From: an uncultured Acetobacteroides sp.
GTDB taxonomy: Bacteria; Bacteroidota; Bacteroidia; Bacteroidales; ZOR0009
Assembly: GCF_963678165.1 (NCBI RefSeq)
Contig: NZ_OY782755.1
Location: 1,984,001 to 2,048,000 of the forward strand
Length of the DNA: 64,000 nucleotides
Reading direction: 5' to 3'
Shown piece after piece: positions 1-64,000 of this stretch (the stretch's first letter is position 1; every line of letters starts with the position of its first letter). Position numbers and translations under genes: made by a program. The notes beneath the pieces were generated by a model that saw nothing but the letters and a program-made list of their open reading frames with translations, was not told the DNA's origin and did no database searches.

Positions 1-140
1 GTAAGGTTTTCTCCTTTGCGAAAGAGTACCTGCGTTTTGCTGCTTCTGATTAGTTCAACCTCCTCTGTATTTAGCTTCTGAAAACAGGGGGCTTGTATGT
101 TGCAAACGTATTCGCTATCATTTTCTAGGATAGTTTTCAT
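1..140 (-). CDS. Crp/Fnr-family transcriptional regulator, N-terminal part (cut by window edge)
   Basis: Reading leftward from an ATG at 138-140, the frame stays open to the window edge, giving about 46 residues. They contain a Cys-x4-Cys-Phe motif followed by a leucine/glutamate-rich helix and a 'V-x-F-x-K-G-E-N' strand. This is the usual start of the cyclic-nucleotide-binding-like sensor domain of Crp/Fnr regulators. The effector domain and HTH lie outside the window. It diverges from the thioredoxin gene, and such regulators often control adjacent redox genes; that link is inferred. A TACCTTTA box on this strand (168-161) could be its -7 element, but no -33 partner is evident. Confidence 0.6.
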   Translation of the reverse strand, partial: MKTILENDSEYVCNIQAPCFQKLNTEEVELIRSSKTQVLFRKGENL

Positions 141-233
141 GACATGCTGCTTTTGTCCTGTAAAGGTAGAATAAATCAGTAAAATGGTTGATAAAGATCA
201 GTTCGTACATTGGCATATGCGAGTTTTTGCTTG

Positions 234-264
234 TTGATTGGGGGATGGCATTCTTGTATCTTTG
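234..264 (+). promoter_or_regulatory. Bacteroidota-type promoter for thioredoxin
   Basis: TTG at 234-236, a 20-nt spacer, then TATCTTTG at 257-264. This is an exact match to the phylum's TTG-N19/20-TAnnTTTG promoter. Transcription would start near 271, leaving a leader of about 70 nt before the ATG at 342. It also argues against any start codon upstream of 270. Confidence 0.65.
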
Positions 265-341
265 TTATACGATCGCCTTTTGAGGTTGTGAGTTGTAAAT
301 TGTTAGTTCTAAATGTAAGGCCATATTTATTAGGTGTGACA

Positions 342-641
342 ATGAAGGAGAATTTTAGTTCTATAATTCAATCAGACAGGCCAGTGCTGGTCGACTTTTT
401 TGCTGAATGGTGTAGCCCTTGCAAGATGCAGGCTCCCATTCTTAAGGAGGTTGCTGCCGAAATGGGTGATGCAGTTCGCATCATTAAAATTGATGTAGAC
501 AAAAATCCGCAGGTGGCTGCTGATTATCAAGTTCGGGGCGTTCCAACATTAATGATATTTAGAGAAGGCAAGGTGCTGTGGCGTCAATCTGGCGTGCAGT
601 CTAAACCGCAACTCGTATCAATATTAAGTAACTATAGGTAG
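342..641 (+). CDS. thioredoxin-family protein
   Basis: A 99-aa cytoplasmic thioredoxin fold: a 'VLVDFFAEWCSPC' active site with Cys24 and Cys27, a 'KIDVDKNPQVAADY' strand/helix, and the cis-proline motif 'GVPTLM'. The length is normal for a single-domain thioredoxin. The active site is WCSPC rather than the usual WCGPC; this change is tolerated in some family members and may shift the redox potential. The frame is open further upstream (to 210), but the extra residues are not thioredoxin-like and would cross the promoter, so ATG 342 was chosen. The next gene starts 3 nt after the stop, so the two are probably one transcript. Likely role: disulfide reduction, possibly in redox or sulfur homeostasis with the DUF302 partner (inference). 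Confidence 0.93.
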   Translation: MKENFSSIIQSDRPVLVDFFAEWCSPCKMQAPILKEVAAEMGDAVRIIKIDVDKNPQVAADYQVRGVPTLMIFREGKVLWRQSGVQSKPQLVSILSNYR

Positions 642-644
642 CTT

Positions 645-1040
645 ATGAACTATGCATTTCAGACAACCGTAAATGCCTCATTCGATAGAACTGTGCAGCT
701 TGCAGTTGAGGCATTAGAATCCGAAGGCTTTGGTATAGTATCACAACTGGATCTGGATAAGAAGTTTAAGAATGTTTTGGGAAAGGAGTTTAAGCGTTAC
801 ACCATCTTGGGCGCTTGTATGCCTTCGTATGCCTATCAGGCAGTATCTGAAGAAGAACTAATTGGGCTCCTCCTTCCTTGTAATTTGGTAGTTATCGAGA
901 GGGATGACGAATCTACACTAGTTGCTTCCATTAATCCGGAGGTTACGATGCAATCGGTCCAAAATTCTACGCTTATTCCTCTTGCTGCCGATGTTGCTGC
1001 TAAGCTGCAAAAGGTGATAAGTGTTTTAGGTCGCACTTAA
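645..1040 (+). CDS. DUF302 family protein
   Basis: A 131-aa soluble protein. The pattern matches DUF302: an N-terminal 'F-x-x-T-V-x-x-A-x-x-A-L-x-x-E-G-F' helix, then 'Y-x-I-L-G-A-C-x-P', then 'L-L-P-C-N-L-V-V'. The family is widespread in bacteria and its biochemical role is not firmly established. Two conserved cysteines (in GAC and LPC) would suit a redox or sulfur-carrier role. It sits directly behind thioredoxin, separated by 3 nt, and the pair ends at a strong terminator, so it is very likely co-expressed with the reductase. No signal peptide or membrane segment is seen. Confidence 0.85.
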   Translation: MNYAFQTTVNASFDRTVQLAVEALESEGFGIVSQLDLDKKFKNVLGKEFKRYTILGACMPSYAYQAVSEEELIGLLLPCNLVVIERDDESTLVASINPEVTMQSVQNSTLIPLAADVAAKLQKVISVLGRT

Positions 1041-1057
1041 TAGCGATTCTAATAGAG

Positions 1058-1092
1058 AAAAGGCTGATTCAATTTATGAATCAGCCTTTTTT
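1058..1092. terminator. bidirectional terminator
   Basis: A 14-bp perfect stem (AAAAGGCTGATTCA / TGAATCAGCCTTTT) with a 5-nt loop, and A and T runs on the two sides. It lies between two convergent genes, so it can serve the thioredoxin-DUF302 transcript and the permease. Confidence 0.85.
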
Positions 1093-1093
1093 C

Positions 1094-2551
1094 TTAGTCT
1101 TTTTTCTCGGCTTCCGCTTTTCTAATCTTAGAGTGCTTAATGCCGTAGGTGAAGTATATAATAAAACCTAATCCCATCCACACAAATAAACGAATCCAAG
1201 TAACAACAGGTAGCGATAGCATCATGGAAACGCATACCAAAATCCCCAAAATGGGAACAAGCGGAACAAGTGGTGTTCTGAATGTTCGAGGGGCATCTGG
1301 CATTCTTTTGCGCATTATGATGATACCAATGGAAACAAGAACAAAGGCAAACAGCGTACCTATACTTACCATGTGGCCGAGGTCTGATATGTTGACAAAT
1401 CCTGCCAGTAGGCTGGTAAATACTGCAAAAAACAGATTGTTCTTGTATGGCGTATGGAACTTAGGATGTACTGATGAAAATACCTTTGGAAGAAGCCCAT
1501 CCTTTGACATTGAGTAGAAGATACGCGATTGTCCGAGGAGCATTACCAGCATTACCGATGTAAAACCTGCTAGTATGGCGAAAATGATTGTTTGCTGTAA
1601 CCAAGCGTATGGTGTATTGGCAATGGCTACGGCAACAGGTGCCGCGCTTCCCTTAAAGTCGGTATAGTTGGCCAACCCTGTCATTACGTAAGCGAAGACT
1701 ATGTAGAGAATGGTGCTTATTATTAGTGAGCCAAGAATACCAATTGGCATATCCTTTTTCGGGTTTTTACTTTCCTGTGCGGCTGTCGAAACGGCATCGA
1801 AGCCTATGTATGCAAAGAAGACAACTGCCGCACCTCTAAGTATACCTGACCATCCAAAGTGTCCCCACTCTCCGGTGTTTTGTGGAATGTATGGGTGGTA
1901 GTTTTCGGGATTGATGTAGTTCCAGCCAACTGCAATGAATACGAGTACAACGGCTACCTTAAGGGCTACCAGCAGTGCATTCATAAAGGCAGACTCCTTC
2001 GTCCCCTTAATAAGCAGGAGCGATAGCGCGAAGACAATAAAAATGGCTGGGAGGTTAATGATTCCCGATATAACCGTTCCATCTGCCAGCGTCATCGAAT
2101 CGACAGGTGCATGGCTGATCTCATAGGGGAAGTTAATGCCAATGTTGCTGAGAAATTTAACAAGGTAGGACGACCAGCTAACCGATACTGTAGCTGCACC
2201 TAGCGCGTATTCGAGCACCAAGTCCCAGCCAATTATCCAAGCGACGACTTCTCCCATGGTAGCATAGGAGTACGTATAGGCGCTACCTGCAACAGGAATC
2301 ATCGACGCGAATTCGGCATAGCAGAGTGCGGCAAAGGTACATCCCACAGCAGCAATAATAAACGAAATGGTTACTGCTGGTCCCGCATTTTCCGCTGCTG
2401 CAATACCCGTTAAGGAGAATAAGCCAGCACCGATAATAGCACCAATACCCAACGCAACAAGATTAAAACCGTTGAGCGTACGTTTGAGGGCGTGATCGCC
2501 ACTTTCTTCCGATTCCTTTAGTAGGATGGAAAGGGGTTTTGTAAATTTCAT
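1094..2551 (-). CDS. APC-superfamily amino-acid permease (cationic amino acid transporter type)
   Basis: A 485-aa integral membrane protein with about 12-13 hydrophobic segments. The N-terminus carries the APC signature 'LGIGAIIGAGLFSLTGIAA' (first broken helix, substrate-binding GxG), followed by the 'YAEFASMIPVAGSAYTYSYATMGE' region typical of the CAT (cationic amino acid transporter/YfnA) subgroup. 'FFAYIGFDAVSTAAQE' in the sixth helix is also diagnostic. The length and the C-terminal cluster of helices fit CAT-type permeases. Predicted role: uptake or exchange of amino acids across the inner membrane; the exact substrate cannot be read from sequence. It is monocistronic, with its 3' end at the shared terminator. 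Confidence 0.9.
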   Translation of the reverse strand: MKFTKPLSILLKESEESGDHALKRTLNGFNLVALGIGAIIGAGLFSLTGIAAAENAGPAVTISFIIAAVGCTFAALCYAEFASMIPVAGSAYTYSYATMGEVVAWIIGWDLVLEYALGAATVSVSWSSYLVKFLSNIGINFPYEISHAPVDSMTLADGTVISGIINLPAIFIVFALSLLLIKGTKESAFMNALLVALKVAVVLVFIAVGWNYINPENYHPYIPQNTGEWGHFGWSGILRGAAVVFFAYIGFDAVSTAAQESKNPKKDMPIGILGSLIISTILYIVFAYVMTGLANYTDFKGSAAPVAVAIANTPYAWLQQTIIFAILAGFTSVMLVMLLGQSRIFYSMSKDGLLPKVFSSVHPKFHTPYKNNLFFAVFTSLLAGFVNISDLGHMVSIGTLFAFVLVSIGIIIMRKRMPDAPRTFRTPLVPLVPILGILVCVSMMLSLPVVTWIRLFVWMGLGFIIYFTYGIKHSKIRKAEAEKKD

Positions 2552-3472
2552 AAGCTAGGATATCAATATTGGGTTAGTGCAATTTATTAAATCTAGGGCG
2601 ATTAATTACAATAGGTTGTAATGTAGATTCTGAGAGAATGAGTGAAAAATTCTTTTATGGGTATATTTTATTCTTTTTTGAAATGTTTTGCTGCCAATTT
2701 GTAGCATGCTTATGTTAAAAGTCTCTTACAACCTTTTGAATTGTAATCCTGTTAAAGATGATTAATGTTCGAAAAACATGTGATTTGTATGACTAAAGCT
2801 TGTGTGGTGGGAGTGTTTCTTTTCGAATTTCGAGAACAGGTGATGCCGCCTATCGCCTGAAATATATGTGAATAGTCGAACTTGATGGACGTTTATACCC
2901 GTTACTGCTATTGCGGTTATAAATCATTAATGTAACGTATTCCTGAATCGGGCGTCTTAAAGGTGAATTCGGTTTAAACGATGAAGGAGCCTAAAAGGCA
3001 AATTCTGGGTTTAAGGTGTAAGCGAGTAACAACTAATAAATGTAAGGTCATGAGTGCGATTATTACTTTCTCGGTTTTAGCCTTAATGCTCGTGTCGATA
3101 ATCGTTAAGGCAAAGGTGCTTATAAACGAAGCAAAGGGTATGAAGCGTAAGCAGAATCTTGTATAGGAGCCGTAGATCTAGGGTTTTGTTGTAGGTGTCT
3201 TTTCCTGTCGGAGTCTTTGTTGCTATAGCCGCAGGTTGCCTTACAGACAATCCTATCGTATTCTTAGATAAAGAGGCGAGAAGTACGTTTTTACCTTGAA
3301 ATTACTGTTAATTATCGGATGGTTTCGATTCTGTGGAGGTTTGTTGCATTACAAATTGTTATCAAATTAAAGTGTTGAGGTGAAAATTATTACAGCGCAT
3401 TTTTTCAGGTTTTGATTATTGTTAAGTACGATTTTGGCATTATTAAAGATTATTAATCCATTGAAACTGTGG
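2552..3472. other. long AT-rich intergenic region
   Basis: About 900 nt between divergently oriented genes. Apart from one weak small ORF (2981-3166), nothing coding was found on either strand. No repeat array or strong hairpin was recognised. Confidence 0.5.
2981..3166 (+). CDS. possible small membrane protein, unknown
   Basis: A 61-aa frame opening with ATG. A very basic N-terminus (about residues 1-22) is followed by one hydrophobic segment (about 24-44, rich in I, L, V, A and M) and a lysine-rich tail, the layout of a single-pass membrane protein. No promoter matching TAnnTTTG was found close upstream and no homologue is recognised. It could be chance. Confidence 0.25.
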   Translation: MKEPKRQILGLRCKRVTTNKCKVMSAIITFSVLALMLVSIIVKAKVLINEAKGMKRKQNLV

Positions 3473-3502
3473 TTTGAGATTGAAATAAAACCTGTTTCTT
3501 TG
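3473..3502 (+). promoter_or_regulatory. candidate promoter of the 3619 gene
   Basis: TTTG at 3473-3476, an 18-nt spacer, then TTTCTTTG at 3495-3502. One mismatch to TAnnTTTG. The leader would be about 110 nt. The stretch CTGTTTCTTTGC recurs exactly at 4358-4369, upstream of the gene at 4424. Confidence 0.4.
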
Positions 3503-3618
3503 CATTGCAATGTAAAACTAAAAGCGTTGCAAAATCTACCGAAATGTTACTTTCTAGTGTAAAAAGGGAATGTTTCTAGTTTGGGTTTACAAGCGATAAA
3601 TTTTTAAGGGGAAATGCT

Positions 3619-3993
3619 ATGAGAAAGGTTGTTTTTTTAGTTTCTGCAATTGTTATGCTTTTAGGCTATTCGGCTAGTGCAAGCAGCAACGTACTTGAAG
3701 GCCAATTAGTCCGTCAAACATTGTTGGAAAACGACGTTAAAGCCTTAATGTCAACTAGCGAAGAAGGCCAATCATTACCTCTTCGTATCGTTTACCAAAG
3801 CGAAGCACAGAATACCATGCAGGTTTTCGATCCAACCCAAGAAAATTTGGTTATCGTAAAAGACGTAAAAGTTGAAGTTATTGACGATATGCTAACAGCA
3901 ACCGTTCAACTTAACGTGAATGGAAAGCAAGGCGTAAGCCGGGTGTTCGTTAAGAGCAACGTAAAGGCTCCTTGGACGCTTTCCGCTTTATAG
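3619..3993 (+). CDS. small exported protein, unknown function
   Basis: A 124-aa protein with a classical signal peptide: 'MRKVVF', a hydrophobic core, and an 'ASA' cleavage site near residue 22. The mature part of about 100 residues alternates polar and hydrophobic positions and is probably beta-rich. It has no cysteines or recognisable catalytic motif. It is preceded by a long AT-rich leader and followed by a strong terminator, so it is monocistronic. A strong terminator and small exported product could mean a well-expressed periplasmic or surface protein, but no function is assigned. Confidence 0.75.
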   Translation: MRKVVFLVSAIVMLLGYSASASSNVLEGQLVRQTLLENDVKALMSTSEEGQSLPLRIVYQSEAQNTMQVFDPTQENLVIVKDVKVEVIDDMLTATVQLNVNGKQGVSRVFVKSNVKAPWTLSAL

Positions 3994-4073
3994 ATTTGGG
4001 AATACAAGTTTCCTCAGCAGTATTGTTGGGAGAGGCCTATTCATAATAGATTTGTTTGTAGTAGTTTGTAGGG

Positions 4074-4106
4074 TAGGGACCTCGGGAGAGGTCCCTATTC
4101 TTTTAT
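4074..4106 (+). terminator. rho-independent terminator
   Basis: The stem TAGGGACCTC/GAGGTCCCTA with a short GGGA-type loop is followed by TTCTTTTA. It lies 80 nt after the stop of the 3619 gene. Confidence 0.75.
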
Positions 4107-4423
4107 ACCCTATCCACCTCCTTCTACATTTGCGCTATGGCCGCACTCTACTCGGCCTGCATGATGCTTGCGCTCATCTCCCGTTTTCCTTTAGCTCCCG
4201 CTACCGTCCCATTTCTCCCTTCTCGTAAGCTTTACTTTTTGTTTTTCGAAGTGAACCTTTCTGACTGATTTAAACTCGATTACGGTTAAAGTGTAGGGAT
4301 TCGGATGTCCGTAAGCGCTATTTAATGGATCGCTGCTGTACGATCATGCCGAAGGGCTGTTTCTTTGCGCCACTCGATACTTCGAGGTAAAGATTGAAAT
4401 CAACCCACCCGAAATTGTATAGA
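4107..4423. other. intergenic, with candidate promoter at 4360-4367
   Basis: No gene was found. TTTCTTTG at 4360-4367 sits in the same 12-nt context (CTGTTTCTTTGC) as the promoter box of the 3619 gene. Just before it, GCCGAAGGGCT (4349-4358) resembles the GAAG-loop palindromes of the REP cluster near 14 kb. Confidence 0.35.
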
Positions 4424-5242
4424 ATGAACGTACTCCTTAGGCTCGCTGCTGCACTTTTCGCGATCGCCTTCTGCTCCAGCTGCGACATGATCGAATACCA
4501 TCCCTACGATGTCTCGCTCTGCCGAAAATACTCCAGCATCAACAGCAAGAACATCCAACGAATCGTAGCTTCAGCAGCCGCCAGCTCCGACGACACCATC
4601 CGGTTCGCCTTAATGGGCGATACTCAACGCTCGTACGACGAAACCAACGCCTTCGTAAGGGCAATCAACAGGCGCAGCGGCATCGACTTTGTCGTGCACG
4701 GCGGCGATATCGCCGACTTCGGCATGACCAAGGAGTACGTATGGATGCACGACATCCTGAAAAAGCTCAAGGTGCCCTACGTTGCCGTCATTGGCAACCA
4801 CGACATCCTCGGCCATGGTAAGGAGGTGTACCGCTCCATCTACGGCGACTACAACTTCTCCTTTGTCTTCAAGCAAACCAAGTTCCTCTTCCTCAATACC
4901 AACGCGCTGGAGTTCGACTACTCCACGCCAATCCCCGACTACGGCTTCATCCTCAAGGAACTCGGCCGTACCGACCAGAGCTACGCCTACACCATCCCCG
5001 TAATGCACGTCGAGCCCTTCGACCTGGAGTTCAACAACAACACCGCTAGCTACTTCGAGAGCCTGCTGCTGAAGTTCCCCAACCCGCTATTCTGCCTTCA
5101 CGCCCACGCCCATTCGCTGATGAAGTCCGACTTCTTCAACGACGGCCTCATCTACTACGGCTGCGACGATATCCAAGACCGCAGCTACATGCTCTTCACC
5201 CTCGTCAGGGGGACTTACACCTACGAGGTCGTTCATTTCTAA
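4424..5242 (+). CDS. calcineurin-like metallophosphoesterase, lipoprotein
   Basis: A 272-aa protein starting at ATG 4424. The longer open frame begins with TTG and hides the signal sequence. A hydrophobic leader ends in 'FCSSC', a probable lipobox with lipidated Cys near residue 20. The metal-binding motifs appear in order: 'GDTQ' (D-x-x/H variant), 'GGDIADFG' (GDxxD), 'GNHD', and a distal His cluster 'HAHAHS' in place of GHxH. This is a dinuclear-metal phosphoesterase fold facing the periplasm or surface; the substrate is unknown. The first motif has Gln where the family usually has His. The next gene follows 12 nt later. Codons are notably C-ending, and GC is higher than in neighbours to the left. 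Confidence 0.85.
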   Translation: MNVLLRLAAALFAIAFCSSCDMIEYHPYDVSLCRKYSSINSKNIQRIVASAAASSDDTIRFALMGDTQRSYDETNAFVRAINRRSGIDFVVHGGDIADFGMTKEYVWMHDILKKLKVPYVAVIGNHDILGHGKEVYRSIYGDYNFSFVFKQTKFLFLNTNALEFDYSTPIPDYGFILKELGRTDQSYAYTIPVMHVEPFDLEFNNNTASYFESLLLKFPNPLFCLHAHAHSLMKSDFFNDGLIYYGCDDIQDRSYMLFTLVRGTYTYEVVHF

Positions 5243-5254
5243 TCCAACCGTACC

Positions 5255-5869
5255 ATGCGAAAAATTCTACTAACCATCGTTACGCTAGCGGTAGGCCTGT
5301 CGGCCGCCGGACAAATCGACAAGGACCTCAAGCAGGAGTACGTTTCGGCCTGGAGCAAGCTCATCCCAACCCACCTAAAGCTGCAGTACGCTGGCGATAT
5401 GGGCACCCTCTCCGCGGGGCCTGGCTGGGATTACGGCAGCCACCGCACCTGGGAGACCAACCTCTTCGTGGGCTTCCTCCGCTCAACCAGCCAAAGCCCC
5501 ACCCACCTCACCGTCACCCTGAAGCAGGCCTACAAGCCCTTCCACCTCAGCCTCGGCCAGCGCTGCAGCATCGAGCCCATCACCGGCGGCATCTACATGA
5601 CCAAGCTCTTCGGGCAGTACTTCTGGGAGAAGCTGCCCGACCGCTATCCCAACGGCTACTACTTCTGGGCGCTCAACACCCGTTTCAACGTATTTCTCGG
5701 GCAAAGCGTAACCTATAGGTTCTCGAAGTACCTCGATGGCGACTCCTTCTCCCTCTTCTACGAGTTCAACACCAACGACCTCTACATCATCTCCGCCGTC
5801 AAGAACCGCTACCTCGGGCTCCGCGACATCATCAACCTCTCCTTTGGCGCCAAGTTCACCTTCCTCTAG
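5255..5869 (+). CDS. exported protein, probable outer-membrane beta-barrel
   Basis: A 204-aa protein with a signal peptide ending 'LSAAGQ' near residue 20. The rest alternates aromatic and polar residues in short strands (for example 'SVTYRFSKYL' and 'LSFGAKFTFL') and ends in a C-terminal phenylalanine-rich strand with 'FTFL', as expected for a small outer-membrane barrel. It lies 12 nt after the metallophosphoesterase and is probably co-transcribed with it. It shares that gene's unusual GC-rich, C-ending codon use. The specific family is not recognised. Confidence 0.65.
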   Translation: MRKILLTIVTLAVGLSAAGQIDKDLKQEYVSAWSKLIPTHLKLQYAGDMGTLSAGPGWDYGSHRTWETNLFVGFLRSTSQSPTHLTVTLKQAYKPFHLSLGQRCSIEPITGGIYMTKLFGQYFWEKLPDRYPNGYYFWALNTRFNVFLGQSVTYRFSKYLDGDSFSLFYEFNTNDLYIISAVKNRYLGLRDIINLSFGAKFTFL

Positions 5870-6396
5870 CCCGAAGGGGGAGGAGCTGGGGATTTCGCTT
5901 TTACAATCAAAAAAAAACGATTATTAGAAGAATTACCAACCAACGGCGGACAGGCTTACTGGTGCAGAATAACGTACCCCGTAAATACCATGGCGCAGCC
6001 ATACCAGACTGGCACGAATTCTGTTCGAGTGAGCGGAGCTGCTACTACGCCAATTAGCGCAACAGCGATGAAAGGACTAGAAGCAATCATTTGAGATGGT
6101 GACATCCCACCGCGACCGAGCGAGTTAATTTGTGCCAAGGGTTTTTGGTCCTTTTTGCCCTACAAAAAGGACAGATAAGAAGTTGAAATTCTCTTTATTG
6201 AGTTCTAGCCTCTGCTAAATACGGTGTCTGTATTTTTTTAAGCGAAACGAGTATGAATGCAGTAATTCACCAAAAAGTTGATGAACGACTGCGATGCGAG
6301 TTGCATGTGACCATTAAAAAGACAATTACTTTCACATGAATTTCTTCGGGGATCTTCCTGCCTACCCTAGCATCCCCTCTATTTTTCTACCGGCGC
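5870..6396. other. intergenic with hairpin; no confident gene
   Basis: A hairpin at 6148-6172 has the perfect 10-bp stem GTCCTTTTTG/CAAAAAGGAC. Both strands are open across about 5950-6130. The minus frame (5956-6138, 60 aa, two hydrophobic stretches) begins with TTG and has no promoter, so it is not called. A 28-codon ATG frame at 6252-6338 is likewise unsupported. The segment could be a decayed gene. Confidence 0.35.
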
Positions 6397-6427
6397 TTGC
6401 TCGTTTTAGCTCTAATTTATACCTTTA
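6397..6427 (+). promoter_or_regulatory. promoter of the 6470 gene
   Basis: TTG at 6397-6399, a 20-nt spacer, then TACCTTTA at 6420-6427, one base from TAnnTTTG. The predicted leader is about 37 nt. Confidence 0.5.
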
Positions 6428-6469
6428 GCCCAAGCACGTAAGTCGCACACCCAATAAAACCTAACCTGT

Positions 6470-7213
6470 ATGGCCAGCACCTCCGAAACCGGGCACGCCA
6501 AAAACGTCGACAACCTAGGCCTGCTCAACGTCCACATCGCCAGCTATGGCGCCAAGTACAACCCCAGCAACCCCGCCATTGCCTATTCCGCCCTCGTACA
6601 GCTCGAGGCCGACGCCCGCCAAGCCGTCGACGGCGTTAGCCTAGCCGTAGCCCGCTTTCAGCATGCCGCCGCCAGCCGCGATGCCGCCTTTCGCGAGCTA
6701 CTCCCCACCACCACCCGCGCCATCAACACCCTGAAGGCCTCCACCACCTCCAGCCATACCGTTGCCAACGCCAAAACCATCGTGCGCCGCCTCCGGGGCA
6801 AGCGCGCCAAACCCATAGCCACCAAGGCTGCCGATGCCGCCATCCCCGATACCCCTCAACCCCAGCATCACTCCGTATCGCACCTCAGCTTCAGCAGCCG
6901 GGCCGACAGCTTCGACGAGCTTATCTCCCTGCTCGCCTCCATCCCCGAGTACAGCCCCAACGAGCAGGCCCTTACGCTGGACGCCCTCCGCGCCATTCTC
7001 CAACGGCTGCGCAGCAGCATCGATGCCTGCAACAGCGCCGCCGCCTACCTCTCCGCCGCCCGCAGCACCCGCAACCGGCTGCTCTACGATCCCAGCACCG
7101 GCGTGCTCGCCGCCGCCAAGGCTGCCAAAGCCTACATTCGCGCCCTGTTCGGAGGCACCAGCCCCGAGTTCAAGGAGGCAAGCAAGGTGAAGTTTAAGCT
7201 GCTCCTTCGTTAA
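6470..7213 (+). CDS. helical protein of a Bacteroidota-restricted uncharacterised family
   Basis: A 247-aa, alanine-rich, largely helical soluble protein without signal peptide. An N-terminal 'YGAKYNPSNP' motif, long Ala-rich helices (about 55-120 and 170-225), and a C-terminal 'FGGTSPEFKEASKVKFKL' match a family I have seen repeatedly in Bacteroidota genomes as 'hypothetical protein' (recalled pattern, not a search). No function is known. It is monocistronic with its own promoter. GC and C-ending codons are extreme for this window, matching the genes at 4424 and 5255. A 21-nt repeat array begins 136 nt after the stop. Confidence 0.75.
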   Translation: MASTSETGHAKNVDNLGLLNVHIASYGAKYNPSNPAIAYSALVQLEADARQAVDGVSLAVARFQHAAASRDAAFRELLPTTTRAINTLKASTTSSHTVANAKTIVRRLRGKRAKPIATKAADAAIPDTPQPQHHSVSHLSFSSRADSFDELISLLASIPEYSPNEQALTLDALRAILQRLRSSIDACNSAAAYLSAARSTRNRLLYDPSTGVLAAAKAAKAYIRALFGGTSPEFKEASKVKFKLLLR

Positions 7214-7349
7214 CCCCCAGCATTAGCCCGCATTCTTCCCTCTTTGAGGGGCTGATGACGGCCAATGCTCCTCGATTCCTCGGCAGCGCCCGCTGTAGGA
7301 GCCTCTTCAGCCAAGGAAATGCCTTTTCCCCCTTATGGTGTAAGCCTCT

Positions 7350-7748
7350 GCATTAAGGTAATCGCTGTATGCTTTGGGATAGTAGCCATTAGCATTTAGA
7401 TAATAGGCTTATGCATTTGGATAATGAAGACTTGCTTTTAGATAATAGGCTTATGCATTTAGATAATGAAGACCTGCTTGGGGATAATAGCTTTATGCAT
7501 TTGGATAATGAAGATCAGCTCTGGGATAATAGCCTTATGCATTTGGATAATGAAGGGCTGCTTCGGGATAATAGACTTTTGCATTTAGATAATAGAGACC
7601 TGCTTGGGGATAATTGCTTTATGTATTTAGATAATGAAGACTTGCTCTGAGATAATAGCTTTATGCATTTAGATAATAAAGACCTGCTATAGGATAATAA
7701 CCTTATGCATTTAGATAATGAAGATATGCTTTAGGATAAAGAGCTTCC
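7350..7748. repeat. 21-nt tandem array A (about 19 units, GATAAT core)
   Basis: Nineteen successive 21-nt units without a single indel. Each carries a GATAAT-like core (16-17 exact), begins GC(A/T)T, and is otherwise variable. Two unit types alternate, one with 'GATAATGAAGAC' and one with 'GGGATAATAG..TTAT', giving a 42-nt higher-order period. The outer units are the most diverged (for example GGTAAT at 7350-7370 and GGATAA near 7735). It lies between the convergent gene ends at 7213 and 8005. Because 21 is a multiple of 3, one frame stays open for 79 codons (7411-7650) with a heptad-like peptide; I do not call this a gene. Confidence 0.95.
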
Positions 7749-7935
7749 GCTCTCCGCTATTATCTTACCCTGCCTCTACCTATTTCAGCATGGTGGAGTA
7801 GGGGATCGGCCGTGCACTCATATATTGGGGGTTGCTTCTTTGTGCACGCTATCTTCCCGTGCAATTTTGCTTATGTTCTCTTGCCAACGCCAGCCTTGCT
7901 GTCAGAGGCTGCATTTGCCAGCTGTACCCTGCCAA

Positions 7936-7979
7936 AACGGTTAAGGGAGCGGCAATGCTTTACCGCTCCCTTAACCGTT
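7936..7979. terminator. strong hairpin terminator (ferritin 3' side)
   Basis: A perfect 17-bp stem (AACGGTTAAGGGAGCGG and its complement) with a 10-nt loop, 25 nt past the ferritin stop. On the minus strand it is followed by TTTTGG. Confidence 0.7.
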
Positions 7980-8004
7980 GTTCTGTTGCGCATGGCACCT
8001 GCCG

Positions 8005-8487
8005 CTAGCGCTTTTTCAGCTCCTTGTCGATGTACACCAGCCCACCGCCGTCGCCAACCCGCTTCAGCTTGTCGATAATGGCTTGAGCGTTCTTCTCCTC
8101 CTCAACCTGCTCGTCAACGTACCACCTTAGAAGGTTTTGGGTTGCGTAGTCCTTCTCCAGAACGGCAATGTCCATTAGGTTGTGGATAAGGCTGGTCACC
8201 TTTAGCTCGTGCGCTAGTGCCTCTTCGAATGCGTCAAGCGGAGTTGCCCACGTTTGCGGAACCTCCTTAATGGCGTGAAGCCTAACCGTCCCCGACCTGT
8301 CGTTAATGTAGTCGAGGAACTTCAGCGCGTGCTCCGTCTCCTCCTTGTACTGCACCCTAAACCAGTGGGCAAACCCCTCAAACCCCTTATTCTCGAAATC
8401 GGCCGACATGGAAAGGTAAAGGAATGCCGACCAAAGTTCGGCATTGATTTGGTCGTTCAACGCATCTAACATTTTGCTGCTTATCAT
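8005..8487 (-). CDS. ftnA: non-haem ferritin
   Basis: A 160-aa four-helix ferritin. The start is set at 8487 ('MISSKMLDALNDQINAE') because the upstream extension to 8616 has no ferritin similarity. Ferroxidase ligands are visible: Glu17 in 'NAE', Glu50 and His53 in 'EETEH', and the helix 'VDEQVEEE' for the remaining site. No haem-binding methionine signature was noted. It oxidises Fe(II) and stores it as a mineral inside a 24-mer in the cytoplasm, protecting against iron/oxygen stress. It is monocistronic. No clear TAnnTTTG box was found immediately upstream. Confidence 0.95.
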   Translation of the reverse strand: MISSKMLDALNDQINAELWSAFLYLSMSADFENKGFEGFAHWFRVQYKEETEHALKFLDYINDRSGTVRLHAIKEVPQTWATPLDAFEEALAHELKVTSLIHNLMDIAVLEKDYATQNLLRWYVDEQVEEEKNAQAIIDKLKRVGDGGGLVYIDKELKKR

Positions 8488-8637
8488 AGTCGTAGAGTTT
8501 AATAGTAATACTACGTTTAACTCGCCTAAATGTTTATAAGAGCCGCTAGTAAGTCGATGAAGCACCTTCGTTGCCCAATTCAGATAGGTTGAAGCGATGT
8601 TGCGATATTTGTTCACAGCCTCTAGCGCGCAAAAGAA

Positions 8638-8663
8638 AAAGGGAAGATTCCCATCTTCCCTTT
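8638..8663. terminator. bidirectional hairpin terminator
   Basis: The stem AAAGGGAAGAT/ATCTTCCCTTT with a TCCC loop, 77 nt past the stop of the small gene at 8740-8931 (minus strand). Confidence 0.75.
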
Positions 8664-8739
8664 ACCAATTAAACAAACTGCTACAAAATTATATCAAACC
8701 AGTATTCATATTTATCCTTTCCTAAATCGGTTGATGCCG

Positions 8740-8931
8740 CTAGAGGTCTTCGAGCACTGCAAACTCGAACGATGCCTCCTCTTCCACATTAATAAGCCCG
8801 TATATCCATTGGGGTTCAAGCCTAGGTATAAGCTTCGAAAGGTTTGCCTGAAGATTGCCCAAGCCTAGCTGGCAATTCTTTTCGGCTATAGCCTCCATTA
8901 TTCTTGACGTTGTCGAATTGTTGCTCATCAT
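8740..8931 (-). CDS. small protein of unknown function (63 aa)
   Basis: Starts 'MMSNNSTTSRIMEAIAEKN'. It has no signal peptide, one amphipathic helix, and an acidic C-terminus ('NVEEEASFEFAVLEDL'). No homologue is recognised. It is called as a real gene because it is framed by a near-perfect promoter (9026-8996) with a leader of about 60 nt and a strong terminator (8663-8638). This gives a complete independent transcription unit of about 350 nt. It could also be an RNA gene whose transcript happens to hold this frame. Confidence 0.6.
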   Translation of the reverse strand: MMSNNSTTSRIMEAIAEKNCQLGLGNLQANLSKLIPRLEPQWIYGLINVEEEASFEFAVLEDL

Positions 8932-8995
8932 CTCGTTGTCTGTAGTTAGTTGTACGTAAGCCTTTTTGTTTGCCGATTTTGCATCTCGGGTTTGG

Positions 8996-9026
8996 CAAAA
9001 GTATCTGGAAAAACGAATCAGCCAAA
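8996..9026 (-). promoter_or_regulatory. promoter of the 63-aa gene
   Basis: On the minus strand: TTTG (9026-9023), a 19-nt spacer, TACTTTTG (9003-8996). Both boxes match the Bacteroidota consensus exactly, and this is the best promoter in the window. Predicted start near 8990. Confidence 0.75.
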
Positions 9027-9390
9027 ATAAAAATGTTAAATCAACCTTTTGCTAATCAATTTATTGTGTAGGGCGTTTTGATGTTTTAATATGAAGGCAA
9101 TACTTAGGTTAACATAATGAATTGTAATGTAATGTTGCCGATTGTACCTGTAATCTTCACTTTTATAACGATTTGTATCGATATGTTTACGATTTAAAGC
9201 TACTCCTGATGAAGCCTGCGCTAGGGTTTTACGGATAATGGACCTTGGCGTTAAATGTTTGTTGTGGCTGCTTAAGCTATTGGAGAAGGCGAATTGATTG
9301 GATGGGTGAATGAGTTTGCTGCCAATTTCCTTTTCCTATAAGATGAGTAGATAAATTGGTTAATTTAGAGGCTTTCATTAGAAATAAGCA
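9027..9390. other. intergenic region upstream of sbcD
   Basis: AT-rich, about 360 nt between divergent transcripts. No gene, repeat or clear TAnnTTTG box for sbcD was found. Confidence 0.4.
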
Positions 9391-10611
9391 ATGCGTATAC
9401 TCCATACATCCGACTGGCATTTGGGAAAGCGCCTCGACGACTTCTCTCGCTTGGACGAGCAGCGTGAGGTGCTTGACGAGATTGTAGAAATAGCCAACGA
9501 GCAAGACGTTGATGCCGTGCTCATAGCAGGCGACCTGTTTGATACCTACAATCCCCCTACCGAAGCGGTTGATCTCTTCTACCGATGCTTAAAGAGGCTA
9601 ACCAATAACGGTACCCGCCCTGTTATTGCCATTGCTGGTAATCACGATTCGCCCGATCGCATTGAGTCTCCCGATCCTTTGGCGCGCGAATGCGGCATTG
9701 TTTTTATCGGATATCCCAATACGGTTATTCCACTCTTCGAATTGGAGTCGGGATTTAAGGTGCTGCAGTCGGCAGAGGGATTTGTTGAGCTGCAGCTGCC
9801 CCGATGCAACGAGCCTCTTCGAATACTGCATACCGCTTACGCCAATGAGTTTCGGATGAAGACATATCTTGGAACGGAAAACAACGAGCAGCAGCTGCGC
9901 GATATGCTAGCCACAAGATGGGAGAATCAGGTAGCTGGCTATTGCGATAGTCTGGGATGCAATATTCTTGTAAGCCATCTCTTTTTTATAAAGGAGGGGG
10001 CGGATTTACCCGAAGAACCAGAGGATGAAAAGCCAATCCTGCACGTTGGAGGTGCGCAAGCCATCTTTACAGGAAACGTTCCAGAAGGAGTTCATTACGT
10101 TGCTCTTGGGCATCTACATCGCAAGCAGATTGTTGATAGCGCTCCTTGTCCGATTGTGTACTCTGGTAGCCCATTGTCATACTCCTTTGCAGAAGCTAAT
10201 CAAGGCAAGTACGTAATGATAGCTGACATGGAGGTTGGGCGAAACGTTGCTGTTAAGGAGATTGCGCTGGCTAAGGGTAAACGATTGCTTCGTTACAGGG
10301 CTGATGGTGTTGAAAAGGCTATTGAGTGGTTAAGAGATAATCCAGATGCACTTGTGGAACTTACGCTTGTATCCGACACCTACATTACGGCGCAGGAGCG
10401 AAAACAGCTAATCGAGGTTCATCCTAATATAATAAGTATAATACCCGATATAAAATCGAAGGAGTTGATAGCTTCGGACAGGAGTACGGCTGATCTTAGC
10501 AAGAATACCGAAGAGCTTTTTCGGGACTACTTTATGAAGGAGAAGGGGCAAGAGCCTAGCGACTCGTTGATGAGCTTATTTAAGGAAATGTTGGCAGAGG
10601 AGGAAGCGTAA
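9391..10611 (+). CDS. sbcD: exonuclease SbcCD, subunit D (Mre11-type nuclease)
   Basis: A 406-aa protein with all phosphoesterase motifs of SbcD/Mre11: 'TSDWHLG' (metal Asp and His), 'AGDLFD', 'AGNHDS', 'VALGHLHRKQ'. The C-terminal capping region (about 280-406) is usual for SbcD. With SbcC it forms a DNA-end and hairpin-processing nuclease complex that removes cruciform or hairpin structures and trims breaks. Its stop overlaps the sbcC start in TAATG (10609-10613), indicating translational coupling. The palindromic REP cluster directly downstream is the sort of hairpin-forming DNA this nuclease can act on, though that juxtaposition may be chance. Confidence 0.97.
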   Translation: MRILHTSDWHLGKRLDDFSRLDEQREVLDEIVEIANEQDVDAVLIAGDLFDTYNPPTEAVDLFYRCLKRLTNNGTRPVIAIAGNHDSPDRIESPDPLARECGIVFIGYPNTVIPLFELESGFKVLQSAEGFVELQLPRCNEPLRILHTAYANEFRMKTYLGTENNEQQLRDMLATRWENQVAGYCDSLGCNILVSHLFFIKEGADLPEEPEDEKPILHVGGAQAIFTGNVPEGVHYVALGHLHRKQIVDSAPCPIVYSGSPLSYSFAEANQGKYVMIADMEVGRNVAVKEIALAKGKRLLRYRADGVEKAIEWLRDNPDALVELTLVSDTYITAQERKQLIEVHPNIISIIPDIKSKELIASDRSTADLSKNTEELFRDYFMKEKGQEPSDSLMSLFKEMLAEEEA

Positions 10612-13600
10612 TGATACCAGTAAGACTAACCCTAGAGGGATTATATTCCTACCAGAAAAGGCAAACCATCGACTTTACAAGGTTAACTGCCGCCAATATT
10701 TTCGGAATTTTTGGTCAGGTGGGTAGCGGGAAGTCGTCTATCTTGGAAGCGATCAGCTATGCGATATATGGCGATACCGAGAGGCTAAATAGCAAGGAGG
10801 GTAGGGGCTATAACATGATGAACTTGAAGTCGGATAGCCTGCTTATCGAATTTGAGTTCGTCTCTGGAATCAACCATAAGAGCTATTTGGTTATTGTTTC
10901 GGCTCGACGTAATTCTAAGCGGTTCGAAGATGTAAAGACGATTGAACGTAAGGCTTTTGTTGATGATGGTGGTGACTGGAAGCCTGTAGAGTTGTCATCT
11001 TTAGAGGAGGCAATTGGATTAAGCTACGCCAACTTTAAGCGTACTATCATCATACCTCAAGGACGGTTTCAGGAGTTTTTGCAGCTCGATAAGAAAGAGC
11101 GTACCAACATGATGAAGGAGCTCTTTAACCTCGAGAAGTACGATCTCTTTAGGAAGGCTGCCTCGTTGGATAAGCGCAATAACGATAAGCGTCAGTTCCT
11201 GGAAGGGCAGCTGTCGTCGTTAGGTGATGTTAGCGCTGAGCAGATTGACCAATTAAAGGAGCTGCTAAGCCAATATCAGGATCTTGCTAAGGCGCTATCT
11301 GCCGAACTCGAGCAAAAGCGTAAAGAACTCGAGGTGTGGAAGAGGCTAAAGGAGCTAAACATCAAAAAGGAAAAGCTACTTGCCGACAGAAAGGAGCTAG
11401 AGGTGAAGACTGCGGCAATTAGCCGCTTGGAAGATCAGCTAAGGGGGTACGAGTATTGCCTAGTTCACTTTAAAGGGTTGATGGAGCAGGAGCAACAGGC
11501 TCAAAAGAGCATCAATCTGCTAAATGAAGCGCTTCGAATCGAAAAGCTGTCGCTAAAGAAGACGCTAGATGAGCTTGCCGATAAGCAGCAACAGCAGGTA
11601 ACCCTAAAAGCAGACTACGATCTGCGTGATCGGATTAATGCGGAGGCTGACGATCTCGACCGAATCGCAAAAGCAAAGGTGTTAATCGCTGAGATTGAGA
11701 ACTTGAATGTTAGAATTGCCAAAGGCGAGGAGGTAATTAAGGCTAATGAGGCTAAGGTAAAGGAGCTAAAGGATATTCAGGAGAAGCAAAGTGGTAATCT
11801 GAAGAACCTAAAGCAGCAGCTACCTGATGTTGCCTTACTATCGAGGGTGCGAGAGTGGTATACCTATAATAAATTGTTGAGCGCCCAGCTTGTTGAGGCT
11901 AAACATGAGCATGAAGCGGCCTTAAATGAAAAGAAGAACGCGGAGGGTGAACTTGTTTTGCTGCTCGATGGAAAGGAACTTAGCGTAGGCTTGCCGGTTG
12001 TTTCACCTTCTCAGGCGCAGGAGAAGATTCGTGAGGAGGTTGTTCGGTTAACCGATATCGTTAGGCAAAAGGATAAGGAGCTACAGCATCTGCTGGTTCA
12101 GCAAAAGCTGGGGCAGTATGCCGATGAGCTTCAAAGCGGTGAGCCTTGCCCTCTATGTGGTTCTACCCATCATCCGCAAATACTCAATATCGCCAATGTT
12201 GCTGAGGCAATCAGCTTAACCCGCAAGCAAAAGGAGAATGCCCAAGCCAGTATTGACCAGTGCAACGTGCTAGATAGGAAACTGGTTGAACTTGGTGCAA
12301 AGCTTAAAGGAATAAATGAAAAATGTGGTAAGGCTACCGAACGGGTGGCCAAACTGGAGGCTGATCTTAAGCAGCATCAGGATAAGTTTGAGTGGGAAGC
12401 GTATAAAACCGAGGAGTCTTTAAGTAAAGCCTTTGCCGTAGCCGATAAGCTGGGAAAGGATATCAAGGCGCTGGAAGACGCAATAGAAAAGGCATCGAAC
12501 GATCTTCAAGAAGAGGAGAAGAATAACGAAAAGTACCGAAAGGCAGTTGAGGCGTTTAAGCTCGAAATGGCTTCGAAGGAGGGGCAAAAGCAATCGCTGA
12601 TTGCCGGATTGCGCCATCTTCAGGTCGTTCAGTATGAGGGTAAGGCTCCAAAGGAGCTCGAAGATATGGCTATTGCTAAGCGCAACCATGTAAGCAGCGT
12701 TGTTGCTAAGTTTGACAGACTTTCTACCGAGATTGCCGATCTTCGTCAACTGGAGGGGAAGAGCAGCGGAAGCATTGCGGCAAATGAGGCTAACCTACAT
12801 AAGGAGCAGCAGAGCCTTGATTCAATTACCCAAAGCATAAGCCAAAAGCTGGAGGCTAACGGGCATCTATCGTTGGAGGAGGTGAAGCAAACGCTTGCCC
12901 TTGGCTTAGATGTTGACGGCGTTCGTAAGCAAATTGCCGACCATAATCAGGCAGTACAAACCGTTACGGCACAAGTTGCTGAGAATGAGAGTGAGTTTGC
13001 CGGTCGCACCTACAATGCCCAGGAGCATTTGGAGTTGGATGCTGCGGTTGTTGAGCTAGCCAATAGGGAAGGGGCTAACCGTAAGGATATTGGTAGTGTT
13101 GAGAACGAGATTGCCACGAAGAATGCCGCCCTAGAGCAGCAGGCGACCATCCGAAAGGAACTAGACATTGTGATAATGCGTGCATCGGAGCTCTCTACCT
13201 TAAAGAACATGCTCCAGGGGAATAAGTTTATCGACTTTATTAGCACTACCTACCTGCAAAACCTGTGCAGCGCTGCCAACGATCGATTCTACAAGATGAC
13301 ACGCCAACGGCTGAGCCTCGAATTGACCGAAGACAACAGTTTTCAGGTGCGCGACTACATGAATGGCGGCAAAACCCGAAGCGTTAAGACGCTATCGGGC
13401 GGGCAAACCTTTCAGGCTTCGCTGTCGTTGGCGTTGGCCTTGTCCGATAACATCCAACGGATGCAGAGTGCCGATCAAAACTTCTTCTTCCTCGATGAGG
13501 GCTTTGGCACTCTCGATAAAGATTCGCTCGGAATTGTATTCGATACCCTAAAATCCTTGCGGAAGGAGAACCGTATCGTTGGGGTAATATCGCATGTTGA

Positions 13601-13685
13601 TGAAATGCAGCAGGAGATCGAAACCTACCTTAAGGTGGTTAACCACGACGACGGGGGAAGCATTGTAACGGCGAGCTGGGAGTAA
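10611..13685 (+). CDS. sbcC: exonuclease SbcCD, subunit C (SMC-like ATPase)
   Basis: A 1024-aa Rad50-type protein. Walker A 'GQVGSGKSS' lies at about 35-43. A Q-loop region follows ('IIPQGRFQEFLQ'), then a long coiled coil. The zinc hook is 'CPLCG' (Cys513, Cys516) near the middle. A second coiled coil leads to the ABC signature 'LSGGQTFQASLSLALALS' and Walker B 'FFFLDEGFGTLD'. The length and central hook fit SbcC. It is the ATP-driven partner of SbcD, tethering and opening DNA ends. Translation is coupled to sbcD by the 1-nt overlap. Confidence 0.97.
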   Translation: MIPVRLTLEGLYSYQKRQTIDFTRLTAANIFGIFGQVGSGKSSILEAISYAIYGDTERLNSKEGRGYNMMNLKSDSLLIEFEFVSGINHKSYLVIVSARRNSKRFEDVKTIERKAFVDDGGDWKPVELSSLEEAIGLSYANFKRTIIIPQGRFQEFLQLDKKERTNMMKELFNLEKYDLFRKAASLDKRNNDKRQFLEGQLSSLGDVSAEQIDQLKELLSQYQDLAKALSAELEQKRKELEVWKRLKELNIKKEKLLADRKELEVKTAAISRLEDQLRGYEYCLVHFKGLMEQEQQAQKSINLLNEALRIEKLSLKKTLDELADKQQQQVTLKADYDLRDRINAEADDLDRIAKAKVLIAEIENLNVRIAKGEEVIKANEAKVKELKDIQEKQSGNLKNLKQQLPDVALLSRVREWYTYNKLLSAQLVEAKHEHEAALNEKKNAEGELVLLLDGKELSVGLPVVSPSQAQEKIREEVVRLTDIVRQKDKELQHLLVQQKLGQYADELQSGEPCPLCGSTHHPQILNIANVAEAISLTRKQKENAQASIDQCNVLDRKLVELGAKLKGINEKCGKATERVAKLEADLKQHQDKFEWEAYKTEESLSKAFAVADKLGKDIKALEDAIEKASNDLQEEEKNNEKYRKAVEAFKLEMASKEGQKQSLIAGLRHLQVVQYEGKAPKELEDMAIAKRNHVSSVVAKFDRLSTEIADLRQLEGKSSGSIAANEANLHKEQQSLDSITQSISQKLEANGHLSLEEVKQTLALGLDVDGVRKQIADHNQAVQTVTAQVAENESEFAGRTYNAQEHLELDAAVVELANREGANRKDIGSVENEIATKNAALEQQATIRKELDIVIMRASELSTLKNMLQGNKFIDFISTTYLQNLCSAANDRFYKMTRQRLSLELTEDNSFQVRDYMNGGKTRSVKTLSGGQTFQASLSLALALSDNIQRMQSADQNFFFLDEGFGTLDKDSLGIVFDTLKSLRKENRIVGVISHVDEMQQEIETYLKVVNHDDGGSIVTASWE

Positions 13686-13777
13686 ATGGCGTTCTATTAA
13701 AGGACTACAGGAGGAGGCAAAAATTCATTTCTACGGGGGATGAATTGATGTCTCTTCTTTGTTTTTGTAGTAATGTC

Positions 13778-14079
13778 ATCCCTTCGGGATTTTGGCGGTT
13801 ATTGGTGGTGGGATGGCGGAAGTTTTGATGTCACCCCTTCGGGGTTTTGGATGTATAGATGCTTCTTTTCTACAATAATACCATCCCTTCGGGGTTTTTG
13901 CAATTGTAGTTTTTGGTATGGTGATGGTTTTAATTTCACTCCTTCGGGGTTTGGTTAATGATGCTGGTTGTTTTCTACAATAATCTTATCCCTTCGGGAT
14001 TTTGGTGCTGGTGTAAGCCCGAAGGGCTGTCATTATTATAGAAATCAGTTCAATTATAGGATTAAAACCCCGAAGGGGT
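13778..14079. repeat. REP-like palindrome cluster, left side of the RAYT gene
   Basis: At least seven short palindromes with a TTCG or GAAG tetraloop: ATCCC-TTCG-GGAT (13778, 13988), ACCCC-TTCG-GGGT (13833 and variants at 13883 and 13938), AGCCC-GAAG-GGCT (14016) and ACCCC-GAAG-GGGT (14067). Shared flanks such as 'TTTCTACAATAAT' and 'TTTTGG' precede or follow them. Orientation inverts next to the transposase gene. This is the organisation of REP elements mobilised by REP-associated tyrosine transposases. Confidence 0.85.
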
Positions 14080-14086
14080 GGTATTG

Positions 14087-14548
14087 CTATTCTGTCGAAT
14101 TAAATAAGTATTGGGGATTATAGTCAATGGCGAATTTCTTTAAGAAATCTTCGTATTCTTCTTTAAATGTCTTTCTGTGATGATGTAGTTCTTGGTTCAT
14201 CACATAATTATAAACTTGCTCCAATTGTGAATGGCTATATGAAAAAGCACCGAATCCTTCTTGCCATGAAAACTTCCCCTTTACAAAACCTTTCTTGTTG
14301 ATGAAGTTTGAGGAGTTGTTCTTGATATCTCTTACTAAATCTGATATTGGCATTGATGGCTTTAGTCCTATAAGGATATGTATATGGTCAGGCATTCCGT
14401 TGACAATTATTGATTTTTGATCTTTGTTGGTAATTATTCCTGATATGTATCTGTAAAGTTCATCTTTCCACGTTTTACTAATAAGATTTTCGCGTCCTTT
14501 TACTGCGAAAATAATCTGAATGTAAATCTGCGTGAATGTTCCTGGCAT
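14087..14548 (-). CDS. REP-associated / IS200-like Y1 transposase
   Basis: A 153-aa HUH single-strand transposase. 'QIYIQIIFAVKGR' is the first strand, and 'PDHIHIL' gives the HUH metal ligands (His55, His57). 'GKFSWQEGFGAFSYS' follows. The catalytic tyrosine is in 'YNYVMNQE' (Tyr115 most likely). The protein is intact and full length for this family. It is embedded in REP-like palindromes on both sides rather than IS200 left and right ends, so it is better described as a RAYT, a domesticated relative that moves or processes REP hairpins. It lies 400 nt from sbcC. A decayed copy of its 3' end is found 950 nt away at 15032-15079. Confidence 0.88.
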   Translation of the reverse strand: MPGTFTQIYIQIIFAVKGRENLISKTWKDELYRYISGIITNKDQKSIIVNGMPDHIHILIGLKPSMPISDLVRDIKNNSSNFINKKGFVKGKFSWQEGFGAFSYSHSQLEQVYNYVMNQELHHHRKTFKEEYEDFLKKFAIDYNPQYLFNSTE

Positions 14549-14566
14549 GGCGGTAGCTTTAATTTC

Positions 14567-15023
14567 ACCCCTTCAGGGTTTGGTTAAACATGTTATTTGT
14601 TTTCTACAATAATCTCATCCCTTCGGGATTTTGATGGTTGTTTTTTCTGAAATGGTAGATGTAATAAGGCTATTCCTTAGCGATTTGTTTAAGGTAAGGG
14701 CTAATTTTTCTCAATGTTACTGTTGTATTAGATTTTTGGGGACTTATGAAGGTTGGGTGGTGATGGATTTTATTTCACCCCTTCGGGGTTTAGTATAAAA
14801 TGTTGTTTGTTTTCTACAATAATACCATCCCTTCGGGATTTTTGCGGTTGATGGTGCTGGTATGACGATGATTTTAATATTCTCTCTTTTGGCGGTGATT
14901 AATTATACGGGGTGTTTACTTCTATAGCATCATTTCTTCGGGATTTTGGTGCTGGTGTAAGCCTGAAGGGCTGGAATTATTGTAGAACGTGTATCAATTA
15001 TGGGAACTAAAACCCCGAAGGGG
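14567..15023. repeat. REP-like palindrome cluster, right side of the RAYT gene
   Basis: Further TTCG/GAAG-loop palindromes at 14567 (one mismatch), 14617, 14777, 14827, about 14935 (diverged), about 14963 (diverged) and 15011. They carry the same flanking words as the left cluster. The last one plus its downstream 50 nt repeats the arrangement at 14064-14120. No other gene lies in the 14549-15162 gap. Confidence 0.82.
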
Positions 15024-15031
15024 TGGTATTG

Positions 15032-15079
15032 TTATTCTACCGAATTAAATAAGTATTGGGAATTATATCCGATGTCGAA
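15032..15079 (-). pseudogene. relic: C-terminus of a second RAYT transposase
   Basis: Read leftward, this segment encodes 15 residues ending 'YNSQYLFNSVE' and a TAA stop. The intact transposase ends 'YNPQYLFNSTE'. The REP downstream of the stop is conserved too (15011-15023 versus 14067-14079). Beyond about 15079 the similarity is lost, so only the tail of a former second copy remains. Confidence 0.75.
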
Positions 15080-15121
15080 TAATTTTCTTCTATTACTCGC
15101 TTCTCATTAAGTATGATAGTT

Positions 15122-15151
15122 GATAAAGCGCGGTATGTTTCGCGCTTTATC
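15122..15151 (-). terminator. terminator of the lysis pair
   Basis: The perfect 11-bp stem GATAAAGCGCG/CGCGCTTTATC with an 8-nt loop, 12 nt after the holin stop. Confidence 0.65.
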
Positions 15152-15162
15152 TTTCAACTTTA

Positions 15163-15648
15163 CTACTTTACCTCCGTAAGGTTCTGTATTGTTTGATTCT
15201 TGTCCTTGCTACTTTGCGATGATCCGAAGTAGAAGCTAAAGATCTGCGTCACTATGGCGCTAAGCACGCCAAGAATGTAAAGAACGATCTCCTTGGTGTT
15301 ACCCTTTTCGCAGTAACCGAAGATTAGCGTGAAGAATAGGGCAAAGGTGAGCAGCGTTGTCCCAAGCGCTAGGTACGGACCTACATTCTTCGAGAGTTTG
15401 CTCGAACTGGCGCTGGTTTGTACGGTACTCGCCATGGCGCGTGCATCCTTAACATCGGAAAATACCTGTCCGGTTTCTTCGAGGTTAAGCTTGCGCATCT
15501 CTATTTGGTACTGCAGCTCGGCTTTCTTGATCTCGTTCTCGAGCTGCATCTTCTCTTCCTTGGTGGTAATAATATTGTCGACCACCCCACCTACGGCACT
15601 AACAATGTTTGAAGCACCGCTGCTAAATATTGATTGAAGGAATCCCAT
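15163..15648 (-). CDS. holin-like protein (3TM/phage-holin type)
   Basis: A 161-aa protein. A small glycine/serine-rich N-terminus ('SSGASNIVSAVGGVVDNI') precedes a charged helix (about 30-60, 'KEEKMQLENEIKKAEL'). Two strong membrane segments follow ('YLALGTTLLTFALFFTLIFGY' region and 'VLYILGVLSAIVTQIFSFYFG'), then a polar tail. This matches the three-TM holin family found next to GH108 or other phage endolysins and in gene-transfer agents. Holins make membrane lesions that let a lysozyme reach the wall. It follows the GH108 gene by 14 nt in the same direction. No other phage gene is nearby. Confidence 0.75.
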   Translation of the reverse strand: MGFLQSIFSSGASNIVSAVGGVVDNIITTKEEKMQLENEIKKAELQYQIEMRKLNLEETGQVFSDVKDARAMASTVQTSASSSKLSKNVGPYLALGTTLLTFALFFTLIFGYCEKGNTKEIVLYILGVLSAIVTQIFSFYFGSSQSSKDKNQTIQNLTEVK

Positions 15649-15662
15649 GGTTTTGGCTTTTG

Positions 15663-16196
15663 TTAGTTCTCATTCAGTGCTCGGCAAACCCATCCGTAGA
15701 AGTACTTCTTGCTGGTTGGGTTTCGCTTAATGATGCTGACATAGCGGGCAATCTTTGCCACGGTAAACGATGCGATAAAGTGATCGGGGTCGAAGCTGTT
15801 GATCATTTGCACCGACTGATTGCCGATAACTCCGTCCTTTTCGGCACCTACAACCAGCTGAGCCAATGAGGAACTGGTGCTAACGCCTGCATTAACGGCG
15901 AAATCGAAGATAGATGTTGCCACTTCCTGATTGGCGAGCTCGTCACCCTTAATTCGGTCCCAGTAGTTAACCTCATAGAACGATCTTACCGCTTCTTGCA
16001 ACTCCGAATCCTTGTCGAGGTTGGCCGGAAAGCCCGATTGCCGCTTCAGCATGTCGATATGGAGCCAGCCATCCCACTTGCTGTTCATCTTTCGGGCTAC
16101 TCCCTTGTAGGTTTCGCCACCGGGGTCGTCGGGATCGTTGACATACCCGCCTTCGTGGGATAAAACCCACTGCAATGCCTGTTCGTAGTTTGCCAT
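15663..16196 (-). CDS. GH108 lysozyme (N-acetylmuramidase)
   Basis: A 177-aa protein with the GH108 signature near the N-terminus: 'LSHEGGYVNDPDDPGGETYKGV', where the Glu of EGGY is the family's catalytic acid. The C-terminal half ('LVVGAEKDGVIGNQSVQMIN') is the small peptidoglycan-binding domain that normally follows. It has no signal peptide, as expected for an endolysin that exits through a holin. It is first in a two-gene unit with the holin. TATCTTTA at 16238-16231 on this strand could be its -7 box. Alternative role: release of proteins or vesicles by controlled lysis instead of phage exit. Confidence 0.88.
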   Translation of the reverse strand: MANYEQALQWVLSHEGGYVNDPDDPGGETYKGVARKMNSKWDGWLHIDMLKRQSGFPANLDKDSELQEAVRSFYEVNYWDRIKGDELANQEVATSIFDFAVNAGVSTSSSLAQLVVGAEKDGVIGNQSVQMINSFDPDHFIASFTVAKIARYVSIIKRNPTSKKYFYGWVCRALNEN

Positions 16197-16532
16197 AGTT
16201 TGATGTATTTTATCTAGATTTGATGTGTGTTAAAGATAGTCAATGATGTTAAATAAGAAAATTTAATGTGTTTCTATTTAAGTTGATGTTTTAAACGCTA
16301 TTGTTTACCTATGTTGTTGTATTTTCAACTCTACCTTTTATTGCTACTTTTGGCATGTAAGCATTTTTGAAAATCTCTTTTAATCGTACTGTATAAGCCT
16401 TCTCGGTTATCCTTTTTATTCCGAGCTAGGGTTTGAAGTTCAAGGATGCTTAAAGTTATATTTTTGTTAACTTAAAGCGAATGCTGATCTACCTTTTGCA
16501 GATTGGCGGTTTTCCTGATATGCGATAAAACT
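16197..16532. other. intergenic, divergent promoters expected
   Basis: AT-rich, about 336 nt between divergent genes. The only element noted is TAAAGATA at 16231-16238, the reverse of TATCTTTA and a possible -7 box for the lysis pair. Confidence 0.35.
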
Positions 16533-17069
16533 ATGAGGCTATTCGTAAGGGCAAGGCATTGGATGCTATTCCTGCTGCTGATTACACCTTCGCTTATATG
16601 CGAAATGCTACCGCTTACCGAGCTCGACTATAAATTCTCTAAGACTATAGTACAGTCTGTTTCCTTATTGGTGATATCCTTATGGTGCTATAGCGTAACT
16701 TCTTTCCTTAGAGGATATCTCGGTAAGGTTGGCTTGAAGCAGAAACGTATTATGGATTCGGTATTGGGCATTTTGCTGCTATTCTTACTCTTTTACCCGT
16801 TAAGCCGCTTATACGATACCGAGGTTGAGGCAGTATTGCCTTCGTGGGTCCTTGTTGGCTTTCAGGTTTTGCTGATAGCGCTATTCCTAGCAATGGTTTT
16901 CTACGGAGCAAGAGCGTTGGTAGCGTTAAGAAAAAAGGGTTGCGAAAATATCTTCGACATACTGTCGGAGATGCTCAACATTATATGGTTCCCCATTGGC
17001 ATTTGGTGGATGCAGAATAGGGTTAACCGCTACTATAGCGAGATAAGCGAAAAGCAGCAGGTTGACTAA
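16533..17069 (+). CDS. integral membrane protein, unknown
   Basis: A 178-aa protein starting at ATG 16533; a longer TTG-initiated frame adds ten unsupported residues. There are about four membrane segments (roughly 8-26, 40-58, 78-96, 105-128), with positively charged stretches 'LKQKR' and 'LRKKG' between them. A C-terminal amphipathic part contains 'IIWFPIGIWWMQNRVNRYY'. The pattern 'PIGIWWMQ-x-R-x-N' is seen at the end of several Bacteroidota DUF membrane proteins, but I cannot name the family. The next gene, also a membrane protein, starts 133 nt downstream. Confidence 0.7.
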   Translation: MRLFVRARHWMLFLLLITPSLICEMLPLTELDYKFSKTIVQSVSLLVISLWCYSVTSFLRGYLGKVGLKQKRIMDSVLGILLLFLLFYPLSRLYDTEVEAVLPSWVLVGFQVLLIALFLAMVFYGARALVALRKKGCENIFDILSEMLNIIWFPIGIWWMQNRVNRYYSEISEKQQVD

Positions 17070-17202
17070 TCGATTAGTTGTGGCTGTTGTATGTAGTATT
17101 TGCCGATGTTGTAACGGCTATGTTCCGATGTGTGGCAATCGAACTATTCAAATACAGGGCGCTAATCGTATTGAACGTTACTATTTATATTTAATATAGG
17201 GT

Positions 17203-17637
17203 ATGAGGAACAATTTTTTGACGCAAAACGGCAAAGTACACTTTTTAGATAGCCATATCGATATTTGCTATGGCAAAAGAGATGTTGTAATGCATGTTAC
17301 CCTGATTGTAATTTATTCTATTTGGGGATCAACGAAGCTGATGGATTACCTCGATAAGGGAAAGCCTCTCGATTTAGTGTTAGGGATTATGGTATTGGCT
17401 ACTGCTGTTGCTTTTCTTTTTCGTGTTTTTGTTCAAATGCGAAATAGGAGTATCCCTTACGATACAATAAAGCAAGTTGTGATTAAGCGGCAACAGTATT
17501 TTAGAAGGATAAAGCTCCGAGTTGAGCTAGACCGTTCGTTAGGCAGGACTGTTTACTTCGATTTGAACGAGTACACCCTAGAAGACATTAAAGCTAATCT
17601 CTTAGAGAAGGGAGTCCCTGTTACTATTAAGGAGTAG
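17203..17637 (+). CDS. membrane protein with a C-terminal PH-like cytoplasmic domain, unknown
   Basis: A 144-aa protein. Two membrane helices (about 28-44 and 57-77) are followed by a soluble part of about 65 residues opening 'IPYDTIKQVVIKRQQYFRRIKLRVEL' and containing 'YFDLNEYTLEDIKANLLEKG'. A double helix then a beta-rich segment with a terminal helix resembles small bacterial PH-like membrane proteins. This assignment is tentative. No signal peptide. A weak AT-rich promoter region precedes it. Confidence 0.65.
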   Translation: MRNNFLTQNGKVHFLDSHIDICYGKRDVVMHVTLIVIYSIWGSTKLMDYLDKGKPLDLVLGIMVLATAVAFLFRVFVQMRNRSIPYDTIKQVVIKRQQYFRRIKLRVELDRSLGRTVYFDLNEYTLEDIKANLLEKGVPVTIKE

Positions 17638-17877
17638 GTCGGGGAATGGTACTTCGGCATTCTCCCAATTCGACTTTGCAGCAACCTATACCGATGTGCC
17701 ATGCCGCAATTGGCAAAACCCTCTCTGCTAGAAAGCCATAAAAGCAGTTATTCCTTGGTATCCCCTTGCTTAGTTTCGTTTCCCAGCTGCTTTTGCCTGC
17801 CATCTTGTAGCGCCATTCCTATTTGCTTATACATCTATTATCGCTTATTTTGCATAATATCTTAACCCTTTAAGCAT

Positions 17878-19218
17878 ATGAATGAGCAGCACCAGCATAC
17901 GGGCAATGGTACGCTTAAGCGCGATTTAGGTCTTTGGGCAGCCACCGCCATCGTTATCGGGAACATGATAGGTTCGGGCATATTTACAGCTCCCCAGTCG
18001 CTAGCGGCAACATCGAATCCCACATCGTCGATTATTGCTTGGTTAATCACCTCTGTTGGATCGCTATTCCTTGCGCTTGTCTTCGCAAAGCTCGGAGCCC
18101 TTTACCCACGCTCGGGAGGTCCTATCGTTTACACCCGACTTGCCTACGGAGAGTTTGCTGCCTTTCTCATTGCTTGGACTTTCTGGATCGGAATGTGGGT
18201 AGGTAACGCCGCAATCATTACGGCTGTTGTCCGATACCTTACCATCTTCTTCCCTGTTTTAGGAGCTAACGGGCTACTGGCATTTGTGGTCTCCTCTTCC
18301 ATCCTATGGCTCTTCACGCTGATCAACCTAAAGGGCGTAAAGGAGGCAGGCTTTGTGGGAATCGTTACTACCGTTGCCAAGATTAGCGTTCTGATTGTTG
18401 TTATCGCGGTAGCCTTCTGGGGATTCAACTTCGACTTCTTCCAAACGTTATCTTCCTCTAAGCTTAGCGGGTTTGGCTCCATCCCCGTTGCGGTAGCCAT
18501 CACCCTTTGGTCGTACATCGGGCTCGAGAGCGCATCGGTTACGGGGGGCGAGATAAAGAACCCGGCAAGAAACATCCGGCTCAGCACCATTCTTGGATTC
18601 TCCATCACCGCCATCATCTACATCCTCACCAGCTTTGCCGCCATGGGGGCTATGCCTCAAGGCGAGCTGGCCAACTCGACTGCCCCCATGTCCGATATCA
18701 TCAACCGCATCACCGGAGGAACCTGGGGCGGATGGTTTATGGCGTTGGGCGTGATTGTTGCTGCCGGGGGCGCAACTTCGGGATGGATACTCACCACCGC
18801 GCGAAGCTCGTTTGCCGCCGGAGAAGAAAAGCTCTTTCCCTCATTCTTCGCGAGGGTGCACAAGCGCTTCTCTACGCCTTCGGTATCGCTCATCGTTTCG
18901 GGCGTATTGGCCAACGTGCTGCTCAGCCTTAACTACGTGCTCTCGCTTACCGAAGCGTTCAACTTTATGATTCTACTGGCCACGCTCGCCTTTCTACCCG
19001 CCTACAGCTTTAGCGCTGCGGCTCAAATCCTGCTTACCAATACTGAGGAGAAATCGTGGCGAAGGCTCCTGAAGGCTTCCATTATCCCGGCCTTAGCCTT
19101 TATCTACTGCGTATACACCACCTATGCCGCCGGCGCCGAGGTTGCCATGTACACCTTTATCCTGATGCTGCTGGGCATTCCTGTTTTTGTTGTGATGCGA
19201 TTGCAGAATAGGCGGTAG
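17878..19218 (+). CDS. APC-superfamily amino-acid transporter (LAT/SteT-like)
   Basis: A 446-aa membrane protein with 12 predicted helices. The first helix has 'VIGNMIGSGIFTAPQSLA' (unwound GSGIF substrate motif). 'KLGALYPRSGGPIVYTRLAYGEF' follows, then 'LWSYIGLESASVTGGEIKNPARNI' in helix 6, both typical of the L-type/Ser-Thr exchanger branch. It is shorter than the CAT-type permease at 1094 and not a close paralogue of it. Predicted role: uptake or antiport of neutral amino acids; substrate not determined. Monocistronic. A 21-nt repeat array begins 191 nt after the stop. Confidence 0.9.
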   Translation: MNEQHQHTGNGTLKRDLGLWAATAIVIGNMIGSGIFTAPQSLAATSNPTSSIIAWLITSVGSLFLALVFAKLGALYPRSGGPIVYTRLAYGEFAAFLIAWTFWIGMWVGNAAIITAVVRYLTIFFPVLGANGLLAFVVSSSILWLFTLINLKGVKEAGFVGIVTTVAKISVLIVVIAVAFWGFNFDFFQTLSSSKLSGFGSIPVAVAITLWSYIGLESASVTGGEIKNPARNIRLSTILGFSITAIIYILTSFAAMGAMPQGELANSTAPMSDIINRITGGTWGGWFMALGVIVAAGGATSGWILTTARSSFAAGEEKLFPSFFARVHKRFSTPSVSLIVSGVLANVLLSLNYVLSLTEAFNFMILLATLAFLPAYSFSAAAQILLTNTEEKSWRRLLKASIIPALAFIYCVYTTYAAGAEVAMYTFILMLLGIPVFVVMRLQNRR

Positions 19219-19409
19219 CTGAGCCTGTTCCTAATGCTGGTTGACTAATTGGTATCCGCTATTCTTTATTGTCATACCGCTGGCGCTAAGTGTTCGATGG
19301 GTATATACGGCTATGTGGGCTGGTATATTGTCGAGGCTCTATGCAGGGCAGTGTTGGCTGTCATCCGTACGAATATTGTTGCTGCATTTTTCGGTTAAGC
19401 CGCGACGAA

Positions 19410-19661
19410 TATTGTATTTGTCATGACAATTACTGTATTTGTTGAAGCAGATACTGTATTCGTTAAAGCAAATACTGTATTCGTTAAAGCAAATACTGTA
19501 TTTGTTGAAGCAAATGCTGTATTCGTTAAAGCAAATGCTCTATTTGTTGAAGCATATGCTGTATTTGTTGAAGCATATGCTGTATTCGTTGAAGCAAATG
19601 CTGTATTCGTTGAAACAAATACTGTATTCGTTACAACATTTGCTGTATTTGCTTCAACTTT
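19410..19661. repeat. 21-nt tandem array B (12 units, TGTATTYGTT core)
   Basis: Twelve contiguous 21-nt units with no indel, consensus T(A/G)C-TGTATT(C/T)GTT-(A/G)AAGCAAA. The end units are the most degenerate; a further unit-like stretch (TGCTGCATTTTTCGG..., from about 19380) lies upstream out of phase by 9 nt. The array sits between the permease and clpP genes, both rightward. One frame stays open for 128 codons (19423-19809), encoding a V-F-V-(E/K)-A-N/Y-(T/A) heptad. A second frame is open for 82. Open frames follow automatically from a stop-free 21-nt unit, so no gene is called. Confidence 0.95.
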
Positions 19662-20052
19662 TTCGAATGCAGCAGCCTTCCTCTTAGTAAAGGTGGTGGC
19701 GCAGATGGCGTATAGAGGAGGTTCATTAGCCAGCAGTCGTCAAATGATGATCCATGCTGTTGGTTTCTTGCAAATTATTTCTACCTTAGTACGTAATCAT
19801 ATAGGCTAAACATATATGCAACCTTTGCTTGCACTAGGTTGAAGTTCTTGCCCAATATCGATGCTGCGATTCGCGAGTTATTCCCTTGTCTGCTTACGAA
19901 TGGGGAGTCCTTCTACAGCGTATAGAGCGTTTCGATGGCATCTGCTGGTGGTTTCTGCTTTATGGGGCTTCGGCAGCAGGCAGTAGGCCGCTAGTGATAG
20001 GAATGAAGCGTTAGCCTATGCGCAGCTGGTTATCATAAAAACAACGAATACT
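19662..20052. other. intergenic upstream of clpP-like gene
   Basis: About 390 nt after array B. No gene, hairpin or promoter box was recognised with confidence. Confidence 0.4.
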
Positions 20053-20610
20053 ATGGAAAACAACGTAAAGCTTCAGGACATTATTGACGCCAAGATGCTG
20101 GACGAGCGAAAGGTGTTCCTTTGGGGACAAATTGACGACGACTCGGCAAAGCAGGTTATCGAGCGGTTGCTCTACCTCGAGATGCTGGCTCCCAACAAGG
20201 AGATTCAGCTGATCATTAACAGCCCTGGTGGCTACGTAACCTCGGGTTTTGCCATCTACGACACCATCAAAAGCATCTCCAGCCCCGTTTCTACCGTATG
20301 CACCGGGTTGGCGGCTTCCATGGCCTCCATCATTCTTTCGGTGGGCGCTAAGGGGCGTCGTTTTGTGCTGCCCAATGCACGTGTGATGATCCACCAGCCA
20401 AGCGGAGGCGCGGGCGGACCTGCTATCGACATCGAGATACAGATGGAGGAGATCCTGAAAACGAAAAGGCTGGGAGCCGAAATCCTTGCAGCCAACTGCG
20501 GAAAGACCGTGGAGCAGGTGGAGAAGGATTTCAACCGCGACTACTGGATGTCGGCCGAGGAATCGGTTGCCTACGGTATCGTCGATGGTAAGCTCGACAA
20601 GCTGCAGTAG
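20053..20610 (+). CDS. clpP: ClpP-family serine protease
   Basis: A 185-aa protein with the complete ClpP catalytic triad: Ser89 in 'GLAASMAS', His114 in 'MIHQPSGG', Asp163 in 'NRDYWMSAEE'. Structural motifs 'INSPGGYVTSG' and 'KTVEQVEKDFNRD' are also present. Length is slightly short for ClpP (about 195-220), because the N-terminal propeptide or axial-loop region is reduced ('MENNVKLQDIIDAKM'). It forms a ring peptidase that needs a Clp/Hsp100 unfoldase. No clpX, clpC or tig is adjacent, so this may be a second, stand-alone paralogue; only the rest of the genome can tell. Confidence 0.93.
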   Translation: MENNVKLQDIIDAKMLDERKVFLWGQIDDDSAKQVIERLLYLEMLAPNKEIQLIINSPGGYVTSGFAIYDTIKSISSPVSTVCTGLAASMASIILSVGAKGRRFVLPNARVMIHQPSGGAGGPAIDIEIQMEEILKTKRLGAEILAANCGKTVEQVEKDFNRDYWMSAEESVAYGIVDGKLDKLQ

Positions 20611-20627
20611 CATCTTGCCGCATACGT

Positions 20628-20669
20628 AAGCCCTACCGCTGCCGGCTATGCGCTGCTGGCGGAGGGCTT
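20628..20669 (+). terminator. terminator of clpP
   Basis: AAGCCCTACCGC pairs with GCGGAGGGCTT (one mismatch or bulge) across an 18-nt loop, followed by TGCTATAT. Located 18 nt after the stop. Confidence 0.5.
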
Positions 20670-20699
20670 TGCTATATCCTACCTATTAAATATCGAAAT

Positions 20700-21242
20700 A
20701 TGAAGCATTGTATTGTAAAATCTGGTCTGCTTCTGGCATTGCTCACCTGCCTGCTTAGCGTAGCGGGCTACCCGCAGGCGGTAAGGGTTAGCGCCGATAG
20801 CCTCACCGCTTGCATATCGAGCTACATCGGAAAGAAAGTCGAAGTAGAGGGCGTCGTTGCCCACATGTGCGGCGTCGATGGCCGAAAGATGAAGATACAA
20901 TCGGCTACTGGTGCCGAGGTTGAGGTTATTGCCAACGAGCAGCTGGGCTCCTTCGACTTTAGCCTTAACAAAAAGCGCGTGCGCGTTTGGGGTACTGTTA
21001 AGGAAGCTCGTATTGATGGTGCCTTTGCCGATAGGATGGAGCGCGATCAGGCGCTGCTCTGCAGCATCGACAGTAATCCGTGCAAGGATTCGGCTTGGGT
21101 CGAAAGGCAAAGGAGGAATGGTACAGCTACAGATCATTCGAGGCAGAGCATTGCCAAGCTGCGCGAGCGCATTGCCGCATCGGGCCGTGGCTACCTCTCC
21201 ATTACCATTGTGGTTGCCGATAGGGTAGAGGTGGTAGAGTAA
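20700..21242 (+). CDS. exported OB-fold-like protein, unknown
   Basis: A 180-aa protein with a signal peptide ('LLLALLTCLLSVAGYPQA', cleavage near 25). The mature start 'SYIGKKVEVEGVVAHMCGVDGRKMKI' followed by '...KKRVRVWGTVKEARID' looks like the beta strands of an OB-fold ('V-x-V-x-G-x-V' and 'V-x-V-x-G-x-V-x-x-x'). The C-terminal part is charged and helical and ends 'ITIVVADRVEVVE'. A decayed copy of exactly this ending occurs at 22608-22649, so the family has been duplicated here. Two or more cysteines could form disulfides. Role unknown. Confidence 0.7.
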   Translation: MKHCIVKSGLLLALLTCLLSVAGYPQAVRVSADSLTACISSYIGKKVEVEGVVAHMCGVDGRKMKIQSATGAEVEVIANEQLGSFDFSLNKKRVRVWGTVKEARIDGAFADRMERDQALLCSIDSNPCKDSAWVERQRRNGTATDHSRQSIAKLRERIAASGRGYLSITIVVADRVEVVE

Positions 21243-21357
21243 AAGGCTGAACGCGTAAGGGAATTAGCCGAAGGCTTCGCTCGTAATGGCGAGCCTGCTT
21301 GGTTGAATTACGGAAGGGAGCACCATTTTCGGTGTCCGCTAATCTATTTTGTACGGT

Positions 21358-22338
21358 ATGAGATTAAGCATAGTAAAGCTGACTGTTATTTTTTGCCTCC
21401 TTCTATTTTTGGCGGCTGCCCACGAACGGCAACAGCACCTGGGCATCGATAGTACGACGAGGATGTTCTACGATTCGTTTAGGAGAATGCTAGAGCCAGC
21501 GCAGCTACAGGCTAACGAATGCCAAAGCCACATCGATTTCCCTTGGGAGAAGCTTCGAAGTTACAGCGCAAGTAGCCGTAGGGCAGCGCTCGATACGGTT
21601 GTTGCCCGTTGCCGATGCGAAAGGGTCGACGACAAGCTGGTACTCACCTCCTCCTTTCCTGCAGGCGTCGATGCCGATGAGCAGCTCTTCTCGATGAGTA
21701 TTGCCCGCTACAGGCTGACTAACGAAAAGGGAGAGGCCGTTAAGCTTAAGCCCAGCGTTTGCACTACCGGCTTTGGCTACGAGCCTGCCTACCCCTTCAG
21801 GGGCGATGAAAGCGGCAGCACGGATGCTAATGGCGCAAGTAGGGTTACCGTAAGCGCTTCGACACTGCTAGAAGGTACTCCGGCAAATGTATCCGGCGCC
21901 CTGTCGGTTAGCTGTAAGCTGGCTACCGCATTCGACTACGTGAGGCTTACCCGTCAGCATGTTGGGAAGAATATTCGTTTAGGGAGCACAACGTTGCGGT
22001 TGCTATCGATGGATAAGGTAAGCGCCGTTGTAAAGGTGGTGTCGGGCAGGGGCGATTTCGACTACCTTATAACCCGCTCCAACAATTTGCCCTACCGTAA
22101 CGGTATAACCTCGAGCATTAAGCTTGCGCAGCAGGACTACGACTATCTCGTCTCGGTTAAGGATTTTACGCTCGAGGCTTTTGCCCCTTACTTTCAAAAG
22201 AATAGGGAACGGCTTCTTCGCAAGGATTCGGTAAAGGAGCTGACGGTAATAAAGAGCGAGGGCGAAATCGTAAACCTTTACCTCTACAAGGTAAGCACGA
22301 GCATCGAGCAGGTTTTTGTGCTGCCGATTAGCGCATAA
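21358..22338 (+). CDS. exported protein, paralogue of the 24841 gene, unknown function
   Basis: A 326-aa protein with an N-terminal hydrophobic leader; ATG 21358 gives 'MRLSIVKLTVIFCLLLFLAAA'. The ORF can start 9 nt earlier. It shares a block of strong similarity with the product at 24841-25821: 'VGKNIRLGSTTLRLLS' versus 'VGKEIRLGEVTLRLLS', 'AQQDYDYLVS' versus 'AQQDYDFLSQ', and 'NLYLYK' near the end. The mature protein looks beta-rich with a C-terminal strand. No known domain was recognised. It is the middle member of a group of small exported proteins (20.7-25.8 kb). Confidence 0.7.
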   Translation: MRLSIVKLTVIFCLLLFLAAAHERQQHLGIDSTTRMFYDSFRRMLEPAQLQANECQSHIDFPWEKLRSYSASSRRAALDTVVARCRCERVDDKLVLTSSFPAGVDADEQLFSMSIARYRLTNEKGEAVKLKPSVCTTGFGYEPAYPFRGDESGSTDANGASRVTVSASTLLEGTPANVSGALSVSCKLATAFDYVRLTRQHVGKNIRLGSTTLRLLSMDKVSAVVKVVSGRGDFDYLITRSNNLPYRNGITSSIKLAQQDYDYLVSVKDFTLEAFAPYFQKNRERLLRKDSVKELTVIKSEGEIVNLYLYKVSTSIEQVFVLPISA

Positions 22339-22512
22339 GCCGCCGCAAAACCTATTCGGGGCAGACTCGATAGGATGTTGCGCTTGGGTTGCTTACCCAG
22401 CCCCGCCTGCCAAACCTTAACGCAGGGGAGCAATATCACAAACCACCTGAGCAGCGCAGGTTACGCTGCGGCTAAATGAAATGTAAACAACAACCAATCT
22501 ATTCTTCTGCTG

Positions 22513-22592
22513 ATAAACGCAATCGCGTTACTCCTTGCGGATGATCTTGCTTCGGCATTCGAGGCAAAAGGTAGACGTTTGTGCTCATCGGG
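22513..22592 (+). pseudogene. relic: 5' end of a copy of the 24025 outer-membrane gene
   Basis: About 77% identical over 70 nt to the first codons of the gene at 24025. The start is ATA instead of ATG, and frame changes follow. Its upstream leader (22458-22512) also matches the leader of that gene ('CAGGTTACGCTGC', 'AACCAATCTAT'). Similarity stops at about 22592. Confidence 0.7.
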
Positions 22593-22607
22593 TAGTGACG
22601 ATGCTTT

Positions 22608-22649
22608 ATTGCTTTTGTGGTTGTCGATAGAGCAGAGGTGGTCAACTAG
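22608..22649 (+). pseudogene. relic: 3' end of a copy of the 20700 gene
   Basis: Translates as I-A-F-V-V-V-D-R-A-E-V-V-N-stop; the intact gene ends I-T-I-V-V-A-D-R-V-E-V-V-E-stop. It follows directly behind the other relic, so the two decayed pieces are now fused with everything between them lost. Confidence 0.6.
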
Positions 22650-23072
22650 ATTGCTTCAATAGCTGTTAGGTGCGATTCTTTCCTAAGCAGTATACGCTCT
22701 ACTGAAGGGATTACTCCTGATTCATAGTTTTTGCCAATTCGGCTGTTATATCAAATTATCTCAAGCATTGATAGTGCCAATATTTAGCTATGCCTTTTTT
22801 AGGCATGGCTAATTTGGTTGCATAGAAGCATAGACCTTCTATGCTCATCTATTGTTGCGGCTATCGCTGTTGTTTGATGTTATTCTACAAGGGTATTGTC
22901 CCAATGGGGTTCTCTTAGCGACCTAAATTAAAATTCAATTAGGGTGTATTCTTTATGGTAAAGCATAGCATTATGCCTTTATGCCGCATCTGCTGTAGGA
23001 ATTAAGGGGCGTAAGACTATTTGCGGAATTAACAAGGGGTGATTCTGTTTTAATGAAGGTTAAGTATTGTTT
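22650..23072. other. intergenic with two adjacent hairpins
   Basis: No gene. TAGCTATGCC/GGCATGGCTA (22789-22817, loop TTTTTTA) is followed at once by GCATAGAAG/CTTCTATGC (22821-22843). They form a small hairpin pair of unknown use, possibly another degenerate terminator or mobile-element end. Confidence 0.45.
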
Positions 23073-23080
23073 TATATTTG
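23073..23080 (+). promoter_or_regulatory. -7 promoter element of the 23196 lipoprotein gene
   Basis: TATATTTG matches TAnnTTTG exactly. No convincing TTG lies at the right distance upstream. The leader would be about 110 nt. Confidence 0.4.
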
Positions 23081-23195
23081 CTATATTTAACAAGTTAAAC
23101 CTGCTGATTCTGACGGATGGTGTGAATAGTTGCTGGATTTTGGCAGCGTAACCAACGGTGGCATCAATATTCTATTTCATAAAAACCTTTTTAGT

Positions 23196-23855
23196 ATGAA
23201 AAACATCTTAGCTGTATTTGGACTTTTGCTACTCGCAGCAAGCTGCGGGAATAAAGAGACAATCTACTTCGATAAGCCACAGCCCGAGAATGTTAGCGAT
23301 CTGGATGGAATACCTTCTTCGTATATCGGTAGATATATCGGCAAAGACTCTTCTGTTTTAAGTATCGATAAAAGGTTAATTGTAAAGCAATCTGTAAAAG
23401 TGTGGGCTATTAGCAAGAACGAAATTGATACTTCTGAGGTTGTCTTTCTAAATGGGAATGTTGTTTTAGATAAAAAGAGAAATGAAAAGTATCGTACAAG
23501 GGTAACCAAGGATTCTATTTACCTATATGAAAATGTAAGGGACACGCTTTTTTCTTTAGACGATGGAAGTGTCATACGTAAGTATAAAAGGGTTTTAGTT
23601 TTGAATGAGAAGCATTCGGATGATCTTTGGAACGTTAAACTGCTAAAGCTTCGAGGAGGAGTTTTAAGAGTAATGGACATCGAGTCGAAGAAGATCTTTA
23701 ATCGGCTCGCTGCAGAGTTGGATAACGAGGTTGTTAGAGATTCTGCTCAGAAGGATACCTTAAAGATGATACTAAAACCCACAAAGAAGCAGTTTAAGAA
23801 GATATTAAAGCTGGAGGATTCGCTGACAAAGAGTGAGTATAGAAAGGTAAGGTAG
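23196..23855 (+). CDS. lipoprotein of unknown function
   Basis: A 219-aa protein. The start at ATG 23196 yields a clean lipoprotein signal ('MKNILAVFGLLLLAASC', lipidated Cys17); the longer frame begins with TTG and would bury it. The mature protein is rich in Lys, Val and Asp and has no recognised domain. Repeated 'K-x-S-x-x-x-Y' and 'D-T-L' phrases suggest beta strands. The C-terminus is a charged helix ('KPTKKQFKKILKLEDSLTKSE'). It has its own -7 box and a composition more AT-rich than neighbouring genes. Confidence 0.72.
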   Translation: MKNILAVFGLLLLAASCGNKETIYFDKPQPENVSDLDGIPSSYIGRYIGKDSSVLSIDKRLIVKQSVKVWAISKNEIDTSEVVFLNGNVVLDKKRNEKYRTRVTKDSIYLYENVRDTLFSLDDGSVIRKYKRVLVLNEKHSDDLWNVKLLKLRGGVLRVMDIESKKIFNRLAAELDNEVVRDSAQKDTLKMILKPTKKQFKKILKLEDSLTKSEYRKVR

Positions 23856-23901
23856 CGGATTTATCTCAATTATTTCGGATAGATCGTTAAGGTTGTTGAT
23901 G

Positions 23902-23909
23902 TATATTTG
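23902..23909 (+). promoter_or_regulatory. -7 promoter element of the 24025 gene
   Basis: TATATTTG, exact TAnnTTTG. The transcribed leader of about 110 nt contains the 'CAGGTTACGCTGC' word also found before the relic at 22513. Confidence 0.4.
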
Positions 23910-24024
23910 CAAGCCTTTTTGCTAAACCTGCTGCAGAATAGGAGTAGGGATAAATCTCCTGCGCGAATCAGGTTACGCTGCAACAAAGTAAAATATACAC
24001 AATAACCAATCTATCTTTCTATTT

Positions 24025-24723
24025 ATGAAAAGAATCGCACTGATCCTTGCCGTTGCTCTTGCCTTGGCATTTGAGGCAAATGCTGGACGTGTTACCTCAT
24101 CGGAGTGCATAAGTGTTCCATCGTCCGACACCTTAATCCATAAAGCCGATAGCGAGCAAGCAAGCGGCTTGGCCCATATAAGCAACGACACCACCTTCTC
24201 CGAAAAGCATCAAGATGCCACCCGTAAAAACGAAGGCTACACGAGCTTGGCCATGACGCGCGAGGCTTTTTCCGTAGGCTTTGGTCTTGGGATGGACTAT
24301 GGCGGAATCGGAAGCAGCATCTCCTATTATTTTGCCCCCGATATTGCCCTATTCTTTGCAGGTGGATATGCTTTAGCCGACTTTGGCTATAATGTCGGGG
24401 CGAAGTTTCGGGTTACGTCAGGAGCCAAACCCGCTAAGGTCGTTCCCTATTTGCTTGGCATGTACGGCTATAATGCCGTGGTGCAGGTGAATAATAAAGC
24501 GGAGTATAGCAAGATCTTCTATGGGGTAACCTTTGGTGTAGGCATCGACTTCAAACCTTTTCGCACTGGTAGCGGATATTGGACGTTTGGCCTTTTAGTT
24601 CCTATTCGAGACTCGAAAGTTGATAGCTACATCGATGAACTTAAAAACGAGCATGGTGTAACGTTCGACAACGATCTTTTTCCTGTAGGATTCTCAGTTG
24701 GATACCGATTTGTTCTGGAGTAA
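24025..24723 (+). CDS. outer-membrane beta-barrel protein
   Basis: A 232-aa protein with a signal peptide ('LILAVALALAFEANA', cleavage near 20). A disordered stretch of about 50 residues is followed by an eight-strand-like barrel pattern with alternating aromatic residues ('FSVGFGLGMDYGGIGSSISYYF', 'YGVTFGVGIDFKPF', 'FPVGFSVGYRFVLE'). It ends in a typical outer-membrane terminal strand. This resembles porin-like or OmpW/OmpA-barrel small proteins of Bacteroidota. Ligand or role unknown. A decayed duplicate of its 5' end lies 1.5 kb upstream. Confidence 0.75.
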   Translation: MKRIALILAVALALAFEANAGRVTSSECISVPSSDTLIHKADSEQASGLAHISNDTTFSEKHQDATRKNEGYTSLAMTREAFSVGFGLGMDYGGIGSSISYYFAPDIALFFAGGYALADFGYNVGAKFRVTSGAKPAKVVPYLLGMYGYNAVVQVNNKAEYSKIFYGVTFGVGIDFKPFRTGSGYWTFGLLVPIRDSKVDSYIDELKNEHGVTFDNDLFPVGFSVGYRFVLE

Positions 24724-24840
24724 AGCCTGTAGGTGATCTCTATTAGAATGACGGTAGTCTTTGCTTGTATCTAGTTGGATGCGAATAAAAAAAGTTGTTA
24801 TTTTGATTCTAATATTTTTAAATCGAATAAAACGTTTCGC

Positions 24841-25821
24841 ATGAAATTTACTAGAGCTGTTGGAATTGGTTTAGCATTTGGACTTCTTGCTACTGGTGCA
24901 GTTGCCCAGAAAAGGCAAAAGGTCGAGGCTACCGATATTATTCGGGAGATGCTTTATGCTCAGTATAAGGATTTATTTCAATCGGCAGGAACGCCAACCG
25001 CAGATACGCAAAAGGATTATGTTTATCCTTGGGCCAATGCGGTTGCGCCAACTGGTGCAGCGCTATCGGAAGCGCTCGATAGCCTTATGGGGAGATTTAC
25101 CTGTACCAAAGGGGCAGACGAACTTCTGCTGAAGTCGAAGTTTCCTGCCAATGTCGATATCGACAGGGGTTGCTTTTCGATGAGGGTGGCTAATGTGCTG
25201 TTGAAAAATGAAAAGGGGCTGGCCGTAAGGGTAGATACAAGCATCAACTTCGTTCAGTTTGGAAGCGAGTTTAGCTCATCGTTTCAAACTGATAGCAGCG
25301 GCAATACAACATCTCAAAGCATAAGCAGGATTACCGTTGGACGTTCCATCGGATTAAAGGATAAGCCTAAAAAAATAGGAGGAACCATAACCGTTGCCTG
25401 TAGCCTTGCCGCAGGATACGACTACGTTAAGCTTACTTCTATGGATGTAGGTAAGGAAATCCGCTTAGGGGAGGTGACGTTAAGGCTCCTTTCGGTTAAT
25501 GGTCCAACTGCTGTTGTTAAGGTGATATCGGGCAGCAACGATTTCAGTTACAAGGTGGCTAACTCGAACAACGAGCCCTACATGGGCATGTCCGCGAAGC
25601 TAAATTTCGCCCAGCAGGACTACGATTTCCTTTCACAGCCCAACGCATTAGATAAGGCCACCTTCGATGCCTACTACCTAAGCAACAAGGATCGAATGCT
25701 AAGCAAGGATGCCGTGCGCGACGTAGTTGTTATTAAGGGAGCCGGTCCCATTGGCAATCTTTACCTCTACAAGCCTGCTAGTAGGGTGACCCGTAGGGCT
25801 GAGGTTGTGGTGAACCTTTAA
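24841..25821 (+). CDS. exported protein, paralogue of the 21358 gene, unknown
   Basis: A 326-aa protein from ATG 24841, giving a signal peptide 'FTRAVGIGLAFGLLATGAVAQ'; the TTG-started extension is ignored. It shares a conserved central block with the 21358 product ('LTSMDVGKEIRLGEVTLRLLS', 'NSNNEPYMG', 'AQQDYDFL') and a similar 'KDAVRDVVVIK...NLYLYK' ending. Both halves look beta-rich. The N-terminal 80 residues differ between paralogues. No catalytic motif seen. A strong hairpin lies 58 nt after the stop. Confidence 0.7.
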   Translation: MKFTRAVGIGLAFGLLATGAVAQKRQKVEATDIIREMLYAQYKDLFQSAGTPTADTQKDYVYPWANAVAPTGAALSEALDSLMGRFTCTKGADELLLKSKFPANVDIDRGCFSMRVANVLLKNEKGLAVRVDTSINFVQFGSEFSSSFQTDSSGNTTSQSISRITVGRSIGLKDKPKKIGGTITVACSLAAGYDYVKLTSMDVGKEIRLGEVTLRLLSVNGPTAVVKVISGSNDFSYKVANSNNEPYMGMSAKLNFAQQDYDFLSQPNALDKATFDAYYLSNKDRMLSKDAVRDVVVIKGAGPIGNLYLYKPASRVTRRAEVVVNL

Positions 25822-25878
25822 TACGCTTCGCCCTAATTAGCGTAGGCGGGGGCAAATTGTGATTTGCTGCTGGTTAAA

Positions 25879-25928
25879 ACGCAAAAAATAGGCTGCTATC
25901 GAATTCCGATGGTGGCCTATTGGCGTTT
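25879..25928 (+). terminator. long hairpin terminator
   Basis: AACGC plus AATAGGCTGCTATCG pairs, with G-U wobbles, with CGATGGTGGCCTATT plus GCGTT. The stem is about 18 bp, with an AATTC loop, and TTTAATAG follows. Confidence 0.55.
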
Positions 25929-25989
25929 AATAGGCGTACTGCTTACAGCTAATTAGTTGCCAACAGCTTTCACGTGTGCTTATCCTGAG

Positions 25990-25997
25990 TATCTTTG
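25990..25997 (+). promoter_or_regulatory. -7 promoter element of the helicase gene
   Basis: TATCTTTG, an exact match. The implied start is about 18 nt before ATG 26022, so the longer TTG-led frame from 25995 cannot be the true start. Confidence 0.55.
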
Positions 25998-26021
25998 TGG
26001 CTTAATAATTTACGACAACGA

Positions 26022-27308
26022 ATGAAGTTCGAGGATTACCACATATCCGATCAGATAAAGAGAAACCTTAGCGAGCTAGGGTTCAAAAGGCCAACCGATA
26101 TTCAGCATCGCTCAATTCCCCCCATCCTAAAGGGCGAAGATGTGCTTGCAATAGCCCAAACCGGAACCGGAAAGACGGCAGCCTTTGCCATTCCCGTTAT
26201 TGATATGCTGCACGAGGATAAATCCTCCACCCGAACCGACGGAATCCGCTGCCTAGTGATGGCTCCTACGCGCGAACTTGCTATTCAGATCTCCATAGTC
26301 TTTAAGCAGCTGGCTCAGTTTACCCGCGTCTCAACCTTTTGCGTATTTGGCGGTGTGGAGCAGGATGCGCAGATTGCCCAACTCGAAAAGGGGATCGACA
26401 TTCTGGTATCTACCCCTGGCCGAATGTTCGACTTGGTAAGCCAAGGCTACATCAAGCTCAACAAGGTAGAGGTACTTATCCTAGATGAGGCCGATCACAT
26501 GCTCGATTTGGGCTTTGTTCGCGACATTCAGGATGTAATTAAGTTCCTTCCCCGAAAGCATCAAACGCTATTCTTCTCGGCAACCATCAACGAGTATATA
26601 AAGACGGTTGCTTACTCGCTAGTTCGTAACCCAATTCGAATTCAGGTTTCGCCTAAGGATCCGGTGGCAAAGAATATCACCCACTCAGTTATCTTTGTCG
26701 AGATGGACGATAAGCGATTCTTCCTAGAGCGCGTGGTAACCGAGAATCCCGAAAGCAAGATTCTTGTATTCGTTCGCACAAAGGTACGAGCCGAGCGCGT
26801 TTGCAGCGCAATGGATCGGGTAGGCATAAAAGCCACCACCATTCATGGAGATAAGGAGCAGCAGGAACGTAGCGAGGCTATGGCAAGGTTCCGCAGCGGC
26901 GAGGTAAAGCTCCTAATTGCTACCGATGTCAGCGCTCGCGGTATCGATATTCCTGATGTCGACTACGTGGTTAACTACGACTTGCCCGATAAGCCCGAGA
27001 ACTACGTTCACCGTGTCGGTCGTACCGGCCGAGGCAAGCAAAAGGGGCTTGCAGTTTCGTTCTGCAGCACCGAGGAGAGGAATATCCTAAAGGAAATAGA
27101 AGCATTCTTGGACAAACCGATTACCGTTAAGGAGGTAACCCGTAAGGATTATGCCGAAACCATCGACTTTTCGAGCGATGGCAGCGACGACTGGCGCGGA
27201 TTGCTGCGCGAGGCTAACCAAATGGATGCAGGTAAGCCTGCGAAGGCAAAAACTCGCTCAAAAGCAAAGGCTGCTAAGCCCAAAAAGAAGGATAACAATA
27301 GGTGGTAA
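26022..27308 (+). CDS. DEAD-box ATP-dependent RNA helicase
   Basis: A 428-aa RhlE/CsdA-like helicase. Q motif 'GFKRPTDIQHRSIP', motif I 'AQTGTGKT' (about 44-52), 'PTRELA', DEAD at 155-158, 'SAT', 'VSARGIDIPD' and 'HRVGRTGR' are all intact. The C-terminal tail after about 385 is basic and Lys/Ala-rich ('KAKTRSKAKAAKPKKKDN'), typical for RNA-binding extensions. Such enzymes unwind RNA duplexes in ribosome assembly and cold adaptation. It is monocistronic between a clean promoter and a terminator. No specific paralogue name is assigned. Confidence 0.95.
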   Translation: MKFEDYHISDQIKRNLSELGFKRPTDIQHRSIPPILKGEDVLAIAQTGTGKTAAFAIPVIDMLHEDKSSTRTDGIRCLVMAPTRELAIQISIVFKQLAQFTRVSTFCVFGGVEQDAQIAQLEKGIDILVSTPGRMFDLVSQGYIKLNKVEVLILDEADHMLDLGFVRDIQDVIKFLPRKHQTLFFSATINEYIKTVAYSLVRNPIRIQVSPKDPVAKNITHSVIFVEMDDKRFFLERVVTENPESKILVFVRTKVRAERVCSAMDRVGIKATTIHGDKEQQERSEAMARFRSGEVKLLIATDVSARGIDIPDVDYVVNYDLPDKPENYVHRVGRTGRGKQKGLAVSFCSTEERNILKEIEAFLDKPITVKEVTRKDYAETIDFSSDGSDDWRGLLREANQMDAGKPAKAKTRSKAKAAKPKKKDNNRW

Positions 27309-27316
27309 AAAATAGG

Positions 27317-27341
27317 ATCGCCTTCCACAACGGAAGGCGAT
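27317..27341. terminator. bidirectional terminator
   Basis: The perfect 10-bp stem ATCGCCTTCC/GGAAGGCGAT with an ACAAC loop, followed by TTGCTTTTCT. It can serve both the helicase and the convergent gene at 27388. Confidence 0.75.
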
Positions 27342-27387
27342 TTGCTTTTCTATAAATGGGGGTGTCCTCGCTGATTGTTGTGCGGTT

Positions 27388-28932
27388 CTACTTAATGGTG
27401 GCAATGGTTTTCCGAACATCAAGGGTTTCATCTTTCATCCCATTGCTCTTTACGGTGCTGTAGAGCGACTCTAGCGTGCTTCGTAGGTTGTCCGCACTGT
27501 ACGAGGCCATAGGATTTCCCTTTAACTGCTTCATCTTCCGGTATAGGTCGAGGGCTGGTTGAGCCTCCCCTTTCGATAGAAGGGTTGCCATGTCGCTTAG
27601 TAGCCCAAATAGGATATCATCAGATAAGCTGCGGAGCTGGTTCTTGTTGCTGATCTGATCGTATAGGGTTCCATACCAGTCTATCTTCGAAGTGGTGCTT
27701 TCCGATTTCGTTAGCCTTTCAAGAAGCTTGCTGCAGAGCTCCTGATAGAAGCTGCTGCATCCGCTGAAGCTGTTTAGCACGCTATCCTTAGCCATTAGCA
27801 CGTTGAGGGTGTTTAGCACATCGGCGGGCTTGCTGTTTAGGATGGCGTTTGAGCTGTGATCGTTTACTAGCGTATAGTACTTAAGGCGGTTGATGGTTGT
27901 TGCCTTCTGTTCAGTAGGGTTTAGCGCTAAGGCATCGTTTGCAAAGGCAAGGTAATATCTGGTTGCATTCGTCGGATTATCGCATTTTGCAAACAGGTAC
28001 TCAACTAGGTGGTTGTATTCCTTCGGAGAGGTTGAGTACATCGTAAGGAAGTAGAGCAACTTAAAGTTCTCCTCGATGTTGTGCCTATCCGATTGCAGCT
28101 CTTCTGTTATGTAGTTCTCAATAAAGTTCGATTTGAGGAGCTTGCTGTCGAGTAGGTCTACCTTTATTAAGGTGTAGAGGGTCTCCATGTCGCTTGTCTT
28201 CTCGGGATTCTTGGTTAGTTGGTTGTAGTAGATGAGCCCGGCAATGCTGCGGTAGCTAAAAACGGTGGCCGAGTTGTTCATCACCAGGTATAGACTGTCT
28301 AAATTCTGGCTGAGCTCCGATTCGTGAAGGATTTTCGACTGAACTAGCTGCCTAAAGTAAGCCTGCTTTTCGTCATTCGTAACAATGCGTAGAGGATTGC
28401 TGTTCGAGAATGGGGGATCGAAGATGCAGAGGTTGCTTCCCCAAGTAAAGCCCATCTCCATGCTATTCCGCTTTTTGTTTACGTAGATGTAGCTCTTGAT
28501 ATCCTTCTCCGCAAGTAGTAGCGAATAGGTAACGGCGGCGGTTATACCGCTAAAACTTTTGCAGTAGGCGGTAAGGGGCATTGTTGAGTAGGGGTCGTAG
28601 CTAAGGAGGTAGTCGTTGTGGATGGCTTTAAGAAAAGCGTCCATTAAAGATTTACCTTCCTGCCCATATTTAGACGGAAGCAGCCGTAGCAAGGCGGCAG
28701 TTTGCTTTATCGAGCTCATAAACGAAGCCTCGATATCGCCCATGTCGGGAGTTGTTGGGGCAAAGAGCATGCCTAACGGGGTTGCTGTGTTGTTGGCAAC
28801 CTTAGCGAAGGTCGCTTTTTCGTTTGGACTGTTGTATTTAATATGATTGGCGAGCTCTATTCTGTTTTTCTGACCGTAGGTTAAGCTACAGCAGACGACA
28901 GTGCAGAAGAGTAGGGCGGTTAACTTCTTCAT
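27388..28932 (-). CDS. large exported protein, unknown function
   Basis: A 514-aa protein with a signal peptide ('LTALLFCTVVCCSLTYGQ', cleavage near 20). About 75-150 ('KYGQEGKSLMDAFLKAIHNDYLL...YCKSFSGITAAVTYSLLLAE') has a weak cysteine-protease or transglutaminase-like look, with a Cys followed by Ser-x-x-Gly, but no clear His/Asp partner was located. From about 190 the protein is helical and repetitive, resembling degenerate TPR. It lies upstream of, and in the same direction as, nothing else; the lipoprotein at 29005 ends 72 nt before its start. Confidence 0.7.
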   Translation of the reverse strand: MKKLTALLFCTVVCCSLTYGQKNRIELANHIKYNSPNEKATFAKVANNTATPLGMLFAPTTPDMGDIEASFMSSIKQTAALLRLLPSKYGQEGKSLMDAFLKAIHNDYLLSYDPYSTMPLTAYCKSFSGITAAVTYSLLLAEKDIKSYIYVNKKRNSMEMGFTWGSNLCIFDPPFSNSNPLRIVTNDEKQAYFRQLVQSKILHESELSQNLDSLYLVMNNSATVFSYRSIAGLIYYNQLTKNPEKTSDMETLYTLIKVDLLDSKLLKSNFIENYITEELQSDRHNIEENFKLLYFLTMYSTSPKEYNHLVEYLFAKCDNPTNATRYYLAFANDALALNPTEQKATTINRLKYYTLVNDHSSNAILNSKPADVLNTLNVLMAKDSVLNSFSGCSSFYQELCSKLLERLTKSESTTSKIDWYGTLYDQISNKNQLRSLSDDILFGLLSDMATLLSKGEAQPALDLYRKMKQLKGNPMASYSADNLRSTLESLYSTVKSNGMKDETLDVRKTIATIK

Positions 28933-29004
28933 CTTTTAGTTGAATCCTAAATTTCTACGAGGAGTTGGCTGTGGCTGCTTGCCTTGTAAGGTTATTGGCT
29001 GACG

Positions 29005-29679
29005 CTACTTCTCAGCGGTGAGCATAAAAAGAATGCCGCTGTTGGTTAAGCCTTTTGCCAAAAACACGAAGTGCTCTCGGGCTTGCCTTTTTATCCTAAT
29101 GCTGCTTCCTATAATGAGCAGCTTCTTGTTGCCTTTAACCATGTTGTACTGGGCAACGTATGGCTTTGGGGATATGCTAAAATGGTAGGTGCTTGTCGAG
29201 TTGGTGTAGTCGTTATCAACCTCTATGTTGAACCGATACCTAATAGGTTTTCCCTCGATGAATTCGGTAAGGCCAACCATGTCGCCATTGTTGTAGGCCT
29301 CTTCGGCAACCTTCCTGCCATCAATGTTAAACCTAGTCGTCTTTTTATCATGAACCCCCATTTTATAGGTTCCCTCCTCAAAGAGCCTCCCATTTACAAA
29401 GTAGATCCTATATGGGCCATTAGATTTACCGTTTTTGTAGAACCATATCTTCTTTAGGTTGCCGTTGTCGTAGTACTCAACATACTTGCCATTAAGAGTG
29501 CTGTCGCTTATTTCCGCTGTCGATTTTAGTATGCCGTTATCGAAGTAGCATTTTGCGATACCCTTACTAAGATCTCCCTCTACCACCTGATACTTTGTTC
29601 CATTGACAGAAATGGAGTCGTGAGGGGCGTTGCAGGATAGCAATGCGGATAGGAATAGTAGGTAAAAAGCGCGTTTCAT
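29005..29679 (-). CDS. YwqK/MORN-repeat lipoprotein
   Basis: A 224-aa protein starting at ATG 29679; the open frame extends to 29868 but those residues are not signal-like. The lipobox 'LFLSALLSC' gives a lipidated Cys near residue 16. Five or more MORN_2-like repeats of the form 'G-x-Y-x-x-Y-[Y/F]-x-N-G-x-L-x-x' cover about 35-140, as in proteins annotated 'YwqK family antitoxin'. The C-terminal part is unrelated and beta-rich. Close paralogue of the product at 32345-33019 (same repeats, similar tail). It could be a membrane-anchored immunity or scaffolding protein; no toxin gene is visible. Confidence 0.8.
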   Translation of the reverse strand: MKRAFYLLFLSALLSCNAPHDSISVNGTKYQVVEGDLSKGIAKCYFDNGILKSTAEISDSTLNGKYVEYYDNGNLKKIWFYKNGKSNGPYRIYFVNGRLFEEGTYKMGVHDKKTTRFNIDGRKVAEEAYNNGDMVGLTEFIEGKPIRYRFNIEVDNDYTNSTSTYHFSISPKPYVAQYNMVKGNKKLLIIGSSIRIKRQAREHFVFLAKGLTNSGILFMLTAEK

Positions 29680-30273
29680 GTTATTTAGGTTAATTCGTAT
29701 AAAATTAGTGCTTAATAGTTTATTTGTAAAGTGTTTTTGTTTGATGATTGAATTTATGTGAAATATTTTCTGGTTTCCACCTGCTTTTATCCCATCGTAG
29801 GCAATATATTGTAACGGAGAACGTAAAGGCTTCCTGCTGCGGGTAATAAAAAGAGGCTGTTCATGCATTTCATACGGCCTCTTTTTCTGTCTTTATTAAT
29901 CGTATCCCTGTTCGAGAATACATTCATATATTCGATTTCTCCCAAGGCGAACAGCCGATTAGGGCCGCCTCTTTGTTGTTTGTTTCTATTCTTATTAGAG
30001 ATGCAGCCCAAATTTGAAGGCTGTTTCTTTTGATGTAGAATAGGTGTAATGCCAAGTAGCGAAATGTCGCCGCTATAGGCTTAGTAAAACCGTTCTTCAT
30101 CTGATATGCTACTTTGCCATTCGTTGTAGGTTGCCCTTGGAGCAGCCTCTTCTTTTAGGTATGCTGCCTATGTTGTATCTTTTTGACTATATGGCATGAT
30201 ATATCGGCATTCGGACAGCTCTCTCTGAATCTTTTTGTAGTTTTATTGCTCCTAACAAAAAAGAATCTTTATA
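29680..30273. other. intergenic with hairpin, no gene
   Basis: A hairpin at 29848-29886 (AAAAAGAGGC/GCCTCTTTTT, 19-nt loop) is the main structure. A minus-strand 74-aa frame covers it and is judged to be chance. TATCTTTT at 30176 is the nearest promoter-like word before the esterase. Confidence 0.45.
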
Positions 30274-32274
30274 ATGAGAGCACGTTTACTAGGATTGGCC
30301 CTGCTGTTTCCCTTCTGGGCTAGCTCGCAATCGCTAAAGCCAGCCGACATCTTTGGGTCGGGCATGGTACTTCAGCAAAAGTCGGCAGCTTCGGTTTGGG
30401 GAAGGGCGCTTCCTAATGCAAAGGTCGAGGTGGTAGCCTCGTGGGGCGCCAAGGTTTCTTCTATTTCCGATGGACAAGGAGCCTGGAAGGTGGCCATTAA
30501 AACACCTAAGGCTGGAGGTCCTTACCAGATAACCATTAAATCGGGAAAGGAGAGCGTCTCCTTAAGCGACGTTCTGGTTGGAGAGGTTTGGGTTTGCTCC
30601 GGGCAATCGAACATGGAAATGACTTTAGCCGGATGGCCGCCCGTTGATACCATTCGGAACTCGGCAAAGGAAATTGGTGAGGCAAAATACCCTAACCTTC
30701 ACTTTTTTACAGTTGGGCGCTGCTTCTCTGGCGATAAGCAGGAGGGGCTTAAGGGTAGCTGGATGGCTTGCTCGCCTCAAACCGCGAAGACTTTGAGCGC
30801 AACCGCCTACTTCTTTGGGCGTAAGCTGCAAAAAGAGCTTAAGGTGCCCGTCGGATTAATAGTAACTGCGTGGGGTGGTACCGCAGCCGAGGCTTGGGTT
30901 GCCCCTGCCTTCATAAAGCAGCATCCCGACTATGCGAATGTACTGGAAGGCTATCCAAAAGCTATTAAGCAGCAGGAAGAGTACGCCAAGTGGCTTGCCA
31001 CGCACCCTAAGGTTGTCCTGAGTAGCACTCTACCCGAAGAGGAAAGGTGGAAGAACCTCGACTTTGGTGATGCCCAATACGCCAGTGCTGCCTACAACGA
31101 TACGCAATGGAAAAGCATGATGCTCCCTCGAAGCTTCGAGTCGGAGACTGGCGATTTCGATGGCGTGGTATGGTTTCGTAGGACGATAAGCATCTCGAAG
31201 GAGGACGCCCTGAAGCCTGCGCTGCTTAACCTAGCAAAGATTGACGATATGGATAGGGTTTACGTTAACGGCACGTTGGTAGGCGCCACCGAAACACTTG
31301 GCGCTTGGCAGGTGCAGCGTAAGTACGCCATCCCCGAAGGAGTCTTAAAGGAGGGCGATAACGTAATTGCCGTAAGGGTAGTCGATAACTCTGGTGGTGG
31401 TGGTATCTGGGGCGATAGCGATATGCTTTCGGTTGGAATAGGAGAAAAGAAGATTGCGCTTGATGGTAGCTGGAAGTATCTTCCTATTGCCCAGCTAAAG
31501 GATGGTGCCTTCTATCTGTTCGACGATGCTGAATTTGCCGTACGCCCTAAGCTCGATGTGGCCATTGGGCCTAATAGCCCCGCAATGCTATTCAACGGGA
31601 TGGTGAATCCGTTAATTCCGTTTACGATAAAAGGAGCCATTTGGTATCAGGGCGAAGCCAATATTGGAAGGGCGGAGCAGTACTGCACGCTGTTTCCTTT
31701 AATGGTGGAGAGCTGGCGTAAAAGTTGGGGAATCGGAAGCTTTCCGTTCTACTATACTCAAATAGCGCCTTACGCCTATTCGGGTGTAGCTAACCGCGAG
31801 TCTGCCTACATCCGCGAGGCTCAACGACGTGCTCTGGCAACACCTAATACCGGCATGGCCGTTACAATGGATATTGGAAGCGTTAAGACGATCCATCCAA
31901 GCAATAAGGTTGATGTTGGCGACAGGTTAGCGCGGCTGGCGTTGGCTGGCAGCTACGGCAAGGGGGTTGCCGCCAATGGTCCCCTGTTTAAGGGAGCAAC
32001 GTTTGGTAATGGTAAGGCCGTTGTCGAGTTTTCCTATTCCGATGGCCTGAAAATAACAGGTACAGCAACGGATGAGTTCGAGGTTGCGGGTGCCGATGGC
32101 CTTTTTGTTCCTGCTGAGGCTAAGGCTGTGGCAGGTAGGGTAGAGGTTTATAGCGCTAAGGTGCCCAATCCTTCCTTGGTGCGATATGGTTTTAGGAACG
32201 GTTCGTCGTCGATACTCTCTAACGGTGCGGGATTGCCTGCATCGACATTTACCACCGAAAAGGTTTTAAAGTAG
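30274..32274 (+). CDS. sialate O-acetylesterase (SASA/SGNH family)
   Basis: A 666-aa exported enzyme with signal peptide ending 'FWASSQ' near residue 19. The catalytic serine lies in 'VCSGQSNMEM' (Ser112), the SASA form of the SGNH block. 'IKGAIWYQGEANIG' is the second conserved block, and a jelly-roll-like insert ('FRRTISIS...VYVNGTLVGATE...YAIPEGVLKEGDNVIAVRVVDN', about 300-390) is the usual galactose-binding-like domain. It removes O-acetyl esters from sialic acids or plant xylan-type sugars in the periplasm. It sits between two YwqK paralogues and is not part of a sialic-acid operon here. A perfect 18-bp terminator follows. Confidence 0.9.
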   Translation: MRARLLGLALLFPFWASSQSLKPADIFGSGMVLQQKSAASVWGRALPNAKVEVVASWGAKVSSISDGQGAWKVAIKTPKAGGPYQITIKSGKESVSLSDVLVGEVWVCSGQSNMEMTLAGWPPVDTIRNSAKEIGEAKYPNLHFFTVGRCFSGDKQEGLKGSWMACSPQTAKTLSATAYFFGRKLQKELKVPVGLIVTAWGGTAAEAWVAPAFIKQHPDYANVLEGYPKAIKQQEEYAKWLATHPKVVLSSTLPEEERWKNLDFGDAQYASAAYNDTQWKSMMLPRSFESETGDFDGVVWFRRTISISKEDALKPALLNLAKIDDMDRVYVNGTLVGATETLGAWQVQRKYAIPEGVLKEGDNVIAVRVVDNSGGGGIWGDSDMLSVGIGEKKIALDGSWKYLPIAQLKDGAFYLFDDAEFAVRPKLDVAIGPNSPAMLFNGMVNPLIPFTIKGAIWYQGEANIGRAEQYCTLFPLMVESWRKSWGIGSFPFYYTQIAPYAYSGVANRESAYIREAQRRALATPNTGMAVTMDIGSVKTIHPSNKVDVGDRLARLALAGSYGKGVAANGPLFKGATFGNGKAVVEFSYSDGLKITGTATDEFEVAGADGLFVPAEAKAVAGRVEVYSAKVPNPSLVRYGFRNGSSSILSNGAGLPASTFTTEKVLK

Positions 32275-32280
32275 CCTAGA

Positions 32281-32320
32281 TAAAAGAAAAGCCAGACTAA
32301 GCAGTCTGGCTTTTCTTTTA
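32281..32320. terminator. bidirectional terminator
   Basis: A perfect 18-bp stem (left arm TAAAAGAAAAGCCAGACT) with an AAGC loop, flanked by A and T runs. It serves the esterase and the convergent YwqK gene. Confidence 0.9.
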
Positions 32321-32344
32321 TGCTTTATTCGTTAGCTGGCGCTG

Positions 32345-33019
32345 CTACTTCTTTGCCGTAAGCTGGAATGGAATATCGTACTGCGAAATGCCTTTTGCAA
32401 CGAACACCATTGGACCACTCTGTACCTGATGCGTTGTGAAGGTGTTGCCATCGAGCAGGTAGTTGTCGTTTCCCTTCTTAAGGTAGAACTCGGCGAGCTT
32501 AGGGGCTGGCGTAACGCTTAAGTGGTAGGTCGTTTCGGACATGAACTTGTTGCCAGTTACCTTTACCTCGAGGTGGTAGCTTAGAACCTTGCCTCGCTTG
32601 TACTCGGTGAGGCTTAGCATGTCTCCGTTTTTGTAGTTGGCCTCTATTGTCTTGCTTCCATCGGGATTAAACTCGGTGAATGGGCCATCAAGGAAGCCCT
32701 TTTTGTAGAACGATTGCCTAAATAGGCGTCCGTTGTTGTAGTACATCTTTAGCGGACCATCCGTTTGCCCTTCTTTGTAGTAGCATTCTTTCTTCACCTT
32801 GAAGTCTTCGTAGTACTCTAGGTACTTGCCGTTAAGCGTTCCGTTGGCAATCTCGACGGTAGCCTTTACGTTTCCATTATCGTAGAAGCATTTGCCGACG
32901 CCCTTTTCGAGGCTGCCATCTACCTTGTACTTTATGCCGTTAATGGTTAGCGTATCGTGCGACTGGCTACAGCCAAACAGGAACAACGATAGCGCAATGG
33001 AGATACAGATATTTCTCAT
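32345..33019 (-). CDS. YwqK/MORN-repeat lipoprotein (second copy)
   Basis: A 224-aa protein from ATG 33019. Signal with lipobox 'SLFLFGC' (Cys near 17). Repeats such as 'GKYLEYYEDFKVKKECYYKEGQ' and 'GPLKMYYNNGRLFRQSFYK' follow the same MORN_2 spacing as the 29005 product. The tails are similar: 'KGISQYDIPFQLTAKK' here against 'KGLTNSGILFMLTAEK'. Its own divergent promoter (33073-33044) leaves a short leader of under 20 nt. Confidence 0.85.
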   Translation of the reverse strand: MRNICISIALSLFLFGCSQSHDTLTINGIKYKVDGSLEKGVGKCFYDNGNVKATVEIANGTLNGKYLEYYEDFKVKKECYYKEGQTDGPLKMYYNNGRLFRQSFYKKGFLDGPFTEFNPDGSKTIEANYKNGDMLSLTEYKRGKVLSYHLEVKVTGNKFMSETTYHLSVTPAPKLAEFYLKKGNDNYLLDGNTFTTHQVQSGPMVFVAKGISQYDIPFQLTAKK

Positions 33020-33043
33020 AAAAAGTGGAGTGTATTTTTTTGA

Positions 33044-33073
33044 TAAATGTAGCATCTAATGCCAATATTGCAA
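33044..33073 (-). promoter_or_regulatory. promoter of the second YwqK gene
   Basis: Minus strand: TTG (33073-33071), 19-nt spacer, TACATTTA (33051-33044). One base off the TAnnTTTG consensus. Confidence 0.6.
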
Positions 33074-33137
33074 TGTTTTGCGGAGTGATGGGGCAATTAT
33101 TTTTTTGTTAGGGCTTACCGTATTCGTATTATTTTTC

Positions 33138-33145
33138 TACTTTTG
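33138..33145 (+). promoter_or_regulatory. -7 promoter element of tryptophanase
   Basis: TACTTTTG, exact TAnnTTTG. Predicted start near 33152, giving a long leader of about 200 nt before ATG 33354. No good -33 TTG at the standard distance. Confidence 0.45.
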
Positions 33146-33164
33146 GGGCGATCAGAATGGTAAT

Positions 33165-33233
33165 ATGAAACTGAATACTACTTCAAAGCTGATATTCCGT
33201 AACCTGAAGAACAGAGATGCTTTCTGTTCCTAA
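33165..33233 (+). CDS. candidate leader peptide upstream of tryptophanase
   Basis: An ATG-initiated 22-codon frame starting about 13 nt after the predicted transcription start and ending in TAA. Its sequence opens 'MKLNTTSKLIFRNLKN'. It contains no Trp or Pro, so it does not resemble the E. coli TnaC peptide. A GAGGC/GCCTC hairpin follows at 33242-33266. It could be chance. Confidence 0.25.
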   Translation: MKLNTTSKLIFRNLKNRDAFCS

Positions 33234-33353
33234 CTTTCTTTTGAGGCTGCCTTTCTAGCGCCTCGTCTACCTTTATCGACTTATTTTCTCAGCTGACGTT
33301 GGCCTCGTGCTAGCGCGTTTTGCTGTACACGTTAATCCTAATAAAACATACCT

Positions 33354-34733
33354 ATGGAACTTCCATTTGCAGAATCGTACAAAATTAAGATGGTAGAGCC
33401 CATTCGCCGCTCTACCCGCGAAGAGCGTGAGCGCTGGATCAAAGAGGCTCACTACAATCTGTTTGGCATTAAGAGCGAGTACGTGTTTATCGACCTGCTT
33501 ACCGACTCGGGCACCGGCGCCATGAGCGACAGGCAGTGGAGCGCCATGATGCTGGGCGACGAAAGCTACGCTGGTGCTACCTCGTACTTCAAAATGAAGG
33601 AGGCCATCTACAACATCCTTGGCTTTCCTTACTTCCTGCCAACCCATCAGGGGCGCGCTGCCGAGAATGTGCTCTTCTCGGTGCTGGTGAAGGAGGGGAG
33701 CTACATCCCTGGTAACTCGCACTTCGATACCACCAAGGGGCATATCGAATTCCGCAAGGCGCATGCCATCGACCTTACCATCGACAAGGCGTCGAATACC
33801 CAGCTCGAAATTCCGTTTAAGGGGAATATCGACCTAAATAAGCTGGAGCTCTTCCTAGAGGCGCATCCCGCAAGCGAGGTGCCCTTCATCTGCATGACCA
33901 TTACCAACAACACCGCAGGCGGGCAGCCCGTATCGATGGAGAACCTTCGCGGTGCTAGCAAACTGGCAAAGAAGCATGGCATTCCTATGCTGTTCGACTC
34001 GGCTCGCTTTGCCGAAAATGCCTACTTCATCAAAACTCGCGAGAAGGGGTATGCCGATAAGTCCATCAAGGAGATCGTGAAGGAGATGTACCAGTACGCC
34101 GACTACATGACCATGAGCTCGAAGAAGGATGCCATCGTGAACATGGGCGGCTTTATCGGCTTTAAGGACGAGGAGACCTACAAGAAGGCTACCGTATTCA
34201 ACATCATGTACGAGGGCTACGTAACCTACGGCGGCATGAGCGGCAGGGACATGAATGCCCTTGCGGTTGGCCTCGATGAGGGTACGGAGTTCGATACGCT
34301 CGATACCCGCATCCGCCAGGTTGCCTACCTTGGTCAAAAGCTAGATGAGTATGGCATTCCCTACCAGCGTCCTGCCGGTGGTCACGCCATCTTTGTTGAT
34401 GCCAAAAGGATGCTTCCTAACGTGCCTCGCGAGGAGTTCCCTGCTCAGACCTTGGGCGTGGAGCTGTACCTCGAAGCGGGCATCAGAGGGGTAGAGATCG
34501 GCGCCATTCTTGCCGACCGCGATCCTGAAACCCACGAGAACCGCTACCCCGAGCTGGAGCTGCTCCGCCTTGCTATCCCACGCCGTACCTACACCAACAA
34601 CCACATGGATGTTGTTGCAGCTGCGCTGAAGAACGTGTTCGATAGGCGCGAGAGCATCACCCGCGGGGTGGTAATTACCAAGGAGGCGCCAATCCTTCGC
34701 CACTTTACCGTTGAGATGGAAAAAGCGCAGTAG
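33354..34733 (+). CDS. tnaA: tryptophanase (tryptophan indole-lyase)
   Basis: A 459-aa PLP enzyme of the beta-eliminating lyase family. 'IDLLTDSGTGAMSDRQW', 'PTHQGRAAENVLF' and 'TNNTAGGQPVSM' are diagnostic for the tryptophanase / tyrosine phenol-lyase pair, and the cofactor lysine is in 'SSKKD' (Lys257-258). The start 'MELPFAESYKIKMVEPI' and overall length match tryptophanases of Bacteroides and Porphyromonas as I remember them. Tyrosine phenol-lyase is the only serious alternative. It converts L-tryptophan to indole, pyruvate and ammonia in the cytoplasm. It is monocistronic, with a long leader and a strong terminator. Confidence 0.92.
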   Translation: MELPFAESYKIKMVEPIRRSTREERERWIKEAHYNLFGIKSEYVFIDLLTDSGTGAMSDRQWSAMMLGDESYAGATSYFKMKEAIYNILGFPYFLPTHQGRAAENVLFSVLVKEGSYIPGNSHFDTTKGHIEFRKAHAIDLTIDKASNTQLEIPFKGNIDLNKLELFLEAHPASEVPFICMTITNNTAGGQPVSMENLRGASKLAKKHGIPMLFDSARFAENAYFIKTREKGYADKSIKEIVKEMYQYADYMTMSSKKDAIVNMGGFIGFKDEETYKKATVFNIMYEGYVTYGGMSGRDMNALAVGLDEGTEFDTLDTRIRQVAYLGQKLDEYGIPYQRPAGGHAIFVDAKRMLPNVPREEFPAQTLGVELYLEAGIRGVEIGAILADRDPETHENRYPELELLRLAIPRRTYTNNHMDVVAAALKNVFDRRESITRGVVITKEAPILRHFTVEMEKAQ

Positions 34734-34756
34734 GGCTTAGCCTAGCATAATATTAG

Positions 34757-34793
34757 AAAAGGGAAGAACCGCATCGGGTTCTTCCCTTTTTTT
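34757..34793 (+). terminator. terminator of tryptophanase
   Basis: The stem AAAAGGGAAGAACC/GGTTCTTCCCTTTT with a short loop, followed by a T run. Confidence 0.85.
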
Positions 34794-34828
34794 ATGGTTG
34801 GCTTACTCCGTGGAATGGTTGTAGCGCC

Positions 34829-35163
34829 TACCCGGGATGTCGGGTAGAACTAATCGGAACCGAAATCGTCCGCCCGAGATGTCGGGCAGAGCTAATCGGA
34901 ACCGAAATCGTCCGCCCGAGATGTCGGGTAGAGCCAATCGGAACCGAAATCGTCCGTCCGAGATGTCGGGTAGAGCTAATCGGAACCGAAATCGTCCGCC
35001 CGAGATGTCGGGCAGAGCTAATCGGAACCGAAATCGTCCACCCGAGATGTCGGGTAGAGCCAATCGGAACCGAAATCGTCCGTCCGAGATGTCGGGTAGA
35101 GCTAATCGGAACCGAAATCGTCTACCCGAGATGTACGGAGGTCTAATCGGAACCCGAAACACC
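34829..35163. repeat. 42-nt (2 x 21) tandem array C, 8 units
   Basis: Eight units of exactly 42 nt, each divisible into 21 + 21. The first half holds the palindrome CCCGA-GATG-TCGGG; the second holds TCGG-AA-CCGA plus AAATCGTC. Units are far more alike than in the other arrays; variation is mainly C/T or G/A at four positions. The outer units are the most diverged. The array lies between the convergent ends of tryptophanase and the GH51 gene. Frames are open on both strands over most of it, as expected for a stop-free unit of 42. Confidence 0.96.
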
Positions 35164-35200
35164 TACCGTACTTGCCCGACGGAGGGTATTCATATACCGC

Positions 35201-35233
35201 AAAGGGGCTGCCTATAGCTTAGGCAACCCCTTT
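35201..35233 (-). terminator. terminator after GH51 gene
   Basis: AAAGGGG-(C)-TGCCTA pairs with TAGGCA-(A)-CCCCTTT, 37 nt beyond the GH51 stop on the minus strand. T-rich flank on one side. Confidence 0.6.
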
Positions 35234-35269
35234 GGTTTTATCTATCCTGCCGATGAGGGCAGCGTTGGA

Positions 35270-37252
35270 CTACTTGTACTTTACCTTAATCAGGTAGAAC
35301 GAGCGTCCGTCGAGCGTTAGCGTAAGCTTGCTGCCCGCAACCTTAACGGCTGCTGGCTTGGGCGCAACCTTGGTGGGGGTGTCTAGGGTGTTGTAGTCGG
35401 CTAGGTTTTGGGCCTGCATCACCTGGCAGCTGGCCGATTTTGCATTTACCGATACTCCCTTAACCTCTATCTGGGTAGCCTTTGCGCTGGCGCTGGCGTT
35501 GGCCACCTTTACGATAAGCTCGTGGCTCTTTTGGTCGATAACCGAGCTGGCGTAGAGGCTGTCCTTACCGGCTACAGCCGCGCCGCCGCACAGGATGGGC
35601 ACCACGTTAGTCCCCTTGTTGTTGGCGAAGGCCTTCTGCACGTAGTAGCTGGGAGTTCCAAACGAGCGGAGGTTGTCGAACCAAATCAGGTCGGGGTTCC
35701 ACTGCCACGCCTCGATGTGGGCGAACAGCGGGGCGTACGAGGCCATGTGTACCACGGCTGCATTGCGCTCTAGCCCGGTCATCAGCGCGGCCTCCGAGAG
35801 GGCAGCCTCCCAGTTGTTGCGCGATTCGGGGGCGGTTCCTCCCTTGGTGTGCGAGGCGTACTCTCCGGCAAACACCTTTGGCCCCTTGCGGTCGTAGCTG
35901 TCGTAGCGGCTGGCGTTTTTGTAGAACCACTCGGGGCTCTGGTAGTAGTGCTCATCGACTAGGTCGCCGTTGAGTGCCTTGAGCTCCTTCCAGAGGTAGT
36001 CGAATCGGTCGCCGTCGGGCGATGGGCCCGAGCTAGCCACCAGCTTAATGTTGGGGTACTTCTCCTTTAGGGTCTTGGCAATAACCTTATATCGGTCCAC
36101 GTACTGCTCGTCCCACTGCTCGTTGCCCACGCCAAGCATCTTTAGGTTGAAGGGGGCAGGATGGCCCATCTGGGCGCGTAGGCTGCCCCACTTGGTGGTT
36201 GCATCGCCGTTGGCAAACTCAATTAGATCGAGCATATCCTGCACGTAGGGCTCCAGCTGGTTCATAGGCACTACCTCGCCCGTGTTGTACTGGCAGGCCA
36301 TTCCGCAGTTGATGATGGGCAGCGGCTCGGCGCCAATATCCTCCGAAAGCAGGAAGTACTCGTAGAAGCCAAGGCCGTACGACTGGAAGTAGTCGGGGGC
36401 TGGGCGCCAGCTGAACTCCGTATTCCAGCGGTTGATAATCTGCTTGCGCTCCTCCACCTTGCCTACGGTGGTCTTCCACTGGTAGCGGTTGGCCAAGTCG
36501 CGGCCCTCCACGATACATCCCCCAGGGAAGCGGACGAAGCCCGGCTTTAGGTCGTAGAGCAGCTGCACCAGGTCGGCGCGCAGCCCGTTGGGCCTATTCT
36601 TCCAGGTGTGATGGGGGAACAGCGACACCATGTCGATGTCTACCGATCCCTTTCCGGTGAAGATGATGTTGAGGCGGGCCTTGGCGTCGGTAGCCTTGCT
36701 GGTAAGCGAGGCGGTGTATTGGTTCCAGCCGTCCTTGAAGCCATCGAGGGAGCACTCGCCGATTTTCTTGCCATCGGCGCTAACCAGCTCAACGGTTAGC
36801 TTCACGGGGGAGTTTTCGCTGTTGCGGACCAGTATCGAGAAGTTGTACTGCTCGCCCTCCTTCACGCCCATTCCGCGGAAACCCTCGTTGGTAAGGCCGA
36901 ACCCGCCATTGGCGGCATCAACGGTTACATGCGCAAAGCGGGGGTTGTTGATGTGGGCATCGCCTCTATTCTCAATAAGAACCTTTCCGGAGGCGTTGCC
37001 GGTTTTTAGCTCCTTCCAGCCCATCATGGGGGTAAGGAATTCGAACGAGCGGTTCTTTACCAGCTCGGCGTATATTCCGCCATCGGCGGCAAAGTTGATA
37101 TCCTCGAAGAAGATGCCCCACATGGATGGCTGAATTTCGGCAACGGGCTTGTTGGCCTCTACCGTCAGCTTTACCGGCTGTGCCGATAAGGCCTGGGGCA
37201 CCCCCAGCGATACCAGCGCAAGGGCGGCTGCATAAATTGATGTTCTTTTCAT
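35270..37252 (-). CDS. GH51 alpha-L-arabinofuranosidase
   Basis: A 660-aa exported enzyme with signal peptide ('AAALALVSLGVPQALSAQ', about 24 aa). 'MWGIFFEDINFAADGGIYAELVKNRSFE' begins the GH51 catalytic module after a short N-terminal strand. A carbohydrate-binding-like jelly roll occupies about 90-200. The acid/base Glu378 is in 'GNEQW' and the nucleophile Glu464 in 'FAGEYASH'. It releases terminal alpha-1,2/1,3/1,5-linked L-arabinofuranose from arabinan or arabinogalactan side chains. Last gene of the leftward cluster, 10 nt after the GH27 stop. GC-rich, like GH27. Confidence 0.95.
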   Translation of the reverse strand: MKRTSIYAAALALVSLGVPQALSAQPVKLTVEANKPVAEIQPSMWGIFFEDINFAADGGIYAELVKNRSFEFLTPMMGWKELKTGNASGKVLIENRGDAHINNPRFAHVTVDAANGGFGLTNEGFRGMGVKEGEQYNFSILVRNSENSPVKLTVELVSADGKKIGECSLDGFKDGWNQYTASLTSKATDAKARLNIIFTGKGSVDIDMVSLFPHHTWKNRPNGLRADLVQLLYDLKPGFVRFPGGCIVEGRDLANRYQWKTTVGKVEERKQIINRWNTEFSWRPAPDYFQSYGLGFYEYFLLSEDIGAEPLPIINCGMACQYNTGEVVPMNQLEPYVQDMLDLIEFANGDATTKWGSLRAQMGHPAPFNLKMLGVGNEQWDEQYVDRYKVIAKTLKEKYPNIKLVASSGPSPDGDRFDYLWKELKALNGDLVDEHYYQSPEWFYKNASRYDSYDRKGPKVFAGEYASHTKGGTAPESRNNWEAALSEAALMTGLERNAAVVHMASYAPLFAHIEAWQWNPDLIWFDNLRSFGTPSYYVQKAFANNKGTNVVPILCGGAAVAGKDSLYASSVIDQKSHELIVKVANASASAKATQIEVKGVSVNAKSASCQVMQAQNLADYNTLDTPTKVAPKPAAVKVAGSKLTLTLDGRSFYLIKVKYK

Positions 37253-37262
37253 GTGCGTAGGT

Positions 37263-38633
37263 TTATTTCTTGTTCTTTACCGTCGATAGCCTGTACAGCC
37301 CAACGCCGTGCTTGGGGATCAGCTGCGATAGCTCGTCGCTAACCTTTCCGAGTGGCTTGTTTTGCCACAGCTCCTTAACGGCAACCTGCCCCTTTATACC
37401 AAGTTGGCTGAGTTTAACGGTTACCTTTTCGGGCTGTTCGCCATCGCGGGCGTTGAATAGGGCTAGGTACTTATCGCCGTTAGCGGCGTCGGCTGTCCAA
37501 ACGTAGATGTCGTTATCCTTAAACAGCAGGCGGTTGTTCTTGCTGTGCTGGTTGATGTCGAGAACCTCCTTGTTGGTGATTAGCGATAGGGTAAAGTCGT
37601 TGTTGCTGGGTAGGTCGCCGCCAAAGATCAGGGGCGATTTACCCATGGCGAATAGCGACATTAGGGTGTGCTGCTCGTCGACGCTCAGGTGGCAGAAGCG
37701 GTTGTCGCCACGCTCGGCGCGGATGCCGATCTTGCCAATGGGGAGCATGTCGCCATCGGGCCAGTGCCCCTTGCCGGCGTAGGGAATCCACTTCTCGAAT
37801 AGGGCGAAGTGCTCCTTTACCTGCCCCCAGTTATCCCAGAAGTCGTCGATGATGCGCCACATGTTGGCATGGGTTTGCACGTGCTCGGCGCTTGCCAGCG
37901 GCGTTTCACCGGGCGAGGTGCTCAGCACAATCTTGCGGCCTGTCTTGTCGATGGCCTTGCGGATAAGCTCAACTTCATCCTGATGGTATGGGCGCGAGAG
38001 GTCGTCAATCTTAATAAAGTCGAGCCCCCACGATGCGTAAAGGGCCATCAGCGAGTTGTAGTACTCCTGTGCACCATTCTTGGTGGCATCAACGGTGTAC
38101 ATGTCGCCCAGCCAGGGGCAGAGCAGATTGGTGTTGTAGATGTCGGCAGCATGGGCCGTAGAGCCTAGGATAGGCGTGTTCTTCTTAACGGCAACCTTAG
38201 GAATGCCGCGCATGATGTGTATGCCAAACTTCAATCCCTTGCTGTGGATGTAGTCGGCAAGAGGCTTAAAGCCTTTTCCTTTTGCTGATGATGGGAATCG
38301 CGCCTCCGATGGAATAAAGCGGCCGTATTCGTCCATGCAGAACACGGGGTCCTTTTCGTTGTACCCATGCGCCTTGTCGTTATCCACATACCAGCGGATG
38401 TCCACCACGATATACTCCCATCCAAATTTCTTCAGATTCTTGGACATGTAGTCGGCGTTTACCTTAACCTCGGGTTCGGTAACCGTCGGGCCGTAGCAGT
38501 CCCAGCTGTTCCACCCCATAGGAGGCGTTGCTGCCCACTTGTGGAACTCCATCTCCTTAGTCTGCGATGGTTGGGCAATTAGCTGTACCGATGCTGTAAG
38601 CGCCGCTAAGAGCAGCGTATGTTTTAGCTTCAT
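37263..38633 (-). CDS. GH27 alpha-galactosidase-type glycosidase
   Basis: A 456-aa exported enzyme from ATG 38633, giving the signal 'LKHTLLLAALTASVQLIAQ'; the open frame extends 69 nt further without signal-like residues. GH27 motifs: 'MGWNSWDCYG' (the usual start), 'DIRWYVD', 'FIKIDDLS' with nucleophile Asp210, 'RIIDDFWDNW' carrying the acid/base Asp, and 'DGDMLPIG'. The C-terminal beta sandwich is present. GH27 enzymes hydrolyse alpha-galactosides, but several plant-polysaccharide members act as beta-L-arabinopyranosidases. With araBAD adjacent, that alternative is realistic. Confidence 0.92.
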   Translation of the reverse strand: MKLKHTLLLAALTASVQLIAQPSQTKEMEFHKWAATPPMGWNSWDCYGPTVTEPEVKVNADYMSKNLKKFGWEYIVVDIRWYVDNDKAHGYNEKDPVFCMDEYGRFIPSEARFPSSAKGKGFKPLADYIHSKGLKFGIHIMRGIPKVAVKKNTPILGSTAHAADIYNTNLLCPWLGDMYTVDATKNGAQEYYNSLMALYASWGLDFIKIDDLSRPYHQDEVELIRKAIDKTGRKIVLSTSPGETPLASAEHVQTHANMWRIIDDFWDNWGQVKEHFALFEKWIPYAGKGHWPDGDMLPIGKIGIRAERGDNRFCHLSVDEQHTLMSLFAMGKSPLIFGGDLPSNNDFTLSLITNKEVLDINQHSKNNRLLFKDNDIYVWTADAANGDKYLALFNARDGEQPEKVTVKLSQLGIKGQVAVKELWQNKPLGKVSDELSQLIPKHGVGLYRLSTVKNKK

Positions 38634-38655
38634 AGGTGCGAATTTTATGCGAAAT

Positions 38656-38692
38656 GGGGGAAAAGGGTTTGCTGATGCAAATCCTTTCCCCC
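38656..38692 (-). terminator. hairpin between araB and GH27 genes
   Basis: GGGGGAAAAGGGTTTGC pairs (one bulge, one wobble) with GCAAATCCTTTCCCCC around a TGAT loop in the 81-nt gap. No T run follows, so it may stabilise or attenuate rather than terminate. Confidence 0.45.
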
Positions 38693-38714
38693 GTAATTCC
38701 AAGATTAATTTCTA

Positions 38715-40397
38715 TTACTTCTGAGTGTAGAATGCCTGCTCGGTAATTTGTCCGAGCTTTAGGTATTCCTTGTAGATTTCAAGATATGCCTTGTGGTTCT
38801 CCTGGTTTGGATGATACTCCAGCGCAAATCCTTGCCCCATGGCTTTCTGGGCCTCCTCGGCAGTCGAGTAAACACCTGCAGCCACAGCGGCAAACATGGC
38901 AGCACCAAGGGCACAAGCCTGTTCGCTCTTGGCAACCTTAATTGGCATGCCCAAAACGTCGGCAAGCGTCTGCATAACAAATGGCGATTTTAGCGAGATG
39001 CCGCCAATGCCTATTACGCTATCTATCTTGATTCCGTTCTCGAGGAAGCGGTCAACTATAGCCTTCGAACCAAATGCGGTTGCTTCTACTAGCGCCCTAA
39101 AGATGAGCGGAGCGGAGCTGCCTAGGGTAAGCCCGGTAATGGTTCCCTCTACCAGCTGGCTGGCATCTGGCGTTCTGCGGCCATTCATCCAGTCGGTAGC
39201 CAGGATGGAGCTGCTGCTAACCGGAATCTTAGCTGCTTCTGCCGATAGCGCAGGGATAATCTGGTCGAGCACTTCGTCTATCAGCTTCTGCTTGGTTTCA
39301 GCATCAACTAGGGTGGTTTTCGATAGGATGCTTTCAACTGGCCAAGCAACTACGCGCTTAAACCACGCGTATATATCGCCAAAGCCCGATTGACCAGCCT
39401 CTAGTCCAACCATTCCTGGGATAACAGAGCCATCAACTTGTCCGCAAATACCTGGTACCAGCTTATTGCCCATCTCCTCGTACGACGATACCATGATGTC
39501 GCAGGTTGATGTACCGATAACGCGAACGAAGGTGTTTGGGGTAATCTGGGCACCAACTGCCCCCATGTGGCAGTCGAATGCGCCTACTCCAACGGCTACG
39601 CTGGTCGACAATCCTAGGCGTTGAGCCCATTCGGGAGTTAAGCTTCCAACCTTTTCATTGCTGGGGTAGGTATGGGTAAATAGCCTGTCTCGGTATCCTT
39701 TTAGGCAAGGATCGAGGGCTACGAAGAAATCCTCAGGTGGTAGTCCACCCCACTGTTCGCTCCAAAGTGCCTTGTGTCCGGCGGCACAGCGGCTACGTTT
39801 CACCTCTTCGGGCTTGGTGTTACCGGTAAGAATGGCGGGTAGCCAGTCGCAGTGCTCAATCCAGGAGTAGGCTGTTTTGCGAACATCTGCATCCTCGCGA
39901 AGTACGTGCGTCATCTTTGCCCATACCCACTCCGACGAGTAGATGCCACCTTCGTATGCCGTATAGTCAACCTTCCATTCCTTGGCAAGCTTGTTAATCT
40001 CGGCAGCCTCCTTAATGGCGGTGTGATCCTTCCAAAGAACGAACATTGCATTAGGATTCTCGGTAAACTCAGGACGTAGCGCTAGTGGTGTACCTTCGCT
40101 GTCTATGAGTACAGGTGTACTACCCGTAGTGTCGAAGGAGATGCCTACAACATTTTCGGCTACCTCTGGCTTACACTTGCCTAGCGCTTCCTTTACCGAG
40201 GCTTCTAGCGCCTCCACGTAGTCGAGCGGATGCTGCCTGTAGCGATTAGCCAGTGGATCGCAGTACATACCCTTCATCCAGCGGGTGTAGTACTTTACGG
40301 AGGATGCGAGCTCCTCGCCGCTGGTGGCATTTACCACCAGCGCACGGCACGAGTCGCTCCCGTAATCTAATCCAATTACGTATTTTGTGTTACCCAT
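38715..40397 (-). CDS. araB: ribulokinase
   Basis: A 560-aa FGGY-family kinase. The N-terminal ATP/sugar lobe begins 'VIGLDYGSDSCRALVV', with 'GISFDTTGSTPVLID' and 'WKDHTA' typical for AraB. The C-terminal lobe has 'VIGIGGISLKSPFVMQTLADVLGMPI' and 'ACALGAAMFAAVAAG'. Length is right for the ribulokinase branch. It phosphorylates L-ribulose to L-ribulose-5-phosphate. araA ends 5 nt upstream, so translation is almost certainly coupled in araD-araA-araB order. Confidence 0.96.
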   Translation of the reverse strand: MGNTKYVIGLDYGSDSCRALVVNATSGEELASSVKYYTRWMKGMYCDPLANRYRQHPLDYVEALEASVKEALGKCKPEVAENVVGISFDTTGSTPVLIDSEGTPLALRPEFTENPNAMFVLWKDHTAIKEAAEINKLAKEWKVDYTAYEGGIYSSEWVWAKMTHVLREDADVRKTAYSWIEHCDWLPAILTGNTKPEEVKRSRCAAGHKALWSEQWGGLPPEDFFVALDPCLKGYRDRLFTHTYPSNEKVGSLTPEWAQRLGLSTSVAVGVGAFDCHMGAVGAQITPNTFVRVIGTSTCDIMVSSYEEMGNKLVPGICGQVDGSVIPGMVGLEAGQSGFGDIYAWFKRVVAWPVESILSKTTLVDAETKQKLIDEVLDQIIPALSAEAAKIPVSSSSILATDWMNGRRTPDASQLVEGTITGLTLGSSAPLIFRALVEATAFGSKAIVDRFLENGIKIDSVIGIGGISLKSPFVMQTLADVLGMPIKVAKSEQACALGAAMFAAVAAGVYSTAEEAQKAMGQGFALEYHPNQENHKAYLEIYKEYLKLGQITEQAFYTQK

Positions 40398-40402
40398 CTT
40401 TT

Positions 40403-41908
40403 CTAGTATTCTAAAGAACCCTTCAGCATGTAGTACATTTCGTTAAATCGCAGCTCCTTTTTGAAGTTGGAGATGGTGGTGCTGTTGTCGATGGTTACCA
40501 TCTCTACACCTGCAATCTCTGCGTAGTCTTCCATGTACTCTTCGGTTAGCACGTACGAGAAGCTGGTGTGGTGGGTGCCACCTGCGTAAATCCATGCTGC
40601 TGCACCTACTTCGAGGTTGGGTTGAGGTACCCAAAGAGCACTGGCAACAGGAAGTTTTGGTAGCGCTGCTTCTGGTTCGATAACATCTACCTTGTTTACG
40701 ATCATACGGAAGCGGTTGCCCATATCAACAACGGTTGCTGCTACGCCTGTTCCTGCTGGCGATGTGAATACCAGACGTGCAGGATCAGCCTTTCCACCAA
40801 TACCTAGAGGGTGAACCTCGAGCTTAGGCTTGTGAGCAGCAATTGTTGGACATATTTCGAGCATGTGCGCTTGTAGGATGGAACCTTTGCCCTTAAAGTG
40901 GTAGGTGTAGTCCTCAAGGAACGAGGTGCCGCCGTTTAAGCCCTGAGCCATCACCTTCATGGTGCGAACAAGAGCGGCAGTTTTCCAGTCGCCTTCTGCT
41001 CCAAAGCCATAGCCATCGGCCATTAGGCGTTGCGAGGCAAGCCCAGGAAGCTGGTTGAGCCCGTGAAGCGCATCGAAGTTGGTGGTAAATGCTTTTGCGT
41101 CCTTTTGCTCTAGGAAACGACGAAGCGCAATCTCCTCGCGAGCAGCTTCGCGCACCTGCTGGTGTTGGGCTCCACCCTTCTTTGCATTAGGTGCTAGATC
41201 GTACTCTTTTTCGTATACAGCTACCAAAGAGTCTACATCTGCTTCCGAAACCTTATCCTGTTCGGCTACTAGATCTCCAACTGGGTAGTAGTCCACATGG
41301 TAGCCAAAGCGCAATTCGGCTTCCACCTTATCGCCATCGGTAACGGCAACGTTGTTCATGTTATCGCCAAAGCGAATGATGCGCATGCCTTGTGCATCAG
41401 CCCAAGCGGCAGCAACGCGCATCCAAACGGCAATATGTCCCTGAACTGAGTCATCTTCGTAGTGCCCCACTACCACCTTGCGATTCTTGCGCATGCGGCT
41501 AACGATATGTCCGAACTCGCGGTCGCCGTGTGCGCTTTGGTTGAGGTTCATGAAGTCCATGTCAATCTCGCTCCATGGAATCTCCTTGTTGTACTGGGTG
41601 TGTAGGTGCAGAAGAGGCTTCTTATAGTTCTTTAAGCCTGCAATCCACATTTTGGCAGGCGAGAAGGTGTGCATCCAGGTGATAACACCAACACACTTGT
41701 CGTCTACGTTTGCGTCATTGAAGGCGGCAGATATTTCGGGAGCAGAGTTTACGGTTCCTTTGTAAACAACCTTAATTGGAAGCTGCCCTGATTTGTTTAG
41801 TGCTTCTACGATTGCATTCGAGTGTGCATCAACGGCAATGATTGCATCGCCACCGTAAAGGAGTTGTGCTCCTGTTACAAACCAAACCTCTAAATTTTTG
41901 AAGTCCAT
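40403..41908 (-). CDS. araA: L-arabinose isomerase
   Basis: A 501-aa enzyme. 'NLEVWFVTGAQLLYGGDAI' at the N-terminus, 'VITWMHTFSPAKMWI', 'LLHLHTQYN' and the metal-site residues in 'GFGAEGDWKTAALVR' and 'SFLEDYTYHF' identify AraA; length matches the family. It isomerises L-arabinose to L-ribulose with a Mn2+ cofactor in the cytoplasm. Placed 16 nt after araD and 5 nt before araB. Confidence 0.97.
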   Translation of the reverse strand: MDFKNLEVWFVTGAQLLYGGDAIIAVDAHSNAIVEALNKSGQLPIKVVYKGTVNSAPEISAAFNDANVDDKCVGVITWMHTFSPAKMWIAGLKNYKKPLLHLHTQYNKEIPWSEIDMDFMNLNQSAHGDREFGHIVSRMRKNRKVVVGHYEDDSVQGHIAVWMRVAAAWADAQGMRIIRFGDNMNNVAVTDGDKVEAELRFGYHVDYYPVGDLVAEQDKVSEADVDSLVAVYEKEYDLAPNAKKGGAQHQQVREAAREEIALRRFLEQKDAKAFTTNFDALHGLNQLPGLASQRLMADGYGFGAEGDWKTAALVRTMKVMAQGLNGGTSFLEDYTYHFKGKGSILQAHMLEICPTIAAHKPKLEVHPLGIGGKADPARLVFTSPAGTGVAATVVDMGNRFRMIVNKVDVIEPEAALPKLPVASALWVPQPNLEVGAAAWIYAGGTHHTSFSYVLTEEYMEDYAEIAGVEMVTIDNSTTISNFKKELRFNEMYYMLKGSLEY

Positions 41909-41924
41909 GTTCTTTTATTTTAAG

Positions 41925-42620
41925 TTATTTCTTTTTGTTTTGACCGTAGTAGGCGTTTGGACCATGCTTACGGTAAAAATGCTTCTGAATAAGCAGTGGG
42001 TTCATGGTCAGATTAGGATTAATGCTGAAGGCAATATACGCCATTTTAGCAACCTGTTCCATGACAACTGCGTTGTGAACTGCGTCGGAGGCGTTCTTGC
42101 CCCACGAAAAAGGTCCGTGGTTTTGCACCAGTACACCTGGTACGTATGTGGGGTTTATCCCATCAAACCTCTCTATGATTACATTCCCAGTTTCTTTCTC
42201 ATATTCGCCCTTAACCTCTTCTTCGGTCATTTGGCGTGTACATGGAATTTCTTGGGCAAAGTAGTCGGCGTGGGTGGTGCCAATGTTGGGCAGGTCAACG
42301 CCAGCCTGAGCCCAAGCAGTTGCATAGGTAGAGTGGGTGTGAACCACTCCACCTATTTCTGGAAATGCTTTGTATAGTTCTAGGTGTGTTGGAGTATCGG
42401 ATGAAGGCGATAGAGTCCCCTCTACCACCTTTCCGTCTAAATCAACTACAACCATATCTTCGGCTTTCATGGTATCGTATGATACGCCCGAAGGCTTGAT
42501 TACTACTAGACCTGAAGTTTTGTCGATAGCGCTTACATTGCCCCATGTGAAGATCACGAGACCATGCTTTACCAAGTCGAGGTTTGCTTCAAAAACAGTC
42601 TGTTTTAGTGCTTCTAGCAT
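41925..42620 (-). CDS. araD: L-ribulose-5-phosphate 4-epimerase
   Basis: A 231-aa class II aldolase-like epimerase. '[21 protein letters not shown]' and '[21 protein letters not shown]' hold the zinc histidines; 'NHGPFSWG' and 'YGQ' near the end are typical for AraD. It converts L-ribulose-5-phosphate into D-xylulose-5-phosphate for the pentose-phosphate pathway. Follows the symporter gene by 21 nt. Confidence 0.96.
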
Positions 42621-42641
42621 GTCTTAATATAATTAATTTAA

Positions 42642-44273
42642 CTACCAGAAGTAGATGTAGAAGGCAACGCAGGTACACACAACAATTGCAGAGGTAATGA
42701 TATCTGTGAACGACCAGCTAGCCTTGGTTTCTGCAATCTGCTCGGGAGACTGCGAAAAGTATGTTAGTCCCTTTAGCTGATCTTCGCTTGCCTTAGGTGT
42801 GAAGAAGCTGATAAGGAACATTATCGCCATAGTAAAGAAGAATAGGAATAGGCAGAAGTATAGCCAGTTGATGGCAAGCATCTCTCCTAGTAGGCTGTCG
42901 GGTGCAATATGGTTGCTGAAGATCATCAGCACTAGACGGAACATACCCACGCCAAAACCAATCAGCAATCCCCATTCGCCAGCCTTTGGGGTAATCTTGC
43001 GGTTGAATACGCCAAGAATAAATACGGCCGAAATGGCTGGTGCAATAAGCGACTGTACGTTTTGCAGGTATTCGTAGAGAACGCTACCTAGTCCACGCAT
43101 AATAGGAATCCAAATGAGGCCTAGTCCAAATACGGTTATTGTAGCAATTCTACCAACCCATACAAGGCGAGCTTCGGTTGCATTGGGGTGGTGTGGCTTG
43201 TAGAAGTCGATGGTAAATAGAGTTGCCGAAGAGTTGAAGTGTGCTGCTAGCGATGTCATAAGTGCAGCAATAAAACCAACGGTAACAATACCCTTAATTC
43301 CGGCAGGGAGTAGGGTGGTAACCAAAGTACCGTAAGCTTGGTCGTTGGTGTCGAACATGATTTTTCCTTGAGCCTTAAGCGCAGCGGCAATCATACCTGG
43401 GATGAGGAACATGAATACAGGAAGAATCTTAAGGAAACCTGCAAGGATGGTACCCTTACGGGCGTTGTTTAGGTCCTTAGCGGCAAGTGCACGTTGCACG
43501 ATATGCTGGTCGGTACACCAGTACCAGAATCCGATGATGGCTGCTCCAAAGATTACGCCTATACCAGGGAACTTAGCATATAGCGGATCGGAAGGGTCGG
43601 CATGAATGAGGTGCTTGTTAGAACCAATATGCTCAAGAACAGTGTTCCATCCATCGAGAATACCTCCGCCACCAACTTCGTACAATCCTAGGAATAGAAT
43701 GATGAAGGCACCAATAATAAGAATTGGTGTTTGGATGACAGAAAGCATCATAATACCCTTCATACCTCCAAGAACGGTGAAAATACCAGTAAGCAGTACA
43801 AGGCCAATTGCCCCATACCAGAAGTTAATGCCTAGTACGCTCTGTAGGAAAATACCTCCAGTGAATGCAGTAACCGATACTTTGGTAAGCACGTAGCTGA
43901 TGAGGGTAATGATTGATAGCGTAGAACTGGTATTCTTGTTGAAACGCTTGTATAAAAACTCGGGCATGGTAAATACCTTGCTGTGCGCGTAGAAGGGCAC
44001 AAATACCCAACCAAGAATCAATATCATCCAGCCTTGCATTTCCCAGTGAGCCATTGCCATGCCGCTTTCGGCACCTGCTCCTGCTAAACCTACAAGGTGT
44101 TCCGATCCAATGTTTGCTGCAAAGATTGCCGCTCCAACTGCCAGCCATGTTTCGCTACGGCCAGAAAGAAAATAGTCGCTGGTGTTTTTGTGATCTCTTC
44201 TGATAACCCAGAGTACAACGCCCACCAGTGCGGCTAAGAATACTCCGATAATTGTCCAATCTAGTGTTGCCAT
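42642..44273 (-). CDS. sodium/solute symporter (SSS family), probable arabinose or galactose importer
   Basis: A 543-aa inner-membrane protein with about 14 helices. 'DYFLSGRSETWLAVGAAIFAANIGSEHLVGLAGAGAESG' is the SSS/SGLT signature, and 'WYWCTDQHIVQRALAAKDL' is a loop shared with sodium/glucose cotransporters. Immediately upstream of araD in the same direction, so the substrate is probably L-arabinose, with galactose also possible. It gives the cell a route for monosaccharides released in the periplasm, independent of SusCD. Confidence 0.92.
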   Translation of the reverse strand: MATLDWTIIGVFLAALVGVVLWVIRRDHKNTSDYFLSGRSETWLAVGAAIFAANIGSEHLVGLAGAGAESGMAMAHWEMQGWMILILGWVFVPFYAHSKVFTMPEFLYKRFNKNTSSTLSIITLISYVLTKVSVTAFTGGIFLQSVLGINFWYGAIGLVLLTGIFTVLGGMKGIMMLSVIQTPILIIGAFIILFLGLYEVGGGGILDGWNTVLEHIGSNKHLIHADPSDPLYAKFPGIGVIFGAAIIGFWYWCTDQHIVQRALAAKDLNNARKGTILAGFLKILPVFMFLIPGMIAAALKAQGKIMFDTNDQAYGTLVTTLLPAGIKGIVTVGFIAALMTSLAAHFNSSATLFTIDFYKPHHPNATEARLVWVGRIATITVFGLGLIWIPIMRGLGSVLYEYLQNVQSLIAPAISAVFILGVFNRKITPKAGEWGLLIGFGVGMFRLVLMIFSNHIAPDSLLGEMLAINWLYFCLFLFFFTMAIMFLISFFTPKASEDQLKGLTYFSQSPEQIAETKASWSFTDIITSAIVVCTCVAFYIYFW

Positions 44274-44309
44274 TTAATGTGCTGAATTAGTTAGTCCTTT
44301 TTATAAATA

Positions 44310-44341
44310 CCCTTTAGGCCAATTTAATGTGACCTAAAGGG
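44310..44341 (-). terminator. hairpin between GH43 and symporter genes
   Basis: CCCTTTAGG/CCTAAAGGG with a 14-nt loop in the 111-nt gap. On the minus strand the following bases (TATTTATAAAAAG) are AT-rich but lack a T run. It may attenuate read-through from the hydrolase genes into the ara genes. Confidence 0.45.
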
Positions 44342-44384
44342 ATTTGTGCTCGATTGCAAGTATATAAGATATACTGATGTAATG

Positions 44385-45353
44385 CTATTTTTCTCCGATC
44401 TTTTGTTTGAGGATTTCGAATTCTTTTTCGGTTACTGAGAATACAGTTCCGTGTCGAATTCCTTTTGGAACCGATATCTTATCGGAGATGTCTTTCCAAT
44501 TCTTAAGGTCGGTAGATTCGATAGCACCATACTTTCCGTCCATGTACTTATCGAAAAAGACAATCCAACGGTCTTTGGTTCTTAGCACGGTTGGACCTTC
44601 GGCCCAGTACTTGCCGGTTATTGGGGCTGTAGGCTCGCTGTATTCGCCAGTGAGGTTTTTGCTAAAGGCAATACGTAAGTTCTTTTCGGCAGGGGCATCG
44701 TTCTCGTTCTTCAGGAACATGACGAATTGCTTTCCATCCTTAAGTATGGTTGCATCGATTACGCTAAACTTCTTATCGTAAAGTAGCTTTGTCTTACTAA
44801 ATGTTTTGAAGTCTTTGGTGGTGACGTAGTACATGCGGTGGTTGTACTTGTCCTTAGGGTTTACGCCAAGCATAGGGAAGCGATCGGGGATGGTAGATGC
44901 CCAGTAGATCATGTACTCCTTTTTCTTTGCATCGTAGGTGATTTCGGGTGCCCATGCGTTTAGGGTCGTTGACTCGTGCTCCATAACGGGTAGGTACTGC
45001 TGTTCGCTCCAGTTAACCAAATCGGTTGATGAGGCGTAGCCAATACCCTTTTCGTTCCAGCTAACTGTCCAAACCATGTGGAACTTTCCATCTCCACCCT
45101 TAATGATGCAGGGATCTCGCATTAGCTTGTCGTTGCTGATCTGAGGTGCTAAGAATGATTTGTCGTTGTTGAGCGCTTTCCAGGTGTACATGTCGGTAGA
45201 GTAGGCAAGGTGTAGCCCGTCTTGTCCGTTGTCGTTAAAGTACGAGAAGAGCCAAATCTGCTTCTCCGCCTTTTTCTGGGCTAGTGCAGCGCTTGCGGTG
45301 AGTATCACTGCAAATGCAACGAGCGCTAGTGCTTTAAAATTAGGCTTATTCAT
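44385..45353 (-). CDS. GH43-family exported glycosidase (arabinosidase/xylosidase type)
   Basis: A 322-aa five-bladed-propeller-like protein. Signal peptide ends 'ASAALAQ' near 25. 'YFNDNGQDGLHLAYSTDMYTW' begins the propeller with a catalytic Asp candidate. 'NAWAPEITYDAKKKEYMIYWAST' carries the WAPE motif, and 'YWAEGPTVLRTKDRWIVFFDKYMDG' the acid Glu candidate. One domain, no accessory module. Likely releases arabinofuranose units; beta-xylosidase is the alternative. Located between the GH2 gene and the symporter. Confidence 0.85.
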   Translation of the reverse strand: MNKPNFKALALVAFAVILTASAALAQKKAEKQIWLFSYFNDNGQDGLHLAYSTDMYTWKALNNDKSFLAPQISNDKLMRDPCIIKGGDGKFHMVWTVSWNEKGIGYASSTDLVNWSEQQYLPVMEHESTTLNAWAPEITYDAKKKEYMIYWASTIPDRFPMLGVNPKDKYNHRMYYVTTKDFKTFSKTKLLYDKKFSVIDATILKDGKQFVMFLKNENDAPAEKNLRIAFSKNLTGEYSEPTAPITGKYWAEGPTVLRTKDRWIVFFDKYMDGKYGAIESTDLKNWKDISDKISVPKGIRHGTVFSVTEKEFEILKQKIGEK

Positions 45354-45384
45354 GATGTAATGTTTTGTCTGTTTTAACTAATAA

Positions 45385-45412
45385 CCCTGCCCTTTATAAA
45401 AAAAAGGCAGGG
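45385..45412 (-). terminator. hairpin between GH2 and GH43 genes
   Basis: The stem CCCTGCC/GGCAGGG with a 14-nt A/T-rich loop in the 86-nt gap. Confidence 0.4.
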
Positions 45413-45439
45413 AATTATTGAGTGTGTTAGTGCCGTTGC

Positions 45440-48669
<3,230 letters not shown>

Positions 48670-48723
48670 TGAATTATAATAAAGAAACCCAAATGTCGTG
48701 TATATGTTTGGCTGGAAGCAGCA

Positions 48724-50163
48724 CTACTCGTAGGCTGGTGCCAGCAGGAAGCCCTGCTTGTCGTAGTGCTGATCGTACTTCTCGTCGAAGGCGGTGGTAA
48801 AGAGCTTCTCGTCCGACTTGTTGCGCGAGCGCTCGATGCTCAGCGCCTTGCCGCTCTTCTTGTTTACCAGCTTGCACCAACCATCGCTCTGCTTTACGAT
48901 CTTCCAAACCTGGCCATCGTCCTTATTCTTGTCCGATAGCGCTGCCTGGTCGTCGAGGTAGCGGCCGCTTGGCACATGCCTTATTCGGGCAAAGTCTTTC
49001 CCCGTAGGTTCTACCACCCAGCGTTGATCCTCCTTGGCGTAGTCGAGCCGGTAGTTGCCAATGGCGTTGGCGCCATTTTCAGCTGTGCGCAGCGGGGCTA
49101 GGTAGGCTCCGGTCCACTTGCTCTTGATGCGTAGCTGCTTGGGGGTCGTGGCCTTTGCCGATAGCTTGCCCGATTTCATATCTACCGATAGCTTGCTTGC
49201 CCACTCCATCACCATGGTGGTGTCGTTGGCGAACGTTAGCGGTAGGAAGATGTATCGGGAGTTGAAGTACTGCGAGGGATCCCAGCGGTCGCCTACGTAG
49301 AGGTAGCTGGTGGTTTTAGCGCCCTGTATGGGCAGGATGTAGGTGGGCTGCGTGTCGAACGACATGGGCGAGCCCACGTTCTTCAGCGCCGACCAGGGGC
49401 CCCGCATGGAGGTGGCGAAGGCGTACTTGGCCTGGTTGGGGTCCCATCCGGTGCAGAACGAGGTGAGCATGAAGTAGTACCTGCCGCGCTTTACCACGGC
49501 GGGCGCCTCGCGCTGCGAGCCGGGCCACAGCGTCAGCACCTTCTCCTTTACATCGAGGTAGTCGGCGGTGAGCTCGTACACGTTCATGTCGCGGTTCTCG
49601 CGGGTGGAAGATATGAAGTAGGCCGTGCCGTCGTCGTCCTTAAACAGGTTGCAGTCGCGTGACATGTTGTCGAACGGGCGGAAGCTGCGCAGGTAGGTAA
49701 ACGGCTTTTCGATATCCGAAGAGGTGGCCACCGCCGCCCTGGCGTAGCTGTAGTCGGTGCGGATCTCGTAGTGCATCCACATCACAAACTGCTTGGTGGC
49801 CTCGTTGTAGATTACCTTGGGGCGCTCGATGTTGGCCTTGGCCAGCTCGGGGTTCGACTGGCGGGTGAGCAGGTCGCCCCTCAGCTCCCAGTTTACCAAG
49901 TCCTTCGAACGGTAGCACGACACCAGCACGTCGTCGTGTCGGTTTTCGCCAATCCAGTAGTAGTACTCGCCCACCTTCAGGAAGCCGCCCCCGTGGGCGT
50001 TAATCAGGTTGCCGGCGATGTCGGTATGTACGGCACCGTTTACGATGGTGGTTTTTGCCTCGGTCTTCTGCGCGGCCACCTCCAGCGAGGGTGCCAGCGT
50101 GCAGGCGGCAAGCAGCGCCCAAAGCGGTGCGAGGCGTGTGCGTATAGCAGTACTTTTTGTCAT
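48724..50163 (-). CDS. GH43-family enzyme with C-terminal ricin-type domain (galactanase-like clade)
   Basis: A 479-aa exported protein (signal ending 'LEVAAQ', about 31 aa). 'IAGNLINAHGGGFLKVGEYYYWIGENR' resembles the GH43_24/34 subgroup that includes exo-beta-1,3-galactanases. 'NIERPKVIYNEATKQFVMWMH' and 'SQREAPAVVKRGRYYFM' hold the propeller and acid Glu. From about 350, repeats such as 'GRYLDDQAALSDKNKDDGQVWKIVKQSDGWCKLVNKKSGKALSIE' have the ricin-B-lectin pattern. First gene of the leftward glycosidase cluster. Exo-galactanase is the favoured reading; arabinofuranosidase or galactofuranosidase cannot be excluded. Confidence 0.8.
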   Translation of the reverse strand: MTKSTAIRTRLAPLWALLAACTLAPSLEVAAQKTEAKTTIVNGAVHTDIAGNLINAHGGGFLKVGEYYYWIGENRHDDVLVSCYRSKDLVNWELRGDLLTRQSNPELAKANIERPKVIYNEATKQFVMWMHYEIRTDYSYARAAVATSSDIEKPFTYLRSFRPFDNMSRDCNLFKDDDGTAYFISSTRENRDMNVYELTADYLDVKEKVLTLWPGSQREAPAVVKRGRYYFMLTSFCTGWDPNQAKYAFATSMRGPWSALKNVGSPMSFDTQPTYILPIQGAKTTSYLYVGDRWDPSQYFNSRYIFLPLTFANDTTMVMEWASKLSVDMKSGKLSAKATTPKQLRIKSKWTGAYLAPLRTAENGANAIGNYRLDYAKEDQRWVVEPTGKDFARIRHVPSGRYLDDQAALSDKNKDDGQVWKIVKQSDGWCKLVNKKSGKALSIERSRNKSDEKLFTTAFDEKYDQHYDKQGFLLAPAYE

Positions 50164-50243
50164 TGTTGGATGTATCTGTGTTAGGGTCGATTATTTCTGT
50201 TTTATAACGTTAAAGGCTGTAAAATACCCGACTCCACAGCATA

Positions 50244-50251
50244 CAAATGTA
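50244..50251 (-). promoter_or_regulatory. -7 promoter element for the glycosidase cluster
   Basis: TACATTTG on the minus strand (exact TAnnTTTG). A TTTG lies upstream but at 26 nt, longer than usual, which would suit a promoter needing an activator such as the adjacent AraC-type regulator. Confidence 0.45.
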
Positions 50252-50557
50252 TTAGGGTGGGGGAGATGTAGGTGTGACAAAAAAGTCATTAACGGGGAAA
50301 AAATAGTTCAGATCGAGGTTTTGTGCCGTCTCCTCGCTGTGGTTGATTGATAGGGCTAACTCTTAAAAGTCAGGCGTGTGCATGGCGATGGAGGGGTGAT
50401 GCCTGTTGGGGGAAGTGTGAAAATTTGCCATCTGGTTAGACCAAACTAATGTGTTAAAAATTGGGAACTTCTGCGCCCGGTTTGGTGGCGGCTTTTAAGG
50501 GCAACAAGCATCCTTAGAGGGGCTGCTTTGCTTAGCCGAATGGCGGCTGCTGTTTTC

Positions 50558-51019
50558 GAATGCTCCCCAACTGAGCCTGATTGCGTCATGGTCAAGTTCG
50601 ATTGCAGGTGCGTCAGATCCGTTTGCGGAGCATCCAAGCGCAATTGCGGAGGTGCTAATACCGATTGCGACACAGCTAAGCTCAATTGCGGAGGTGCCAA
50701 TGCCGATTGCGTTACTGCCAAGCCCGATTGCGGAGGTGCCAATGCCGATTGCGATACAGCCAAGCCCGATTGCGAAGGCGCCACATGTCATTGCGTCATG
50801 GTTAAACTCGATTGCAGGTGCGTCAAATTCGTTTGCGGAGCATCCAAGTGCAATTGCGGAGCAGCCAATGCCGATTGCGTTACCGCCAAGCTCGATTGCG
50901 AAGGTGTTACATGACATTGCGTCATAGTCAAGCACGATTGCGAAGGCGCCACATGTCATTGCTTTATGGTTAGGCGCGATTACGGTACCGCCAAGGTCGA
51001 TTGCGCGCTGCTCGGGGAA
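50558..51019. repeat. 21-nt tandem array D (22 units, ATTGCG core)
   Basis: Twenty-two units of exactly 21 nt. Each starts (G/A/C)ATTGCG, and most have GCCAA near position 14. Units 2-4 are near-copies of units 12-14, showing a ten-unit (210-nt) block duplication. The array occupies most of the gap between the GH43 start and the regulator's terminator. Long open frames exist on both strands (up to 154 codons, 50495-50959 minus), with 7-residue period peptides. These are not called as genes. One frame looks superficially like trimeric-autotransporter head repeats, most likely because both are short periodic sequences. Confidence 0.95.
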
Positions 51020-51130
51020 AAGCTGTTTACGGAGCGGCGCCTACAAGCGCAGGTGGCACATTTGCGGGCGTGGAAGCGTAGGTGGAGCTCTGCTTTGCTA
51101 AAGAGAGGGTGGGCTAAAGGGGGAAAATGC

Positions 51131-51159
51131 GTAGAGGCGCCATCCTCGGGCGCCTCTAC
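51131..51159. terminator. terminator of the HTCS gene
   Basis: The perfect 11-bp stem GTAGAGGCGCC/GGCGCCTCTAC with a 7-nt loop, 33 nt past the HTCS stop. Confidence 0.7.
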
Positions 51160-51191
51160 CGTATTTTTATCCACCTATGGGGGTGCTGTGC

Positions 51192-54100
51192 CTACTGCTC
51201 GCCGTTTTCCCTGCGGATCTCCTCGTGCTTGTCGCGGTACTCGGTAGGGGTAAGGCCAAACTCGGCCTTAAACGAGCGGCTAAAGTACTTCGAGTCGTTA
51301 AAGCCCACGCTGTAGGCCACCTCCGAGATGTTGCCCGCGTTGCACAGCAGCAGCTTGGAGGCGTGCTTCAGGCGGATGTTGCGGATGAACTCGCCGGGCG
51401 ACATGCCGGTAAGCGACTTGAGCTTGCGGTGCAGGGTCGATTTGGAGGTGCCCATATCGGAGGCAAACCCCTCGAAGTCGAAGGTGATGTCGGCCAGCTT
51501 CTCCTCCACCTTGGCCACGGCCTGCTTCAGGAACTCCTCGTCGATGGAGCTGTAGCCCATATCCGAGATGTTCACCTCCATGTTGCTCTGGAAGCTTTGG
51601 CCCTTCTGCTCGCGCTTGCTGATGAGGTTCCTTACGCGCGCCTCCAGCATGCGCATCTCAAACGGCTTGGCGATGTAGCCGTCGGCCCCCGCGTTGTAGC
51701 AGTCGATGCGGTCCTCGGTCGAGTTCTTGGCCGTGAGCATCAGCACGCCGATGTGGCTGGTCGAAACGTCGTTCTTTATCATCTGGCAGAGCGAGAGCCC
51801 GTCGAGCTCGGGCATCATCACGTCGCTAATCAGCAGGTCGATGTCGTTCTCGCGGATCAGGCCGAGCGCCTTCACCCCGTTTTCGGCCGACAGCACGTTG
51901 TAGCGGGCGGCAAAGTGGTCGGCAACCATCCTGTTGATCTCGGGGTTGTCCTCGGCAATCAGGATGGTGAAGTCCTTCTTCTCCGATGCATCGGTGGGCT
52001 TCCGTTCCTCGCCCTGGTCGGCCGTAGCCTCCTCCTCGGCCGGATACTCGCCAAGGCCTTCCTCGTCCATCTCCTCGTCGCGATAGGCATCCTTGGACAC
52101 CGGAATCTCGAAGGTGAAGACCGCCCCTTCGCCGGGGGTGCTGTTCACCCGAATGTGGCCCTTGTGGATGGCTACCAGGTCGTGGGTCAGCGATAGCCCT
52201 ATGCCGTGGCTCTGGCTCTGGTCCGAGGTTTTGCTGATGTAGAATCGGTTGAAGATGTTGGGTAGGTCAACCTCGGCAATGCCGCTGCCCGTGTCGGATA
52301 CCGAAAGCACCATGATGGTGCTGCCGTATCGGGGCACAAAGCGGAGCTTCACCCGTATTTCGCCCCCCTTGGGGGTATGCTTAAAGGCGTTGGAGAGGAG
52401 GTTGTAGAGCACCTTGTCCAGCTTGTCCATGTCGAAGTACGCCTCGTAGCACTCCTGGTCGACATCGAACACGAAGCGGATCTCCTTCTCCTGGATTAGC
52501 GGCTGGAAGTTCGACTGGCAGATGTTGTTTACGAACGAGATGACGTCGGTCTTCTGAATCCGGAGCTTCATTTCGCCGCTCTCGGTCTTCTTAAAGGCCA
52601 GGATCTGCTGGATGAGCCTGCGGAGCCGGCTTACGTTGGCCAGCATCATGCCCAGCTGCTTGCTATCTTCGGCGTGGCGCTTCTGCAGGTTTTCGATCAG
52701 CAGCGAGATGATCGTAAGCGGCGTGAGCAGCTCGTGCGAGATGTTGGTAAAGTAGCGCAGCTTTAGCTGGGCCAGCTCCTCGGTCTTCTCCTTTTCGATG
52801 GTCGATATCCTGAGCTCGTTCTTCAGTTTTAACTTGTTGGCCAAATTCTTTGACCCATGATAGATGCCGCCGAAGATGAACACCAGGTAAATCAGGTAGG
52901 CCCACCACGACCGGTAGAATGGCGGCTTGATGGTAATGTGCAGCAAGGCCTCCTGGTTGGTCCACTCGCCGTTCTCGTCGCTGGCCTTAACCCTAAAGGT
53001 GTAGTGCCCCGAGGGGAGGTTGGCGTAGTTCACCGATCGGCGGTTGTTGCCCACGTAGGTCCAGTCCTCGTCAACGCCGTCCAGCAGGTAGGCGTACTGT
53101 ATCTTGCTCGACGAGCTGTAGTCGAGCGACGAGAATTCGAGGGCGAAGTTGTTCTCCGAGTTGCGAATGGTAACCGTATTCTCCTCAGGGTCGTAGTGCC
53201 TGTCGTCGATTAAATCGAAGATCGATTGGTTCTGAATGAGGATGTCGGTTATCGCAATCTGCTGCCTTTTGGGCTTTGCCGACAGCGAGTAGCTTTGGGG
53301 CGAGAAGGCCGAGATGCCGTTGTTGCCCCCGAAGAGAATTTGGCCCGATGCCAGCTTCACAAAGGCATCCTTCGAGAACGAGTTGACAACAATGCCATCC
53401 GAAGCCGTAAAGTACGACGAGGCATGCGTCTTGGGGTTGTAGCGAACGATCCGCTTGTTGGTCGAAATCCAGAGCATGCCTAGGTTGTCCTCCACCACGT
53501 CGAGCACGGCATCTTCCACTATTCCGTATTCTTTGCTTACATCCGTTAGCCTCTTTTGGCCCTCGTCGTAAACAAAAAGGCTACCCTCCTTGGTACCCAA
53601 GCATATCTTGCTATCCCTTCGGCAGCACACTGATTGTATGCTGTTGGAGTTAAGCATGGTGGTATTCTCTACGTCAGGGAAAGAAACCTTTTCCACCTTC
53701 TGGCTTTTGCGGAGGTAGCGGAATACGCCCTGCTCGCATACTATCCATATGTTCCCCAATACATCTTCCTTAATGATGGTGGTGTTGGAGAACTTCTGCT
53801 TAAGTTTAACGAATCCACCATTGAGCGGCTTGTAGTATACGTTGGATGATGTTGCTATCCATGCCATCCTGTGCGAGTCCTCTATTGCGTTCGAGGTTAT
53901 CTGTTTGGCATCTTTTTCTATGGTTAGAATGTGGCAATCCCGACCTTGCCGGCTGTCATCGTTTATTGCATATATAAAATTCTTCCCTTGGCCGCAAACC
54001 CAAATTTGGTGCGCGCTTTTTATTCTCGATAGCCCGTAAATGCTCTTGTTTGCCAGTATTTCGGGGTTGATGTACCTGGTGGCGCTGCCTGTTTTGGGGT

Positions 54101-55268
54101 CTACAATGTAGAGGCCAGCGCGGTTTATCGCCGTGTATACCTTGCCATCAGCCGATTCGCACAGCTTGATGATGTTTGGGGTCGATCCTAGCGTCTTTCT
54201 AACCTCCATAAGCGGGAAGTTCCTAATGGCAGGTCGGTTGAAGTCGAGCCGGTAAACGCCTTCTCCCTCCGAGCCAATCCATAGGTTGCCCTTTCTGTCG
54301 GTAATAATCTCGTGGAATATCTTATTGGCGGCATCCTCAAACAGTCCATCAGTATCGAGAACCTTGCAGGTGTAGCGGTCTTTCTTCTCGAAAAGGTATA
54401 GCCCCTCGAAAGATATAGCCCAAATGTATCCGTACTTGCTATCCTGGGTGATGGCGTAAAACACCTGGTCGATAGGCTGAGCCTTGCCGTTGCTCTCGAA
54501 TTTCATCGGCACAAAAGGGTTTCCTGTGGGCTTTGATGGGTCGAGGGTAAAGATGCCATTCCCCCAGGTGCATACCCATAGCTGGTTGTTCCTATCCTGG
54601 AAAACCCTGAAGGGGTTGTTGCGAGAGCCAACTTTGGGGTAGCGGTAGAAGCTGTTCGTTTTGGGCTGGAAGAGGCTTAAGCCCCCTTCCCAAGAGCATA
54701 TCCAAATGCGATCTTGCCTATCCTGAAAGATCTGGATAACGCAGTTACCACCTATTGAATGAGGGTTGTTGCTTTTGTATCTGTAGTTGGCTACTTCTTT
54801 TCCATCCTCCGATACCTTATATATACCTTTTCGGCTAGTGCCAATCCAGATGTTTTTTTCTTTATCAACGAGGATGGTGTTAATCTGTTCGGTTCTCAGC
54901 TCCTCTATGGCTAGCGGCTTAATCTGGAATGTTTTCTTGTTAACGATGTTAACGCCTTCGTCGGTGCCAACCCAAATGTTAGAATCATCTTCGGTAATGC
55001 ATTGGATAACGTTGTTGGTAAGCCTTGCAGGCGTGTTCCAGTTCGATCGAAATATCTTTATCGAGTAGCCGTCGTACCTGCAAAGGCCATCCTTTGTGCC
55101 AAACCACATGAAACCCAACTTGTCGTGGTAGAGCCTAGTTACTGAATTGGAGGGTAGCTGGTCGGATATGGGAACCTTTTGAAAGTAGCGTTGAATGCTG
55201 TTGCTAATTCCTTGAAGTGGAATTGCAAGTGAAAAGGCAAAAAAAACAAGTAGTTGAAGTCTCTTCAT
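51192..55268 (-). CDS. hybrid two-component system sensor/regulator (HTCS)
   Basis: A 1358-aa single-polypeptide regulator. Signal peptide (1-24), then about 14 'W-x-G-[T/S]-x-x-G-[L/V]' periplasmic propeller repeats (about 30-700), a Y_Y_Y domain (about 705-780), one TM segment ('WWAYLIYLVFIFGGIYHG', about 790-808), HisKA with phospho-His845 ('NISHELLTPL'), HATPase ('NLLSNAFKHTPKGG', 'DTGSGIAEVDLPNIFNRFY', 'GIGLSLTHDLV'), REC with Asp1149 ('LLISDVMMPELDG'), and AraC HTH near 1265-1355 ('SEVAYSVGFNDSKYFSRSFKAEFG'). HTCS proteins sense oligosaccharide and activate the adjacent PUL. The 3' half (kinase to HTH) is markedly more GC-rich than the sensor half. Confidence 0.97.
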   Translation of the reverse strand: MKRLQLLVFFAFSLAIPLQGISNSIQRYFQKVPISDQLPSNSVTRLYHDKLGFMWFGTKDGLCRYDGYSIKIFRSNWNTPARLTNNVIQCITEDDSNIWVGTDEGVNIVNKKTFQIKPLAIEELRTEQINTILVDKEKNIWIGTSRKGIYKVSEDGKEVANYRYKSNNPHSIGGNCVIQIFQDRQDRIWICSWEGGLSLFQPKTNSFYRYPKVGSRNNPFRVFQDRNNQLWVCTWGNGIFTLDPSKPTGNPFVPMKFESNGKAQPIDQVFYAITQDSKYGYIWAISFEGLYLFEKKDRYTCKVLDTDGLFEDAANKIFHEIITDRKGNLWIGSEGEGVYRLDFNRPAIRNFPLMEVRKTLGSTPNIIKLCESADGKVYTAINRAGLYIVDPKTGSATRYINPEILANKSIYGLSRIKSAHQIWVCGQGKNFIYAINDDSRQGRDCHILTIEKDAKQITSNAIEDSHRMAWIATSSNVYYKPLNGGFVKLKQKFSNTTIIKEDVLGNIWIVCEQGVFRYLRKSQKVEKVSFPDVENTTMLNSNSIQSVCCRRDSKICLGTKEGSLFVYDEGQKRLTDVSKEYGIVEDAVLDVVEDNLGMLWISTNKRIVRYNPKTHASSYFTASDGIVVNSFSKDAFVKLASGQILFGGNNGISAFSPQSYSLSAKPKRQQIAITDILIQNQSIFDLIDDRHYDPEENTVTIRNSENNFALEFSSLDYSSSSKIQYAYLLDGVDEDWTYVGNNRRSVNYANLPSGHYTFRVKASDENGEWTNQEALLHITIKPPFYRSWWAYLIYLVFIFGGIYHGSKNLANKLKLKNELRISTIEKEKTEELAQLKLRYFTNISHELLTPLTIISLLIENLQKRHAEDSKQLGMMLANVSRLRRLIQQILAFKKTESGEMKLRIQKTDVISFVNNICQSNFQPLIQEKEIRFVFDVDQECYEAYFDMDKLDKVLYNLLSNAFKHTPKGGEIRVKLRFVPRYGSTIMVLSVSDTGSGIAEVDLPNIFNRFYISKTSDQSQSHGIGLSLTHDLVAIHKGHIRVNSTPGEGAVFTFEIPVSKDAYRDEEMDEEGLGEYPAEEEATADQGEERKPTDASEKKDFTILIAEDNPEINRMVADHFAARYNVLSAENGVKALGLIRENDIDLLISDVMMPELDGLSLCQMIKNDVSTSHIGVLMLTAKNSTEDRIDCYNAGADGYIAKPFEMRMLEARVRNLISKREQKGQSFQSNMEVNISDMGYSSIDEEFLKQAVAKVEEKLADITFDFEGFASDMGTSKSTLHRKLKSLTGMSPGEFIRNIRLKHASKLLLCNAGNISEVAYSVGFNDSKYFSRSFKAEFGLTPTEYRDKHEEIRRENGEQ

Positions 55269-56234
55269 TTGTCCGTCTCTAGGTCTTGTATGGTGATTCT
55301 TTTCGTACAGTTAATGGGTGTATTAACTTTTTGCAAAAGACGGTTCAATTTAGGAAAAAGATAGGCACTGGCAATACCTGATATCGTTATAGGATAATGA
55401 AACTTCTGTCCGTGGTCTCAAAGGGTGCATTATCAAGTAGATCAATGTACCTAAGCTTTTGATATCTAAATTTAGCATAAACGTTTGAATCAGAATTTAT
55501 CAGTAGGTGTCATGGAACTTATTAAAATTAGGAACTTGTAGGCGGATCTCCATTTTATGAATTAAGCCATCGTGGTGTGAGGTAACAAGATGTAGAACTT
55601 CGAAATTGTTACCTTTTATAAGAGTTGTCTGTTGTCTTCTTTCTTCATAGATGCTTATTGGGCGTTTTTACGATGCGATGAGCAATTCCTTCGCTATCTT
55701 TTTTAGATGTGCTCCGAACTTTTGAGTTGTCTTGGAGTTTTATTGAAGTAGTCTTAATGTGGGAGATCGGTAAGGTTTGATAATGTTTGGTTGAAACGAG
55801 GGGGGAGTGTTAAGTTTTTTTGTAATCATACTGGTATTGTATTGTGGTGATGTTTAAATTGGATTTGCATTAATATTGTTAATGATATTCTTTGATGATG
55901 CTGGTCTTGGTTGGTAATGTATTGTTGTTTAATGTGAAATAGGTTTTGAATTGAGAGAGTGTTTGTAATATGTGTCAATGAGTCTTAACCGAATATTATA
56001 CCAAATTGAATTTATTTTCTCCTCGATTCTTTACAAACTAGCATATTTTCGCTTGTGGTTCTTAACCGTATTAAGCGTTGTTTTAATAATTTTAAGTCAT
56101 TAACATCAGGCTGATGAGTAACAAGAAAAGAAAGAGCAACAAACGGAGTCCTTAATAACAAAAGGTACTTCAAATTTCAAATCGCAGATTTTATCTGCAC
56201 GAATCGAATTTACCTAATCAATCAATCAAGGAAC
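55269..56234. other. 966-nt divergent intergenic region between HTCS and SusC
   Basis: AT-rich, no gene found. This is where the HTCS would bind to activate susC. No exact TAnnTTTG box was seen near susC; TATTTTCG at 56044-56051 and TATTCTTTG at about 55886 (one base too long) are the nearest, which would suit an activator-dependent promoter. No repeats of the 21-nt kind. Confidence 0.45.
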
Positions 56235-59200
56235 ATGGATCTAAGAAAAAAAACGTTGGTTCTTCTGGCCCTTCTAGCATTTTCTAGTCACGCGCTTTGG
56301 GCCGGGAATGAAGGAAGCAGTATTGCGAGTTCTGCAGTACAGCAAAAAAAGAGCAGTATCTCGGGTACTGTAAAAAATGAAAAGGGAGAAACTATTGTTG
56401 GTGTTAGTGTTTTGGTGAAAGGAACAGCTAACATGGGAACAGTAACAGATATTGATGGTCGTTTTACACTAAGTAACGTTCCTCAAAATGCTACGCTGGT
56501 TTTCTCTTTTGTGGGAATGAAAAAGCAGGAAGTTGCCGTTGATGGGAAAACAAACATAGCGGTGGTTCTTGAATCAAACGCTATCAGTATGGACGAACTG
56601 GTGGTTGTAGGTTTCGGTACACAGAAAAAGGTTAATCTTACCGGTGCTGTTGGTACTGTAGATAAGAAGGCGCTCGAAACGCGTCCTGTACAAAATGTTG
56701 CTCAGGCATTACAAGGCGTAGTTGCTGGTCTTAATATCAGCCAAAATTCGGGCTCTATGGAGTCGCGCCCTTCAATTAACATCCGTGGTATTGCAACAAT
56801 AGGCTCTGGTTCTAGTGGCTCACCTCTTATTCTGATTGATGGAACAGAGGGAGATATTAATGCCATTAACCCACAAGATATTGAGAATATATCGGTGCTT
56901 AAGGATGCTGGTGCTGCTGCCGTATACGGGTCTCGTGCTCCTTTTGGGGTGATTTTGATCACCACTAAAAAAGGGAAAGCAGGTAAGGCTGTTGTAAACT
57001 ATAACAACTCGTTTAAGAGAACTTCTGCATTGCTTCTGCCTCATATGATGGACTCCTATACTTTTGCTCTATATTTTAACGAGGCCAATAAGAATAGTGG
57101 TGCTGGTCCATTTTTTAGTGATGAGTGGCTAACCCGTATAAAAGATTTCCAGACAGGGAAGTTGACCAATCCAAAGAATGGTTTGCCTATGACCACAGTT
57201 CCTAATGGAAGCAATTGGGCCGATTATGGTGGAGGTAACGATAATATTGACTGGTATAAGGCGGTATACAAAAACTCCGCTCCATCTCAGGAGCATAGCG
57301 TGAGCGTATCAGGTGGTAATGAGACTACCAACTACTATATTTCTGGTAACTTTTTAGATCAAGATGGTCTTGTGCGTTTTGGAGGAGATAAATTCAATCG
57401 TTACGCTGCTACTGCTAAGATCAACACCAAAATCTCTGATAAGGTTTCGTTGGGATATAATGGACGATGGATTAGAGAAGACTACGAGCGCCCATCAAGC
57501 CTTACCAATAGTTTGAACCAAGATTTGGCTCGTCAAGGTTGGCCTACTCTACCTTTATACGATCCCAATGGCTACCTTTTCTCGTCTCCTTCTCCTGCTC
57601 TTGCGCTAAGAGACGGAGGTAGAGATAAAAAGCAAACTGACTGGCTTTATCAGCAGTTACAACTTATTGTTGAGCCTGTAAAAGGATGGAGAATAACTGG
57701 AGAACTAAACTACAAGACGATTGACGAATTTAGACATTGGGATTCACAGAAGACATATAACCATAATGTTAATGGTGACCCTTACGTTTACAATTCATAT
57801 ACCAATGTTCATGAAGGTGCTGCCAGAACAAATTTCTTTAACCCTAATATCTTTTCGGAATATTCGAAGTCAATTAATGCCAATAACTTTAAGGTAATGG
57901 TTGGTTTCCAGGCTGAACAGTATAAAGACCGTAATGTTTCTGGCGATAGAAATGGTATTATTACCGCAGCACTTCCTACATTAAACACTACTTCTGGAAC
58001 TGATGCCAATGGTAAAATAGTTTCTCCTAGTGTTTCTGGAGGATACGGTAACTGGTCAACGGCAGGTTTCTTTGGGCGTTTTAATTACGACTATGATGGT
58101 CGTTACCTATTGGAGGCAAACTTCAGGTATGATGGTACCTCTCGATTCCTTGCGGATAAAAGGTGGAATGCATTTCCTTCTGTTTCTGTAGGTTGGAATG
58201 TTTCAAAGGAGGCGTTTTGGAAACCAATAGAAGAATATGTGAATAGTTTAAAACTAAGGGCTTCGTATGGTTCTTTAGGTAATCAAAATACTAAAAATGA
58301 TAACGATTATAGATTAGCCTTTTATCCTGCAATTCAGACCATGCCAATAGGAACATCAAATGGTTCTTGGTTGGTAAACGGAGTACAACCAAATACAGCT
58401 TCTGCTCCATACCTGGTTTCTTCATCACAAACTTGGGAAAAAATTAGAACTTGGGATGTAGGTGCTGATTTAGGAATGTTTAATAATAAGCTTACTGCAA
58501 CGTTCGACTACTATATTCGATACACCAATGATATGTTGGCTCCTGGTGTTGAGTTGCCAGTGACCCTTGGAACTGATGTTCCAAAGACTAACAACACAGA
58601 TTTAAAAACATACGGTTTTGAGTTGTCGCTTAATTGGCAAGACAGGCTAGCTAATGGGCTTGGCTATGGTATAAAAATTTCTGTTGCAGACTCTAGAACT
58701 AAAATTACAAAGTATCCTAACCCAACAGGACGCCTAGATCAAACTATTGCTGGTAGAATGTATGGCGAAATCTGGGGATATGATACAAAAGGAATCGCGA
58801 AGTCTGACGAAGAGATGAACGCGCATCTTGCAAGTTTACCTAATGGAGGTCAAAATGCTGTTGGTAGTAACTGGAAAGCAGGAGATATCATGTACAATGA
58901 CTTAAATAATGATGGTAAGATTGATAAAGGAGCTAATACCATATCTGACCATGGAGATTTAAAGGTTGTTGGAAATAGTACACCTCGCTTCCCATTCTCT
59001 GTTGATTTGTCTGCTGATTGGAAAGGTTTCGACTTTAGAGCATTTTTCCAAGGTATCATGAAGAGAGATTACTACCAAGATAGCTACTTCTTCTGGGGTG
59101 CATGGAAATGGGGTGTTTGGTGGTCGACCGGATTAGATGAGCATAAGGACTACTTCCGTGCTGATGCCAACAATCCTCTTGGACAAAATCTAAACTCTTA

Positions 59201-59492
59201 CTATCCTCGTCCTCTTTTTGGAGATGGCAAGAACATGGAAACACAAACACGCTATATGCAAAATGCGGCATATGTTCGTCTAAAAAATCTTCAACTTGGT
59301 TACACTCTACCTGCCGAATTAACCAAAAAGGTTGGTGTTTCGAAATTAAGGGTATTTGTTTCGGGCGAAAACCTTTGGACTTATACAAAGATGGCCAAGA
59401 TGTTTGACCCTGAAACCATTGATGGTGGATATGGTGGTAATGTTTACCCATTGTTCAAGGTTTATTCTTGCGGTCTTAGCGTAACCCTTTAA
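56235..59492 (+). CDS. SusC-family TonB-dependent outer-membrane transporter
   Basis: A 1085-aa protein. Signal peptide (about 1-23), carboxypeptidase-D-like N-terminal extension ('GTVKNEKGETIVGVSVLVKG...DIDGRFTLSNVP', about 43-115), the TonB box region 'DELVVVGFGTQKK', plug ('NIRGIATIGSGSSGSPLILIDG', 'VLKDAGAAAVYGSRAPFGVILITTKKGK'), then the barrel to a C-terminal aromatic strand. Imports oligosaccharides across the outer membrane with SusD as lid. Followed by susD after 12 nt. Composition is AT-richer than the glycosidase genes. Confidence 0.97.
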   Translation: MDLRKKTLVLLALLAFSSHALWAGNEGSSIASSAVQQKKSSISGTVKNEKGETIVGVSVLVKGTANMGTVTDIDGRFTLSNVPQNATLVFSFVGMKKQEVAVDGKTNIAVVLESNAISMDELVVVGFGTQKKVNLTGAVGTVDKKALETRPVQNVAQALQGVVAGLNISQNSGSMESRPSINIRGIATIGSGSSGSPLILIDGTEGDINAINPQDIENISVLKDAGAAAVYGSRAPFGVILITTKKGKAGKAVVNYNNSFKRTSALLLPHMMDSYTFALYFNEANKNSGAGPFFSDEWLTRIKDFQTGKLTNPKNGLPMTTVPNGSNWADYGGGNDNIDWYKAVYKNSAPSQEHSVSVSGGNETTNYYISGNFLDQDGLVRFGGDKFNRYAATAKINTKISDKVSLGYNGRWIREDYERPSSLTNSLNQDLARQGWPTLPLYDPNGYLFSSPSPALALRDGGRDKKQTDWLYQQLQLIVEPVKGWRITGELNYKTIDEFRHWDSQKTYNHNVNGDPYVYNSYTNVHEGAARTNFFNPNIFSEYSKSINANNFKVMVGFQAEQYKDRNVSGDRNGIITAALPTLNTTSGTDANGKIVSPSVSGGYGNWSTAGFFGRFNYDYDGRYLLEANFRYDGTSRFLADKRWNAFPSVSVGWNVSKEAFWKPIEEYVNSLKLRASYGSLGNQNTKNDNDYRLAFYPAIQTMPIGTSNGSWLVNGVQPNTASAPYLVSSSQTWEKIRTWDVGADLGMFNNKLTATFDYYIRYTNDMLAPGVELPVTLGTDVPKTNNTDLKTYGFELSLNWQDRLANGLGYGIKISVADSRTKITKYPNPTGRLDQTIAGRMYGEIWGYDTKGIAKSDEEMNAHLASLPNGGQNAVGSNWKAGDIMYNDLNNDGKIDKGANTISDHGDLKVVGNSTPRFPFSVDLSADWKGFDFRAFFQGIMKRDYYQDSYFFWGAWKWGVWWSTGLDEHKDYFRADANNPLGQNLNSYYPRPLFGDGKNMETQTRYMQNAAYVRLKNLQLGYTLPAELTKKVGVSKLRVFVSGENLWTYTKMAKMFDPETIDGGYGGNVYPLFKVYSCGLSVTL

Positions 59493-59504
59493 AATTAAAC
59501 AACT

Positions 59505-61496
59505 ATGAGAAGCAAAATAATATTACTACTATTCGCAGGAGCATTGGGTTTTTTAAGTTCTTGTGATGATTATCTTGATGAAACACCAAAGTCTTACTTA
59601 ACGCCCGAACAGTACTTAACTGACGAATCTCACTTAGCGGCATATTCTATTGCACGTTATGGTGTATTCCCAACCCACGGAAGTTGGTCATTTGGTACTT
59701 TTGGTATTGATGCCGGAACCGACAATATGGCTTCTGATGGCTACGATAATAAGTATGTTCCAGGACAGTCTAAAGTAGGTCAGAATGGGGGAGATTGGTC
59801 TTTTGGCGATATCTACCAGTGTAACTATTTTTTAAACAAGGTTGTTCCTCGTCTAAAGGCTAATACTATTACGGGTAATATCGATAATATTAAGCATTAC
59901 ATAGGCGAAATGTACATGATTAGAGCTTATGTGTACTTTACGAAACTTCAGGCTCTTGGTGATTTTCCTATTATTAAGACAGCTCTTCCTGATAATCAGG
60001 AAATATTGGCTGCAGCTAGTAAGAGAGCACCTAGAAATGAGGTTGCACGATTTATTCTTCAGGATCTCGATTCTGCCATTACATTAATGAAAAATGTTGC
60101 TCCAGATGGAAAGAAAAATCGTTTGTCGAAGTATTGCGCATTACTACTTAAATCGCGTGTTGCACTATACGAGGGTACTTGGTTGAAGTATTTCAAGGGA
60201 ACAGCATTTGTTCCAAATGGATCAAACTGGCCTGGCAAATCGAAGGACTACAATGCAAATTACCAGTTCACTAGTGGAAGTATCGATAAGGAAATTGAAT
60301 TCTTCTTGGGAGAAGCAGTTGCTTCATCTAAAGAGGTTGCAGATGCTATCCCACTTGTTAATAATAATATGGTACTTCAACAGAGCACATCAGATGCGGT
60401 TAACCCTTACTTCTCAATGTTTAGTGATGTTGATATGTCAGGATACAGCGAAGTACTATTATGGCGCAAGTACGACAAGGGATTGGGCGTAACTCACAAT
60501 GTTCCAGTTTACGCACAATCCGGAAATCATGCGATTGGACTTACTCGTGGTATGGTCGAAGGTTTCTTAATGGCCAACGGTTTACCAATTTATGCTGCTG
60601 GCTCAGGATATGCAGGTGATGATCAAATCTCGGATGTTCGTAAAAATAGAGACGGTCGTCTATGGTTATTCTTGAAGGAACCTGGACAAAAGAATGTGCT
60701 ATATCCAAGTTCAGTTGGAGACCATGCAACTCCAGTAGAACTTACCCCTTTAATCACAATTTCTGATGTTGAAAGAAAGTATACTACAGGTTATGCTATT
60801 CGAAAAGGATTAAACTACGATGCGGCTCAGTGTGGTAATGGTCAAGGTTATACTGGTGCTATTGTGTTTAGAGCTGTAGAGGCTTACCTAAACTACATGG
60901 AGGCTGACTATGAACTAAATGGAAGGTTGAGTGATATTTCTAAAGGCTATTGGAAAGCGATTAGAAACAGAGCAGGAGTTGATCCTGACTTTGATAAGAC
61001 TATTGCTGCTACAGATCTTTCTAAGGAGGCTGCTAACGATTGGGGCGTATACTCTGCAGGTCAAATGGTAGATAAGACGTTGTACAATATTCGTCGTGAG
61101 CGTCGCTGCGAGTTAATGGCTGAAGGTTTACGCTTTATGGATCTTAAGCGTTGGAGAGCAATGGATCAAATGATTTCAACTCCCTACCATATCGAAGGAT
61201 TTAAGCTATGGGGTGGTACCATCCAAACTTGGTACAACGCAAGCGATCTTAAGTATGGGATTGGTGATGCTAGTAATGTTTCAGCACCTTCATTAAGTGC
61301 ATATCTACGTCCTTATGAGAAGACACCTACATCTCTTGCTTATAATGGATATAGATGGGCTATGGCGCATTACTTAAGCCCTATTGCTGCTCAACACTTC
61401 TTAATTACCTCTAAGGATGGCAAGGATGCATCAACCTCGCCTATTTACCAAAATCCAGGTTGGTCTACCACTCCTAATACGGCTCCTGTTCAATAG
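59505..61496 (+). CDS. SusD/RagB-family glycan-binding lipoprotein
   Basis: A 663-aa lipoprotein, lipobox 'LGFLSSCDDYLDETP' (Cys20 anchor). The long TPR-like helical scaffold holds the usual 'YMIRAYVYFTKLQALGDFPII' block and a C-terminal 'RRERRCELMAEGLRFMDLKRWR' that is nearly universal in SusD. Lies on the cell surface over the SusC pore and binds the glycan. On the longer side for the family (many are 500-600). Confidence 0.96.
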   Translation: MRSKIILLLFAGALGFLSSCDDYLDETPKSYLTPEQYLTDESHLAAYSIARYGVFPTHGSWSFGTFGIDAGTDNMASDGYDNKYVPGQSKVGQNGGDWSFGDIYQCNYFLNKVVPRLKANTITGNIDNIKHYIGEMYMIRAYVYFTKLQALGDFPIIKTALPDNQEILAAASKRAPRNEVARFILQDLDSAITLMKNVAPDGKKNRLSKYCALLLKSRVALYEGTWLKYFKGTAFVPNGSNWPGKSKDYNANYQFTSGSIDKEIEFFLGEAVASSKEVADAIPLVNNNMVLQQSTSDAVNPYFSMFSDVDMSGYSEVLLWRKYDKGLGVTHNVPVYAQSGNHAIGLTRGMVEGFLMANGLPIYAAGSGYAGDDQISDVRKNRDGRLWLFLKEPGQKNVLYPSSVGDHATPVELTPLITISDVERKYTTGYAIRKGLNYDAAQCGNGQGYTGAIVFRAVEAYLNYMEADYELNGRLSDISKGYWKAIRNRAGVDPDFDKTIAATDLSKEAANDWGVYSAGQMVDKTLYNIRRERRCELMAEGLRFMDLKRWRAMDQMISTPYHIEGFKLWGGTIQTWYNASDLKYGIGDASNVSAPSLSAYLRPYEKTPTSLAYNGYRWAMAHYLSPIAAQHFLITSKDGKDASTSPIYQNPGWSTTPNTAPVQ

Positions 61497-61537
61497 TATT
61501 AATTACTGTAGAAAAGATTGTCTGTACAGATAAGTAT

Positions 61538-61573
61538 ATACCACCTTGGTTTAATACCAAGGTGGTATTTTTC
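61538..61573 (+). terminator. terminator after SusD
   Basis: A perfect 13-bp stem (ATACCACCTTGGT and complement) with a 5-nt loop and TTTTT tail. Confidence 0.85.
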
Positions 61574-61708
61574 TATTGATTGATGATGCATCATTTCTAG
61601 AAAATGAGCAAATTGTACGGTAAACAATTTGTTTGATTAGGAGCATTGGACTAGTAGCATATTGATGCACGATGCTTGAAATATGGTTGAATTAAATAAT
61701 AGCGAACA

Positions 61709-62851
61709 ATGAAAAAACTTTTTTTTGTGCTAATGGCTGCATTGGCACTGGGGGCTTGCAGCAAAAATGCAGGTTCAGGTGGTAAGGAGCTTCTTGCTGA
61801 AAGTAGCTTCGATACTACCATGAATGGTAAAAAGGTCGCGCTTTATATGCTGACCAATAAGAATGGTATGGCTATTCAGATTACCAACTATGGTGCACGA
61901 ATTGTAAGCCTGTGGGTGCCTAGCAAAGGTGGCGAGTTTAAGGATGTGGCATGGGGATATAGCTCCATTAAAAGCTATCTTAATGCTACTGATAATTATG
62001 CTGGACCTATTGTAGGACGCTATGGCAACAGAATTGCAAAGGGTAAGTTTACCCTCGATGGTAAGGAGTATACCCTTACGCTAAACGATCATGGGAATCA
62101 CCTACACGGAGGCTCGAATGGATTTTGGAAGCGAGTTTGGGATGTTGATACCGTTGTAAGTAGGGGAGAAAACCAGTACATCACCCTTTCGTACCTATCT
62201 GCTGATGGCGAAGAAGGCTATCCTGGTAATTTAAAGATCAAGGTAACCTACACGTTAAGCGAAGGTAATGAACTTAAGATCCAGTATGCAGCAACAACGG
62301 ATAAGCCTACTGTTGTTAATCCAACGAGTCACGTTTACTTCAACCTTCACGGGACTTCAGCCAAATCGACAAATTCGCATGTGATGCAGCTGCTTGCCGA
62401 CAGCTACACGCTTACCGATTCGTTGCTTATTCCAACTGGTGAAATATCGTCGGTAGAAAATACCCCACTTGATTTTAGAAAACCGACTGCCATTGGCGAT
62501 AGAATCAACAACGATTTTGTAGCGCTTAAAAACGGGAAGGGATACGACCACAACTGGGTTCTAGCCAAAAAGGGTAAGGGCGTGGAGCTGGCTGCCGTTG
62601 TTTTTGAGCCAGAGACAGGTATAGAGATGTCGGTATCTACCGATCAGCCAGGAATTCAATTCTATAGTGGTAACTTTATGGATGGAGTAGATACAGGCAA
62701 GTATGGTCAAAAGCATGGTTACCGTTCGGGAATTGCCTTAGAAACACAAAAGTTCCCTGATGCGCCAAATCATTCGAGCTTTCCATCTACGGTTCTAAAA
62801 CCAGGGGAGACCTATTCGCAAACGAGTGTTTACAGCTTTAAGGTGAAGTAG
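61709..62851 (+). CDS. galM: aldose 1-epimerase (galactose mutarotase), lipoprotein
   Basis: A 380-aa protein. Lipobox 'LALGAC' (Cys17). Mutarotase motifs: 'TNYGARIVSLWVPSKGG', 'GRYGNRIAKGKF', 'LNDHGNHLHGG', 'NPTSHVYFNLHG', and 'GIALETQKFPDAPNH' with the catalytic Glu. Interconverts alpha and beta sugar anomers. The lipid anchor places it in the envelope instead of the cytoplasm, fitting a role just after glycosidase release and before the symporter. Separated from susD by a terminator, so it may have its own promoter. Confidence 0.94.
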   Translation: MKKLFFVLMAALALGACSKNAGSGGKELLAESSFDTTMNGKKVALYMLTNKNGMAIQITNYGARIVSLWVPSKGGEFKDVAWGYSSIKSYLNATDNYAGPIVGRYGNRIAKGKFTLDGKEYTLTLNDHGNHLHGGSNGFWKRVWDVDTVVSRGENQYITLSYLSADGEEGYPGNLKIKVTYTLSEGNELKIQYAATTDKPTVVNPTSHVYFNLHGTSAKSTNSHVMQLLADSYTLTDSLLIPTGEISSVENTPLDFRKPTAIGDRINNDFVALKNGKGYDHNWVLAKKGKGVELAAVVFEPETGIEMSVSTDQPGIQFYSGNFMDGVDTGKYGQKHGYRSGIALETQKFPDAPNHSSFPSTVLKPGETYSQTSVYSFKVK

Positions 62852-62876
62852 CAACGTTTCGTTTGATCAAAAATAG

Positions 62877-62905
62877 AAGAGGGCTCGTAAGAGTCCTCTT
62901 TTTTT
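62877..62905 (+). terminator. terminator of galM
   Basis: AAGAGGGCTC/GAGTCCTCTT (one G-U) with a short loop and a T run, 26 nt past the stop. Confidence 0.8.
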
Positions 62906-63559
62906 GACCTAATCGGAGCTGCCTTATGGAGTTCGGACAACCGCACTTTAAAGTAGCATAACACGGAGGCTCTGATACCCAGCGCTCACAGGGCGTAATC
63001 ATTTCTAGCGTTGATCCTTTACGATCGGAGAATACAGCGTGAAGCCTGTGGCTGCGAGCGACAAAGGTGCAAGGCACTTTCCCCTTTTGCGCTGTGGCTT
63101 TTACCAAAAGTATTTTACGGCTTATCCTGCCTAGAAAACGGGCAAGGTAACGTTGTCATAGCAGCGATTTTTTATCCAGCCTCCAGCTTGCGATGGGCAA
63201 ATTCTGAAATTGCTCTGTGCTACCCTGTGCCTCTGTATCCCTGTGATTTTAAAGAAAATCTTAAATGCGGTTGCTCTAGGTAAAGCAGCCCTGCAATTTA
63301 TTGGGTAATTATCAAATAAATAGTTGCATTTACCAACTAAATAACCAATAGAATTAAATCAACAATTTGTAGCAAATTAGCCATTAGCAGTGTACCATTT
63401 CTATAACACTACATTGCACTATGTGAATGTAGTTTGCACTCTTTGACACTGTAGCCTTGGTAGAAGTGGTGCTATCTGTCATTTGAGGTAAATATACGTG
63501 CTAATGTCTGATTTACATGCTTTGCAAGATTAGGCCTTGAATTAACATTCTGTAAACTT
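62906..63559. other. non-coding region before array E
   Basis: About 650 nt. Two overlapping frames of about 90 codons exist but have no promoter, no domain and rare-codon content, so they are not called. AT-rich from about 63290 onward. Confidence 0.5.
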
Positions 63560-63874
63560 TGCTTCATTTTGTATTTAAAATGCTTCATCTTTGATACAAG
63601 ATGTTCCATCTTTAATACAAAATGCTTCATCTTTGATTCAATATGCTTCATCTTTAATACAATATACTTCATCTTTAATACAAAATGCTCCATATTTGAT
63701 TCAAGATGATCCATCTTTAATACAAAATGAAGCATATTTTATGGCAAATAGTTAAATACAGTATTATTTCACATTGTCTTTAATGCAAAATGCTCCATCT
63801 TAGACCCGAAAAAAGGCATTTTTAATACAAAATGCTTCATTTTGGATCAAAGATGGAGCATCGGCGATAGCAAT
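63560..63874. repeat. 21-nt tandem array E (15 units, TGCTTCAT core)
   Basis: Fifteen units in strict 21-nt phase. Intact units follow T(G/A)(C/T)T(T/C)CATCTTT(A/G)AT(A/T)CAA-purine-rich. Units 9-11 (63728-63790) have largely lost the consensus yet keep the period exactly. The minus frame reads K-M-K-H-x-x-x heptads, open for 87 codons (63472-63735); not called. The array is followed by unrelated sequence to the window edge. It lies over 650 nt from the galM terminator. Confidence 0.92.
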
Positions 63875-64000
63875 TGCTCCGTAATTCCATCTATTTATTT
63901 TGGAATTAGCTGCTGCAGATGGCGTAGAAGTATGGCAGGTTGTAAATTTGCAGGGAGTATTTCACATTGCTGATGGCTAATGTTATTCTTACAAAGGCTA

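What the first reader, a model, noticed from the sequence alone, without database searches (positions are those of the whole stretch)
7350..63874. Five unrelated intergenic arrays that share an exact 21-nt period
Arrays A (7350-7748), B (19410-19661), C (34829-35163, 42 = 2 x 21), D (50558-51019) and E (63560-63874) have different unit sequences but an identical period, almost no insertions or deletions, decayed edges, and strictly intergenic placement. Their mid-points are 12-16 kb apart. Ordinary minisatellites would not be expected to keep one period in five independent sequences. 21 bp is two turns of B-DNA, so each unit presents its core on the same helix face, as needed by a DNA-phasing or nucleoid protein; 21 nt is also seven codons. 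Four of the five arrays carry one TGC step per unit (A, B, D, E). I know of no described repeat class with this behaviour. Only five examples are available here, so the even spacing may be chance.
Basis: partly seen in the sequence, partly recalled or inferred. Interest (0 to 1): 0.88.

Follow-up and report, generated by a model that had tools for sequence, protein, structure and literature searches.

The report
Bacterial satellites of fixed repeat length
This bacterium carries repeat arrays between its genes that differ in sequence but nearly always repeat every 21-22 or 41-44 letters, a puzzling kind of bacterial satellite DNA that has been described before and still has no proven function.

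Summary
The arrays are real. In 1.104 Mb sampled from the 4.30 Mb genome (26%), 72 of 73 tandem arrays of at least 90 bp have period 21, 22, 41, 42, 43, 44 or 63, in 48 sequence families: about 65 per Mb. 'Exactly 21' is too strict: array C is a true 42-nt unit, and 24 of 61 periods are not divisible by 3, so the ruler is about two or four DNA turns, not codons. Arrays lie between genes in every gene orientation. Twenty other genomes of the order gave 2 arrays in 257 kb, periods 23 and 85. Of 14 arrays whose gap is anchored on both sides in a congener, 5 have an array there, in the same period class. I found no strand-specific RNA signature, shared mobile-element flank or 10.5-bp AT phasing. 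Subirana and Messeguer described this class (20-23 and 52 nt, some 40-41; PMC8161180), and Porphyromonas gingivalis has 22-, 23- and 41-nt arrays (PMC4596501). I read it as DNA-level satellites whose duplication step is length-locked. The ruler is unknown.

The parts
7392..7739 (.). Array A, 42-nt unit made of two similar 21-nt halves (GATAAT..TGC); one other related place found in the genome, 3483013-3483272
   Evidence: convergent gap; no array in the corresponding G002 region, where only the right-hand gene is anchored
19426..19649 (.). Array B, 21-nt unit GCAAATGCTGTATTCGTTGAA
   Evidence: G002 has a 21/42-nt array with no detectable unit similarity downstream of the orthologous antiporter gene, with another gene between and only the left flank anchored
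34831..35159 (.). Array C, 42-nt unit without 21-nt sub-repeat, inverted repeat CCCGA-gatg-TCGGG; four other related places in the genome
   Evidence: pairing kept through two-sided changes across the family; absent from the G002 region, left flank anchored only
50619..50966 (.). Array D, 42/21-nt unit (CCAATGCCGATTGCG...), the lowest copy-to-copy identity of the five
   Evidence: family with L016:18720 and L072:14612
63560..63729 (.). Array E, 21-nt unit TGCTTCATCTTTAATACAAAA
63816..63862 (.). Inverted copies of array E sequence beyond the main array

Best explanation
The five arrays belong to a genome-wide class of non-coding satellite DNA whose unit length is locked to about two or four turns of the DNA helix (20.5-22 bp or its double), while unit sequence is almost free. 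Shown in the sample: the period ladder, the density, intergenic placement without orientation bias, near restriction to this genus among the genomes sampled, frequent presence/absence differences between congeners, and family members at different loci that share only the array. Inferred: arrays are born and extended by a duplication step acting on duplex DNA that measures about two helical turns, grow further by in-register unequal exchange (higher-order periods 63, 84, 105, 126), and are sometimes copied to other loci by recombination. The likely ruler is a sequence-tolerant DNA-bound protein or a repair or replication complex that occupies two turns, with a weak preference for TGC and, in a subset, for dyad symmetry. 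A cell function is not needed to explain the data; if there is one, it works in bulk (chromosome organisation), because single loci are mostly not conserved.
For: 72 of 73 arrays in 1.104 Mb at 21/22/41-44/63 nt, including those with 0.9 or more self-identity, so a ruler at birth is more likely than selection removing other periods afterwards. Congener G002: 10 of 11 arrays in 220 kb fit; G001: 5 of 6 in 164 kb, one of these five by TRF period only, with weak autocorrelation. Outside detected arrays, intergenic lags 21, 42 and 63 stand out (z 9-10; lag 6 is higher at 12, other multiples of three 4-6). Gap types follow gap length: co-directional 34, convergent 11, divergent 11, edge 5, against 92, 38 and 32 kb. 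Stem mismatches in 45 arrays show no strand bias (G-T 52, A-C 76; larger-class sum 94 against 89.8 expected). Of 14 arrays with both flanks anchored in G002, 5 have an array in the gap in the same period class, 2 of them with no detectable unit similarity. In family C, L091-L093 match window C at 82-88%, while the orthologous pair L093/L101, with flanks 89-91% identical, has a changed stem. Members at non-orthologous loci share no flanks.
Against: No ruler protein or enzyme was identified, and no birth event was seen. The TGC preference (P=0.0002), the dyad excess (9 of 48 families, Fisher P 0.0008) and the mild even spacing (P about 0.03) hint at selection or a binding protein rather than a purely mutational cause. 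Homogenisation in family C is not complete: a fifth own locus (L094/L030) matches window C at only 70% and matches three G002 arrays better (76-80%). One array in the sample (228 nt, L072) and single arrays in G002 (98 nt) and G001 (14 nt) are off the ladder.
Confidence: 0.45

Rival explanations
1. Selected protein-binding arrays: a nucleoid or chromosome-organising protein polymerises on DNA with one protomer or dimer per two turns; arrays of any sequence with the right spacing are favoured and kept as a bulk feature.
For: Period constant while sequence varies. TGC in 42 of 48 families and a dyad excess in a subset. In family C pairing is kept through two-sided changes (93% of cells paired, covariation 0.364 against 0.127 shuffled, 0 of 500). 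Spacing somewhat more even than random. Proposed in PMC8161180.
Against: No 10.5-bp AT phasing. 9 of 14 arrays with both flanks anchored lack a clear array in the G002 gap, one of the nine being a borderline remnant, and 5 of 14 is no more than chance occupation of gaps would give (P=0.19). Dyads are not significant in 39 of 48 families, and the half-unit dyad spacing is not significant once families are collapsed (5 of 20, P=0.09). No candidate protein.
Confidence: 0.3
2. RNA-level function: the arrays are transcribed into strings of hairpins that act as sponges or small RNAs.
For: Some arrays fold well (L016:3317, DNA parameters, z -5.8; window C and B about -1.9). Array transcription in Bacillus coagulans is reported (PMC8161180; PMC8625621 abstract).
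Against: Window arrays A, D and E fold no better than shuffles (z +0.85, +2.7, +0.2). No strand-specific wobble signature. Divergent gaps are used as often as their length predicts. No Rfam match in the window.
Confidence: 0.08
3. Arrays are the inner part of mobile elements (MITEs like P. gingivalis BrickBuilt/PgRS, or REP elements moved by RAYT transposases).
For: P. gingivalis has MITEs with 23- and 41-nt arrays (PMC4596501). Families occur at several loci. Seven Y1_Tnp matches in the genome, six over the cut-off, one in the window.
Against: In the three families compared, members share the array but no leader or tail; similarity of 60 nt or more ends within about 70 bases of the array except at two orthologous pairs. 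No inverted repeats of 14 nt or more flank arrays A-D other than single hairpins and a palindrome at B's edge; for E 5 of 11 pairs were shown, all inside the repeats. Shorter ends were not excluded. Congener G001 has arrays but no Y1_Tnp match. 33 of 48 families are singletons in the sample.
Confidence: 0.07
4. Protein-coding heptad repeats (7 codons = 21 nt).
For: Three gene calls lie mostly in arrays (L016, L022, L080); the L016 array reads as repeated [KR]L-E-FDV.
Against: 24 of 61 arrays have periods not divisible by 3, and 10 of the 37 with divisible periods have all six frames stopped. Five array ORFs gave no Pfam match except a 9-residue match to a 15-position integrin-tail model in the array C ORF, which I take as chance.
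Confidence: 0.03

Closest known systems
Constant-size, variable-sequence bacterial tandem repeats of Subirana and Messeguer (PMC8161180; their earlier J Bacteriol 2020 paper is not held and is recalled only)
   Same: Unit 20-23 nt with some doubled forms near 40-41, non-coding, many species-specific families per genome, a short characteristic signal, scattered among unrelated bacteria
   Different: Here a Bacteroidota genome at about 65 arrays per Mb (their Bacillus Table 1 lists at most 103 repeats in a genome, with other search settings); units assigned 41-44 nt dominate (56 of 72); no 52-nt class in the sample; copying or homogenisation of arrays between loci is indicated
BrickBuilt (23-nt) and MITE464/PgRS (41-nt) arrays of Porphyromonas gingivalis (PMC4596501)
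   Same: Arrays of 22, 23 and 41 nt, the 23 and 41 unrelated to each other in sequence, BrickBuilt always intergenic
   Different: Those carry flanking segments with terminal inverted repeats like those of IS5-family elements; no such shared flanks were found here
BIME/REP arrays of enterobacteria (recalled, no call)
   Same: Intergenic, palindromic, dispersed
   Different: REPs share one sequence and sit mainly at 3' ends; here 48 sequence families, dyads in a subset and no orientation bias

Membership tests
Constant-size bacterial satellites (20-23 nt and doubled) | Repeat length confined to 20-23 nt or its double | tested here: met
   72 of 73 arrays in 26% of the genome, one of the 72 at 63 nt
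Constant-size bacterial satellites (20-23 nt and doubled) | Several unrelated sequence families in one genome | tested here: met
   48 blastn families among 72 arrays, 33 singletons
Constant-size bacterial satellites (20-23 nt and doubled) | Non-coding | tested here: met
   0 of 61 arrays inside a retained gene call; three ORF calls lying more than half in arrays were dropped beforehand, one of them a candidate heptad gene
Constant-size bacterial satellites (20-23 nt and doubled) | Species-specific, only partly conserved between close genomes | tested here: met
   5 of 14 gaps anchored on both sides keep an array in the congener
Constant-size bacterial satellites (20-23 nt and doubled) | Short characteristic sequence shared by most arrays of a genome | tested here: inconclusive
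   TGC/GCA in 42 of 48 families against 31.4 expected, but only three bases; the most enriched 6-mer is in 8 of 48
MITE with internal minisatellite (BrickBuilt type) | Shared leader and tail with terminal inverted repeats around the array | tested here: not met
   In three families compared, members at non-orthologous loci share the array only; ends shorter than 14 nt not tested
REP/RAYT elements | A Y1 (RAYT) transposase in the genome | tested here: not met
   As a general requirement: G001 has arrays but 0 PF01797 matches. Of 16 order genomes with matches that were sampled, 1 had an array (G020, 23 nt, 90 bp), though stretches were short
Nucleoid-protein phasing array | One protein bound to arrays of unrelated sequence | not testable with these tools
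   Needs pull-down, ChIP or DAP-seq; an indirect proxy, 10.5-bp AT phasing, was not seen

The most novel reading that the evidence does not exclude
A dedicated length-measuring duplication system exists in this genus: an enzyme or DNA-bound complex that repeatedly duplicates any intergenic DNA in steps of two helical turns and homogenises the product, writing and rewriting satellites at some 280 sites per genome (extrapolated), so that orthologous gaps can hold unrelated arrays of the same period.
Probability: 0.15. Interest if true: 0.9.

Novelty: new member of a known kind. Interest (0 to 1): 0.55.

Why it matters
A period fixed at about two DNA turns in otherwise unconstrained sequence implies an unidentified physical ruler. 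This genus has such arrays at high density, has congeners close enough to compare gap by gap, and shows presence/absence differences, copying between loci and stem replacement. That makes it a good system for the open question of what fixes the length of these bacterial satellites and whether they do anything for the cell.

Tried and rejected
Strict 21-nt period and seven-codon cause: rejected (22, 41, 43 and 44 nt periods).

Phased A-tract curvature: AT power at 10.5 bp is the lowest of seven harmonics over 82 arrays; purine power at 10.5 bp ranks a little above average (3.40 against 3), which I did not pursue.

One dyad every 20.5-22 bp in all arrays: looked strong by eye and with per-copy scoring (14 of 40 arrays within 1.5 nt of half a unit, about 4.7 expected). 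It fell to 5 of 20 (P=0.09) when each family counted once against matched intergenic DNA, and a fully dyad-symmetric unit has two axes half a unit apart by geometry. Kept only as a subset property.

RNA wobble signature: none. RAYT and MITE origins: see membership tests. A target-site duplication at a gap that is full here and nearly empty in G002 (L020:18923-19548): none seen by eye in the alignment.

Gap comparison corrected on re-checking: one search listed 19 own arrays and 8 G002 counterparts. One search shows that for L067:18822 the related G002 array lies beyond the next gene, not in the same gap, so I dropped it; A, B, C and L033:635 have only one flank anchored (B and L033:635 with an array on the G002 side, A and C without). 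The count with both flanks anchored is 5 of 14, with L073:7134 borderline. The chance figure P=0.046 used the uncorrected 8 of 19; the corrected one is P=0.19. The odds of the explanations were not changed by this.

Papers: searches. Searches returned nothing. PMC8161180: abstract, introduction, results part 1 of 2, discussion, tables. PMC6749651: abstract and one section. PMC8625621: abstract and outline. PMC4596501: abstract, passages, section 7 part 1, section 8. Other listed papers: listing only. The J Bacteriol 2020 paper is not held; what I say of it is recalled or as cited in PMC8161180.
Full report
Observation. Tandem Repeats Finder finds all five arrays. The window is 1984001-2048000 of a 4,298,710-bp single-contig genome. 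The named relatives found for its SbcC protein are Bacteroidota at 32-38% identity (13 loci). B and E have a 21-nt unit, A and D a 42-nt unit of two similar halves, and C a 42-nt unit whose halves are unrelated (lag-21 identity 0.23).

Genome-wide scan. With one threshold for all periods (clusters of at least 90 bp, best TRF score at least 100, periods up to 500), 72 of 73 arrays have period 21 (13), 22 (2), 41 (16), 42 (33), 43 (5), 44 (2) or 63 (1) (periods by autocorrelation, TRF periods agree or are multiples). The exception is a 228-nt repeat at L072:1887, set aside for low autocorrelation. Density is about 65 per Mb, which extrapolates to about 280 per genome. DNA between genes but outside the detected arrays still shows lags 21, 42 and 63 at 9-10 standard errors above the median; lag 6 is higher (12) and other multiples of three are raised by 4-6, so part of this may be missed coding DNA.

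Taxonomic range. Congener G002 (SbcC 93% identical) has 11 arrays in 220 kb, 10 of them on the ladder, the other of period 98. Congener G001 has 6 in 164 kb, 5 on the ladder (one of these, L064:8650, by TRF period only), the other of period 14. Twenty other genomes of the order gave 2 arrays in 257 kb, periods 23 and 85. Thirteen named Bacteroidota loci gave 2 in 213 kb (TRF periods 92/192 and 202). The G002 stretches included 100 kb of contig 7 chosen as orthologous to the window.

Placement. Of 61 own arrays in the first 864 kb, none lies inside a retained gene call of a simple hexamer-based caller. Gap types are co-directional 34, convergent 11, divergent 11 and edge of stretch 5, against 92, 38 and 32 kb of gaps of 300 bp or more. 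Three ORF calls lying more than half in arrays were dropped before this count. In a contiguous 404 kb, 21 of 93 gaps of 300 bp or more hold an array, all 21 arrays have period 21, 41, 42 or 62-63, and spacing is slightly more even than chance (CV 0.67 against 0.95, P=0.029); arrays elsewhere can be close neighbours (L069, L073).

Coding. 24 of 61 periods are not multiples of three, and 10 of the 37 that are have stops in all six frames. One array reads as a heptad protein (L016:11862-12269) without a Pfam match. Coding cannot be the general cause.

Sequence content. 72 arrays fall into 48 families, 33 of them singletons. TGC/GCA is in 42 of 48 families against 31.4 expected (P=0.0002). Short inverted repeats exceed matched intergenic DNA in 9 of 48 families at p<0.05 (Fisher 0.0008), 8 of the 9 with 41-43-nt units. 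An earlier test with shuffled units as null gave 10 of 31 arrays. In family C, over 11 units picked by hand, the stem is paired in 93% of cells with three pairs changed on both sides; covariation is 0.364 against 0.127 in shuffles, but sliding by -3 also gives 0.293. Stem mismatches over 45 arrays are G-T 52 and A-C 76, with no more per-array imbalance than chance. AT power at 10.5 bp is not raised.

Turnover. I compared own arrays with the corresponding G002 gaps (homology; gaps; anchors re-checked). Fourteen have both flanks anchored. Five of them have an array in the G002 gap in the same period class (L016:3317, L016:11860, L016:18720, L073:11846, L067:14932; local self-identity 0.58-0.87, shuffled 95% limit 0.43), one is borderline (L073:7134, 0.48) and eight have none. 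Units are clearly related in two of the five, marginally in L016:3317 (P=0.08), where one stem is replaced by another at the same place, and not detectably in L016:18720 and L073:11846. Five of 14 is what chance occupation of gaps at 23% could give (P=0.19), so loci as such are not conserved beyond inheritance. Of four arrays with one flank anchored, B and L033:635 have an unrelated array of the same period class on the G002 side, A and C none. For L067:18822 a related 42-nt array lies beyond the next gene in G002. L093 and L101 are further orthologous loci of family C, with flanks 89-91% identical and a changed stem, while L091-L093 match window C at 82-88%. A fifth own locus, L094, matches C at only 70% and is nearer to the G002 arrays (76-80%). 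So arrays appear to be copied or homogenised between some loci of one genome. In three families, members at non-orthologous loci share no flanks, unlike MITEs.

Mechanism. What needs explaining is length without sequence. Selection alone should leave some young arrays of other lengths in view, and none was seen among the least diverged arrays of the sample. I therefore favour a ruler acting when units are duplicated, with later growth in register and copying between loci. A DNA-bound complex covering two turns is the simplest ruler that ignores reading frame. This step is inferred, and the selected nucleoid-protein model is not far behind. No enzyme or protein is proposed.

Prior art. PMC8161180 describes tandem repeats of constant size (20-21 nt and 52 nt, with a few of 40-41) and variable sequence in Bacillus, says 20-23-nt repeats occur in individual species of many bacterial groups, notes that the length equals two DNA turns, and suggests a nucleoid protein or small RNAs. 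PMC4596501 reports 22-, 23- and 41-nt tandem repeats in Porphyromonas gingivalis, some inside MITEs. The finding is therefore a new, dense member of a known and unexplained class.

Noticed in passing
window 14087-14548 (-): RAYT-like Y1 transposase (PF01797, E 5.9e-26), one of seven Y1_Tnp matches in the genome, six of them over the family cut-off.
   Followed up: partly
L016:11862-12269 (+), L080:12243-12704 (-): A 21-nt array family that stays open as a heptad-repeat ORF ([KR]L-E-FDV in L016) and scores as coding by hexamer usage; in the G002 orthologue (L095) one frame on each strand is open across the array. Possibly an emerging gene.
   Followed up: partly
L067:8950-9080, 11290-11400, 14796-14909: Short dispersed repeats with many matching places in congener G002, apparently distinct from the tandem arrays.
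   Followed up: no
L023:15067-15185, L025:2925-2965, L031:3653-3710, L032:5386-5414: Scattered short 7/14/21-nt repeats built on TTAGAC/TAGATAT-like heptamers, below the array threshold.
   Followed up: no
window 34752-34795 and 35200-35234: Array C lies between two terminator-like hairpins of the convergent flanking genes.
   Followed up: no
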